DNA of 64,000 nt, from the NCBI RefSeq assembly GCF_036711975.1, contig NC_091971.1, positions 2,115,501 through 2,179,500 on the forward strand, in the 5' to 3' direction. The position numbers and the translations under genes were made by a program. Positions 1-64,000 of this stretch are shown here, piece after piece. Position 1 is the first letter of the stretch. Every line of letters starts with the position of its first letter. Under the pieces are notes generated by a model. That model had not been told where the DNA came from and ran no database searches. It was given only the letters and a program-made list of their open reading frames with translations. The DNA is from Onthophagus taurus. Lineage: Eukaryota > Arthropoda > Insecta > Coleoptera > Scarabaeidae.

Positions 1-1297
1 TGTTAGATTATTTAAAAATCTCTCCAAGAATTATGATACTGTCATAAGTCATGACTCATTAGAAACAAATCAATGTGATTCACATATATCAAATTTGCAG
101 ATTATTGTGCCGAAACCATGATTAACACATTAGCTATATAAATAATTGTTTTTAGTGGGTACTATTACTCCGTAAATCTCTAACATCATTTTTATCATCA
201 CTTCAACTCCAATTTTATTCATTTACACAATAATTAAACATAACTTAATCAAATTTCTTATTTATTTGACAATTAGATTTTTTGAGCTGTCATTTTCAAG
301 GTCATGCCATTTTGTTAGGTCATGCTTATTTTAAGAAACCTTAAACCGCTGATATTAGAACATATTTTCGCGGACTTTATACCTTGTTTATTTAATTTTT
401 ATTTATTTAATTATTTCATTTCCTTTTTTTTATAATTCTTCGTCAATGTTATCTTTAAAGTGTTAAACTGCTAATTTCATTTCATTCCTATAACCTATTT
501 TAATTTCGTAATTGTTCGTAATGTAATCATTTTATATTACGCATTTATTTTAGTCTGATTCTAAGAATCGTTCGAAAATCTTTGTTATATAACAATTTCA
601 ATGTTATTTAATCACCATTTCAAAATTTAACAATAATACGGGGACATAAAGACATTTGATCCACAATGAAGTTATCTATCAATTCAACAAAAAGGACCAA
701 TAAAAAAGAAATGTCAAAAAAATTCTTCCGTGATTATGTATTACTCAAATCTACAAAATCCGTACAAAAATATCAAAAACAAATTTGTGCAATGATAAAA
801 AGTCGGAGATAAACTCGACATATCTAAAATGTTATTTATATAAGTATTGTGTCGAAAATCACTATTTAAGGGAAAAATGACGTTTGACAACAACCGATAC
901 CAACCAAATAATAATTTAATTACTAAAAAAATATCAAAACACATAACTTGCAAGAAAACACAAAATTAATGTTAAGTAATAAAAAAAGAGATATTTGCTT
1001 CCTATAAACACACAAAAAAATCGAACAAAGCAATGGAAAAATACAACAAAAAAACAATGTTATTTAACTTTAATCCTACTTAATCATCACATCCCACTCA
1101 TTTTCGTTATCACTATTCCAATTTAACATTAACACGCGAAGAAATTCAATACGCTATGATATCAAATAAAAATATTGATAACGAAGTGTTATCGGAATGA
1201 AAACGATTCAACAAAGCATCGAGTCACGTGACCCGTATACATATTGCTTTTCTAGAAGGTGACTTTTCCGGTTGGAAACCATATTTTAATAACTAAC
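1..1297. other. AT-rich noncoding stretch
   Basis: I see no supported exon, RNA gene or transposon end here. The stretch is AT-rich with many homopolymer runs. If the signal-peptide exon at 1298-1367 is real, this is the start of its first intron on the minus strand, with later exons beyond the left edge. Confidence 0.5.
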
Positions 1298-1367
1298 CTG
1301 TGTCGGCGATACATATCGCTGCAAGGCCCAAAAATAGGAACAGGATTGGAGTTTTCATTGCAAACAT
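1298..1367 (-). CDS. First coding exon of a secreted or membrane protein (signal peptide), partial gene
   Basis: On the minus strand an ATG at 1367-1365 opens a reading frame that begins MFAMKTPILF, continues LFLGLAAICIADT and reaches a good splice donor (ACACAG then GTTAGT at 1297-1292). The peptide has a hydrophobic core after a short basic start and an Ala/Asp-type cleavage region, so it reads as a signal peptide. A second in-frame ATG (1358-1356) would give a more typical start. The exon holds 23 codons plus one base (phase 1). The sequence just upstream on the minus strand (about 1368-1500) is less AT-rich and could be promoter and 5' UTR. The rest of the gene is not visible, so the protein family is unknown. 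The call rests on signal-peptide character plus donor site only. Confidence 0.5.
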
Positions 1368-3720
1368 ATTCTCGGATTGTTGTTTTTCAAGCGAACCCGA
1401 CGTTTCTCTAATATGAACTACTATTGTTTTTGCTTATGCACATCTGACAGTTTAATGTCGAACAAGATCACGATCGCGCATGCGTTGAAGTCGCTTTAAA
1501 GGCTGGTTTGGTTGTAAAACTGAAATTCCCAAACAGTTTAAAAAATAATTATAAATTTTAAAAAAAGTGATTAAAAATTTTTTTAGATTTGAATGAAATT
1601 CTTTTCGTTTTGAACTAATGAATGCAAAAATTAATTAAATAATTATTTAAATTTTAATATAAAAATTTTAAATAATAAAGTGTTTGGAAACCCTGGTTTC
1701 TTCTCTTACTCATGGTTCATTAAATTTTTTGTGATTATTTGTTTAATGTTCTTTGTTCGATTTGTTTATTTATTATATGGTTAATTACGTATATTTGTGA
1801 TAAGATAATAATAAAATTGTTATAATTAAACTGCATGTGTTTGGAAGATTCCTTTTTTTTATAAATTGGTAGTGCTGATATTAATAGGAAGACTATTTAA
1901 ATTTAATAAATTTCAAACATTTTGATTTTCTTTTTATCTATATTTTAATTATTTTAAATCAATATTCAAACATATATATTTTGATTTAAATATGAAATTT
2001 ATTTAAAAATAATTTAATTGCATGCCATCTATTATTAATACGTTTAAGTAAACTAAGATATAAATGACATTTTTTAATTTCTGTCATCGCTTTGAACTTA
2101 TAGGTTAGGTTACCGACATTAACGAAAGTCTTTTACGTCTTTTGTATTATAAATCTTTTTGCGAATATTTAGTCACAATAATAGTTACACCAAGTCTTGG
2201 AACTAAAAAGGTTTTCGGGTTTAAATTCTACGTCCCAATAAAAATATTTGAGAGATAGGGTATTTAATAATTACTCCACTATTATTGTTTGTAAGTTTTA
2301 TTTTTTAAAAAACCTTTTACGTTAAGCATACATGAAATAATTTGTTGTACGCGCGACGCGCATCTGCACACAATAATAGAATCAAGAACATAGATATTTT
2401 TTATCTAATGACCTGTAGACCACACGAAAATTTATACTTTTATCATGTTTTTTATGTTTTTTTATCCATAATTGTTATAATTAATTTTTATTATACGGGA
2501 GATTCGTTTATTTATTATTAATTTTTTTTTCATTGGTGATACACTACTTGTTCGATCCTGCTTTAGCGTAAATGACATAAATAAAAAATTAAATCCTCTA
2601 CTGTTTTTTTTTTAAGATGTTGGATTAAATTTTACTTGAATGAATCTTTTCCTCTTTTTTGATACTTCGTAATAGTTATTCTTACTAAACTATATGTATG
2701 ACAGATAACACTTAGTTAATTTAATATCTATTAACAATTTTTTCTTTTTTTTTATTAATTTACTATAGCTTTAACAGTATGTAGTTGTTTTTAAGTGTTG
2801 TTTTAAACATTTTGACAACATGCAGTAAAACATTTTAATTTATTTTTATTTTTTTATATTTTGTATTTACTTTTTTTGCATTGTGCTGATTTAGATGTCT
2901 ATTTTAGCGCCTGTGGTTCTTTTTTCCTTTGCTGTGATCATCACCAGATGTTTTACTGTGTGTTATAAAAGAAATAAGAATCATAGCAAAATGAAAGCGA
3001 ATAAAAATCTATTTTTGCTTATTTTTAAAAATCTATCAAATTATCTCGCATAAGAAAACATATTTACAAACTAGAACCTAAAAAAACATTTTTACGTCCG
3101 ATTTTTTTTTTTTTTTTTCGATACAATAGTTATTTTTTATCTATCACACGACAAAAAAATGTACGGGCTTTAAATAGCACGTACAAATTTTTAGATTTAG
3201 TACATAGTCCCATTAACAATGTTTGGTTTTTTTACCATTTATTTTATTATCTGTGATATTTTCGCTAAAATTGGCGAGATCGAATGGAAATTAAATCGTC
3301 CACTCTCTTGAGCTGGTTCTCTACGAAGGTTTTTACTTATTTTAATTTTTTTGTATTATTTATTCACTTTTCTTGTTAAATTTTATAGTTTTGGTACTGA
3401 AGCCGATCACTAATTCATCAAGTTCAAGAAACGCCTCGTTGAAAATTCGAAAAACTAATCCTAGAACTAAGATCATTGCGATCTTTTTCATCTACTACCA
3501 TGGGTTGTTTTTTTAATATTTTTAAAATTATCTTCTTCCATCAGATCAAAAAACGCAAAGAAATTTTTATGGTAACGTTGTATTTTTTTTTTCTGGTTTT
3601 TTATGGTTGATTTTCCCATTTTATTTTTTAAGTGTATTGTGTATTGCTCCTGTATTATTTTTTTAGGATTTTTTAGATGGCAGTAGCTCACTTGGCTCTT
3701 ATTTTTTGGATTTTTGGAGA
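1368..3720. other. Intergenic, AT-rich
   Basis: The first ~130 bases are probably the 5' flank of the minus-strand signal-peptide exon. The right end (about 3100-3720) is probably the 3' UTR and flank of the beta-subunit gene ending at 3721. Short open frames here are low-complexity Lys/Phe/Asn strings from A/T runs. I see no other gene. Confidence 0.5.
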
Positions 3721-6700
3721 CTAGTTATCGATCATTAGTTCGAAATGAACGGATCCTCTTTTATCCACGCGATCGTGATGTATGTTTTTCGCCCAAGCTT
3801 TACATTCAATATTTATTAAAACACCACCTAAAATAACATTTTAAGTTAAGACACTTTTAAATTACAAGTTGTTGCAAATTACGTGTTGGTTTTTCGAAAT
3901 AAACTGCTACTAAAGGACTTAAATAACCTTCAACATTTTTAAATGGAAAATACTGGCTTCCGAAACCTCGTCCTGGTTTATATTGTATTGAGCCGATGTT
4001 TTCATTATCTGACGGATTTTCACCTTCGCAAGATATCCAAACTGTTTGATTCTATAAAAATTAATAAATAAGACAAATATTTTTTTAAAAATAAGTTATA
4101 TTACATTTTCTGTATTAGCTTGTGTTTCGATATGCTTTTTTAAATCATCAGGCATATTTTTCGGTAAATCAGTACTAGAATAATAATCGGGTTCCCAATT
4201 GTAAATTTTATTCAATTTTAAAAAGATGCACGGCCCGCCTTGGTAACTGTTAAAATTATATTTCTTGGACGGGATGCACGGATCGATGTTGAATTCGACC
4301 TTGCACACTTTACCCTCTTCCGGTTTTCGATTTCCATTACATTCGACGGCGTGCGTTTGATCTTGATAGACTTTTAAAAACTCTTCTAACTCGTTAGTCC
4401 AATGAGACACGCTTTTGTTGTCGCTCACTTTATACCAGATCAATGTACTTTCGACGTTACTGTCCGGTGGCATTGGTCTAAATCCTAATCCCGGGTTACT
4501 ACCGATTAATGACTCGTCTAGTTGCCATTTCGGTTTTTTCGAATCCAAGGTTTGGTAAAATACCGTTAACATTGCGGCGAAGAATCCAATTAAAGCCGCA
4601 TAAAATAGAATGTAAAATAATAAAATTTTTCCTAAAATAGAAAAAGATAACAATTAGTACGGGTCGTATAACTAGCATTTTATTGTGATAAATAGGCTTA
4701 GTACTTTAACCAGCAAAAAAAAAAAATACACCACATTCTTTAAAGCACGACTTTAGCGCTCCAGGAAAGATAGATCACGGACTATAAGTATTTGAGCAAC
4801 CTTGCTTTATGGATAACAGGACCAAATACTAGGTTGGGCAAAAGTAATGTCATAATTTTATACAAATGGTGTCAAAAATTATCCTGACATTTATGATATT
4901 GACAAGTAGAAAATTGACAACAAGTAATGCAAATCTCACGTTTACCACAACAAACCACAATCCTTGTAAGTCTTGAAAGCCAACAATGAAGAAGAAAACG
5001 CTAATTTGGAGCCAAATGTCTTGCTAGCAATAATTCAAAATCGGAATCTGAGAAGACTGACTACTTACAAATTATACAATTATTTTGGGCAGTGGCAGTG
5101 GACAGAAAGTTTGGAATACAGGTGTGACGCAAAGTACGCCAAAAGCAGTAAATTTGTTATTTACTGGGCCATCATGTGAAAATGTCTTTTTTTGAAATGA
5201 CTAATAGTTTACAAAGTTGCCAGAAAACTCCAAAAACTTTGTTTTTGAGATATTATAATTGTAATACAAAGTGAAGTTAAGTATTTTTAGTTAAACAAGA
5301 CCGCTTTGTATATAAAGTGTTATTATTAGCAACTAGAAGAATTGTAAAAGTACCAACGGATATTTAGGTTCATAGAAAGAAATCAATACATGGTAAATAT
5401 GGAGATCTAACAGAATAATTTATAAAATCACCACTTATTGTAATAATTTTTATTTAATATTTGTCTTGCATCTCATGAATAATGAATGAGATCATATTGA
5501 AGATCCATCAAAACGAGTAAACTTGAATCAGTCAGAAATAGCTGCAGAGATGAAAAAAGGGGCATCCTATATTGACTGATATTATGCTTATTAACTAAGC
5601 CGTTGCTATTGAGTCTGCTTTCGTAGAAAAATACAGACTTGTTCTTTAACTCCTTGGAAAAACGCAGTTTGATTTTGAAAATTAACCCAGCAAATGATGA
5701 GGTATTTCTCTGAGGACCTGACACTTCTTCAAATTCTACTCTCGAGAACTTAATATTATCTTATTAATCAAAAAGGAATATATCGGGAATTTGTCCGTAC
5801 TCACGAATAGATTAATGGGTTGCGTTTTAGTTGGGTTGGGTTGCTTTTGAGATGAGTTCTTTCGAGTTGGGTTGGATTGCTTTCTGATTGGGTTATCGGA
5901 AGATCTAAATTTTGAAGCGCCAAAATAACTGTAAGTCACTATGTCCACCCAAGTGTCAACCACCCCATGTCAAGCCATGTTAACAAATCACATCAAGAAT
6001 TGTTTAATAAATTTGAATTGCTTAGGCCCACTTTTACCATCCTCCTGATAAACCATCTAGAGGATAGTTGCCATGGTTACGGCGATTTTAAGCGCTCTCA
6101 TTGGCTAAGAACTGGATTTATCTATCGGATAAATTTATCAAGAGGTGGTAAAAGTGGGCCTTAGACGAATAAACATAACCTCAATTATAATAACTGGTGA
6201 AAAAAGTATACTAATAAAAGGTGGTTGCTATGGTGATGTTTTTAATACAAAAAAATTTTGACAGTGACAGTTACGTGACATTTTATTGATTTTTCATATT
6301 TTGATACAAAATTAAATGCAAAAAAATATATTCCTAATAAAACGCGTTAAAAGAAATGTTAAAGTTGGTTTTAGGTTCAAGTTTCGCCAAAAATAGCTAG
6401 TAAACGGAACAATTTCATATCGATCATGCACCTCAGCGAATCCAAGAGCATGCGCATTAACGTCACACCGATTTTCCATTTGGAGAAAATGCAACGAAGA
6501 ATTACATTTTTAACAAGTTAGGTTTTTTTTTATATCCAACCATTTCATCTTAATTGATCCAGTTAATAACGGGATCATTAAAGTCGTTTATTATCAAATT
6601 GAAACCGTTAATATACAAAGTATTTAGGTCATTTCAACAATCAAAATGATTTCGATTAGAAAAATGTGTTAAATGTTGTGATCGTTTCATAATCCTTAAA

Positions 6701-8044
6701 TAAATATTTTTCAGATGACGTCATAACATTTTTTTTAATGATTAATTGAGTCCTTGATTTATAAACATTAAAATGCATTCAGACAAAAGATATTTGCGTA
6801 ACAGTTCAAGGCCGTATTAAATCAATATAATTAAAAAACGGTAGCACATGAACCATAACCATCCATAAACTTCGAATAAGAAAGGAACCCGGTTTTATTT
6901 TTCGGTACAATCCGACGGTTTAAGCACGCAAATCCAGTGGAAGTTAAAAATAACCCGCGTGTGCGCTTCAATTGATCGGCCAAAGTGAATAATAATTACT
7001 GAGTGTTCGAAACGAGCGAAAACATGCGTTTGATTATAAAATAACGGAAAATACTTGTTTTATATCATTATTTTTGGTTGCAAGATTAATTGGTATTGAA
7101 GTTAAAGCTAATAACTTTATTATATTAAGAAACAAAATTTTATTTGGTGTTTTTGTGGTTAATTTGTTGATTTAGCGGAAGTTGATAACAAAGATCCGGT
7201 TTAGAAATAAACTGTGTGAATAAATAAGTATTAATTTTTAATCATTATGTAAAATGTAAACTACTTGAGAAAAGGGAGACAACGAGCGAAATCAATATCC
7301 TATTGTTTCTCTGCTGATGGTCCTGAAACGGACGAAATCTGTCAAACAAATTACGTAACACCACTTCAAAATGGCCGTTTAAACCGGAATTTATCATTAT
7401 CTCAATTAATTTGGATACAAAAATAAATTCCTACGAAAAAGAAATCGTATTATGACCCCAAAATTCGATTAAAACAAAAATAAAGATATGAAATGATTAT
7501 GAACTGTGAGTAAAATGTAAAGCAAACGGTTTAGGTTTATTTGGTGTATGTAGGTCAAAAGGCGAAGACGAAGGGACGATTCTGAAAGGGATGAATATAT
7601 GCGCGGTCGTAAAAAAGGGGGACGATAAAAAGAGGTATTGAGAGTAAAATAAATTGGGTCGATTTTCAAGGTAAAACGAGAAAAAGAATCTTTTGAAAAC
7701 CGATTTGATTAGGATGGAGTAGAACCAACAAAGAAAACGGTGGTTACATAACACTTCAAAAGAGAACCAACAAAAAATGAAATCATAAATATATATGTTT
7801 GGAAATTAACTTCATTTAAATAATCTATGATAAATTGATAAATAAAACTGGGTTAATACCATTTCAAAATGTCGGAAAAGCTAGGTTTTTGAAAATGAAA
7901 AAAAAAAAACTTACCCCAACTGGCACCTGTACGGCCCAAAAACTGATGAGTTTCTGAGTTCCATAAGAACACTTTGAAACCCTCCCATTTGCCAAGCTTC
8001 GGGGGTCTCGTGTAGTACTGTTCGGTGCTCTTCTTGTCGGACAT
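3721..8044 (-). CDS. nrv: Na+/K+-ATPase beta subunit (nervana family), gene 1, 310 aa
   Basis: Four exons on the minus strand: 8044-7915, 4631-4105, 4051-3883 and 3827-3721 (stop TAG). Phases join without a break to give 310 residues, the usual length for the family. The protein is a single-pass type II glycoprotein that matures and targets the Na+,K+-ATPase alpha subunit. Exon 1 encodes a ~44-residue cytosolic tail with FLGRTGASWG. Exon 2 opens with the membrane span (KILLFYILFYAALIGFF) and continues with YQTLD, NPGLGFRP and CIFLKLNKIYNWEPDYY. Exon 3 has VWISCEGENP and YFPFKNVEGYLSPLVAV. Exon 4 has NIECKAWAKNI and ends RGSVHFELMIDN. Six ectodomain Cys (VEC, KVC, DPC, GPC, ISC, IEC) fit the three conserved disulfides; NKS and NQT are possible N-glycosylation sites. 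Which Drosophila nervana it matches cannot be decided here. Confidence 0.93.
4632..7914. other. First intron of beta-subunit gene 1
   Basis: A 3.3-kb intron bounded by a GT donor at 7914-7913 and an AG acceptor at 4633-4632 on the minus strand. It holds a 136-bp MITE (6025-6160). About 5815-5910 contains imperfect GGGTTG-rich repeats. I see no further exon in it. Confidence 0.7.
6025..6160. mobile_element. MITE with TTA target duplication (PIF/Harbinger-like)
   Basis: The terminal inverted repeats start GGCCCACTTTTACCA on the left and end TGGTAAAAGTGGGCC on the right. Pairing continues imperfectly to about 28 bases (TGATAAA against TTTATCA). A TTA lies directly outside each end (6022-6024 and 6161-6163). 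A 3-bp TTA duplication with GGCC-type ends is the known pattern of PIF/Harbinger-derived MITEs. The 136-bp body has no coding capacity. Superfamily assignment is inference from the duplication and the termini. Confidence 0.75.
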
Positions 8045-9049
8045 GATTCCTGGCGTGTCCCTTCGTTACGAGCAGAAGGGATGTTCTACCGGATCGGTTC
8101 CTGGGGTGGCATCGGGGAACATGCGCAACTAGCGCGACTCGGTCTTCGATCGACGGAATTTAATAACGAAGCTTGCTGCTGGTGCTGCTGCTTGCCGCGG
8201 AAATTTGCGCCTCACGCGCGCCATCTCAACGGAAAAACAACCAACTTTTACGGGAAAACCAACCCCCTCCCACCAAAATAATCGACCCAAATTCCAACCA
8301 CGCCAATGGTTACGCAATAATCTCGGGGATGGAATTTCTTATTTATCTTTTACACTCTAAAAAATAAAAAAAATATACCAAAAAATTAATTTTTTTTAAT
8401 ACGAGACGTTCAAGTTCAGAGATTCAAGCCTCAATTAATCTGTTTATTGACTCCGCTCTTGATAAAAAGTTTAAATATAACTGTTATTAAGAAGTAATCG
8501 GGCGAATATATATACAATTTTATTTGAGAAATGTATTTTTATTTATTTAAATATTTCAATTAAAATAGTGTTCATAACATTTATTTAAATAAGAAAGTCT
8601 ATCTTTTATTGAACATGAAAATTATTTCCATTTTTCAAAGTTATTACAGAAATCTGTTTAAACCATCATTACAAATGGTTGAGTAACAAATTTTAACCAA
8701 GAGATGGCAGCTCAATACAACATTCATTAAAATCAAACTTCAAAATAATTTTAAGTTTTTTTAATAAATTTCCAGAAATTCAGGAAAGTTTTCAAATAAA
8801 TACTGTTAGCGAATTAGTGATGAGAATGTATGTATGTAGTTGCATGTGGGGATGAATTTCTTTACAGCACTTAGGCCTACAGTTTTAATGAACGTTAATA
8901 TAGAACAGAAAGGGATGTTATTTAGATATGTCCGAAATGTGGGACCATGGTACGCCAAATATGGATTCCCTTAAATAGATGAGGTTGAGACAGTCACAAA
9001 TAATATGACTTACCGTCTTAGCCGTCTTTAGAGACGTGTGCCTAAACCC
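8045..9049. other. 5' flank of beta-subunit gene 1 and intergenic DNA
   Basis: About 8045-8340 is much richer in GC than its surroundings and lies just upstream of the gene 1 start on the minus strand, so it is probably promoter and 5' UTR. The open frames there on both strands look like chance products of this composition. From 8340 to 9050 the DNA is AT-rich and I see no gene. Confidence 0.5.
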
Positions 9050-9480
9050 AAATGATTCTAGTTCTAGGCATAGTGTTAGTTCTACATAGTAAAAGTGCTA
9101 GTGTAAAACTGGAATTAACACTATACCTAGAACTAGAATCACTAGTTCTAGGCATAGTGTTAGTTCAACAAATATTTCCAAAGATTTAGGTTGGTACCAA
9201 ATGTGTTGTAGATTTAAACGTCAAAATGACGTTTAACGTTACGATGACATTTGTATGTCAAAATCAATTAAAAAATCAGAATTTAGTTTTAGTTTAATAA
9301 AAATATACAACAATCTAACACGTTCTAGTTCTAGGTCTATTTTTCATTGAAGTAAAAGTAGAACTAACACTAGACTTAAAACTAGAAACATTCGGGTTTA
9401 GCCGTCTTAAGAGACGCACGTATAAACGTTTCTAGTTCTATTAGGTCTGAACTAGACGTTCCCAAGACGTTATTCAAAAA
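9050..9480. repeat. Composite hairpin repeat (modules A and B)
   Basis: Contains the GTTCTAG/CTAGAAC repeats of module A, two copies of a TAGCCGTCTT...AGACG hairpin (near 9018 and 9402), and the module B signature (TTTAGGTTGGTACCA then AAACGTCAAAATGACGTTT at about 9185-9240). The same combination recurs at 12, 23.7, 25.6, 28.6, 36.2 and 46.3 kb. It carries no protein-coding sequence. Confidence 0.8.
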
Positions 9481-10047
9481 GGATGAAGATATTCAACAAA
9501 AAAATAAAAAAAGATTTGAAATAATTTTTATTATATTATTAATTATTAAAAACTATACCAAAACTAGTGTTAGGTATAAATGATCAAACTTATTTTTAAA
9601 ATAATAAATAAAAATTAAATTAATTAAGACGAAAATATCCTAAAAATTGTAGTTAAATGCAGCTTTATCTAGTATTATCCACGGTCATATCACCATCTCT
9701 TCATACTTCTCATTCCCCGTCTCCGAAATCAAATTAACTAAAATTACTAAAGCTTCTTGCGCACGAATGACTAAACTCAACACTACACCCGAACCTCATT
9801 AGACCCAAACGATGTCTCGCCCAGTGTAAGTTTGCGTAAAAAAATTACTCTCCACCTCACGGAATGAGGATGTATTTATGTCTGAAAATCGCTAATATCC
9901 GGAGCCCTCCTACAACGGACAGGAGGAGTCCGACAGTCGTTCCTGCAGCATCCCAGTTTATTACAAGGTGGTACAGTTAAAGCACACCAAAATTTTCCGT
10001 ATTTAATTTATTTAACCATCAAACGGTTGTTAATTGATTGTGGTAAA
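9481..10047. other. 5' flank of beta-subunit gene 2
   Basis: Intergenic DNA leading to the first exon at 10048. About 9890-9975 is less AT-rich and may be core promoter or 5' UTR. I see no clear TATA box, and no gene. Confidence 0.4.
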
Positions 10048-13000
10048 ATGCCCAATAGCAGTGCCAACACCAATAATGCTATTCCGCAAGTTAAAAGTAG
10101 GCAACAATCAATTGCCCAAATTAAACAGGAGGAATTGTTAAACGCCCAAACTGCATATTATATAAAGCCGGAAGAAATGAAGCTTTCGGATGGGCAGAAA
10201 TTCAAAAAATTTCTTTGGGATCCGAAAGAAAATAAATTATTTGGTAGAAATGGAGCGAGTTGGTGTAAGTAATTAAAAATAATTAGAATAAATTAAAAAT
10301 TTTGAAAATAGTTCACGATTTTAATCAGAGATGGCACTAAAATTAATCTAATAATTTCTTTCTAATTTTACTGATTATCCCCATCAAAATTATCTTAAAA
10401 TCTTATTTCACTTGATAAATTTCTTTTATAACGGAATTTAATTTATATAAATTCTTCAAAAACAATTAAATTTTAGTGTGGTAACATTGGTATTAAAAGA
10501 CTTTTCCCCCACCACGTCGTAAAAGACCTCGCCTATCCTATGAATCAAGCGTAAAGTAGCAGTGTTTACGTTTTTTTACGTTAGTGTTAGATTATTTGTA
10601 ACTTTTCCGTCCATTATAACTTAAATTTATTACTTCATAAACATAAAATGGTAGCTATTAAGAACGAAGACGAATTCCAAATGATGCCACCGTTAAAAAC
10701 GAAATTATTCGATCCAAAACAACGTACTCTTTTAGGTCGAGATTCGGCTAGTTGGGGTGAGCCTTTCGTTTATTTTTTAAACGGTTACTAGGGCAACGAT
10801 AAGATTAACTTTTTGATTTTATAAATTATAGTTTATATTCCTCATAATAAAATTCGTACTGTTTCCAATAATTTTGGAATGTATGAGTTGTTAAAATGAG
10901 TCATTAAAAAAGTTTTGTAATTAGTGATTTCTTTTTTTGTTTTTAGCAAAAATTGGACTTTTCTATTTGATTTTTTTATGGAATGTTAGTTGCTTTAGTA
11001 GCCATTTGTATGTGGGTGATTTTCCAAACTTTAGATCTAAGAATTCCTAAGTGGCAATTAGATAGATCGATAATCGGAGTTCTAGTTTTAGACGCACAGC
11101 TAAACCCACTGTCTAGTGTTAGTTCTAGTTTTACACTAGCACTATTACTAGAACTAACACAAGACCTTGAACTAGAATCATTCAGGTTTAGCCGTCTTGA
11201 GAGATGTGTAGCTAAATCCGAATATTTCTAGTTGTAGGTCTAATGTTAGTTGTAGTTTTACACTAGCACTATTATTAGAACTAACACAAGACCTAGAACT
11301 TGAAACATTCTTAATTTTTCTTAAAAATCCAAAAAACTGTTTTTGGAAAAAAGTCATTGTCAATTTTTGAGGTTATGTTTTTTTTTAATATTGTCAACTG
11401 ATTCTGAAGATAACGAGTTAAATAAATCTTTTATGTATATTATAAATCTAGTAAAGAAACGTTAATTTATAGTTGTACTCACGATTTATGACACTTATAG
11501 TCGAAAATTGATCCTTTTAGCATCTTCGCAGTTTGAACTTGAATTACGTCATTTTGATTGATTTTCACCCAAATTTCGATTACAACTAAAGTATGGTTTA
11601 AAATTGTTTGAGCGTTATTATAAAATAAGTTTTAGTGTGTTTTATTTTCGTTAAGAACCTAATAAATAATAAAAATTACTTTTCAAAAATTGAGTGACAG
11701 TTAAACTTCAAAAAAATTTGTTACCAACACAAACTGATAAAATAATTGTAACAACCCTAGTAACTTTTTATTTAGCCAACCTAAGATCATCAATTAACTA
11801 ATAATTAACTTTTTCTTGTATTATCTTCGGGTTAAATTCTTGTTTATATGAAAAATTACACGAGGATGTTTAGGATGTATCTCTTTTTTTTGTATGTATA
11901 TAACTACAAATTTATATAAAAACGAGTTTACATCGCTTCCGGTTAGATTTTAAATCTTGTTCAATAATTGTTAATCTCTAAATATGTGATAATTAACGAT
12001 AATATTTACGATATTTCAAAGTGAAAAATATCGTACCTACCACTATCACTAGAACTAACACAAGACCTAGAACTAGAATCATTCGGGTTTAGCTGTCTTG
12101 AGAGACGTGTGGCTAAACCCGAATGTTTCTAGTTCTATGTCTAATGTTACTTTTAGTGACATAATAAATAACAAGTAAGTTAAACCTTCGCAATAAACTC
12201 CAATCTAATGAAATAAAATCTAAAAAACTAGAACTAGAAAGTTTCCTGTTAAACGTCAATTTGACAATTAAACGTCAACATTGTTAAAAAAGATCTCAAA
12301 AAACTCAAAAATCAGTCAATTTAAATATTAAAAGTAGCGAAATATATTACTATAAATCAAAAAAGTTATTAAAAAAACTGGTTAAAAATATTCGACATTC
12401 ATCAAAAGATTTTCAAAAATTTAGGTTGGTATCATTTTAGAAAAATGTAAATTTAAACGTCAAAATGACGTTTAATGTTACGATGACATTTGTATGTTAA
12501 AATCATTTAAAAAATCAGAATTTAGTTTTAGTTTAATAACAATATACAACAATCTAACGCTTTCTAGGTCTATTTTTCATTGTAGTAAAAGTAGAACTAA
12601 CACTATACCTAGAACTAGAAACATTCGCGTTTAGCCGTCTTAAGAGACGTGCGACTATACCCGAATGTATCTAGTTCTATGTCTAAAGTTAGTTTTAGTG
12701 ACAGTGCATTCATATATTGCGAGTTATATGAAATTCCCGGTATACTTCATAATAATAAAATTTGTATTGTTTCCGATAATTTTGGAATGTATAAGTTGTT
12801 AAAAATGAGTCATTAATAAAGTTTTGTAATTAGCGGTTTCCTTTTTGTTTTTAGCAAAAATTGGACTTTTCTATTTGATTTTTTATGGAATGTTAGCTGC
12901 TTTAGTGGCGATTTGTATGTGGGTGTTTTTCCAAACGTTGGATCCAAGAATTCCTAAGTGGCAATTAGATAGATCGATAATCGGAACTAATCCCGGTTTG

Positions 13001-13781
13001 GGATTTCGACCAATGTCAATGGAAAACGCCGAAAGCACATTGATTTGGATTCAAGGAGCCAATAAGACCAATTACGAAAAGTGGAAGAGTAGTTTAAATT
13101 CATTTTTAGACAGTAAATACTAAATCAAAGTAACACATTAACTTTATTTTAATATATACATTTTTTTAAGAGTATTACACTCCTGGTATGACTGAAAAAG
13201 GAACCGCCTCTGTACGAAAATGTAGTTACACTCAACCACCGCAAAAGGGGCATGTTTGCGATGTTGATGTAAAAGTTTGGAAAGAATGTAACCGGGATCA
13301 ACATTACAATTACCACAAAAATTCACCCTGCATATTTTTGAAATTAAATAAAATTTATGGATGGATCCCCGAATATTATAACACAACAAACGGCCTTCCT
13401 CAAGATATGCCCCCAGAATTAAAAAAGCGAATTGTAGATGCTAAACCAGAAGAAAGAAACACCGTTTGGGTTAGTTGCGAAGGGGAAAACCCTGCTGATG
13501 TAGAAGCTGTTGGTCCAATTCAATACTTCCCAGATATCCAAGGTTTTCCAGGATATTATTACCCATACGAAAATGCGGAAGGATATTTAAGTCCGTTGGT
13601 TGCCGTGCATTTCCTAAGACCAAAATGTATGTAATGATTAGTGCACAACAAAATATAATTAATTTATTACTTTTTAGCTGGAATTGTAATTAACATCGAA
13701 TGTAAAGCTTGGGCGAGAAATATAAAACACAGCAGAGTCGATAGAATTGGATCCGTCCATTTTGAATTATTAATCGATTAA
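10048..13781 (+). CDS. nrv: Na+/K+-ATPase beta subunit (nervana family), gene 2, 344 aa long form
   Basis: Exons 10048-10264, 12855-13112, 13171-13626 and 13678-13781 join in phase to 344 residues. Exon 1 gives a long ~72-residue cytosolic tail (starts MPNSSANTNN, ends LFGRNGASW). Exon 2 holds the membrane span (KIGLFYLIFYGMLAALVA), then FFQTLDPRIPKWQLDRS and NPGLGFRPM. Exon 3 has SPCIFLKLNKIYGWIPEYY, VWVSCEGENP and YYYPYENAEGYLSPLVAV. Exon 4 has NIECKAWARNI and ends GSVHFELLID. The YYPY segment is the part that contacts the alpha subunit in this family. Six ectodomain Cys and two N-glycosylation sequons (NKT, NTT) are present. An alternative first exon (10648-10756) would give 308 residues. 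The 2.1-kb intron before exon 2 contains a broken copy of exon 2 and several repeat modules. AATAAA at 14079 is a likely poly(A) signal. Confidence 0.93.
10648..10756 (+). CDS. nrv: Alternative first exon of beta-subunit gene 2 (308-aa form)
   Basis: An ATG at 10648 opens MVAIKNEDEFQMMPPLK, then the family motif LLGRDSASWG just before a GTGAGC donor at 10757. Its splice phase (1, within the codon after Trp) matches that of the exon at 10048-10264, so either exon can join exon 2 at 12855. The two exons encode different cytosolic tails of about 36 and 72 residues ahead of an identical transmembrane and ectodomain part. Each probably has its own promoter. Alternative 5' exons are known for nervana genes, so this is a believable isoform pair, although transcript proof is lacking. 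Confidence 0.8.
10830..11075 (+). pseudogene. Broken duplicate of gene 2 intron end and exon 2
   Basis: This matches 12740-12985 closely, from the intron (TTTTGGAATGTAT, GTTTTGTAATTAG) through the acceptor TTTTTAG at 10946 into exon 2 (AAAATTGGACTTTTCTA, then CTAAGTGGCAATTAG). One extra T in the run after CTATTTGA shifts the frame in the transmembrane part. The copy stops after GATAATCGGA, where module A repeat sequence begins. It cannot replace exon 2. If its intact acceptor were used it would yield a frameshifted transcript. Confidence 0.85.
11076..11300. repeat. Module A repeat abutting the broken exon copy
   Basis: Made of GTTCTAG/CTAGAAC repeats around a TTAGCCGTCTTGAGAGA hairpin at about 11190. 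It starts directly at the break in the exon 2 copy and ends where sequence homologous to the 3' flank of gene 2 begins. Confidence 0.8.
11310..12030 (+). repeat. Segmental duplicate of the gene 2 3' flank (see 14110-14830)
   Basis: Matches 14110-14830 over about 700 bases in the same orientation, including TGAAGATAACGA, GTAAAGAAACGTTAATTTA, AAAATTGATCCTTTTAGCAT and GATTTTAAATCTTGTT. Small indels and substitutions separate the copies. Together with 10830-11075 it looks like the remains of a tandem duplication of gene 2 whose middle has been lost. Confidence 0.85.
12031..12170. repeat. Module A repeat
   Basis: Contains CTAGAACTAACACAAGACC, then a GGGTTTAGCTGTCTTGAGAG hairpin with its partner GTGGCTAAACCC. 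Lies in the intron of gene 2, immediately left of a gene 4-derived fragment. Confidence 0.75.
12173..12236. pseudogene. 64-bp captured fragment of gene 4 (exon end, splice acceptor, intron)
   Basis: Identical over 64 bases to 28503-28566, which on the minus strand covers the first 32 bases of the sixth exon of gene 4 (VYCEG region), its acceptor and the adjoining intron. In gene 2 it has no splicing role and stands between module A and module B repeats. At 28541 onward the same module B type repeat adjoins the source, so the fragment probably travelled with that repeat. Confidence 0.85.
12237..12690 (+). repeat. Module B repeat plus trailing module A piece
   Basis: Carries AAACGTCAATTTGACAATTA, TTTAGGTTGGTATCATTTTA, AAACGTCAAAATGACGTTT and GATGACATTTGTATG in the order seen in all module B copies. 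A module A hairpin (TTTAGCCGTCTTAAGAGAC) follows at about 12630. Confidence 0.8.
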
Positions 13782-14109
13782 GAGAAAAGTGCCATTATAA
13801 AGGTGTACAAAATAGAATCATTCCAAATAAGCCGCACAACAAAAATTAATTTTAATCTCATTCCACGTAATATAGCTTTTGATAAAAATATAGAAATGTG
13901 AAGAATCTCGAAGAATCTCTTGCAATTATTTTTTATACAGGATTGATATTTATCATTTACACCTAAGAAATATTTTATAAACAACGTTATTTCGTTTCGT
14001 ATTTAATTTTAATTATGTAAATAACCTTTAAACAACAAAGTTTTGTTGACATATGTTTTAATTGACTCGAATTTTACAATAAAAAGGATTGTTTTGAAAA
14101 TTCACCTTC

Positions 14110-14830
14110 TATTTTTTATTAAAAATCCTAAGAAGTGTTTTTGGAAAGAAATTGCATATTTTTGAGGTTATGTTTTTTTTTATATTGTCAACTTATTCTG
14201 AAGATAACGACTTAAATAAATCTTTTATGTATGTTATAAATCTAGTAAAGAAACGTTAATTTAGAGTTGTACTCACGATTTATAACACTTATAGTCGAAA
14301 ATTGATCCTTTTAGCATCTTCGGAGTTTGAACTTGAGTGACGTCGTTTGATTGATTTTCACCCAAATTTCGATTACAACTAAAGTATGGTTTGAAATTGT
14401 TTGAGTGTTATTATAAAATATGTTTTGGTGTGTTTTATTTTTCTTAAAAAACCTAATAAATAATAAAAATTGATTTTCAAAAATTGAGTGACAATTAAAC
14501 TTCAAAAAAATTTGTTACCAACACAAATTATCAAAATAATTGTAACAAACCTAGTGATTTTTTATTTAGCCAACCTAAGATCATCAATTAACTAATAATT
14601 AACTTTTTTTTGTATTATCTTCGAATTAAATTCTTGTGTATATGAAAAATTACACTAGGATGTATCACTTTTTTTGTATATAACTACAAATGTATATAAA
14701 AACGAGTTTACATCACTTCCGGTTAGATTTTAAATCTTGTTTAATAATTGTTAATCTCCTAAATATGTGATAATTAACGATAACATTTACGATATTTCAA
14801 GGTGAAAAACATCCCACATTCTTCTAAGAA
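14110..14830 (+). repeat. Original copy of the duplicated gene 2 3' flank
   Basis: Pairs with 11310-12030 in the same orientation (about 2.8 kb apart). It begins shortly after the likely poly(A) signal of gene 2 (AATAAA at 14079), so this is where the sequence belongs and 11310-12030 is the displaced copy. Confidence 0.8.
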
Positions 14831-15450
14831 GTCCCAAAAATACTCAATAAAAAATTAATGATTGCTAATATGATAGTCATCACAGGACATTAACACATAA
14901 TGGAGAATTAAAATAAAAAAAAATGTGGTAGCAAGTTACCGAAAAGGTCAAACGACATTTATTACAAAGTAAATCTTCCAAAAATGAGATCTCATTGCAA
15001 ACGAGATCGTTGATTTTATTTTAATACGAATCCGACCACGCCCTTCTACCTGCTCAAGGAAGTCAAGAAGCAGACCCGAAAAAAGTTTACCTGATTCTGT
15101 GACATTTAGGCGCCGTCTTAAAAGGTTAAAAAGTGTATCAACAAAAATATACACAAAAAATCGTTTTTAATTCAAAAATAATAAATTTTTGGTAATAAAA
15201 AGCCAATTTTTTCATAACATAATGATCAAATGATGTTATGATACAAAAAAATTATGTTTTGATGTCAATGACTTTTTAAAAAATGCTTAAGAAGTTAAAA
15301 ACTAGTTGAAGACCTTGCTAAATTCCTTTTCGTCCTTTCAAAGTCATCAACTTGAAAATTACCAGGAGCCACACACACGACGCCTTCCAAAACAAAAACA
15401 ACAAAAAAAAATGCTCGAAAAAGTCAATTACAGATTCAAAGGCGTGGTCA
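14831..15450. other. Intergenic, upstream of the cuticle protein gene
   Basis: AT-rich DNA with scattered open frames and no recognisable protein or repeat module. It probably includes the distal promoter of the gene at 15533. Confidence 0.4.
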
Positions 15451-15455
15451 ACCAC

Positions 15456-15462
15456 TATAAAA
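15456..15462 (+). promoter_or_regulatory. TATA box of the cuticle protein gene
   Basis: TATAAAA stands 71-77 bases before the start codon at 15533. An insect initiator-like TTCAGCAACAGT follows about 25 bases downstream (about 15480-15492). The spacing fits a short 5' UTR of about 45 bases, common in insect cuticle genes. Confidence 0.65.
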
Positions 15463-15532
15463 CCAAGCAGCTCTTCAGAATTCAGCAACAGTTTTGCGAG
15501 TACTGGTCATCAAAAAATCAGCAGCGCGAAAA

Positions 15533-16309
15533 ATGTTGAAATCAATCATTTCAAGCCTTTTCATTTTCGGGGTAGTCTTCGGAAGACCATCTGAGGAGAA
15601 AGTAACCTTGAAACTTGAAGTTCCCGAAGTTTCCGATAAAATAGTTCAATTTCAACAACAACACGCAGATGGACAGTACAGCTATACTTATGCAAATCCG
15701 TTATCTTCGAAATCTGAAGTAAGATCTTTAGATGGAACAACGAACGGTGTTTATAAATATCTCGATTCAGACGGAAAAATACAATCTGTTGAATATTCAT
15801 CGGATGAGAATGGATTTCAAGTAAAATCGGCAACGAATCTTCCCGAAGCACCGAAAGTACCTGAATTACCGAAATTAGAAGCACCTCTCCCGGTTAGTGA
15901 CACCCCTGAAGTGGCCGAAGCTAGATCAAAACATTTAGAAGCATTGAAATTGGCTGAAAAATCCGGCGGTGAGGGACCAAGTGAGATTGAAACAACAGTG
16001 GTAAATCCCGCACCTATTTTATCACATCCTATTAGCTTTTATGGAGTCCCTCCAAGTAACGTTCAGGTTCTTCCATTTTCTGCAACTCCATTAGTAACGT
16101 TAAACTACCAAATTCCTGGAGCTTCCTTCAGTTATGCTACATACCAAGCGCCAATTTTACCAAATGGATTTGCTTTTCAACTAATTGGAAGTAACGGAGC
16201 TGTTTACCCACAAGGTGTACAAGAAAATTTGGTTAAAGAAGAAGCTGAAGATACCGTTACCATCGAAGCAAAAAACGTTAAAGAAGAAGTGCCAGAAAAG
16301 AAGGAATAA
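15533..16309 (+). CDS. CPR-family cuticle protein with Rebers-Riddiford chitin-binding domain, 258 aa
   Basis: Secreted structural protein that binds chitin in the exoskeleton. The start MLKSIISSLFIFGVVFG is a clear signal peptide, and choosing the ATG at 15533 puts it at the N terminus; the frame is open a further 13 codons upstream but without a better start. Residues ~35-95 hold the extended R&R domain: GQYSYTYANPLSSKSEVRS, then NGVYKYLDSDGKIQSVEYS, then DENGFQVKSATNLPEAP. The aromatic spacing and the LPEAP ending resemble the RR-1 (flexible cuticle) class. The C-terminal half is rich in Pro, Ala, Val and Tyr, with an acidic/Lys tail (EAKNVKEEVPEKKE). The gene is a single exon, whereas many CPR genes interrupt the signal peptide with an intron. 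TAA at 16307 overlaps an AATAAA. Confidence 0.92.
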   Translation: MLKSIISSLFIFGVVFGRPSEEKVTLKLEVPEVSDKIVQFQQQHADGQYSYTYANPLSSKSEVRSLDGTTNGVYKYLDSDGKIQSVEYSSDENGFQVKSATNLPEAPKVPELPKLEAPLPVSDTPEVAEARSKHLEALKLAEKSGGEGPSEIETTVVNPAPILSHPISFYGVPPSNVQVLPFSATPLVTLNYQIPGASFSYATYQAPILPNGFAFQLIGSNGAVYPQGVQENLVKEEAEDTVTIEAKNVKEEVPEKKE

Positions 16310-16544
16310 AGTCCAAAATGACACCGTAAAAATAAGCTTTTAATTTTTGATTTTTATTTTCTTTGGGAATGTTGTAAATAAGGTTTTGTTTTTGAAACCG
16401 ATTTGAAATCTAAACCAAAAGTTGTAATTATTAAAAATAAATTTCACTACAACAAAAAAAAATCTTCTTCTTCTTCCCTTTTTTAAGGCCTTTGAATTGT
16501 ACTCTATACAAGGCAAAGACAAATATATCTGATGCGATAAGCAC

Positions 16545-16700
16545 ATTTAGTCGTCTTGATAGACGTGCGGCTAAACCCGATACTTTCTTCTAGTTCTAGC
16601 TCTAGTGTTAGTTCTAGTTTTATATTAGCACTATCACTAGAACTAACACAAGACAAAGCTAATAATTCGGGTTTAGCCGTCTTGAGAGACGTGCTTGGTG
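16545..16700. repeat. Module A repeat
   Basis: Two TTAGCCGTCTTGAGAGACG-type hairpin halves (near 16550 and 16672) flank a GTTAGTTCTAG/CTAGAACTAAC inverted pair. It lies just downstream of the cuticle gene. Confidence 0.8.
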
Positions 16701-19700
16701 GTTATGCAACACAATATGCTGTTCTTAAAAAAAGGTTGCCTACATTTATAAAAAAAATTTAAATTTAATCATATTATTTACATAACAAGAAAATAAATGA
16801 GTAATGTTCAACGTAAATTACATGATTAATCATGTAAACTAAATAAATCATTAAAAATTTTAATTTGTTTATTTTTAAAATATATCCAAGACCTTGTCTG
16901 GTTGAAAAAGATGTAGGTTAAAACCAAAACGAAAATAGCTCACTCACACAGGAGGTGCAGTGTAGCTGAAAATTCCTGAAATCTCGCCAAAAAATTAAAT
17001 ATAGTCCCCTTATTCACAAGAGCAGACGTTGTTTATACGCCCGATTGAATAAAGAAAGAAAAAAAACTAACATATTACGCAATGTTGTCGCACGACGATA
17101 TTGGTTTATATCTACGTCAGCATATGAACACTTATCAAAAAATAGTACATATCGAAACGTGACGTTTTTTTGGCGCCGACAAAAAGTTATCTCGATAATG
17201 CAAATTTTATAATAAAGTGAATTTTAGAGTTTACTATCTGCGATACAACCTCGAAACCGAACCAGATTCAACTGGAAAACTGTTTTGGTTCGTGTAACGG
17301 AAATTCATAATTTTCCAAATAATTTTATTAAGAAAATATAAATTGTAAAAAAAATTTAAGAAATGTTAAAGTAAACTGTTTGTATACAACGTGGTGAAAT
17401 TCACTACTTCGAAAGCCGTTGAACTTGAATGAGTCATAAACGACGTTACTGCGAATTGCAGACAAAATCGATATTCAGCGAAATACATTATAATTAATGT
17501 TTTTATAATTTGTAAAATGTCAACGACTCTCTTGAAAAGATAAATCAGAAAAATCGAAGCTAATCCAGATGAATCCAGAACGTTTAAATCTCATCCTAAC
17601 TCAATCCAGTCTGATCCGAACGTAAAATATAACAAGATACATAAATCATAAGATATTTTTGAAATCGCTCAATGTGTTAATATTAATAATTACGTTAACA
17701 AATAGATAAACGTGGATGTTTATCAAATTTTTAACTTTAATCATAAAGTGTGAAATAAAATTCAGTAATAAATTTTATCTTTCAATCGTTACGAAATCGT
17801 TCAAGTTTTTCGAATTTTGTTAAACCACAAAATTAATGCAAAAATGACTTTTTAAGTGGTCATAACTCGATTATTTTTATATTTATATATATTTTTCTAT
17901 TAACTCGTTAACCTTGTACAACCCTCAGAATGACACCGTGTTCGACTTGTTGTTTATACACGTATGGACGCCTGAAAGTCTACCCCCCAAAAAGGAACGT
18001 ATTAATTTAGATTAAATCGATTATAACTAGAGGACAAAAACAAATTAATTAATCCCCTTTATTAATTGACCAATTTTAAGCATCAACATCTCGATGACTC
18101 CTTTTTATACACTTTACAGTTTGAAGACGACCAAGTCGTTGTGGTAGGAGATAGAGAAGATGCAGCATACAAGACAAGGAAATTTAAAGAAGAATACGAA
18201 TCACTCGAAATCTTGAAATAAATATAGCGAAGACAGAATTCTTTACGGTAGGAGCAGACAAGGAACATTTGGATACTGATGGCTGCCAAATAAGGTGGTG
18301 CGAAGTTTATATACATACATAGTTAGTGAAAGGGATAGAACTTAAGGGTGTTATAATTAAAGTACAGTACAATAATTACAAGTAATACAAGTAATTACAA
18401 AGTACAGTATAATAATTAAACGGCATGTGGTAGTTTCTTTTATTAAGATTATTAGTTTTCAAAAATCGATTCATTATCAGGTACAAAAGCCAAAAATCAC
18501 AAAACTATCTATTTATGTCATTATTTATTTATATGAAGCATTGCACAGTGGGTTGAAATATAATATATGTAGGTAAGCCGAAAGATAATGTTCTAAAAAT
18601 AACAAAAGTAAATTTTTGTAATATTATTTACGGAAGAAACCTTGACAGATGACATTTTTGACATTAAAAAGACATAAAAATATAAAATTCTTCCGAAAAT
18701 AAAATTATTATACTTTAATATATTTTTGTGTTATTTTTGCATATTTTTATTGAAAAATATAATTATAATAATTACTAACAATATAAACTTATAACTACAC
18801 AGGTTGATTCTTTTTACAATACCTGTCAAGGTCAAATTTAGGGTTGCTGTTGGTATTACCACTAAATTCTAATTTCTAATAACATTTAATAACTAGATAA
18901 TTGAGTTTAAGACATTATATTTTATTTCAATTATTTGTGTATAAATACAAAAACTAAAAGCTGTATTTTGGCTTATTGAGTAACGAAAGTTTCAACATAA
19001 ATATAATATAATCATGCTATTGTTACCAACTTCACAACAATTTGACAGGTGTCATCAAATTAATAAACTGTCAATATACTTTTTATTATTATTATAATAT
19101 ATTTAATTCCCTGTTATCGTGAAGTTTTTTTTAGATTTTATTAACATTCGTCGAAATGATGTTATCTAAGTATTTGAACTCACACGTAAGAACAATATAG
19201 TAACGTCATTCGTCACTTAACGATTTAATCTTCTTGTATGTTTGGCGTTTTCTTTTGATAACTGAATGATGGACAATAAAGCATTTGAATAATAATAAAA
19301 CCTACGCATTTTGTGAACTTATACAGGCGTAAAGTACCACTTAGTGATTCATATATCATCCATTTAATGCTGTCTTTTTAGGAACAATAACAACAATAAT
19401 TTAAGACAGGTTTAATATCAAAATTAGCCAGGTTTCTATTGATTCGATCGCGGACATAATTTAAAGCTACGCCACACCGAAAGGAACTCAAAGAAACATA
19501 ACTCCTATCTCAAAATTTCTGGATGTTTTGGATGTCGATCCTGGATTCTGCTAATAAATCATCTTTCTTTAATGAACTCATACGGCTTATGATACCATGT
19601 GTATTACTTTTTAAAAAGAGTCTAATTTTGCCTAATCCAACATTTACGAACTTTCTTTTTCTGTTTTTGCAAAATAATAATAATTACAGAAACTGTTGCC

Positions 19701-20064
19701 ATAAATGAAAACTTAAAACGTCCTACTTAAAAAAAACTGTATATTAATCTCATATTAAATCATAAACATTACGAAATGAGTTTTTACCACTTCTGTGATT
19801 GTTTCTCTTATCTTCATTGAAATTAAACGGAGAGGTAGGGGAGATATAGTTTTTTTTATGGAGCCGGTTTCTGGTATTAAAAAGTTGGGTTTGTTGAACG
19901 TGCGTTGGTTGCTGGCACAGCACAACTCGAGTACGACGTAAACGACGCGCAACCGGTTCGTATCGTTCGCCGTCGTTTTCTGATTAGAATAGAATCGCCT
20001 CCGAGGAGAGAGGCAAACGTCGCGGTCTGGTCGTCGTCAGTCGAAATCGTTGCTTCGACAGAGA
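16701..20064. other. Intergenic region before beta-subunit gene 3
   Basis: Mostly AT-rich DNA without genes. It holds a reverse-transcriptase remnant (18102-18302) and a short imperfect direct repeat (AAGTACAGTA, about 18360-18415). About 19890-20064 is richer in GC and CG and lies directly before the gene 3 start codon, so it is probably promoter and 5' UTR. Confidence 0.45.
18102..18302 (+). pseudogene. Non-LTR retrotransposon reverse-transcriptase remnant
   Basis: One frame reads FLYTLQFEDDQVVVVGD and then REDAAYKTRKFKEEYESL. A second frame continues with INIAKTEFFTVGADK and DTDGCQIRWC. This is the reverse-transcriptase core around the catalytic F/Y-A-D-D motif of jockey/R1-like non-LTR elements, followed by the usual K-T-E segment. 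The Ala before DD has become Glu. A frameshift and stop codons near 18220 separate the two pieces. Only about 65 residues are left, so this is a dead 3' remnant. Confidence 0.8.
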
Positions 20065-23000
20065 ATGGCAGAGAAAGATAAGAATGGAGTGCACGCGTTC
20101 CCTTATATGAAACCACCAGAACAAACTACATGGGAAAAAATTTCAACAACATTTTACAACAAATCAGATAATACAATCTTAGGGCGAACTGGGAAAGGAT
20201 GGTGTAAGTATTAATTTGTTTACAAGCTTTTTTTAAACTCTTTTTGTTAATACATGTGCGTTCGGTTGCGTTTCAGTTTTCATAAAACAACTTTATATAC
20301 TCACTTTTATCTTATTTTTAATAAATGATAGTGGATTGTTTATCCTTTTACGTCGGTTTATCGAATATTTGAAATCGGAACTTGAATCGTAAGTTTGTTA
20401 TTCGTTGTTCAATTTTTGTTTATTTTAACTGCCTCGGCGGTTATTTTCCATTTTTTATTTATTAAAGATTTTCTTTATACCTATCGATTTTTGTTCGTTA
20501 TAACCGATTAGATAACGATAACAATTAATAAATTTACATAACATTAACGTTTACATAACTTCACGTGAAGATTATCTAAGTTAACTTGAACCATCACTCT
20601 TTGTTTTTTCTATTTTATAATTTAAGATATAAAGTTCACTTTTCCATTAAGGTATTGATTTTGAATTTAAAACTATGTTATTTTTACAATTTACTAAAAA
20701 AATTTGATATTTCGTTATCTACTTTTTCATTGAAGAGTTATCGTTTCAAGGGAATCATCAAGGTTAACGACCACACCATGCTTAAAAACCTTTATTTTAA
20801 GTTTTTTTATAAGAAATTATTTCCACACAGACGTGCGATAGTTTTCTAAGAAATCAGAAAAAATACATTGATGCAAATGATTTAACAAGTAAAATGCGGT
20901 GTGTGTTAAGTATGATAACTTTATTTCATTATGAAGCGATGGAAGTGCATTTTTATTACATAACTGGTTATACCTGTTTTAGAAATATTATAGATTATCG
21001 GCGCTTTTTGTGTTCTGCAACGAATTGTTTTTATAAGTGCTTAACGATTTTATTTCGTTACAATGTGGATTTATTTTTTCTTTTTGTTTGCGTCAGTTGT
21101 ATCTGATCCATTAAAAAAAATATCGTTCGAGATTTGTATCTTTTACTTGCGCAAACATTATCAATATGATTTGAATTGTATCAATCATCTTTTTAAAATT
21201 TCATGACGCAAATTTTTTCAATTCTTTTTTGGTTTTCAATTGACGTTAAAACATTTATTTTATTATCTTAAAATAATAATTGTTAAGAACATTATTTTAG
21301 CAATATTTCATAGAATATTTTCTGTTGAAAACAACATTTTATAATAGGTATGCAAGGTTGCACTAAAATAATTATTTATTTTTTAATAAATATTTAGAAT
21401 TCGAAAAATGTTTCTTCATTTTTTATAATTACATAGTTATGGAAACAACTGGAAAACATTTCGCAGCGACTTTAACCGAGAAACATCTTCTTTAAACCAC
21501 ACATGTATATTTGTTAGGAAAAAGTTAACAACGATTAAAAAATCAGATTGGCAAATATAAAACGAATTTTGAGTATCTGGAATACAAAGTTCATGTGCTC
21601 ATTATTTTCAATCAATGCATCTTCTTAATCTTGTTTTGTTGCACTTGCTTTGATAAGTTTTTCTTGTTCATTTTGAAACTCCTCGTTTAGTTTTTTCTTA
21701 CAAGTGAATCTTTGTAATTCTCCACCATCATCTGCTTTTCTTGGGTGTATCGAATGATTTGTACAAATCGAACCAAAAACTGCACAAAATGGAGCTTAAA
21801 GATTGCCACAACATCAGTTTTTATGTTGACCTGGTGTACATATCAATTCGCGAAGAAAATCTATACCTAAAAAATCAATATCTCTCCCCTTCTTGCTTAC
21901 GGACGTCCATGTCATGCACCCCTCAGAAACTTCATGACCTTTAAAGACATCCTTGTCTAATGTACTAATCCATTCATGAAGTGATATATTTAATTATATC
22001 ACTTCATCACATTATATCATTATTTATTTTATCAACATATGGTCAAATATAACGACAGTATACCTTATGGGTTGATCAAAATCGAATGATAAGTTACTTC
22101 TTACAATTTTACATTGCATAGTTTTGTAGCAGAAGGATAACTGAATTATAAAATCTGATCTATACATCTAAAATGAGTATTCCTAACTTCTTAAGACACT
22201 TTTCCTGTTAAATGTTTGTTGATTTATCCCATGATAGTATTAGTATTATCTGTTATTGAGGATATAAAAAGCGTGAATCCTATCTCTAGACAAAGAGCGT
22301 GAATAATAAGACAATAATTCATTTCCACGTGTACACTTGGTACAACTGTACCAAACCAAGTCACTTATGCACTCTCCTTCCTTGTCGTAAATAAGCCGTA
22401 ATAAGTTGCGCTTAAAGGGATGTGGAATGAGAAGTTATTGATTTTATATTCTTGATAGATAATCAATGCTTTTGGCAACATAAAATATCAAAATCAGCCC
22501 TCAAAACCTTGAAAATTAAATCAACCTATGATTGTTTATTAATTTTACCGTTATCTTTAAGAAAGTTTCCAATTTTGAGTAAAAATAAACACCGCTTGCG
22601 TTTTTGAGGTTATGATTTCTGCAAATTTGACATATGTCACTTTTTAATTAAAACAAACCTAAATACTTACTTAATAAGTTTTTAACCTCAACTAATTTAA
22701 TAGTAGTCGTGTGTTTAACGTTAAAATCGACGTGGTGTATCGATATTTCGCAGCCTCACGATTTACGACAACGTAAATTCGATATTTATAGAAAATTTTT
22801 GTTTCGTCTAAACGTCAGACGTCGTGACGCGTGGTTGGTAGAACTGCGGTTATTTGTTGAATTACCAAGAACATGGACGTCAAGTTCTGACATTTAATCA
22901 TTTTGACAGTTTATTTTATCGAAATTTTTTTTATTTTTGATTTTCTTTTTATTTATTTAATTAAAAAAACCGTTTTAAAACTATCACAACCAAAACCGCA

Positions 23001-26000
23001 ACTTAGAATTTTCACATTCATTCATTGTAACAACTTGAATAAATTTCTAAATTAGGAAGGACTTAATTTTTTTGTTGGTTTCGTTTGAGTCATCACGTTT
23101 TAAATTTAACCGGAAGAATCTACATATTTCGTTTGTGGGAAAATAAAGTTATTTAGAAAAAAAAAGCGGACGTTTAATTTCACGTTATTGTGTAACTTTT
23201 TAGTTAATTAAATTAATCTTAGAATATAATAAATATCGGGTGTTAAAAGAAAAATTTTGTAAATAAAATAAATAGCCATTCAAGTTCACAACGGCGTTGC
23301 CTTTCTGGGTCACTCTCGGTTTCAACTTACAAATCCAAGCGAAGGCCAACCTGTTGCCTAAGGTGATATCTTTCGCATGATGAGCATTTTTTTTTTCATT
23401 GCTCATTATAATAGTATCAAATAATTTCTAACCTTATAAAATAACTTATAAATTCCTCTAATTCGAAGTTCTACATTTCGAATTATTCTCTAAGTCGAAT
23501 AATTTTTGTAAGCTCAAGCGTTTTACCAGGTTTCAAATGTGTTCTTATCTTTCTATGTCGGATTTCATGAACTCGAATTTTTTTGTAACTCGAGCTGCAT
23601 TACTATGAAATTACTTCACTTCTATAATGTCGTTAACTTCTATATGTCGATTTTTCCAAAGAATAAACTATTTGAATCCGTTTTGTAAGGCAACTTTTTC
23701 TTATTCCAGTAATTTTATGGTTTAAACTATGAATAAAAATTAAAGTTAACACTAGACCTAGAATTAGGAACGTTCGAGTTTAGCCGTCTTTAGAGACGCA
23801 GGGCTAATCCCGAAGGTTTCTAGCTTAGTTCTAGTGACAGTGCAAATGTAAAACTAGAACTAACACTATACCTAGAACTAGAATCATTTGGGTTTAGCCA
23901 CACGTCTCTAAAGACGGCTAAACCCGAATGATTCTAGTTCTAGGTCTTGTGTTAGTTCTAGTAATAGTGCTAGTGTAAAACTAGAACTAAGTTAATTCTA
24001 GTTAGTTCTAGTTAGTTCTAGTTTTAAATGTTACTCAACGTTAATTTGTTGTATATTTTTATTGAATTAAACTTTTTTATTGAACTATTACAAAAGTTGA
24101 AATATTCTACATTAATCAAAAGATTTCCAAAAATTTAGGTTGGTACCATTTTAGGAAAATTTGTTGTAGATTTAAACGTCAAAATGACGTTTAACGCTAT
24201 GATGACATTTATATGTCAAAATCATTTAATAAATCAGAATATAGTTTTAGTCACTCTTTTTCACGGTAATTTAAAAAATTCTAAATTTAAAATTAATTAA
24301 AATTTAATTTATTTAACTTATATGGCTTTATAAAAAAACTTTACACTTTGTAAAACTGCAACACCACTTAATCCCGTTTACCAACATCAAAAGCGTTACT
24401 CAATTAAATTAAACAACAGATCCAAACTTAATTTACGTTACGTATTTCCCGATCAATTTAATCGGGTAGGGCATATCCGTTTCTAAAAAAAATAATTCAT
24501 TCACAACACACCCTTATTTTGTATGTGTGGTTTCTAAATTTATAACGAAATTTTGTTTTCCGGTTTTGAAAATAACTCGATCTTCCAAGAATATTTATAA
24601 CTCAACATCATGCGTTGATACTATTTAAAGTTAAAAGGCTTCGCTTCATGGCAAAAATTTGAAAAATAAATTGTTTTTTTTTTAATAATTTCAATTTTTT
24701 GTTTGTTTGAAGCAGTACAAACCAACTAAAATTGGTTAACTCCACTTAGTACTCGAATTAATATTGTAAACTGGTTGTAGTAAAACGAATCCGTGTCATT
24801 ATCACTCTATACAAGGTGTCAGTATTAACTGTGTTGCAAAATGTTTGCTGAACGCGATAAACGCTTTGTTTGGTTAACGTATTAAATACTAATTTTTTAC
24901 GTTAAATAATACATACTACACAAAGAAACTTAGTGCTGAATAGTTTGGGGATTTTGTAATCATAATTTACATAAAAGAAAAAGGAGATGAAAATGGGTTA
25001 TTGTTTAATTATTTTAATCTTCAAACAAACATGAATAAGCAATTTAAATATTAACTTTTCCTATCAAAATTAAAATTTTCCAGCTCAATGAATGTTTTTT
25101 ATTCATTCTACAACAAAATTAAATCAACCGAATTGATCACTTAACCATTTGACACCGCAATTGAGTTAGATACTTGAAACGTTTCAATTTCAAAATGTAA
25201 TTTAATTTGTGTCGCTTGGGAGTTGGGAATCACGAGAGTAGACTTATTTAATTACGTTTAACGTTGTCGTTTTCGTTGCAATTTACTCCTCTTTAGATTT
25301 CTCAACTTTGTAACGCAGCGACTGAGAAGCTTCGGATATCGACGTGTTCGTAGCAGTTCAAACCGGTACAAACCGACCAAAAGCAACGTTATACAGGTGC
25401 GTTCCTGGATAATAACGAATTTTTTCAGGAATCTTTTTTAAATATGATTAAACTGGAATATAAATACTTAAAGTTCAAGATTTTGAGTTAATTTGAGTTT
25501 TTAGAACGTTTTTATTGTTCTTTATAAAATATTTGTGAACATTACTTAATTTTTGAATGCGAAAAGAAAGAATAAAGTATTTTAATGTGTACTTTCTAGT
25601 TCTAGGTCTAATGTTAGTTCTAGTGACAGCGCAAGTGTAAAACTAGAACTAACACTATACCTAGAACTAGAATCATTCGGGTTTAGCCGCACGTCTCTAA
25701 AGACGGCTAAACCTGAATGATTCTTGTTCTAGGTTAGTGTTAATTCTACATAGTAAGAGTGCTAAAGTAAAACTAGAACTAACACTAGACCTAGAACTAG
25801 AAAGTTTGGGGTTTAGCCGTGCGTCGTCAGAGTCATCTAGTTTTAGATGTTACTCAGCGTTAGTTTGTTCTATATTTTTATTGAATTAAACTATCTTTAA
25901 TGAACTATTACAAAAGTTGAAATATTGAAACATTCATCAAATGATTTCCAAAAATTTAGGTTGGTACCATTTTAGGAAAATTTTTAGTAGATTTAAACGT

Positions 26001-27748
26001 CAAAATGACATTTAACGCTACGATGACATTTGTATCTCAAAATCATTTAAAAAATCAAAATTTAGTTTTAATTTAATAATAAATAATGGATTTTTTTAGG
26101 AATATTTTTTAAATATGATTAAACAAGAATATAAATACTTAAAGTTCAAGATTTTGAGTTTTTAGAACAATTTTATTGTTCTTTTTGTAAACATTACTTA
26201 ATTTTTGGATTTAGCACGTCAGAATTCGATTAATAGAACGTGATCACCATTTTTATGAACGAATTTACTAGGTCATGGTGTTTTCCTTTAATATCAACGC
26301 TTCATTTATCATTTAGAACACGGTCTCTATTATTAACTCACAATTATTAAATGAAAATTAGTACCCCATAAAATTACTTTTTCGAAATCGATATCTAATT
26401 AAAGAAAAAGTGTCAACGTGTATCCAACAAACAACATCGTCTTATAAATAGAATTTTCTCGTTGGTTTTCCATTAATAACGTTTGGGAATTAGCCAAAAG
26501 TAAAACGTTACGAACGCACATTATTGTGAATAATTAAAATTTTCTAATTATCGTTTTTCTTTTATAGGTAAACTATTAATATTTTACGGATTATTCTACA
26601 TAGTATTAGGTGCAATGTTTGCGATATGTATGCAAGGTCTCTTCGCGACGTTAGATGACACACAACCATCATGGATTTTGGATAGAAGCTTGATAGGAAC
26701 GAATCCTGGAATGGGTTTTCGACCATTACCTGATCGTGCTGAAGAAGGCGCTTTAATTGCGTTTAATTCAAAGGATGGTACAACTGCGGATAAATATGTA
26801 AACTTATTAAACGTCTTCCTTAAAGGTTTGATGAACATTTTATAATTGAGTTTGGATCGTTATGATTCATTCTTTTAGATTATATGAACGATAGTCTCGG
26901 TACAAATAGAGAACCATGTGATTTTGATAAACGTCCTGGTGAAGGAAAAGTTTGTGATGTAGATATGAAACAATTCATGCCTTGTACTCCTGAAAATGGA
27001 TACGGTTACAATACTTCTTCCCCTTGTATTTTCCTTAAGCTAAATAGAATATTTGGATGGGTACCTGAATATTATAATGATATAGACAATCTTCCAAGTG
27101 ATATGCCAATTGATTTAGTTGAACATATTAAGAAGGAATACGCCCAAGTAAGTTATACATTTTTTTTGACATCAAAATTCAACTTTCAATTTTAGTCAAT
27201 CTAATAAAATCTCATTATTTACTTTGATTTTCTGTTGTAGGATAAACGAAGAGCTAACCAAGTATGGGTTTCATGTAAAGGTGAAAAATCTGTTGATGAA
27301 GAAAATATAAATGACGGAAACACTCCAAATTTCGAGTATTATCCGCGAGGATTTGCTAGTTATTATTATCCGTTTGAAAACGTAAAGAACTATTTAAGTC
27401 CTTTAATAGCGGTCAGAGTTTTGAATATTAAACGTAAGTAATTTACTTACCTATGATTTCACTGAAAAGATCTTCATAACAACTTCATTTCCATCTAAAT
27501 CACTATTAAGTTCACATTTTCAATGTTTTTAATTAACTAACAAAATTAATCACTCATTCATAACAGAAATTGTTAAATTAAATTTATTATGAGTTTATTT
27601 TGATGTATTTTACTAATAATTTTTTTCTTTAATTTCAGCGAGTATATTGGTTAATATAGAATGTCGAGCTTGGGCGAAAAATATTATATACGTGGGCAGC
27701 TATCGTGATAGACGAGGATCGGTGCACTTTGAACTTATGCGAGATTAA
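20065..27748 (+). CDS. nrv: Na+/K+-ATPase beta subunit (nervana family), gene 3, 322 aa
   Basis: Five exons: 20065-20203, 26568-26825, 26879-27147, 27241-27433 and 27639-27748, all in phase, giving 322 residues. Exon 1 encodes a ~46-residue cytosolic tail ending NTILGRTGKGW. Exon 2 has the membrane span (KLLIFYGLFYIVLGAMFAI), then ATLDDTQPSW and NPGMGFRPLP. Exon 3 has PGEGKVCDVD and SPCIFLKLNRIFGWVPEYY. Exon 4 has VWVSCKGE and YYYPFENVKNYLSPLIAV. Exon 5 has NIECRAWAKNI and RRGSVHFELMRD. Six ectodomain Cys pair as in the family; NDS and NTS are candidate glycosylation sites. The length is close to Drosophila Nrv2, but orthology needs a tree. A 6.4-kb first intron separates tail and body. The gene converges on gene 4, with about 460 bases between stop codons. 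Confidence 0.94.
21976..22007. repeat. 32-bp palindrome
   Basis: Arms ATGAAGTGATATA and TATATCACTTCAT are exact reverse complements around a TTTAAT loop. No flanking duplication or coding link is visible. Confidence 0.7.
23740..24245 (+). repeat. Composite A+B repeat
   Basis: Begins with two facing module A hairpins (TTTAGCCGTCTTTAGAGACG, then GGGTTTAGCCACACGTCTCT pairing with AGACGGCTAAACCC). A TTGAATTAAACT spacer follows, then the module B core (TTTAGGTTGGTACCATTTTA, AAACGTCAAAATGACGTTT). One of the clearest full-length examples. Confidence 0.85.
25595..26085 (+). repeat. Composite A+B repeat
   Basis: Same plan as 23740-24245: GTTCTAG repeats, the hairpin GGGTTTAGCCGCACGTCTCT with its partner AGACGGCTAAACC, the TTGAATTAAACT spacer, then TTTAGGTTGGTACCATTTTA. 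Short unique flanks repeat on both sides (GAATATAAATACTTAAAG at about 25456 and 26128; GATTTTGAGTT nearby), which suggests a locally duplicated target. Confidence 0.8.
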
Positions 27749-28212
27749 TTTAAATTATTTCACCCTTGTTTTTATTTTCCTTTTTTTGTGATTTTTTTAA
27801 ATAGTTTTATAACGTTTCGTTTAGGCTTTAGTACTTATTAAAAAAAAATAATAAGGAACGCGATTAATAACTTATTGTTAGAAAGTTAGTTCAATGTTTA
27901 CAAAAGAAAACCTTAATATTTGTGTCATATTAGTTTATTTACAAAAAAAATACGGAGTTAGTGCGCGCGAAAAGATGAGTTTTAATTTGTTTTGTGTAAA
28001 AGGCGCGTTAAGTTAAAAAGAACTTAATGAAAAATTTCTTAGGTGCCTTCTTCTAAATCAAAAGCGTCAAGATTTTATAATTTTTTTTGTTAGATTTTTG
28101 AAAAATTAAATATACATATTATATTTTTATGTACCACCTTTCTTTTAAACTCTATTGAAATCATATTAAACAAATGTACTACTAGAAAATAAAAATTAAA
28201 TGTTATCTATAT

Positions 28213-29914
28213 TTATTCTGCGTTTTCATGGTCTAAATAAATATAAAAAATCACTGAATGTTGAATTGGATCCTTCATATTTTCAATGTCGATAATTTTG
28301 CATTTAATCCCAATCAACAATCCTCCTTAAAAAATGATTTTGTTTAAATAGAAGCGGATATAGGATTATCTTACGTGTTATATTTTTGAATTGTACACCA
28401 ATAATTGGCCGAAGATAATCATCTGATCCATCATAAGGAAAAAAATATTCTCTAAATCCATTGAAAGGATAATAAATAACTTTTCCCATATGTTCCTCAT
28501 CAAAGTAAGTTAAACCTTCGCAATAAACTCCAATCTAATGAAATAAAATCTAAAAAACTAGAACTAAAACTAGACCTAGAAAGTTTCCTTTTAAACGTCA
28601 ATTTGACAATTAAACGTCAACATTGTTAAAAATGATCTTAAAAAACTCAAAAATCAGTTAATTTAATGAAAAAAATATGATCGAAAAACTAAAAGTAGCG
28701 AAATATATTACTATAAATGAAAAAAGTTATTAATAAAAGTGGTGAGAAATACTTGACATTCATCAAAAGATTTCCAAAAATTTAGGTTGGTACCATTTTA
28801 GGAAAATTTTATTTAAACGTCAAAATGACGTTTAACGTTACGATGACATTTATATGTCAAAATCGTTAAAAAAATCAGAATTTAGTTTTAATTTAATAAA
28901 AATACACAAGAATCTAACGCTGAACAGAACTAAAACTAACATTAGAACTTATAAAACAAAATCTAATTTACCATATTACTCAGGTTAGTTTCATTAGATG
29001 TTCCAGAAAATCTTTCATTTCTTTCTTGAAATTGAAACGTTTTCTTTCGTTTTCTCGACGGTTTCCAATCTTCTATCTAAAAATGATTGTTTATGATTAT
29101 TTATTATTACATACTTTTAAATTAAACTTTCCATATTTAATTTCAAGTACACGCAAGGATTATATTCGCGAAAACCATAATCACTACTAGAATTTCCACA
29201 AGGTCCTAAATCAGATTTGTTAAATAAACAATATTGTCCTTCTTTAATCGGGTGTTTTTCGCAATTAACGTGTATTTTAGATTCATGTTTATCATAAGCT
29301 ACAAAAAAAAATTTAACAACATTTATTTCTTATATACATATATATTTTTTAAATACGTTTTAGAAAATTATGAATCAATTCTGTATATTTTTCAGTATGG
29401 ATAATATTTTTCTGGGAATCGGCTTTTCTTGTATAATAAATTAAAAGGCCTGAATCTGTAGGTATTCGAGGGTATATGGTGAGTGCTAAAAAAAGCTTTA
29501 AAAAAGAAACTTAAAACAATTTATTTGTTTTATTACCTGGACTTATATCGCCCATAAGATCGGTTTTAGGAAACAATGGTTCCGATTTATTTTTCATTAA
29601 AGTCTGAAGGATCACAGACAATAAACCAGCAAAAAGAACCATAAGAATACTCAAAAATATCAGGTAATAAGTTATTAAAATAACTAAAATTTGGTTTTAA
29701 ATAATAAATAATTTAATGAAAATGCAATCTCACCCCAATTTTGAAACGTTCTTAAACAAACTGTATGTTCTTTCTTGTTATAAATAAATTTCCCTATATT
29801 TTCCAATTTCTGTTTTGTTCTGTGTTTATTAGTTTTTTGTCCTCCTGGATTTGGATGATTAGCATGTGGGTTTGGATGCGAAAAAGTTGTATCTGTATGA
29901 GACGTAAAATTCAT
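28213..29914 (-). CDS. Divergent Na+/K+-ATPase beta-subunit-like protein, gene 4, 333 aa
   Basis: Seven minus-strand exons: 29914-29734, 29683-29537, 29485-29357, 29298-29128, 29072-28972, 28534-28375 and 28325-28213. They join in phase to 333 residues. Exon 1 encodes a His/Pro/Asn-rich ~60-residue tail ending TFQNWG. Exon 2 holds the membrane span (LITYYLIFLSILMVLFAG). Family landmarks remain but have drifted: NPCVYLKLN, IGVYCEG, YYPFNGFREYFFPYDG, DDYLRPIIGVQF and GLLIGIKCK. All six ectodomain Cys are kept. The usual GW.PEYY segment is replaced by a basic stretch (DWKPSRKRKKTFQF), and the normal RGSVHFEL ending is lost. Sequons NSS, NET, NLS and NIT are present. Introns are more numerous than in genes 1-3, and two donors (GTTTAA, GTATTT) are weak. 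Divergent nervana-like genes are known in flies; the function here is unknown. Exon chain moderately sure. Confidence 0.82.
28541..28965 (+). repeat. Module B repeat inside an intron of gene 4
   Basis: Lies in the intron between exons 5 and 6 of gene 4, beginning a few bases beyond the exon 6 acceptor. Contains AAACGTCAATTTGACAATTA, TTTAGGTTGGTACCATTTTA and AAACGTCAAAATGACGTTT, with short CTAGAAC pieces at both ends. It nearly fills the intron, the other introns of this gene being about 50-60 bases except one of 437 bases here. Confidence 0.8.
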
Positions 29915-31569
29915 TATGAATTTAAAACGATTTTATTTAGATCTTTTTCATTGATTATGGTTTGTCATAAGCTGACATAATAATTTTGACTTAGACCTAC
30001 ACTCTCATTTTATTATATCTTTTTTTAATCGTGTTTAGATATTTTCAAAGTAACTTTGGAAACAGAATGGGCCTCAAATACTTTGATAGTGACAAAGACC
30101 AACTCAACCCAACCCCAACTCATATAGCTAAGCAGACTACAATGCTCAATATCTTATTAAAATCATTTTTTTCACTGCCAAACAATCATTCGCAATAAAT
30201 ACAATCATTAAGTAAAGTTCTGGCAGATCCTAATTTGTTTCGCCTTCGCTTAATTCAGCAGAAATCATCCCCATAGCGATTTGATTCCGAATTTCGCCTC
30301 AGAGTCAAGTATTATCCAAAAGATCTGATTCTGCGATTAGCCGCCTTAACTTTATAACTCACATTACGAAAACGTACTTGAAGAACAAATGAGTGGGCGT
30401 TTCAATTTTCCAAATTGCTCGCTACCAGAATTGCAATCTCCCAAGATATTGGATAACAAGTTCAATTCTATGTGACGTAAAGCTGGATTATACAAATTAG
30501 ATAACTTAAGGATGTTTTCTTCTATTTACCTTTCAATCTTCTTAAATTTGACAAATATCTGTTGTAATATTGAACGAAGGCTGAAGTAATGATCAAATCA
30601 TGTTTTGAATTCAGTCATTGAGGAACTAAATTCTTCGCCATTTCCATTGAGCATGCAACTGGACGAGAGTACAGATGTGTCACAATGTAGCCAGCTCGCA
30701 TTAGTGTAAAGATTCCTAATATCACAATAACTCATTGCTTCTTATACCTGAATTTCTACAGATACATCAAAACAATTAAAATAAATTAACTACAAAATTA
30801 TTTTTAATGATCTTATGGTTCAATTGCCAAAAGAATAATTTATATTAATTAAAATATTCAAATAAAGATTTGTTTTAGATCGTGTTTACACACAACACTT
30901 AAAATAGATGTTGATTCAAAGGCCTATTTACGTTTTTTTGCACGATTACAACACGTTCTCTTCGTATGCTTGACATATAGGAAAAAAGTAACAAAATATA
31001 ATTCAAAAATCATAAAATTAACTGTAAATATAGCTCGTATAAAATAAAACCGTTAAAATAAGCTAGATTAAATTGGGTTAGTTTCGTACGGTTTTAGAAC
31101 GAAACTTTTCAATTGCCAACAAGACTATTTACTTTGCCAACAATTTTAACTGTGACAACCATAAAATATGATCATAAAACGAAGATTTTACAAAATTTTA
31201 AGGATTCTTTAAACATTTTAAATTAAAAATGTTAATTTAAAAAAAAATTAAGTATGGTTGGTTGCCTAATTTCTTTTTTAATATTAATAAATCTTTTTAT
31301 AACATGATTAGTATAAAATTAAAAAAAATATATTTTTTGTTTATTTAATTTATTTAATCCGTATTAATTATAAACCATAAAAAGATCGTATTTAAATTAA
31401 TTTAAATTTAAATTATAGTATCTAAATTCTTCGTGAGATGGCACTTTCTTTTAAAGTGTAATTTGGGTTGCCTATTTTAAATGTTTACTGATTTCGAAGA
31501 GGTTTGTTGTCAGAATTGATGTTACCAAGTGATCATCTGTCAGTTTTTCTAACCCACAATTCGTTCGCG
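29915..31569. other. Intergenic between gene 4 and the skywalker locus
   Basis: About 30060-30720 is less AT-rich than usual and includes a possible hAT transposase scrap (30641-30709); it is probably old transposon DNA. From 30720 to 31440 I see only AT-rich sequence. Confidence 0.4.
30641..30709 (+). pseudogene. Possible hAT-type transposase remnant
   Basis: The frame reads FPLSMQLDESTDVSQCSQL followed by ALV and a stop. The string QLDESTDVS resembles the L-D-E-S-T-D motif with the first catalytic Asp of hAT-derived transposases of the ZBED5/FAM200 type. Only about 22 residues match, and I could not extend it with confidence on either side. Confidence 0.4.
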
Positions 31570-32026
31570 ATTGTGTAGCAACTTTAGAGAGAAGACCGCG
31601 TGACTACGAGAGTGTCACACGTGCCCGGTGTCGTCTGTTGTACGACTTGCATTCAGTCGAAGAGAACCTACAGATTCGGAGAGAGGTTTATTTTTAGACA
31701 TCGCACCTAACCCCAGTTTAGTTGTAATACAGCCGCGGAATAAAACGTTTAGTTCCCCGCCCGATATGAAATAAACAGTTTTTTTTCTTGTATTGGATAA
31801 AATTTTATTCGAGAAAGATCCCTAAAAATCTGGAGAGGTGATTTCTTTTTCCCCGGTTTACGGTTTAGTGGTGTGAAGTTAGCGGCGCAAAATAAATGTG
31901 ACACATCTGTTAAAAAAGTGTATTATCAAATCAGTGGCCGCTGCTGTCTTGTAGCAATTTGGCGCAAATGTCTGGAAACGGTGTGGGTCTACAAATTATT
32001 CAAGATTAGGCTACGTCTGAAACGGG
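31570..32026 (+). promoter_or_regulatory. Probable noncoding first exon and promoter region
   Basis: A block clearly richer in GC and CG than its flanks, ending in an excellent splice donor (AAACGG then GTAAGTAC at 32027). It has no long coding frame beginning with ATG that fits a known protein. It lies upstream of the skywalker exons on the same strand, so a 5' UTR exon of that gene is the simplest reading. The start of the block is approximate. Confidence 0.5.
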
Positions 32027-35000
32027 TAAGTACTTTAATTTCGCGTTTTAGAAGAGGAGGAGTTTATTAAAAGTTGGGCGAGGGTGGTCGTGTTTTAGTA
32101 TTCTTTAATCGGCGACACACATATTATCTACTTAGTAGCAATTTCCTTCGTGTTATTGTCGTATTATTGTTCGTAATTCGGCCCTCACTTATTGTTACGT
32201 ATTACTACATATCTCCGACTCTGGCGCGATTTAATAACATTACTCCATTTATCATCGATCTATATTCAATATTAATGCGTTTTTCATTGAATTATTTGGA
32301 ATTTGAAGACGTTAACTTGTTATCACCCTATTCCATACAACTTAATTTACAAATAGAGTCGATTTAGTGTTATAACGCATGCGCACAACAATAACAACCC
32401 TGTCATATGACAAGATTATGGAACTTTATACAGGAGGTTTACGTTTCTCAGTTACGCCCGGCGTTTTTTTTTTAATCAAATATTCTTAGTATAGTGCTTA
32501 GTGACCTATAACTAAAATACAACCTTTTTTGTTACACCAGCTGCGTAACATTTTCGTAAGTAACAATTTTTTTTATCATTTCCTCTGTCTATTGATTTCT
32601 GGAGTTATTGACTTAAAAAAGGTTTTTTAAAACTCTGGCCAATGAACTTTAAAATTTATTATTGAAAACGTTGTTGATATTTCTTCATCGATCCACAATT
32701 GGTTTTGATTTAATTGTTATGAGAATTTTGCCAGCCACTAGGTTTGCAAATGATGAATGACTTGTTGTTCAAACTGTTTGTAGTTATTTATAAAACAGTC
32801 CTATTATTGTTGTTTTTCGTTTTAACCTATCTCACAATTATATTCATTGTTAACTTGTAATACATGTTTTTACTGTTTGTTTTGGTTTGTTCATTGATGT
32901 GTGTATTAAAATGATTAAAATAAAAAAAATGTATAAATTATTTGACTTTTTTTAAGTATTATGATTCATATGTACAATTTTGAAAGTGTTTCAAGTCAAA
33001 GTCCTTGAATAGTGGGAAAAATGAGTACTCATTTAATACTTATCATATCATTAAGATATTATGATGTGATTAATCTTTATAATCTGAAAAGCAAAATTTT
33101 TAATCTAATCTTTAAAAATTATATATTTTTTTTGTATTAAATAATTTGAAAAGTTTATTAGAATTTTTTGACATTATTCACTTTTACTTGTGTGAAGTTA
33201 GCAATGACAATTTAAAAAACGTCATAATTTTTTGACCAAGTTAAATATTTCTATATAAATGATGATAAGTGCAGATATATTAATTAGTTTAATTCCTCGG
33301 ATTTCTTAGTAATGAAATATATGACGTTATTCAGTCGTATCCCAACCATTCCTATTTGTACCTTGCAGTAACCAGCCCATAACCAAACAACGCGTAGTGG
33401 TATGACTGACGTCTCAATTTGAGATAAAATCTTAAAAATTACTTTTTATGGTTTAACTATTATCCGTGCCAAAAGTCAAGGTCACTCAGTTTAGAGTTCA
33501 ATGAGAAAATTGGTTATCTCCTAACGTAAGGTAGTTTGCGAAAAATGTTAAGATAGAAAAGTTTTAGTGTTATTTAAAATCTATTACAATAATGACAGAT
33601 TAAGTATACAGGTTAGTCAAAAAGTTATGATGAAACAAAGTTTCGTTTTCTTCCTTATTGTGTTGTTATTCGCTATTTTCTTTGTTTAAACTACATTAAT
33701 AATATTTTAGGGATAAATTAGATTTAATTCTAAACAAATTCCATTTTAATTAGGCTCTGATTTAAAAAACTCTCCCTGTACATTCATCGTTTTACAAAAA
33801 TAGACCTACTAAATATCGAGTGTAAAAATAGTTTAATTTTTTGGGTCACTGTCCTGGAAAATATCTTTGTAACCATGTCATGTTTTGTATCAAATGAAAG
33901 GTTTTTGGATGATGATTAGTAATTTTTAAATAATTTTTTAATTTAATCAAAATTCGTAATTTTCCATTTTATAAAAGAAAGAATTAAAACAATTACTTAT
34001 TGTTAGTCAGAATAAACCTCTTCATTTTATCTGTTTGGAAGAAAATAAATAAATAGAATGATTACATCATTATTTTTTTTGATTGATCGTTTAAATGGTT
34101 TAATGTAAATTAATTGGCGTATTATCTTTCGTTATTAAATAAGATTTTTTTTGCTAACAAAAATATGAATAATTCTTGGAGGAAAAACACTGCCTTTTAG
34201 ATAAGAATTTGTACACAAAATATTTTGGCAGTATTATCTGCCAGACGATTGCAAAAATGATGACTGCTTGGTATTTATATTGCGTGGACGTTATCATTAT
34301 TTTTTTTACAAAAAAAAAGCTATGTTTAGAACTTTTCAAAAAAAACACTGAGACGATGTTTTTAATTAAGTATTTTTCGATTATTTTATTTTTAACGATA
34401 TCAACATCAACAATAACAATGCAAACTGTTTTTTTTGTCTTTTATTCGTCGGACTATCATTTTAATGGTTTTATTATTAGCGTTTCAGATAAATTTTAAT
34501 TGCTTTAACAGCATCCATTTTAGCACTAATAAATTTAATTTAATACTCATCGTCAGTTTAGATAAAACCACAATTTATGTGTATACATTGGTCTATATTA
34601 CTTATATGTGTATTTTTTTGTTATATTAATAATTAAAAATTAAGTTGTTATCAATACAGATAATAATGAATATGAAAAACAAAAAATTGTGTAACATTCT
34701 AAAAATAACCGAAAGAATCACGTGAGTGATGTTGTGCACTCAATCGGATATTAGTTTATGCGAAAAAAGTTAACCTCTTTGAGGTGAGGAAAGCCGGAAT
34801 TTATTTGAGAACATCTCAAGTTTTCAAAAAGAAGAGGAACAAACTCAGTCGAACGCCATAAAACATAAAACTAATATTTAAATTTTCTCGGTGAATTTAT
34901 GAGCCACGGCAAGAACCCGTAAACATAGTGAGTCGAGGTCATTCCATGAAAAAAAAATTTCCTAGGCAAGAAATGAAATGGACTATAAATATTTCCACAT

Positions 35001-35908
35001 TTCGTCGATTGATGCAAACAAATCAAGCGGTAAAAATATACTTTTATTATTAGATATCCGTCAAAAACGAAATATTTAGGATTAATAATATATATAATAA
35101 TATTTTTCTACACAAAGAACTTTTAGCTTTATTAATTATGGATAAATATTAATGTTAATGCTCATAAGTGGAACAAAATAAGTGAACAAAATCTAGTTCG
35201 ATGAACCGTTCCGGTGTAAAAAAAGCGCAATATCGAGCTTCTTCGCCGATCGTCCGAAATCGCGTACAATTTTTCATTATACCTGTGATGATTAGTATAC
35301 GAGCGAGAGAAAAAATTTGAAATTACCACACATTATAAAGAATTAAACTTCGCGTCCAACGAAGGTGATCCCGATTTTTTCTATGGAGTAATTTCTTTGT
35401 TATTCGCGTTCAAAGTGAGCGTCAAAAACTTTTGAATCCGATAATAATTATGGCGATTTCAGGTTTGGAAGCAAAATTCATTTCTAATAAGATTTCTTCA
35501 AACAAAATAAAAAAATAAGAGTTTTAAAACAATAGATGTTCCCGACGTCGCGACGCATTTTTCAGATGTCATGAATATGATGAGATCACCATCTCGAAGA
35601 AATATTTTAAGATTCGTCAAGCCGCTTAAAAATCGGACATTTTTTGTTTAATCGATGGGAAATTACTCAAATGAGCCGTTACAAATAAAAAAAACGTGCG
35701 GAAAAGTGTAAAACGACGAAAGTTACGTCACTTTCCCTAACGTTATCAACCATGCTAACCATGAATTTTCTGAACACCACCGGTAATACCAATCCTATCC
35801 CTTTTTATTTTCACAGTCAAGTGAATAATATTACTCCGATAAAATTAAAAATAAAATAATTTTTACAAAAATTTATGAAAGAATTAACTTGATTTGTTAT
35901 TGTTAAAA

Positions 35909-36084
35909 CGCATATTTTCGGGTGAAATACGCTTGTTTCTATTAAACGCACAACGACTAAAACGTAGTTGTTTACTCATAACAAATTATATAAAGAAAAT
36001 TAATAATATCCAAAAAAAATTAGATTTTGAGTTAGATTAATTAACAAATTATAAAAACACGGTATTTCACCCGAAAATATGCAT
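35909..36084. mobile_element. Small inverted-repeat element (MITE-like, ~175 bp)
   Basis: The left end GCATATTTTCGGGTGAAATA and the right end TATTTCACCCGAAAATATGC are exact reverse complements over at least 20 bases, about 175 bases apart outer edge to outer edge. The interior is AT-rich and noncoding. I cannot identify a target duplication with certainty, so the superfamily is open. Confidence 0.65.
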
Positions 36085-36169
36085 TATAATCAACGAAATT
36101 ATGACGGCAGATGGTGTGTGTGTGGATGCCATGACATAAGTAGACTCAGCGCTAAATTGTTGTACATTT

Positions 36170-36560
36170 TTATAGAACGAAAACTGGAACTAACATTAGA
36201 CCTAGAACTAGAAACATTCAGGTTTAGCTGCCTTAAGAGACGTGCGGCTAAACCCGATTGTTTCTAGTTCTAGGTCTAGTGTTAGTTCTAATGCTAGTAT
36301 TAGTTCTTATATTAGTTGGTATTCAGCGTAAGATGGTGTATATTTGTATTCAATACAAATATATTAAAATTATAATATTCAAAATAGAAAAAAACTGGTA
36401 AAAAAATATTCGACATTCATCAAAAGATTTCCAAAAATTTAGGTTGGTATCATTTTAGGAAAATGAGATTTAAACGTCAAACTGACGTTTAACGTTACGA
36501 TGACATTTATATGTCAAAATCTTCCTAGTTTTAGGTCTAGTGTTGGTTCTAATACTAAAA
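36170..36560 (+). repeat. Composite A+B repeat
   Basis: Module A (GGTTTAGCTGCCTTAAGAGA and partner GTGCGGCTAAACCC at about 36220-36255) followed by module B (TTTAGGTTGGTATCATTTTA at 36437, then AAACGTCAAACTGACGTTT) and a few GTTCTAG repeats. Confidence 0.8.
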
Positions 36561-37442
36561 TTAGCTCCAGTTTTAATTGTTATAGAGATTTTATTATATT
36601 TAAAAATCGTTTTAACAAATTTTAGTTTATTGTCCGATTTAAATTCACAATAACTTCAAAATAAATTAAAAATTAACGTATCACAAAAGAAGGTAACGAA
36701 CTTCATCTTCGATCTAATCAAATTAACGCCTATTATTATATTCACGTTATAAATATCATCGAGTCAAATCTAATGAGATTAACACGTCGACGTCACTAAA
36801 TGTGTCAATACGTTCGTGTTGTAGTTATTTTCCTCCTTTTCAAGATGTGTGATTGTTAGTCCAAAAAGAGTTTTCAAAAATCTTAAGCGGCCACTAAAAA
36901 TGAATTGAACTTTTTGTTGAGCGGAGAAAACCAATGGTTTAAACCGGTAAAAACCGAATCAGAATTCGCGATAAAGTTATGGGGAACGGGTTATCGAGTG
37001 GCTCGGCGCAAAAATTGCACTCAACAAACAATTTAGCTCGAGACCCCGTATTCAAAAAGATTAGATTACCAGTAATTTACTAGTTAAAGCCTCGATTGTC
37101 GATACCCAGCTGATCAAATTTGTAAATAATTCGAATCGTTTAAAGTGTCTCTCCTCCTGATTGTGATAAAAATTTATTTATTTACTTGTACTATGTAATA
37201 ATGTAATAAGAAAAAAAAACGTGATTAAAAATAACGCGGAAATTGTGAAATCAAATTCGTTAGTGTTATCGTCGTTTTTTTATTTATTTTTTTTGTGTTG
37301 GGTTAAGTTGCTAAATGTTCGTTCGCAGGACGATTTCCTCCCGAAGAAGTTTCAAGTTTTAAAGAGGTTTCATGACGCTGAAAATCGGTCTGAAGACGTT
37401 GGATATTTCTTATTGAAACGCCGATATTTCCCGATAATTCTA

Positions 37443-40400
37443 ATGAAAAAACTCAAGTTATGGTTGTTCAGGTATTAAAATTAAAAGAAAATGATAGAAA
37501 ATGATGAAAATTAAAAAAATTTGTATTAAGGTGGCATTGTGTTTTAAATATTTGGTGTAAGGGGGATAACTTAATAAAGATATTATGTGTGTCATCCATT
37601 TTTAACTTCATTCATAATTCATAAATTGTATTTTTACTTAACTATGTTTATATTTAATGCTTAAACTAACTTTATTTCTAATTAAAAAGGTATCTAAAGC
37701 GAAAATATCATTCAAAAATTGATTTCTTTATATTGTGGTAATACGTGACAAGATACACGTTTTAACACTCCGATTCGATAGTAACTTCGAAGGTAAATAT
37801 GACATCAATGAACTCGGGTAAATGATTAAATTCTTGGAACAGTTAAAATTACGTCATTTCAATATATCCCAAGGAAAGTTTTAATATAAATTGTTGAAGT
37901 ATACTAGAATGATTCATTTTTAGAAATTTAATAAACTCATCGGTATAGGGTGAGTCAGAAAGAATCAATTTTGAACCAAAACCTTTAATCATCATTGTTC
38001 TGTATATGCAAATATAAAGAAGAGAATGATATTTTTTCTTTTAACATAATTAATCATGTTTGTTAACACATTAACGCATTTTGTTTTAATCTTTTTAATA
38101 ATTTTAACTCCTAATTAATAGGTATATCTTAAATACAAGATGTGTTTAAGCACAACGAGAAATATTAGAATATTCTTTTAAATGTTTTAAATAAATGTAT
38201 TTAAAAAAAAGGTTTTAATGTCATAATTGAGACATGCTGAGTTCATCGTTGTGTTTCCGATACATTTTGAGATATTTCCAACAAAAACTGTTCGCTCAAT
38301 AATTTTTATTGTATCTAATAGTTACAACACAAAATCGTTTCATTTTAAACCAATAAATTAACTTCTTTTATGTTCAAAATCATAGCAAAACTAAAACATT
38401 CCTATTTAACAGTTTTTAATATTTATTTTTCTTTATTTTTGTTTGTTTTAGATCCGAAGATGTTCCAGGATCTGACATAGTTCGACTCCTTGGAAAGGGG
38501 ACCCGTACAGTCGGGGTAACCACCACCACCACTTCATCACCAACAACACCACCACCGCAAACAACAGCCGACGTAAACAACATCATGCCGTCGGTTCTTG
38601 AAGACGACATCGAGTCCACGACGGTGTACTCGGCGTACGTAGATTCGAGCGGCATCGTCGTGCCGCAACCGCAAAGTCCCACCTCAAAACCTCTAAAAAC
38701 GTTCAACGACGTTCAACAATTACTTCAGCAGGGCCGGAAACAAGATGCAAAACACACCATTCGAAACAATTATTGGCCGGTTGATTGTCCGATTAGAACG
38801 AAATTGTGGCCGTTACTTTGCGCCCAACACAATGTGGGGAAATCGATTGATACTACGATGGATGGGTTTTATTGGGATATGGTTAAGCAGGTTTTTGGAA
38901 GTGCCGAACTTCCGGATAAAAATATTAGTTTACCGCCGTTTGTTGAACCGACGCATTGTCAATCGTATCATTTAACGCATCGGGGGAGGATTGTTGCTGA
39001 TAGGGTAGTTTCCGTACTGGGTTATGCTTGTCCGGATATTGTTTATAGTCCTAGTATTTATCCAATATGTGCGATTCTCCTACATTATATGTCAGGTGAG
39101 TAAAATTTTTATCGCATTAATTAATTTACAACACCTGCAAAATAACAGATAAAAGTTTTATGTTTACATAAACAAATAGTATTAATATTCAACATGTTGA
39201 CATTCTAGAAGCTCCCAAAAAATAAACATAACAATCTTTAATATATTACTTTTATACCGACCGTGTTTATCAACAATTGTAAGTATCATCTATCTGAACA
39301 GATGTTTCAATATACTGATGTAATCGTTAAACCGAATCGTAAATATTATTTCAGTTTTTGTTGCAACAAATCTTACATTCTTGATTTAAACCTTACAAGA
39401 CAGTTTTGTGTAACTTCAAGGTTATTTGCTGAGTATGTTGACACAAAATAGAATCAGATTACGTTTGCAACTGCCTTTTCTTTGCAAATAAAAGTTGTAA
39501 ATAAGAACAGGCCCGGCGTTATATTCTGTGGGTCGTAATGGTCATGAATAATGAAGGGGTCTGATATTATCAGACAGTATTAAGAGACGTGCGGCTAAAC
39601 TAAAAAGTTCTAGGTCTAGTGTTAGTTCTAGTTTTAGTTCAATACAAATATACGACAAACTAATGCTGAATACAACTGAAACTAGAACTCTTAGCATTCT
39701 TTAAATGTTGTATTAAATAGCATCGCAAAAGTTATAATTAAAAAAAAGTATTATTTGACTGTTAAACGTCAACTTGACAATTAAACGTCAACTTGACAAT
39801 TAAACATCAACATTGTTTAAACCCTAACTGTTAAAAAACTCAAAAATCAGTTACTTTGATGTAAAAAATCTCATTGAAATATTAAAAGTGGTGAAACATA
39901 TTAATATATCATAAAAGTTATAAAAAAAACTGGTAAAAAATATTCGATGTTCTTTAAAAGATTTCCAAAAATTTTGGTTGGTACTATTTTAGGGGAGTCT
40001 GTTATGATTTTTAAACGTCAAAATGACGTTTAAACGTTAAGATGACATTAGCATGTCAAAATCATGTAAAAAATCAAAAAGGGTTATAAATAGAGCAAGA
40101 AAAATAAGAAATAAGAAATATATAATAAGAAAGTTGGATGGAAATTGGAAAACTATAGCAGTTATCAGAATGAAATAATTAACACCATTATTGCAAAATG
40201 ATCTGTAGAAAATGTAAAATATTTGATTTTTAAACGTCAACTTGACAATGAGACGTCAACATTGTTAAAGAAAGTAGAAAAAAAGTCAAAAATCAGTTAA
40301 TTTGATGAAAAAAGTCTTATGGAAATATTAAAAGTAGCGAAATATATCGATATATCATAAAAGTTATAAAAAAACTGAAAAATATTCGATGTTCTTTAAA

Positions 40401-43400
40401 AGATTTCCAAAAATTTTGGTTGGTACTATTTTAGGGGAATCTGTTATGATTTTTAAACGTCAAAATGACGTTTAAACGTTAAGATGACATTAGCATGTCA
40501 AAATCATGTAAAAAATCAAAAAGGGTTATAAATAGAGCAAGAAAAATAAGAAATAAGAAATATATAATAAGAAAGTTGGATGGAAATTGGAAAACTATAG
40601 CAGTTATCAGAATGAAATAATTAACACCATTATTGCAAAATGATCTGTAGAAAATGTAAAATATTTGATTTTTAAACGTCAACTTGACAATGAGACGTCA
40701 ACATCGTTAAAGAAAGTAGAAAAAAAGTCAAAAATCAGTTAATTTGATGAAAAAAGTCTTATGGAAATATTAAAAGTAGCGAAATATATCGATATATCAT
40801 AAAAGTTATAAAAAAAACTGATAAATTCGACATTCATCAAAAGATTTCTAAAAATTTAGGTTGGTACCATTTCAGGGCAATGTATTGTGATTTGTAAACG
40901 TCAAAATGACGTTTAAACGTTAAGATGACATCGATTCAAGTATTAATTATCTCTAATCGCTACTATCTTTTAGGGATTGAAGATAGGGTCGTCAAAATCG
41001 CATATAGTAGCTACTATAATATGGTAGTCACAAAGACTAACTAAAAAGTGGGAGCAACAATATATTGTAAAATTCAAGATTTCCAGTATTCAACTTGCTG
41101 CACTTTGGGAAATCTTTTACATTTTATAAAAAATTGCATATTATGTAGTAAAAATACTAAGATTACTTCCGGCTCATCCACCATTTTTACGAAACCGCCT
41201 TTAAAAAAACTACTTAAATTTAATATCAACTTATTTTTTAGCAATTTTTTTATTAAACTGTGTTTTAAAAGTTTTTTTCTTACTTACAAGAGATATATTC
41301 AAGGTCTTCAAGTGTATTATTTATAAAAAACGAGTCCCACCCAAAAAACTGGTTTCTTTTTTGCCCATTTTAGCGCTGAGAGAACGTTAAAAAATGTTAA
41401 ACAGTCGCTTCTTGGGGCTATTGTCTCTCTCATTTAATATGCCCGACAAAGCGGATAATCTAATTTAATGAGAGAAGAACGATATGAGAAAATTGTTGTA
41501 TAAATTCCGAAGAAAAACAGTTTTATAAATAATTCGTTTTATTTTTTGTTCTTTTTAAAAAATTGGGTCGTCTTAGCGACGCCCAAGAAATGCGGGGTTT
41601 TTGATTCGATCAGCTGTGCGTATAACGCTAGTCCGAGCAATTTATGTTTTGTTTTTGCGTTTCCTGGCAAAGATTACCCCAAGGTTTATTTTTAAACCGG
41701 TGCTAATCTTGCACCACTTGTAACGACATAAATTCGATTAAATTCTCTCCTTAACACATTACACAATAAATTTAATAAGTATATTTATATTTTTAAATAG
41801 AAAGTTTGTTTACGATTACTCTTTCTTCTTTTTTTTTCATTTTTACGTCAAATAATTAATGTTTGTGTTTATTTCATTCATTTCCTGTTGAAATCCAAAA
41901 TGATCCAATTTGCTCTGAAACTCTACTCAGTACCTAATCGTTTACATGTCCGAGTTTCGTGACGTTGACGTTCCTTTCCTATAAATAACCCAGTTCAAAT
42001 AAATTTACCACAGAAAAAAACCCTCTTCGAGGTTGCCATGTTTTTTGAAAAAAAAGAAACGGATTTTTTAATTTATTATGTTGTTTTTTACATTTGAAGG
42101 TATCGATTAAGATGATATATTATTTATTAATGAGATGATCCTCTTGAATACCCGTCACTAATTGATGATGTATCGATTGATCTGTAAAATTTAAAAATAA
42201 CCTTTTGATATCTCTTCAAACCTTCATATATTTTTTTTTATTTAACCTGGATAATATTTTTTTATTGTACATTTTGCAAAAGCTAATATTTTCTTAGACG
42301 GTTTAACAAACCGTTTATATTATGATAACTCTATTAATAGAAGAAATGTCCTTGAGGATATGCAAATATTTTTTTACACTTCTTCAAGGACTTGTTTAGT
42401 ATTTAACTTTTTTTTTTTTTTTTATAAAACTTTAAGTGTAATTTTATTGTAGAGAGTGCAAGATCATAGAACCGCGTTGCGTCACAACGGGAAAACGTGT
42501 ATTGTTCTATTTCGAAGAGGTTACGCACACTAAAACACGATGATGTTGCTACTGCTTCGATCCCGGTAATGTAAATATCACATGTTCGTCGACTTTATGA
42601 TGCCGGAGCAATAACAGCACACACACACCTTTTGGCCCGCTCATCTCACGACCTTGTTCGTGGCAGTTAAAAGTATTTTTACAGTTGGTGCTCTTGCACT
42701 CTTTGTAAAATAAACTTGTAACTTGAATCTTAACAAAAATTATTATTAAAAAAAATTTTTGACAAAAAGTTTCATATTTTATGCTGTTAAAGGAAGTAAC
42801 AAACACTTTCCCTTATTGCAAGATAATAAAATAACCATAACAGGTGGTCTCGTGATAGTTTCGTATTTCACAACTAATTAACAACTCAAAGGCGTTCGTT
42901 AGGATGTTGCAAAAGTAGTTGTGTCAATTATTTGATTCTTCGTTTTTGAAATTTTTATCATCGACAACCGATTGTAATAAATAAACCTGCGCAAAGTTGT
43001 TGTTTTTAAAAAATCTGTGTTGTCCAATAATTGTATTGGCCCTATTATTATTATTATTGCTGATGGGAGCGGCCCTCTCCTTACCACGACCTATAAGATC
43101 TATTGTAACTTTAGTCCTCCAAAGGTTTAGGGGAAATGTAGGTCGCACTCACTATGTCTATGAAAGTTCTTTGGTTGCAATTGCCTCCTCTGAAGTGCTA
43201 GTCAAAGCATGAAGAGTTGATTTTGCTTTCTGGTGAACATGTTGGCTAGGGTGGAGTGGATTAGTTACAAGCACTCCATTCCTAAGGTATTGATCGATTA
43301 CCTTTTCCATCCCTTTGAGGAAAAATGAAGCTGCGCTAGGTTTTTCTTTTGGCTTTGCGGATAGCCAAGTTATATTCCGTTAGGGCTTTCTTATAGAGGT

Positions 43401-46400
43401 CCCATGTTTGCTCGAGTTTGGAATGCCTGACTATTATAGAGTCTTCTAACCATGACTCACTATGTATGAGATTGTTTAGTTGAAAAGATGTGCCTACAAA
43501 AAGAGCACCAATCAGTGAGTGAGGGGATTCTGAATTCTGTTTGTTTTGTCATGTCTGCATGTCTTATTGGCCCTATGTAAGTTTTGTTTATACTCTTAGA
43601 AGATCCAGCTGCTACACTTTTTCTAATGGTGTCTTATATTTTTCATATTATTCTTATTGTAGCTTCATTCATGCATCAACAATTGATTCCAATGTTCATA
43701 TCATCTCAAGGCACATCGCAACATCTTTTGATTCATTTCATTTTAATTTTTAGGCTATCTGAACATAATTTCTTACCGCTACTTTATCGCCAACGCTTTG
43801 AGCAGAACTCGATTGAAAAACTTTGAACTAAAAAGATTACCAATGATGGATTTCTATAACCACAAATTGGGGATGCGATGCAGAGAAGTTGTGCTGAAAT
43901 CGCAAATTTTGAAAAAAACTTGAACACGAAGATACAACTAAAGTATACATTGATAAATTGTTGAGTTTATAGATGACATTGAGAAGTGATTTTCTTCAAA
44001 AAGAGAATTCTCACATCACGTGTAAATTCCATTTACGATTCTTTTTTTTACTTTACTTATCTTTGACAGAGATATCTCTTTGACTATAACAAAATGATGT
44101 GATAAACATATTCCAGTCAGGTGTAAAATCACCAAAATGCAGTTGCGCAAATTTTTGTACATTTAAAAAAAATCTATACTAAATCTGAATCCGGTTTACA
44201 CTTAAAGTCATTTGACACATTACTTTTGAAACAACTTGTATATCGATTTCCTTCCCCTCCTCTTTTTGTTGTTGTTGTTGGATTTTCTTTCATGCGATAT
44301 CGATTCAAGACCGAGTCGCGTCGTTTTTGAATTGTTAATCATTTCGTAACGCATTTGCAAGGCAAATTAAAACCGGGGTATCATCTATTGGTTAAAAAAA
44401 AGCATTACGACGTCATCGTGTTTATTACGATTATTTGCGTTTTATCTTTTTTTAATTAATAATAAGAAAAGTTGGGACGAATAACATTTTTTTAAATTTG
44501 TAATGTTTATACACTGTTATGAGTCATACTTTAGAATTTATTTAAACCACCCGTTTACTTTTAAAAAAGATTAATAACGGATAAAAATAACATAGATGCT
44601 ACGTCATCTCTATATTATTGTGATTGATGATTAAAATTATTATTTTAATTCAATCGGTGACATGATCGTTCCAAGAAATCCTAAATTACGATTCATTGAA
44701 CTGTTTCGTGTCAATAATTGACGTAAAACGAAGGAACGGAAATTGATTTAATACGTTCCAAGAACGATGGGCACTCGATCAGATTATAAACGTTATTTTG
44801 GCTTGCCCAAAGTGTACATATAAAGAGATTTCCCGGTGCGTACGCGCCGCCCCGTGACTCAAGTTGGCTCAATATCTTGGCAGTGATCACCAGGTCTTGG
44901 CATTCCTGCCTTCTTTGAGTGATTTATTTTCAGGTATGGGCAGATTTAATCTTCAACCATAAAAGCAAACAAACACAACTAAATATTTAAAAAAATCATT
45001 TATTTCTTATCGGTGTTAATAACCTGTTATCCAAAGAACATTGTTCGAGTGTTACAAAGATAGCGTTGTTAAGAGACAATAAAAGAAATCCGAGTACAAA
45101 GACCAAGAAATATATAATAATGAGATGGTCACATCACAGTAAGGTCAACAAAAAGCGCGTGCAGAAGTGTAAACAAAATATATTAAGACTCTCGCTGCAA
45201 ATGGAATTCTACGCGAGGTCGAGATATGTATAATGACGCCCATTTTCGCGAATTTTGGGCGATCGCCAAATAATATGAAAATTTAAAAAATTCGTGCTTG
45301 TTAGCGCTGTGCAGGTGTCACTTTTCAAAAATAACTGCTGCGAATTTCTCAGAATTTCGACTTTATTTCCACCATCAAACATTTTTTTATCAAATTTATA
45401 CATTTGCATACCATTTATACAATGTTGATTATAAGGTTGTAAATTTTTGCAGAGTTATTACAATGTTTAATATTGATAACTTTTGTAAACTGATTATGTT
45501 TACATGAATAGATAAAAAAAGAATTTTATTTATTTTTTTTTATTTATAGAAGAGCAATGTTACAATTGCATGACCAGTTTGGTTACGTCAAAGGAAAAAA
45601 TGTTCATCACGCAAACGAAGCTGCTTCATGAAGTTACGTGGAAAACTGTCATGCAAATATGTAAGAAACACGTGGTAAGTTAAGTCTCTAGTTTACAACT
45701 TTATATCTTAAATAACACAAAAATTGTATTAATAAAGTAAACCACTTAATGTTAATAATACCATATCAGTCTTATACCGTGTCTATTTTTAGTACCCCCT
45801 TTAATTAAAGTTCGCGGTTCTTAATTGCACTCAATATGTTTAAAGAAAAGCGTGCATATTGATGAACAAGAGGTTACAAGACCATTATATTAAAATGTTA
45901 TTCTGCTATTTCAAGGATAACATTAATAACGTGTCATAATTTATTAAAATTTTTTTGTTTTAACTTATTTTACATAAAATTGAGTGAGATTAATTGTAAA
46001 ATGAAGATTAAAATCAATTAATTATATCGAAACGATCTTATCAATGTGACTTTTAAATTATTACCCATGTGTTTTCTTCGAGTGTTTGCCTCACCAAAAA
46101 TAACACCTACATTTTTTATCTATTAAGTAATCTTGGCGCCTAAATAAAGAGTGTAAATAATTAAAATCCATATTTATTTATAACATTTTGTTTATAAATT
46201 AAGTATTAATTTTTCTTTAATTATAAAAGAAAGCTGGGCATCTACAATGAACATATCCTCACTCAAAAATCGAACGATTATACAAAAATCGGATATGGTG
46301 GCTTTCTAATTCTAAGTCTAGTGTTAGCTCTAGTTTTATTTTATAGGCACTAGAACTAACACTAGACCTAGAATTAGAAACAAACGGGTTTACCCGTGCG

Positions 46401-49400
46401 TCGCTTAAGACGGCTAATGTTAGTTCAATGAAAAATAATCTAGTTTTAATTGCTATTCAGCGCTAGACAAAGAATTAGAATCAGTTGAATGAAAAATATA
46501 CAACCATCTAGCGTTGAATAACAATTAAAACTAGAACTAACACTCATACTATTTGGAACTAATTCTAGTTCTAGTCTAATATTAGTTCTAGTTGTTCCTC
46601 AAATATCTGAACTTATTATGCAAATGGGTTAAGTTATATAGATTTAATACATAAAAGTAAATAAAATTCAGTTATTTGACTTTTAAACGTCAATTTGACA
46701 ATTAAACGTCAACATCGTTGAAAACCTATATCTCAAAAAACTCAAAAATTAGTTAATTTAATGTAAAGAATGTTAATGACATACTAAAAGTAGCGAAATA
46801 TATATAAATCAAAATAGTTATTAAAAAAATCGACAAGAAATATTCAACATTCATCAAAAGATTTCCAAAAATTTAAGTTGGTACCGTTTTAGGGAAATTT
46901 GTTATAAATTTAAACGTCAAAATGACGTTTAACATTACGATGACATTTTTATATCAAAATCATTTATAAATAGTGTAAAATAAGTATCTATTATTATATA
47001 TATGTTTAATAAAATATTATTTTTTCTTTAACAATAACAGAAAGCGGCAGCTGGACATCTACAAAGAACATCTCCTCAATCAAAAGTCGAACGATTATAC
47101 AAAAATTGGATATGGTGGGTTTTACAAGAATTGCCGTTTCCCCATTTGGTAAAAGTAATGGATTGTTTCTTTCACGAAGGAATTAAAGTAAGATTCCCTA
47201 AAAAAATATTTTTCTAATAATCTTTAATGCTTTTTAAAAGGTATTTTATAGAACGGCGATGGCAATTTTAATCCTCTTCCACAAAAGTTCATCGTCGACA
47301 TCGTCCGATTGGAACGGCTGCATTCAAAAGCATGGCGTTGAGTACGCGTTGACCAAATACTGCAGGGAACTTCCGCACCCTCCATCGAAACTGTTGAAAG
47401 TTGCGTTTGGAATTCGCGGATTGAGTTCGTCGTATATTTCGAGGGTTTTTATTAGGACCGAGATGATTTTGAAGAGTAAATCGGCGGTTACTGGAACGGG
47501 ACAAATAATTCGATCGAGATCAACAGATAATTTGCCCAATTCGCAGAGTCAAAACAATATTCAAATGGTTTCGCATACTTTGACCATCAGAGAGGTAAGT
47601 TGTATAAAAAAAATTAATTTAAGAATCTTTTTAGTTAGTTACAAAGTCGATTCTTAATATATATAAGATTTTTGTTTTTTTGAAGTAAACTTTGCTTTAA
47701 TACTAATTTTTGGGTGATGGTATTCACCGTTTTATTACTTTATTTAGTTTTTCCTATCTTTTTGCACCTTTTGGGTAAAAGGGTTTCTTTTTTGATCCTT
47801 TTAACATTCCCATTTTTATGTCTTTTATGTTCTGTAAGATTAATAAAGCTTCAGGTAGCTGTGTTTGTCTCGTCATGCAATTAAAAAGTAGTGACGAGAA
47901 AACACAACTTATTTTATTTAAGAAGCTTTAATTTTACTTATTTTATTTTTTAGTATTAAAGTTATCAATGAAGGTTTATAGATTAATGATTAAATTGACT
48001 TTTAAATCGTAAAAGAACTTGTATAGTATTCAGATTAGTTCAGGATTATCCGTTTTTCAATTTCAGAGCTTATCCGAAGAGATGTACAATGACATGGTAT
48101 TGTATACCACGTTTTTAATGTAATATATACGTATTATAAGAGCGCATTAACTTTGAACCTTGTCTGATCTGTGTCCCACCATTTCTCACATGGTTTCCAT
48201 TTTTTTTATAATCATCGAATATAAATTAACTTTTTTCTTTTTTTTTTGCATCCATTTACGAGAATGTTGCATCCATAAAATATTTAACAACTAATTCATT
48301 AACTATCAGATTCGCTCATTTAAAACATTCACTAAAATCGAATAACAAATGGAAGGTGTCCCAAAAGGTAAAATTTATATAAAATTTGTCAATTTGCTAT
48401 TTGGAACTATATTATATCTGATTCGATAAGAAACATATCAATTTTTATGAAACATCATTAAATGTTGTATTAAATAATATCACAAAAGTTATAATTTAAA
48501 TAAAAATATTATTTGACTTTTAAACGTCAACTTGACAATTAAACGTCATCACCGTTTAGACCCTAAATGTTAAAAAACTCAAAATTCAGTTAATTTGATG
48601 GAAAAAATCTTATTGAAATATTAAAAGTATCGAAATATATTGATATATTATAAAAGTTATAAAAAACTGGTAAGAAATATTCGATATTCATCAAAAGATT
48701 TCCAAAAATTTAGGTTGGTACTATTTTAGGGAAATGTATTTTGATTTTTAAACGTCTAAATGACGTTTCAACGTTACGATGACATTTGTATGTCAGGGTT
48801 ATAAATAGAACAAGTAAAATAAAATATTAATAAGAAAGTTGGATGGAAAATATAATTAATAGTGTCTTATTAATAGTACCAAATATCAAATTATAACGAT
48901 GATTGCAAAAAAAAAATTGTTGTTAAATATCCACGGGACACCCATATAGCATTTTAAAAAGACGCAATAACTAACGTAATCAATTTTTGAAATTAACGCG
49001 TTTTTATTCCCTATTGAAATGTAAAACTACGTCCTTTTCTCGATCCTTATTCTCGTTTATTGAGTTGTTTGGAATCGTTTCGAGTGGAAATATATAAAAT
49101 TGGAATGTTTTAAAAGTTATTTTCGATCAAAATTTAGTGTAAATTAATCTCTTTGTTTGTGCTGCTACAATGGTCTACAAAAAGGGTGCTCATTCGCCTA
49201 GTCCAAGAGTCGTTTCTGTCGGTATCTATCCCACACAGAACGTAAATTCGAAAATTCTCGAGCAAGAAGATGTAAGTGTGTCATTAAAGAAATCTTCAAA
49301 CGAAGGATGATGACATTTTAATGTTTTAAAAACAAATTTTATTGGGATTCTTTTTATTTTCGCGCTTACCTCTTTATTTTTATATTTAGAAATTTTAAGA

Positions 49401-52400
49401 ACGGTCAAGAATTGAATTCCATCTGACGTCATTGGTGACGAAAGCATCGCCGCCCGTTGAGTTCGAGTTCTATTTTTGGCCCGATGAAATGTTTATTTAA
49501 ATTCGTGTTTGAATGAAATTGAATGGATTGATCACTTTGTAGGCTTACTGTTCTTTTTTACAGAATATTTACCTGCACCTTAATAATTGGTTCCCTCTCC
49601 CAGATCCTTCCGTTTATAAAGATCCTATTGAATTACATCGACGCACTAGAAAAATGGTTAGCATGTTAATTTTTAATAATAATAATTACATTTTCATTAA
49701 TTTATTCATTTACATTATCTAACGAAACCACTTGCTTATTTGTTTTGTATTGCATGCTGCTAGATTTTTTTTTATTTCTTTATATCTGTATAGATAAGTT
49801 ATGCAGCATGACTATTTTTTTAGATAATATAATTATTGGGATTATGAGCATGATTAATTATTCTATTGTATTCATTTATTAGAAATACAGAAGAGGATTA
49901 CTATTAAACCTTTTTGTTGTCGTTTTGTGTATTTTATTGATTTTTGGTTCTTTATATTAAATTGACACCTAATTGAATCATAATCATATTACATAAACAT
50001 TTTGTGGGGATCATTTAGGTTTCAATTTAAAATGAAAATTGTAAAAAAATACACCAAGCTTTATTTATTACAGCAATTTTTGCTTTAATTTCCCCGATTT
50101 TTTTTCAAATAGCTTTTTTATCAAAAGGCATGTGAAGCTGTTTTTTGGCGAGAAAATCTGTTGTGTCCAACAAACACCGTTTAAAACACTTAAATTTAAC
50201 TTAAATTGTTTTAAACTCTGTTTAATTTTGATATTATAAAACTTTTTCTTTTAAGTCAACACTCTGCAAATGAAATTGTTGTAAAAATTGTTTTAAATCA
50301 AAATTATTATGGAAATATGAGTGTTATTTAAGGAAAAAGTAATATGTGACTAAAATTGCATGAAACGCCAACAATTTAGTTAAACATTCATTAATTTAAA
50401 TAATTTTTTCCATCAGCTACTCACTCTCTGGTCGTGGCTTCCGGTTCGAATAACAATGTACCAACCGATTCTTTTATACACAACGGAAGAACATGGATGT
50501 TCTCTTACAACATTTTTCGTAAGAGTTGAACAACACGAACCGACGTTGCTTATGATTAAAACCTCAAACAATGAAGTAAGTTATAGTTTTTAAATTTTTC
50601 TATAAATATTGGTTAAGTTATTAGTTATAAGTATTACAATAAACAACACTTTTAAACGTCGATTTGATAAGTTAAATGTCAATATCGTTAAAAATTTAGA
50701 TCTCAAAAATCAGTTAATTTTATGTCAAAAATCTTATGAAAATACTAAAATTAGCGGAAAATATTACTATAAATCAAAAAAGTTATAAAAAACGTATGAA
50801 ATATTCGATGTTCATCAACAGATTTCAAAAAAATTAGGTTGGTATGATTTTAGGGAAATGTGTTGTGGTTTTTAAACGTCAAAATGACATTTGTATGTCA
50901 AAACTATTTAAAAAATCAAAAAATGTTATACGTAAATAGAAAAAGAAAAATAAAATATCAATAAGAAAGTTGGGTGAACATGGAAAATTATAGCATTTAT
51001 CATCATGAAATAATTAACACTATTATTGCAAATGATCTGTACAAAAAGTAAAAATATTATTTGACTTTTAAACGTCAACTTGACAATTAAACGTCAACAT
51101 GGTTAAAGAAAGTAGATATTAAAAAAACTCAAAAATCAGTTAATTTTATGTTAAAAATGTTATAAAAATACTAAAATTAGTGAAAAGTATTACTATAAAT
51201 CAAAAAAGTTATAAAAAAAACTGGTATGAAATATTCGATGTTCATCAACAGATTTCAAAAAAATTAGGTTGGTATGATTTTAGGGAAATGTGTTGTGGTT
51301 TTTAAACGTCAAAATGACATTTGTATGTCAAAACTATTAAAAAAATCAAAAAATGTTATAAGTAAATAGAAAAAGCAAAATAAAATATCAATAAGAAAGT
51401 TGGGTGTACATGGAAAATTATAGCATTTATCATCATGAAATAATTAACACAATTATTGCAAATGATCTGTACAAAAAGTAAAAATATTATTTGACTTTTA
51501 AACGTCAACTTGACAATAATTAAACGTCAACATGGTTAAAGAAAGTAGATATTAAAAAAACTCAAAAATCAGTTAATTTTATGTAAAAAATCTTATAAAA
51601 ATACTAAAATTAGTGAAAAATATTACTATAAATCAAAAAAGTTATAAAAAAAAAACTGGTATAAAATATTCTATGTTCATCAACAGATTTCCAAAAATTT
51701 AGGTTGGTATGATTTTAGGGAAATGTGTTGTGGTTTTTAAACGTCAAAATGACGTTTAAACGTTAAGATGACATTTGTATGTCAAAATTATTAAAAAAAT
51801 CAAAAAATTTTGTAAGTAAATAGAAAAAGCAAAATAAAATATCAATAAGATAGTTGGGTGTACATGGAAAATTATAGCATTTATCATCATGAAATAATTA
51901 ACACAATTATTGCAAATGATCTGTACAAAAAGTAAAAATATTATTTGACTTTTAAACGTCAACTTGACAATAATTAAACGTCAACATGGTTAAAGAAAGT
52001 AGATATTAAAAAAACTCAAAAATCAGTTAATTTTATGTAAAAAATCTTATAAAAATACTAAAATTAGTGAAAAGTATTACTATAAATCAAAAAAGTTATA
52101 AAAAAAACTGGTATGAAATATTCGATGTTCATCAACAGATTTCCAAAAATTTAGGTTGGTATGATTTTAGGGAAATGTGGTTTTTAAACGTCAAAATGAC
52201 GTTTAAACGTTAAGATAATATTTATGTATGTCTAAATCATTAAAAAAATCAATTTTGTCTAAATCATCTCATACCCTACTCGTTTTTATTGACAATTGCG
52301 GACTCAGTCATTTGACTTTTAAACGTCAATTTGACAATTAAACGTCAACATCGTTAAAAACTTAAGATATTAAAAAAACTTAAAAATCAGTTCATTTAAT

Positions 52401-53065
52401 GCAAAAAATCTTATTGAAATACTAAAAATAGCGAAATATATTGCTATATATCAAAAAAGTTATAAAAATATATTTGATATTCATCAAAAGATTTACAAAA
52501 ATTTAGGTTGGTACCATTTTAGGGATATATGTTGTCAAAATGACGTTTAACGTTATGAAATGACATTTAATTTCAAAATCATTTCAAAAATCAGAAAGGG
52601 TTAATATTGCATGTAATTTTTTTCATTAAAGGTGTTTGGAGCTTATTGTTCATCAAGATGGGGTGAAAGAAATTTAAAAGATGACCGAGGAAACCGACAA
52701 GCTTACTTTGGAACTGGCGAAACCTTTTTATTCTCTCTATATCCAGAAAGGGCGAAATATCCTTGGGTTGGAATGGTTACTGATAACGTTGAACATAGTG
52801 CCGAATTGTTTATGGCAGCTGATTCAAAAATGATTACGATCGGTGGAGGGTGAGTTAATTTTTCCCCCGATTTGCTTTGTTATTAATTATTTTTCACTTT
52901 AAATTTATTTATAGTGAAGGTCAAGCGATTTGGATGGACGAAAACATCAGGTTTGGTAAAACGGATCGTTGTCAAACATTTGATAATCCCCCGTTGTGCT
53001 CAACGGGCGATTTCGAAATTCGAGTATTAGAAGTGTACGGTTTCGCTACTGAGCAATTGAATTAA
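37443..53065 (+). CDS. sky: Skywalker / TBC1D24 orthologue (TBC + TLD domains), up to 668 aa
   Basis: Exons 37443-37471, 38452-39095, 45550-45674, 47041-47187, 47241-47594, 49185-49271, 49564-49656 (cassette), 50417-50575, 52632-52849 and 52915-53065. All phases agree: 668 residues with the cassette, 637 without. Skywalker is a neuronal TBC protein acting on Rab35 and endosomal sorting of synaptic vesicles. An acidic Thr/Pro/Ser-rich N terminus precedes the TBC domain (~75-370), with NYWPVDCPIRTKLWPLLC and CPDIVYSPSIYP. A linker follows (SRSTDNLPNSQSQNNIQM), then the TLD domain (~495-668) with VFGAYCSSRW, QAYFGTGETFLFSLYPE, ITIGGGEGQAIWMDENIRF and DFEIRVLEVYGF. The start is uncertain: ATG 37443 (MKKLKLWLFR, then SEDVPGSDIVRLL) or in-frame ATG 38585 (MPSVLEDDIE). 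Introns carry many A/B repeats. AAATAAATAAA near 54295 is a likely poly(A) signal. Confidence 0.93.
39570..39940 (+). repeat. Module A and B pieces leading into the 442-bp tandem
   Basis: AGACGTGCGGCTAAAC and GTTCTAGGTCTAGTG pieces of module A (39585-39640), then module B hairpin sequence (AAACGTCAACTTGACAATTA, repeated in 39765-39800). Confidence 0.75.
39941..40824 (+). repeat. Tandem pair of 442-bp module B units
   Basis: TATTCGATGTTCTTTAAAAG recurs at 39941 and 40383, and the 442-bp segments 39941-40382 and 40383-40824 are nearly identical; I found only a few single-base differences, e.g. ACATTGTT against ACATCGTT. Each unit holds TTTTGGTTGGTACTATTTTA, AAACGTCAAAATGACGTTT and AAACGTCAACTTGACAATG. 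The near-identity points to a recent duplication. A partial third unit follows to about 40930. Confidence 0.9.
43150..43500 (-). pseudogene. Non-LTR retrotransposon reverse-transcriptase remnant with internal deletion
   Basis: The minus strand reads EDSIIVRHSKLEQTWDLYKK, then ALTEYNLAIRKAKRKT (the segment before the RT domain). Directly after this, in another frame, comes SAASFFLKGMEKVIDQYLRN, then PLHPSQHVHQKAKSTLHAL and EEAIATKEL. The second part matches the start of the RT domain of jockey/R1-like elements (S-F-x-L-K-x-M-E-K and H-P-x-Q-H-x-x-Q-x-x-K-S-T). In intact elements about 150 residues lie between these two parts, so an internal stretch is missing. Stop codons follow. An old, dead copy inside a skywalker intron, opposite in orientation to the gene. 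Confidence 0.85.
44818..44823 (+). promoter_or_regulatory. Possible TATA box of an internal skywalker promoter
   Basis: TATAAA within ACATATAAAGAG is followed by about 100 bases of unusually GC-rich DNA (GGTGCGTACGCGCCGCCCCG) and, at 44935, by TTTTCAG then GTATGG, which could act as a donor. This lies 0.7 kb before the exon at 45550. It could mark an alternative promoter or be chance. Confidence 0.3.
46230..46304 (+). pseudogene. Broken duplicate of skywalker exon 47041-47187
   Basis: Aligns with the first ~80 bases of the exon at 47041 (shared TCGAACGATTATACAAAAAT and GGATATGGTGG), including a splice acceptor (TTATAAAAG) at the same place. It lacks 6 bases near its start, differs at several sites and reads into TGA after seven codons. 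It breaks off where module A repeat begins. The true exon follows 0.8 kb downstream and is intact. Confidence 0.88.
46305..46965 (+). repeat. Composite A+B repeat between the broken and intact skywalker exons
   Basis: Starts CTAATTCTAAGTCTAGTG, carries the hairpin GGGTTTACCCGTGCGTCGCT with AGACGGCTAA, several GTTCTAG repeats, then module B (AAACGTCAATTTGACAATTA, TTTAAGTTGGTACCGTTTTA, AAACGTCAAAATGACGTTT). Confidence 0.85.
48067..48096 (+). CDS. sky: Possible 30-nt microexon of skywalker
   Basis: AGC to ATG (encodes SLSEEMYNDM) is flanked by a pyrimidine-rich acceptor (TTTTTCAATTTCAG) and a GTATTG donor, in phase 0 on both sides, and lies in the intron between phase-0 exons 47241-47594 and 49185-49271. 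Inclusion would add 10 residues between the TBC and TLD domains. Vertebrate TBC1D24 has a neuronal microexon in the gene, which makes this plausible, but the site strength alone does not prove use. Confidence 0.35.
48455..48860 (+). repeat. Module B repeat in a skywalker intron
   Basis: One unit: AAACGTCAACTTGACAATTA at 48521, TTTAGGTTGGTACTATTTTA at 48709, then AAACGTCTAAATGACGTTT and GATGACATTTGTATGTCA. The flanking AAAGTTGGATGGAAAATA matches the tail of the 442-bp units. Confidence 0.85.
49564..49656 (+). CDS. sky: In-frame cassette exon of skywalker (31 aa)
   Basis: 93 bases, phase 0 on both sides, acceptor TTTTTTACAG and donor GTTAGC. Encodes NIYLHLNNWFPLPDPSVYKD followed by a basic end (ELHRRTRKM). 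It lies between ILEQED (exon ending 49271) and LLTLWSWLPVRI (exon starting 50417), at the entry to the TLD domain. Since the flanking exons are also phase 0, it can be skipped or included without changing frame. Its own donor is weaker than its neighbours'. The proline/aromatic-rich content looks coding, not random. Confidence 0.65.
50640..52600 (+). repeat. Array of about five module B units in a skywalker intron
   Basis: The marker TTTAAACGTC at the start of each unit falls at about 50651, 51067, 51497, 51951 and 52318, so spacing is 416, 430, 454 and 367 bases. Each unit has ACTCAAAAATCAGTTAATTT, a TTAGGTTGGTATGATTTTAG core, AAACGTCAAAATGAC and, in the inner units, a TGATCTGTACAAAAAGTAAA tail. 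Inner units resemble each other more than the outer ones, as in a tandem satellite. The array ends only tens of bases before the exon at 52632. Confidence 0.9.
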
Positions 53066-56000
53066 GAAATGAGGTAACGAACAACGAATTACATCGATAA
53101 TAAAAAATTTAAATAAAAATAAGAAAGGGTTTTGAAAAAAAAACCTGTAAAATATATTCGCACTGTATAAGTGAGAATTAAGAACAATTCAATTCTAGTC
53201 TGGGTTTAATTGATAAGATTTTTTATTTTAAGGTATTGAAGTTTCTTTTTTTTTTTGTTTTTTCTATTTTGTACTTTTTCCTATCGCCCTATTTAGTCTC
53301 TTTGTGCCATTTTTTAACAGTTAAGTATTAAATTTCTTGAGTATTTGATTGTAATATCGAAATCCTCGTCGGTCCAACATATAAAATACAGAATTTAGTG
53401 ATAGATTTTTGATACAAATTAAACAAATTTGATTCGTAGTGTATATTCTATAATCATAAAAAAGCAAGTTTTAGCCCAGTGTTTTTTTTTCTATGTGTAT
53501 TTTTGAATGTAACTTCCTCATTTGTACATATTTATACATAATACATAAAGATTTGTTGTTTATTTTAAAAATTTTGTTCGCAAACGACCGCTAACGTTTT
53601 CGCTTTAACGGTTTTATTATTTTATTTTTCGCTTTTGTACATAGTCCTTCGAGAAAGGTGTCAATTATCATTAGCACAAACACTAAGAATTAGAAAAACA
53701 ATGTCTCGCATTGTATCTTTTTGTTTCTTGCGCTTCTCATCATTTTTTTTTTAAATACTTGTTACGTTTATCGTTGTTTATTTTAAGTTAATTTTATTGT
53801 GATACAAGAAAAAAATTCCTTTGTACTATCGCTTGTTGTAAAACTTCCGAAACTGGGAAGTTTTTTTCATATATATTTTCTCTAATCTATTTTCTTTTGT
53901 AAATTATTGCTTCTTCGCCACTATGTTCCAGAATGTAATATTATTTATTCAATTGTTTTCAATGTACCTACTATTATTTTATTATTATTAAAAAAGCAAG
54001 AAAAGGTTATAGATAAAGTTATATACGTATGTAAACAAACGGCACTTATTATATTATAAATGTTTTACAGCTAACATAAAGAATAATATTCGATAATATT
54101 ATTATAAAATATATATAAATATATGTGTGTTAAATATTTAAATGTGCTTAGATGTTGTTTAAGATTTATATTGTTAATAAGCAATAATCCATGTGATAAT
54201 TTTTCAATGTGTAAGATTCGAAACGAGTGTTCCGCGATGATTTTATCGAATCAAGTTCTCTATTTACTTATTGTTCTTTTTATCATTTAAACAAATAAAT
54301 AAAATCATCGTTTCTACACCAAACGTCGAATCTTTTACAACATTTTTCTTTTCAACTTGTAATGTAGTACGTAAAATTTTTAGCTTTGTATATTTTCCTG
54401 TTTATTTTTATTTTATTTTTTGCCCAAGATAGGCCGTTTTATTTTGACTGCTCTAGTTACCAGTCAGTCATTATTATTATTATTATATTCATTTGTACAG
54501 GAAAGAAAAATCCTCACGCAATAATTAATTATCTTATTATAATATTTGCGTACAAAGAAAACGTAAAGATGAAGAATGTTACAATAGATTTTAATTCCAT
54601 TTAAAAATAATTAAAAAAAAATTAATACCAAGATTTCTTTGTTGTTTGATTTTTATTAATTTCCCTGAAACTGTCATGTAATGTTGCTTATGTATGTAAT
54701 TGCAAGGCTGTACCCAAATGTTTCTAATTCTAGATCTATAACAATTTAGCGCTGAATTAATTTTGACATTCAAATGTCATCGTAACGTTAAACGTCACTT
54801 TGACATTTTTAAAAACCACAACGCTACCCTAAAATGGTACCCACCTATATTTTTGAAAAACTTTTGATATCGAATATTTCATACCAGTTTTTTATAACTT
54901 TTTTGATTTATTATAATAATATTTTTCACTAATTTTAGTATTTCCATAAGATTTTTACATGTAATTAACTGAAGTTTTTTGAGATCTAGATTTTTAACGA
55001 TATTGACGTTTATTTGTCAAATTGACGTTTAAACGTCAAATAATTGCAAGTCTAAAGTTATTAAATTCAAAATTTGTTATAAGAACTTTATTATTTAATT
55101 TTTTTTATTAAATCATAATAACTTAACCCATTTGCATCATATGATACATAAAGAAGCATTAAAACTAGAACATAGTCCTTTTTCATGTTTCTAAATTCAC
55201 AAAGTTTGATGGGTGGTGATTAAATACATACAAAGACTGAAAATCGAATAGAAAGAGGTCATTTTATTGATTTCATTAAAAATATGACAACTTTAAATTT
55301 CTTTATACTAAGAAATAATGATAATTAATAAATCGTAATAATAATAATAGTCTATAAACTATGAAATTGTCTCTCTCTCAGATACTTACAACAATTAAAA
55401 TCTTAAAAACTTGAACAGTATATTCCGTCACACAAAAGTAATATATCGATATTTCCCGATAAACATATATTTTTTTATATTAGACACAATTAGCAGCGAA
55501 AAACGGTGCCTATCTAATTTGTTTTATTTTCAAATTCCGACAATTTTAATATTATAGGCCAAAAATATGCTTAGTCTATTCCACAACAAGAAAAATATCT
55601 CGAATAGAAGCAAATAAATATATACATTGTTTTTGTATCTTTTTTTATGTTGTGTTTGAAACAGACAGAGCATTTTTATTATCTTTTTGAGTATATCCCA
55701 TTCATACCATTGGAATGTACTTAAAAAACCGCTATACAACTAATATTTACAATGAGAATTTCAAAGAAACAAGCTGCCCTCGTAAATAAATATTTTTTTA
55801 TAAGTGAGTCTTTAGTAATTAACTTATTACATTTTCAAAACATTCAAGTTGAGCTTTTTTCCAACATAATTTGATTAAGAAAGTCGCAAAAACGAAGCCC
55901 AGGCACTTACAATCACCACAAAAAAATCAAGAATAAAAAATCCGAAACTTTCTATTATATTATATACAAATACTTAAATTATTTTCTTTTTCGAATTATA

Positions 56001-56211
56001 CGCCATACACTATTCTTTTTATTTTATTTTATTTTAGTTAATAGAATGAGAAAGATTGCAAATAATACCCAAACGTAATTTAAATAAAACGAGAAATCAC
56101 AGACGATCATTGAAAAAAAAATAATAAAATTAAAACGATTTCAGGAAGAACGTTATTAAAAATATTAAAAACTTTTAAGTGTTTACAAATAAAAAAATAA
56201 TAATAAAGCGA
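53066..56211. other. Skywalker 3' UTR and gap to ultraspiracle
   Basis: About 53066-54310 is probably skywalker 3' UTR, with AATAAATAAA near 54295 as a likely poly(A) signal. An inverted module B repeat occupies 54750-55045. From 55050 to 56211 the DNA is AT-rich; its right part is probably the 3' UTR of the minus-strand ultraspiracle gene. Confidence 0.5.
54750..55045 (-). repeat. Module B repeat, inverted orientation
   Basis: Shows the module B landmarks as reverse complements: AAACGTCACTTTGACATTTT near 54790, CCTAAAATGGTACCCACCTA at 54829 and CAAATTGACGTTTAAACGTC near 55020. It is the one clear minus-strand copy in the window. Confidence 0.85.
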
Positions 56212-58513
56212 TTAAAAATCTTCACGCATTTCCGTGCTACTATCAAGCATTTTCGTGAGATATTCCTCAATGGTGTGTTCGCCGAGCAATTGGAAGACAA
56301 AAAGATGATTTAAACATTTCAAAGCGATCGATCTTAGAGCTGGTAGACGCAAAAGAAGCTTTGCAAATCGTCCCGGTTCATTTGGATGCGTCGCCTTTGT
56401 GTACTCTTCTAAAACACCGTACACTTTTTCCCGTAACATTTCCACTTCTGAAACTGATTTTAATCCACGAACATCCGAATTATATAATATTATTGTTCTA
56501 AGACATCCTAATTCTGTTTTATCCATTTTCATTTCACGCATTTTTGCTACTAATTCCGTTAAAACTCTATCGAATATACTTGCAACACCAAATTCTTTCG
56601 CTGAATTTCTATATAAAAAGAAATAAAAATATATTAGTATAATTGTTTAAAGAAAATACAGTTTAATCTCGATATAACGGATTAATATGGGGAAGGGAGT
56701 GTCTGAAAGAACTAACATTAGACCTAGAACTAGAAACATTGCGTTGTGGTTTTTAAACATAAAAATGACGTTTAAACGTCAAGATGACATTTGTATATCA
56801 AATTATTAAAAAAATCAAAAAGGATTATAAATAGAACAAGAAAAATAAAATATTAATAAGAAAGTTGGATGGAAAACTATAACATTTATCAGAATGAAAT
56901 AATTAACACCATTATTGCAAAATAATCTTAAAAAAAGTAAAAATATTATTTGACTTTTAAACGTCAACTTGACAATTAAACGTCAACATTGTTAAAGAAG
57001 ATAGATATTAAAAAAAACTCAAAAATCAGTTAATTTGATGAAAAAATCTTATTGGAATATTAAAAGTGGCGAAATATACTGATATATAATAAAAGTTGTT
57101 AAAAAACTGGTAATTTGACATTCATCAAAATATTTCCAAACGTTTAGGTTGGTACTATTTTAGAGAATGAGTTTTAATTTTTAAACGTCAAAGTGACGTT
57201 AAAATGACAATTGTATGTCAAAATCATTTAAAAAATCAAAATGGGTTGTAAACAGAACAAGAAAAATAAAATATCAATAAGAAAGTTGGATGGAAAATGG
57301 AAAACTATAGATAGCATTTATCAGAATGAAATAATTAATACCATTAATGCAAAATAATCTGTACAAAAACTAAAAATATTATTTGACTTTTAAACGTCAA
57401 CTTGACAATTAAACGTCAACATCATTAAAAAATTTAGATCTCAAAAATCAGTTAATTTAATGTAAAAGATCTTATTGAAATACTAGAAGTAGCGAAATAT
57501 ATTACTATAAATCAAAAAGTTATTAAAAAAACTGGTAAGAAATATTCCACATTCATCAAAAATTTAGGTTGGTACCATTTTAGGAAAATGTGTTGTACGT
57601 CAAAATGACGTTTAATGTCACAATGATATTTGTATATCAAAATCATTTAAAAAAATCAGAATTTAGTATTAATTTAATAAAAATATACAACAATCTAACG
57701 CTTTCTAGTTCGAGTTATAAAGATGGAATAAAACATTTTGGGGAATAACTCAAGTTGGATTCTATCTCATTCACTGATGTATTAAATAAATAATATTAAT
57801 AGTATGACTTGAGTCCGTTCTAAGGAAATTCGTTATATCAAGGTTTTACTGTAATGCTTTTTTAACCTGTGTATGGTGAATCCATTACTTAAAATAATTC
57901 CTTCCCTTGATTCTATTGATCGATGTGAAAATGACGCTATTAACAATTCATTCCAACCAGCTTTTAATAATTTCACTTGATCCGGAATTGGTAATGAAGT
58001 AAAATGAGGTATATGCTTTGCCCATTCTACTAATTGTAACAATTGTTTGTTCGTTGCGCGATAAAAATTCGAAACGGGGCTCTAAAATAAAAATAAAATT
58101 AAAATATTAGTAAAAAAAATTGTTTGATCAATAAAACATTTTAAATACTTCTACTAATTGATGTTCGTCTGTTCCATCGGCTCGTTTTTCCGCCTCTAAT
58201 ATCCGTTCCAACGGCATATCTGTTTGCATGTTTGATGTAGATTCAACCTCCGAGGTGTCCCTTTCTCTCGTCCTTTGCCTTTCTTCTTGAACTGCTTCCC
58301 TTTTCATTCCTTTTACGAGACATTTTTGATATCGACAAAATTGACATCTAAAAACAAAATAATATAATAAATTAACATACTTTTTTTGTATTTATTAATT
58401 TTTTATACCTATTTCTTTGTCTTTTATCTATAATACAATGTTTTTCTTCTCTGCATGCGTACGTTAAATCTTTCCGAACGGTTCTTTTAAAAAATCCTTT
58501 ACATCCTTCACAA
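56212..58513 (-). CDS. usp: Ultraspiracle / RXR nuclear receptor, C-terminal part (304 aa seen)
   Basis: Four minus-strand exons: 58513-58409, 58347-58149, 58081-57867 and 56608-56212 (stop TAA). All phases match. USP is the heterodimer partner of the ecdysone receptor. The first exon seen begins inside zinc finger 1 with the P-box [20 protein letters not shown] and runs into finger 2. The next has [20 protein letters not shown], the hinge, and [12 protein letters not shown]. The third holds [17 protein letters not shown] and [15 protein letters not shown] (helices 3-5). The last has [32 protein letters not shown] and the end region [14 protein letters not shown]. The ligand-binding domain is RXR-like, unlike the diverged fly and moth forms. 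Exons for the N terminus and the first half of finger 1 are not in the window, so the gene is partial. The third intron holds module B repeats. Confidence 0.95.
56700..57715 (+). repeat. Module B repeats (about 2.3 units) in an ultraspiracle intron
   Basis: TTTAAACGTCAACTTGACAA occurs at about 56957 and 57389 (432 bases apart), with AGGTTGGTACTATTTTAGAG at 57144 and AGGTTGGTACCATTTTAGGA at 57566. A short CTAGACCT-like module A scrap (ACATTAGACCTAGAACTAG) marks the left edge at about 56713. The repeats fill most of the 1.26-kb intron. Confidence 0.88.
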
Positions 58514-59084
58514 CTGCAACAAAAAAAGAAGAAATTGGTACTGTAAGGAATTAAAATAGATATGGAAACACGTATTTTTTTTAAAGAACGTTTAGTTCTT
58601 TATTTTTAAGTTTGTTTCAAATTGTTAAATTGACACATTCTTTTTTCTGCTGTTACTATCTTAAAAAAGCTGACCTTCCTAAAACCGCGGCGTTTTCAAT
58701 TACCCGGATTGTGCATGGTTCGTTGAAGAATGAGCGTGGAATACAGGAAACGTCAAAGTCAATGCCAAAGTTTGCGCAAAAACGTTCGCTGACTTCTCTT
58801 TCTCACTTACGCAACAAATAATATATACAGTTACTCACAAAATTGAGTATACAGGGGAATTAATTTATTTTGTATATATATTAACAACAATCTTATTCAC
58901 TAAATTTAATGCAAAATAATCCACTTTTCCAAATAAAATAATCACAATATTAACAATTATAACAAATGATAAAAAATGATACTGTGAATTTCAATTAAAA
59001 TGCAATATACAAAAATACATTTCCATAGAAATTAGGGGTACCAACTTACTTTGTCACACATAAAATCCAATATATCTGAATCTT

Positions 59085-59199
59085 TCTAGTTCTAAGTCTA
59101 ATGTTAGTTTTAGTGACAGTGGTAAGTAGCGCTAGTTAGCATAAGATATCACTATGTTGCATGTTTTTATTATGAAAGACGTGCGGCTAAATCTGAATG
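59085..59199 (+). repeat. Module A repeat, left half of a copy split by transposons
   Basis: CTAGTTCTAAGTCTAATGTT with AGACGTGCGGCTAAATCTGA, cut at a TA after GAATG. Its continuation (GTAGTTGTAGGTCTTGTG) is found at 61960, beyond the two inserted elements. Confidence 0.75.
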
Positions 59200-59201
59200 T
59201 A

Positions 59202-60542
59202 CAGGGTGGTTCAAATTCGATGTCCGAATAGGCTAACTCGGAAACTATAAGAGTTAGAAAAAAAGTAGCTTACATGTCATGATCTCGTTTTTCGAGAAAC
59301 TGCTAATGCCGAAAATCTCATAGCGCTATCGTCTTTTGTTTTTCCCCTAGAGGCCAAAATTGGAAATATCGTAAAACCAGCAAGTGCAATTATCTTCGCT
59401 ATTATTATAGGTGGAGTATTATAACTAAGACATTATATGGACACTTTTTTATAGAGAATTGGATGACGTAGTCAAAAAAATTTTTTCGGTTTTAGATTTT
59501 GAGATATCATCACAATTTTCGTTTTTTTAAATGGAAACAACCACTGATTATTCGCTTATTAAATTCGTTATTTTTTTCTGATTACAAAAATATAGGGTTC
59601 GACAGGTCTATTTCTTATTGTTTTAGAATAAAGCCAAAAATAAACTTTTTTTTTAAATTTCGATTTTGATGTTTGAAACAAATAAATTTGTTAAACTATT
59701 TAATTTATATATGTTTTACACAAAAGTTGGAATAGATTGCATTATTTCAAATTTTTTATTAATATTTAATATTATTATTAAATGACTTAATAAATTATTG
59801 ATAGATGGCGCTCATATATTTTTCTTTTGAATTCAAATAAACATAGCAACATTTGTTTGTATTCAAAAAGTGTCACTTTAAAAATCCTGTAATAATATTA
59901 AATATTAATAAAAAATGTGAAATAATGCAATCTATTCCAACTTTTGTGTAAAACATATATAAATTAAATAGTTCAACAAATTTATTTGTTTCAAACATCA
60001 GAAATTTGTTTTTTTAATTTTTAGTTATAGTACCATAATTTACAGGAAACTGTAAATTTAATTTCGTCGATGACACTAGATGGAAATTTAAAAAAAAAGT
60101 TTATTTTTGGCTTTATTCTAAAACAATAAGAAATAGACCTGTCGAACCCTATATTTTTGTAATCAGAAAAAAATAACGAATTTAATAAGCGAATAATCAG
60201 TGGTTGTTTCCATTTAAAAAAACGAAAATTGTGATAATATCTCAAAATCTAAAACCGACAAAATTTTTTTGACTACGTCATCAAATTCTCTGTAAAAAAG
60301 TGTCCATATAATGTCTTAGTTATAATACTCCACCTATACTAATAACCAAGATAATTACATTTGCGGGTTTTACGATATTTTCAATTTTGGCCTCTAGCGG
60401 AAAAACAAAAGACGATAGCGCTATGAGGTTTTCGGCATTAGCAGTTTCTCGAAAAACGAGATCATGACATGTCAGCTACTTTTCTTCTAACTCTTATAGT
60501 TTTCGAGTTAGCCTATTCGGACATCGAATTTGAACCACCCTG
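59202..60542. mobile_element. Foldback element with ~600-bp inverted arms (TA target)
   Basis: Starts CAGGGTGGTTCAAATTCGAT and ends with the reverse complement ATCGAATTTGAACCACCCTG. The arms stay complementary far inward: AGACGATAGCG near 60410, CTATATTTTTGTAATCAGAA near 60150, and AAGTTGGAATAGATTGCATT near 59723 with its partner near 59925. An indel of about 60 bases separates the arms near 60010-60080, and a short unpaired centre lies near 59830. TA flanks both ends (59200-59201 and 60543-60544). It has no open frame of note, so it is non-autonomous. The TA target suggests mobilisation by a Tc1/mariner-type enzyme. Confidence 0.88.
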
Positions 60543-60544
60543 TA

Positions 60545-61956
60545 CAGTCAGTCCCAAAAGTCATCGTACACAAATGGTTTTCGCATGATTTCCAAAACGT
60601 GATCGTAAATAAAAGAATTTTTTTATTACCATACATATAATTATTTATTTTTAACAGATTTATAAACAGAAAACACTGCAATTTAACAAAATAACAAAAT
60701 TACTTAATAATTCTTCAAAATCGTTCCATTGCAATCTCACAAAAGTAATCGTACATCTGAAAACCGACAGGGGTTTCCCCGTCTCTTTGTCAATTACGTG
60801 GGATTTCCCGTGCAGCTAGTCTAACCTGCCCTACATCTAGTAATCGTTGCTCTCCGTTTGTCAAAAAAGTGTCATGGCTCCCCAGAGAACGGAAACAAGT
60901 GTAGAAGTGAGAAAAATTGTTATAAAATTACATAATGAAGGTCGATCTATACGTGAAATCGCTAAAACACTTAATAAAAGTGCTTCTACAATTCAGTATA
61001 TAATTAAAAGGTTTGTGGATACCGGAAATATTGAAAATGCTCCGCGCACTGACCGTCCAAAATTGTTGACTCCCCGAGAAGAACGAAGCATTAGGCAAGA
61101 AGTCAACACAAATCCTCGGATAAGAGCATCCAAAAGGGTCATCTTTACAGATGAATCAAAATATAACATTTTTGGATGCGATGGTAGGGGTAAAATTTGG
61201 AGGAAGGCCGGTACAGCCCTAGATTTAAAAAATCTCCTACCAACAGTGAAACATGGCGGTGGATCCGTGATGGTATGGGGATCCATGGCTGCTTCAGGAG
61301 TCGGTAGTTCAGTCTTTATTGAAAATATAATGAATAAGTGGCAATATTTAAATATTTTAAAGGCTAATTTAAAGCAAAATGCTATACAATTGTGTCTTGG
61401 AAGTAATTGGATTTTCCAACAAGACCAAGACCCAAAGCATACAGCACATGTAGTTCGCGAATGGCTTTTATATAATGTGCCCAAGCAGCTACATTCTCCT
61501 CCACAATCACCGGATATTAACCCCATAGAGCACGTGTGGGATTACTTAGAAAAATCTATTAGAATGCACAACATTAGTAGCAAGGAATCCCTAAAAGCTG
61601 CATTACAAGTAGAGTGGGATAAAATTCCGGCATCATACACTGAAAAACTTGTTCAATCTATGAGAGAAGACTAAAAGCTGTACTTAAAGCGAACGGAGGA
61701 CCAACCAAGTACTAGTACCAGCTTGGCTGCGTCTTTAATTACAACTTTTGGATCTGTACGATCACTTTTGTGACATTCCAATGGAAGAATTTTGAAGAAC
61801 TATTAAGTTATTTTGTTAAATTGCAGTGTTTTCTGTTTATAAATCTGTTAAAAATAAATAATTATGTGTATGGTAATAAAAAAATACTTTTTTTACGACC
61901 TCATTTTGGATATTATGCAAAAACCGTCGGTGTACGATGACTTTTGGGACTGACTG
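60545..61956 (+). mobile_element. Tc1-type DNA transposon, 1412 bp, IR/DR structure
   Basis: The left end CAGTCAGTCCCAAAAGTCAT and right end ATGACTTTTGGGACTGACTG are exact inverted repeats flanked by TA. The inverted repeats run inward about 215 bases with a divergent middle: ACAGAAAACACTGCAATTTA at about 60667 has its partner at about 61830. Each repeat also holds an inner site like the outer tip (CACAAAAGTAATCGTACA near 60738; TGTACGATCACTTTTGTG near 61754). That is the IR/DR plan of Tc1-like elements with two transposase-binding sites per end. It carries one transposase gene. Confidence 0.92.
60874..61674 (+). CDS. Tc1-like transposase with internal deletion, 266 aa
   Basis: Cut-and-paste transposase. 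The N terminus is a helix-turn-helix (KIVIKLHNEGRSIREIAKTL, SASTIQYIIKRF) for end binding. The catalytic domain shows TDESKYNIFG (first Asp), FQQDQDPKHTAHVVREW (second Asp) and SPDINPIEHVWDYL (Glu), the DD34E type of Tc1, plus KHGGGSVMVWG. Full-length relatives are about 340 residues; here NPRIRASK runs directly into RVIFTDES, so ~60-70 residues of the second DNA-binding helix region and the linker are missing without loss of frame. The ATG at 60874 (MAPQRTETSV) is the best start. Loss of the second helix-turn-helix probably inactivates it, although the catalytic residues and frame are intact, which suggests a young insertion. Confidence 0.92.
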   Translation: MAPQRTETSVEVRKIVIKLHNEGRSIREIAKTLNKSASTIQYIIKRFVDTGNIENAPRTDRPKLLTPREERSIRQEVNTNPRIRASKRVIFTDESKYNIFGCDGRGKIWRKAGTALDLKNLLPTVKHGGGSVMVWGSMAASGVGSSVFIENIMNKWQYLNILKANLKQNAIQLCLGSNWIFQQDQDPKHTAHVVREWLLYNVPKQLHSPPQSPDINPIEHVWDYLEKSIRMHNISSKESLKAALQVEWDKIPASYTEKLVQSMRED

Positions 61957-61958
61957 TA

Positions 61959-62195
61959 TGTAGTTGTAGGTCTTGTGTTAGTTCTAATTTTACATTAGCA
62001 CTATCACTAGAACTAACACAAGACCTAGAACTAGAATCATTCGGGTTTAGCCGTCTTGAGAGACGTGCGGCTAAACCCGAACGATTCTAGTTCTCGGTCT
62101 AGTGTTAGTTCCAGTATTGCATTAGCACTACTACAAGAACTAACACAAGACCTAGAACTAGAATCATTCGGATTTAGCCGTAATGTTCACTGATA
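61959..62195 (+). repeat. Module A repeat, right half of the split copy
   Basis: Follows the TA at the right end of the Tc1 element. Contains a near-perfect hairpin GGGTTTAGCCGTCTTGAGAG paired with GTGCGGCTAAACCCGA, two GTTAGTTC/GAACTAAC inverted pairs, and hairpin cores 128 bases apart (62038 and 62166). Confidence 0.85.
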
Positions 62196-64000
62196 ATACT
62201 AAAATTACTCATTGAGATTCCGAAATGCAAATAGTTTGGAGGAAACCAAATTGTGAGCTCAAAAAACAAGAATTTGGTGGGAACAGTTAAACATGGGGGT
62301 GGTTTAGTAAAGCTGTATCTTCCCTGTATACTCAATTTTGTGTGCAACTGTATTTTTTCTTTTTGAATTCCTCATTTATTTAATATTTCTTAAAAAAATC
62401 GATGTAGTTTTACTACCGACTTATTACGTATTCAGAAAGGAACTCGAAAAAAAAAACTAATTCTTTACCAGTGAAGACATAAATTTAAAAATACAGTTTC
62501 GTAATTTTGTATGTACATTGAATACGTTTTATTACAGCGTTGGGGACATTCCAAAAGTTTATATTAAGTGCGTAACCTTGAGAGTATTAAAGTTAGCACC
62601 TGTTACCTGTGCAACGAGAAGACTTGAGGAATAAAAATAAAAAATCTAATTCTAAACAAATTTAATACCAAATCAAGTGGAATTTTCAAAATTAATATTT
62701 AACGATCACGTGTAACGTACGTCGCGTTGTTAAACGATGTTCAAGGATGAAATGTTTATTTAAAAAGTTTGAAACTCAATGAAATTGAAGTGATGCGCTA
62801 AAAATCGAAATTAACAATTTAAATTATTGCAGATAAAACTCATTGTAAATGAGCAACAATACCACGAGCGAGGTCAGTATTAAATCATTTTGCGTTCGGG
62901 TTATATTCTAAACGCAAGGCCAAGTTCAAATTGTTGGAATGAATGAGACATTTTATTAGTTCGAAATTTACATAATTACGTGCATTTGCGATTGCACCAG
63001 AGCACGAAGCGCTTATTCATACTCGATCCGATCATTTTGAATATAATCGTATTGTTTTCTTTTATTGCTCGTTTTTTTTTATTCATCGCTCCCGGTTTTT
63101 CTCTCGATATTATTGCGACGATAACAGCCTTGAATTCAATGGCAAATCACCCGCTTTTTTTGTGAATTATTACGCGGCCCCGTATTTATACACCTCTAAA
63201 CAAAACAGCCGACAAAACGTGACCGAGTTCATTTAAAATCGTGAGAATTTAAAATTTTATTACTATAGCGTTGTTAAAATGAATTGTTTTTTTTTACTTT
63301 CTTCACTAGTGGTTAGTGTCTTAAGAAATTTTTAGATTGTGTTGTGAAGGTCATTATTAAAAGTTGATTTTTTTTTAATGGGTTGATTAAACAGCGAGAT
63401 TTTATTATTTAAAAGTGAATGGGTATTTTATAATTAAATGTTACCAAAAAAAAATTATTAGTCATAAATGCTTCTCTATTTTTAACGTTAAAAAGTAATA
63501 AAGAAGAATTTATTGATTTATTTTATTTAAACTAGGAAATAGGTATTATTATTATTGATTAGAAAACAACGTTCGGTCATAGTGTGCCATGACCATGGCC
63601 TCCTGCGCGACGATGTTGCATCACTGGCTCGCAACCGAAGGCCTTGGGATTATTGTAAACAGCGTGAGCAGAGCGAACTCAGCGTGGGCAAAAACCGTGA
63701 ATCCTGTTCTTGTAGATTCTAACCATATACTAACTAAATCTAGAAGCAGTCTTTTACTTTTAATCTTTACTATTTTTTCAACAAATTTACTTGTCATTAT
63801 TTATTTATTAAAAAAATTTTGGATAAATTAGTTTACCATAACATAACTTTGTCTTGTTCTAATACAACTTTTTTATAATAGCTTTTGGTATAACTGAAAA
63901 AAATCTTCAAAAATGACAATTTCTCTCCATATACTGGGACTTTCATATAACTCGCAATATATGAATGCAGTATCCATAGTTACGAATCACTATGCACTTG

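Follow-up and report, generated by a model that had tools for sequence, protein, structure and literature searches.

The window analyzed in the present study, a stretch of 64,000 nucleotides of Onthophagus taurus DNA, corresponds to C6:2115501-2179500, and searches were extended to the genome (290.8 Mb, 33 contigs). Pfam confirmed a Na/K-ATPase beta gene, a nuclear-receptor ligand-binding domain, and a cuticle protein in the window. The nuclear-receptor exon had Ultraspiracle 2nxx, presumably the Tribolium protein, as its best structure match. For the remaining large gene, which we take to be TBC1D24-like, a Pfam scan of three pieces gave no match. Two Na/K-ATPase beta-like stretches, 3727-4564 (minus strand, labeled from resemblance alone) and 12922-13778 (plus strand), lie in opposite orientation with 67-74% DNA identity.

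A first-pass annotation had proposed that a family of two hairpin-forming modules, A and B, occurs here, with both modules together in at least seven copies. The repeat family is real, its motifs are present as described, and it is a satellite-like family spread through gene-rich DNA, as the annotation had held. The window contains nine blocks with both modules, three with B only, and four with A only, plus single stray pieces at 18733 and 58077. In the feature map, A+B blocks are located on the plus strand at 9018-9440 (A hairpins, the 3' part of B, loop C, and A) and 23736-24249, both also in the cluster list, and at 28503-28924 and 36146-36557. On the same strand, A is followed by a tandem B array with a 442-base period at 39577-40931, a B-only block lies at 48498-48855, and a tandem B array with a 454-base period occupies 50649-52603. 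B with its A-side linker is found on the minus strand at 54706-55141, with a short A-like match at its beginning, and an A-only block lies at 16546-16694. Two further A pieces (59071-59198 and 61950-62181), which are perhaps one array, enclose two transposon-like inserts. The first insert, at 59199-60545, contains sequences of 466 bases in inverted orientation (96% identity) and resembles a foldback element or a MITE; it adjoins the second, a Tc1-like transposon at 60552-61949 with inverted ends of ~200 bases (87%) and a 276-codon frame carrying DDE_3 and HTH domains.

The unit of module A, ~128 bases in length, comprises two stacked palindromes, CTAGTTCTAG...CTAGAACTAG and GGGTTTAGCC...GGCTAAACCC. 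Single-strand folds of 61961-62085 and 62025-62110 had z scores of -12.3 and -9.5, respectively, against 200 shuffles, and the distance between successive GGGTTTAGCC hairpins peaked at 110-130 bases in 13 loci (values rounded to tens). The hairpins and the ~128-base period attributed to this module were thus confirmed. By eye, the first palindrome has three kinds of loop: a short loop of ~19 bases, loop C of ~51 bases, and loop T of ~57 bases.

Module B is a second satellite of ~440 bp, usually located between A half-hairpins. Its period is 442-454 bases where it is tandem in the window, in which its core, AGGTTGGTACCATTTTAGG, occurs 18 times with up to four mismatches. The hairpins ascribed to B stood in part. 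The 3' AAACGTC/GACGTTT pair folded at 28781-28870 (z = -4.1, surpassing each of 200 shuffles); at 9170-9250 its fold was less distinct (z = -2.3, equaled by 4 of 200 shuffles). The 5' AAACGTC pair at 12246-12330, however, folded no better than shuffles (z = -0.15). In B loci on C6, C3, and C11, an A half-palindrome is followed by linker L1, B, and any further repeats of linker L2 and B; loop C and an A half-palindrome then follow in part of these loci. Because of this order, B may be read as sitting in the loop of an A hairpin. No clear A was detected alongside three B blocks of the window.

The two modules are of unequal standing, with A genome-wide and B regional. The A hairpin (36-base pattern) had 8,458 genome matches and the B hairpin (24-base pattern) had 114, each with up to two mismatches, and their maps are quite different; therefore, A is widespread without B. 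In turn, B is seldom far from A. The 37 exact B hairpins were confined to C6:1.27-4.34 Mb (31) and C3:26.03-26.80 Mb (6), and 34 further hairpins with one mismatch were distributed over C6 (27, one of them at 15.27 Mb), C3 (2), C1 (3), C2 (1), and C11 (1). The three near-matches on C1 are spaced by 715 bases. Similarly, the exact B core matched the genome 16 times, 12 times on C6:2.01-4.34 Mb and four times on C3, and a BLAST-type search returned at least 79 B matches, at least 71 of which were on C6 (40 of 75 first-look places scored). In four loci (L001, L061, L050, and L038), other satellites with offsets of ~180-190 bases, or multiples thereof, lie no more than 0.5 kb from A or B, and it is possible that satellites cluster more widely.

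The genome outside the window revealed what module A belongs to. Module A is the tandem hairpin interior of a family of elements with terminal inverted repeats (TIRs). In loci fetched for A on C11, C6, and C3, a flank of ~120 bases, designated D, lay within ~7 bases of A. A search with D alone listed 40 copies; among the 15 fetched, A was directly upstream of D in 13 and was not found beside D in two (L080 and L082). The terminus of D is CTCCTCCGAATTAAAAAATAGAG, and an inverted copy of it lies across the array in L012, L033, L069, and L075. Nine two-ended elements of 686-6,256 bp were obtained, with versions of CTCTATTTTTTAATTCGGAGGAG as their termini. TA stands outside both TIRs in eight of the nine and on one side only in L033. 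Since TATA is present outside most elements, this TA could have arisen by duplication or belong to the element's terminus itself; by eye, no target-site duplication longer than TA was found in the nine elements.

The TIR pattern matched the genome at 232 places with at most one mismatch (100 listed). From the D and TIR matches listed, we selected by eye five inward-facing TIR pairs (L084-L088), disregarding A. All five enclosed A-like sequence, which in L084 is a fragment of only 37 bases beside D. The end opposite D, beginning GTAAAATGAAAAGTCACGTTTACACAGTG..., is common to L084, L085, and L075 with small differences; a shorter part of it is present in L069, L086, and L088, and only ~12 bases in L087. 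As in MITE-borne satellites, these TIRs surround an interior with a variable number of tandem repeats.

The longest element, L084, has 6.26 kb between its TIRs and contains decayed genes. On one strand, a broken frame, with X at one stop, matched Myb_DNA-bind_5 (PF13873) at 1e-15. On the other strand, a few hundred bases inward of the TIR opposite D, two pieces joined with X matched DDE_Tnp_4 at 2.8e-6, a score that passes the curated cut-off. Because L084 carries these decayed DDE_Tnp_4 and Myb/SANT genes, we place the family near PIF/Harbinger in the PHIS superfamily, a transposase assignment made from one decayed copy. The 3-bp TWA duplication of PIF/Harbinger proper was not found in the nine two-ended elements, which have TA at most; therefore, the family is placed in PHIS without a group. 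A Helitron reading of A, in which a hairpin is followed by CTAG, was dropped because the nine two-ended elements carry TIRs, with TA outside eight of them.

Neither D nor the TIR was found when the window was searched for them. Since the window carries no element end, its A arrays are interior pieces, and A looked unclassified there. The first-pass annotation had seen no transposase in the family and missed the transposon origin of module A for the same reason; this part of it is superseded by the TIRs, the TA flanks, and the one decayed relative with DDE and Myb genes. Arrays that lack element ends exist in the window and elsewhere. Among 17 A-only loci, several of which do not span their array from end to end, the TIR was present in just three (L012, L033, and L035).

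The association of A with the TIR element may also be read in the reverse direction. A and B together would then be an independent satellite spread by extrachromosomal circles, and the TIR element would merely have captured A. Array ends are variable outside TIR elements, as such a satellite would lead us to expect. Moreover, excerpts of the literature propose that MITEs capture pre-existing tandem repeats (PMC12628747) and describe satellite arrays in circular DNA in Tribolium freemani (PMC13081366). However, A meets D at one junction in nearly all D copies fetched, and the A-like remnant of L084 also adjoins D. We consider the capture of a circle-borne satellite to be rather doubtful.

With A and B masked, we then counted direct duplications of 100 bases or longer. 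Three events (four alignments) of ~0.14, ~0.14, and ~2 kb were found in the window, all on the plus strand. In the largest, 10834-11078 aligned with 12741-12985 (91.5%) and 11312-12032 with 14110-14813 (90.7%). The second copy (12741-14813) includes Na/K-ATPase beta exons by alignment and Pfam; the part of the first copy at 10834-11078 holds a broken partial copy of such an exon and ends at A. An A array at 11090-11310 follows, where the first copy has no counterpart of 12986-14109. The join is an A+B+A block (12037-12744), the final 40 bases of which recur at other loci. This 40-base repeat (CATTCATATATTGCGAGTTATATG...) was observed at 12705-12744, where it abuts A, and at 63930-63969 in the window, as well as in L049 (2471-2517) and L093 (321-367). 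In the second event, 25419-25558 aligned with 26090-26210 (80.7%) around an A+B block at 25593-26085; no exon was seen in it, and it was absent from the first-pass annotation. In the third, 46162-46301 aligned with 46976-47118 (79.6%) around a block of A, linker, and B at 46303-46970. By eye, its left copy is a broken copy of an exon start, and its right copy runs on into the remainder of the exon.

The space between the copies was filled by an A+B block in all three duplications, and broken exon copies were present in two, identified by eye in the 46-kb case. To the left and right of the block, 4 and 32 bases remained at the 12-kb join (4 and none when the 40-base repeat piece is counted), 34 and 4 at the 25-kb join, and 1 and 5 at the 46-kb join. 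When 25 clusters were placed at random in simulations, the chance of all three joins lying within 40 bases of a cluster was ~4e-5. The 25 clusters take in ~9 short or doubtful hits, and one at 27608-27808 resembles an exon; keeping the doubtful clusters makes this estimate larger. The proposed coincidence of duplication breaks with the family was thus upheld in the window. The layout at the joins, flank-T-(A+B)-T-flank, resembles a very long target-site duplication T.

Outside the window, the same layout was found in L048, with a T of ~320 bases that resembles part of a retrotransposon gene and copies within a few bases of A+B (each by eye). This was the sole flanking duplication in 30 B clusters, which comprise 23 loci (L043 and L066 taken as one) and eight fresh loci. 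In the fresh test set, with flanks down to ~0.4 kb and practically none in L096, flanking duplications were found in none of the eight clusters. Because flanks were 0.4-1.5 kb in length and some arrays run off their locus (e.g. L003, L043/L066, L047, and L059), a duplication as long as that of 2 kb would be missed. L097 and L098, which cover more of the sequence surrounding clusters in this count, revealed no further duplication. An inverted pair of 411 bases (99% identity) at 5853-7052 of L098, also present in L041, ends 30 bases from an A+B block at C6:1.35 Mb. None of the 17 A-only loci had a flanking duplication; in several of them, one or both array ends lie beyond the locus, and L019 and L023 belong to a single array. 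The background for direct duplications was drawn entirely from the window and the loci fetched. The counts exclude a direct match of 42 bases (39698/48455) next to B, inverted pairs, satellites of other kinds (L001, L038, L050, L061, L096, and L020), repeats within other elements (L021, L085, and L087), short local repeats (L013, L042, L071, L072, L077, and L083), and short fragments of A+B itself (L022, L028, L059, and L062). With flush duplications in just 1 of 30 outside clusters and 0 of 8 fresh ones, the suggestion that the family drives local segmental duplication was not demonstrated.

We favor, with moderate confidence, the following account: module A is the interior of a non-autonomous transposon related to PHIS elements, its arrays outlive the element ends, and A+B fills breaks and thereby duplicates the flank. 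Palindromic units would have multiplied inside a non-autonomous DNA transposon related to PIF/Harbinger. Arrays would then have lost the element ends and stayed as short satellite-like arrays; the element and the endless arrays were both observed, and the loss that connects them is our reconstruction. B, with its surrounding A, appears to have multiplied chiefly within 3 Mb of C6 and to a small extent on C3; its order and distribution are seen in the data, and its nesting in A is the supposed step. Since the copies in the window have no TIR, they probably did not arrive as intact transposons. Instead, A+B DNA may have been captured as filler in a staggered break, and fill-in and joining would have duplicated the sequence that separates the nicks. 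In plants, filler insertion accompanied by duplications of this kind has reportedly been described by Vaughn and Bennetzen. Stated generally, a hairpin satellite may spread as break filler without a transposase and can leave direct duplications of 0.14-2 kb, so that it makes partial exon copies; we put this forward tentatively, as a possibility short of an even prospect. Template switching at the hairpin of a resident A+B copy was rejected because two A+B blocks per duplication would then be expected and were not seen.

Tandem duplications may instead have come first, with A+B inserted later by preference for the joins. The duplicate copies are 80-91% alike and separate A+B blocks mostly 77-86%, which points to roughly similar ages and leaves room for this order of events. 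However, it requires three independent hits near points, for which the random-placement estimate given above is very small, and we regard it as unlikely. Non-allelic homologous recombination between A+B copies flanking a segment may also have duplicated that segment, and many A+B blocks do lie near each other in the same orientation. This process is expected to leave A+B at the outer edges; however, no A or B feature was found within ~0.6 kb of the six outer edges (10834, 14813, 25419, 26210, 46162, and 47118), which makes recombination quite improbable. The weakest alternative takes A+B as the inside of a pogo-like element. It arose as our first candidate for the ends of A+B, since pogo-like TIR pairs with TA outside surround 56657-57852 in the window, an A+B block, and 1443-2130 of L057; these two stretches lie ~17 kb apart and differ in their A+B contents. 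The end pattern, however, gave 375 matches, of which the 100 listed are scattered genome-wide, whereas B is regional, and such an end occurs at a minority of A or B loci only; the alternative was therefore dropped as very improbable.

Under the favored account of a PHIS-related interior that became a satellite and filled breaks, these repeats offer a worked case, in one genome, of the passage from DNA transposon to satellite DNA. The series comprises a decayed element that retains fragments of transposase and Myb genes, short TIR elements, endless arrays, and a second satellite lodged between half-hairpins. Should the filler reading be true, it would allow a concrete test of the way in which satellite arrays reach new sites beside genes and at once create partial exon copies.

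The conversion of transposons to satellites is already known. In the titles and abstract openings listed by searches of the open-access literature, we found no description of a hairpin satellite borne by a PHIS element. The comparisons that follow draw on excerpts of the cited articles. In PIF/Harbinger, Pangu, and Nuwa elements, the DDE transposase is accompanied by a second gene of Myb/SANT type (PMC4482050). The present family resembles PIF/Harbinger and its PHIS relatives (ISL2EU, Spy, Pangu, and Nuwa) in its DDE_Tnp_4 domain, its Myb/SANT gene, and its AT-rich target. However, its TA flanks match none of their targets as given there, namely, TWA for PIF/Harbinger, AT for ISL2EU, no duplication at AAATTT for Spy, ANT for Pangu, and CWG or CTNAG for Nuwa (PMC4482050).

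Small tandem duplications have been shown to arise by fill-in of break ends at Cas9 cuts in cells (PMC8355091); that work serves here as a model for fill-in and not as evidence for the locus in the window. TCAST elements of Tribolium castaneum are likewise satellite-like repeats located by genes in beetle euchromatin (PMC3411249); their source is a major pericentromeric satellite. The closest parallels are MITE-borne satellites. Xstir and miDNA4 of Xenopus are TIR elements with internal tandem repeats of variable number, the arrays of which can outlast the ends (PMC12628747). In the route published for MITEs, internal tandem repeats expand and eventually become independent satellite arrays (PMC12628747); since the arrays of the window are interior pieces, they fit this route. 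Judging by titles among the references of the same article, tetris of Drosophila virilis and elements of Donax trunculus are further MITE-borne satellites. The host of miDNA4 is a Tc1/mariner element, whereas the host described here is PHIS-like. The present family also differs from MITE-borne satellites in its two-palindrome unit, in the second satellite between half-hairpins, and in the flank duplications at some copies.
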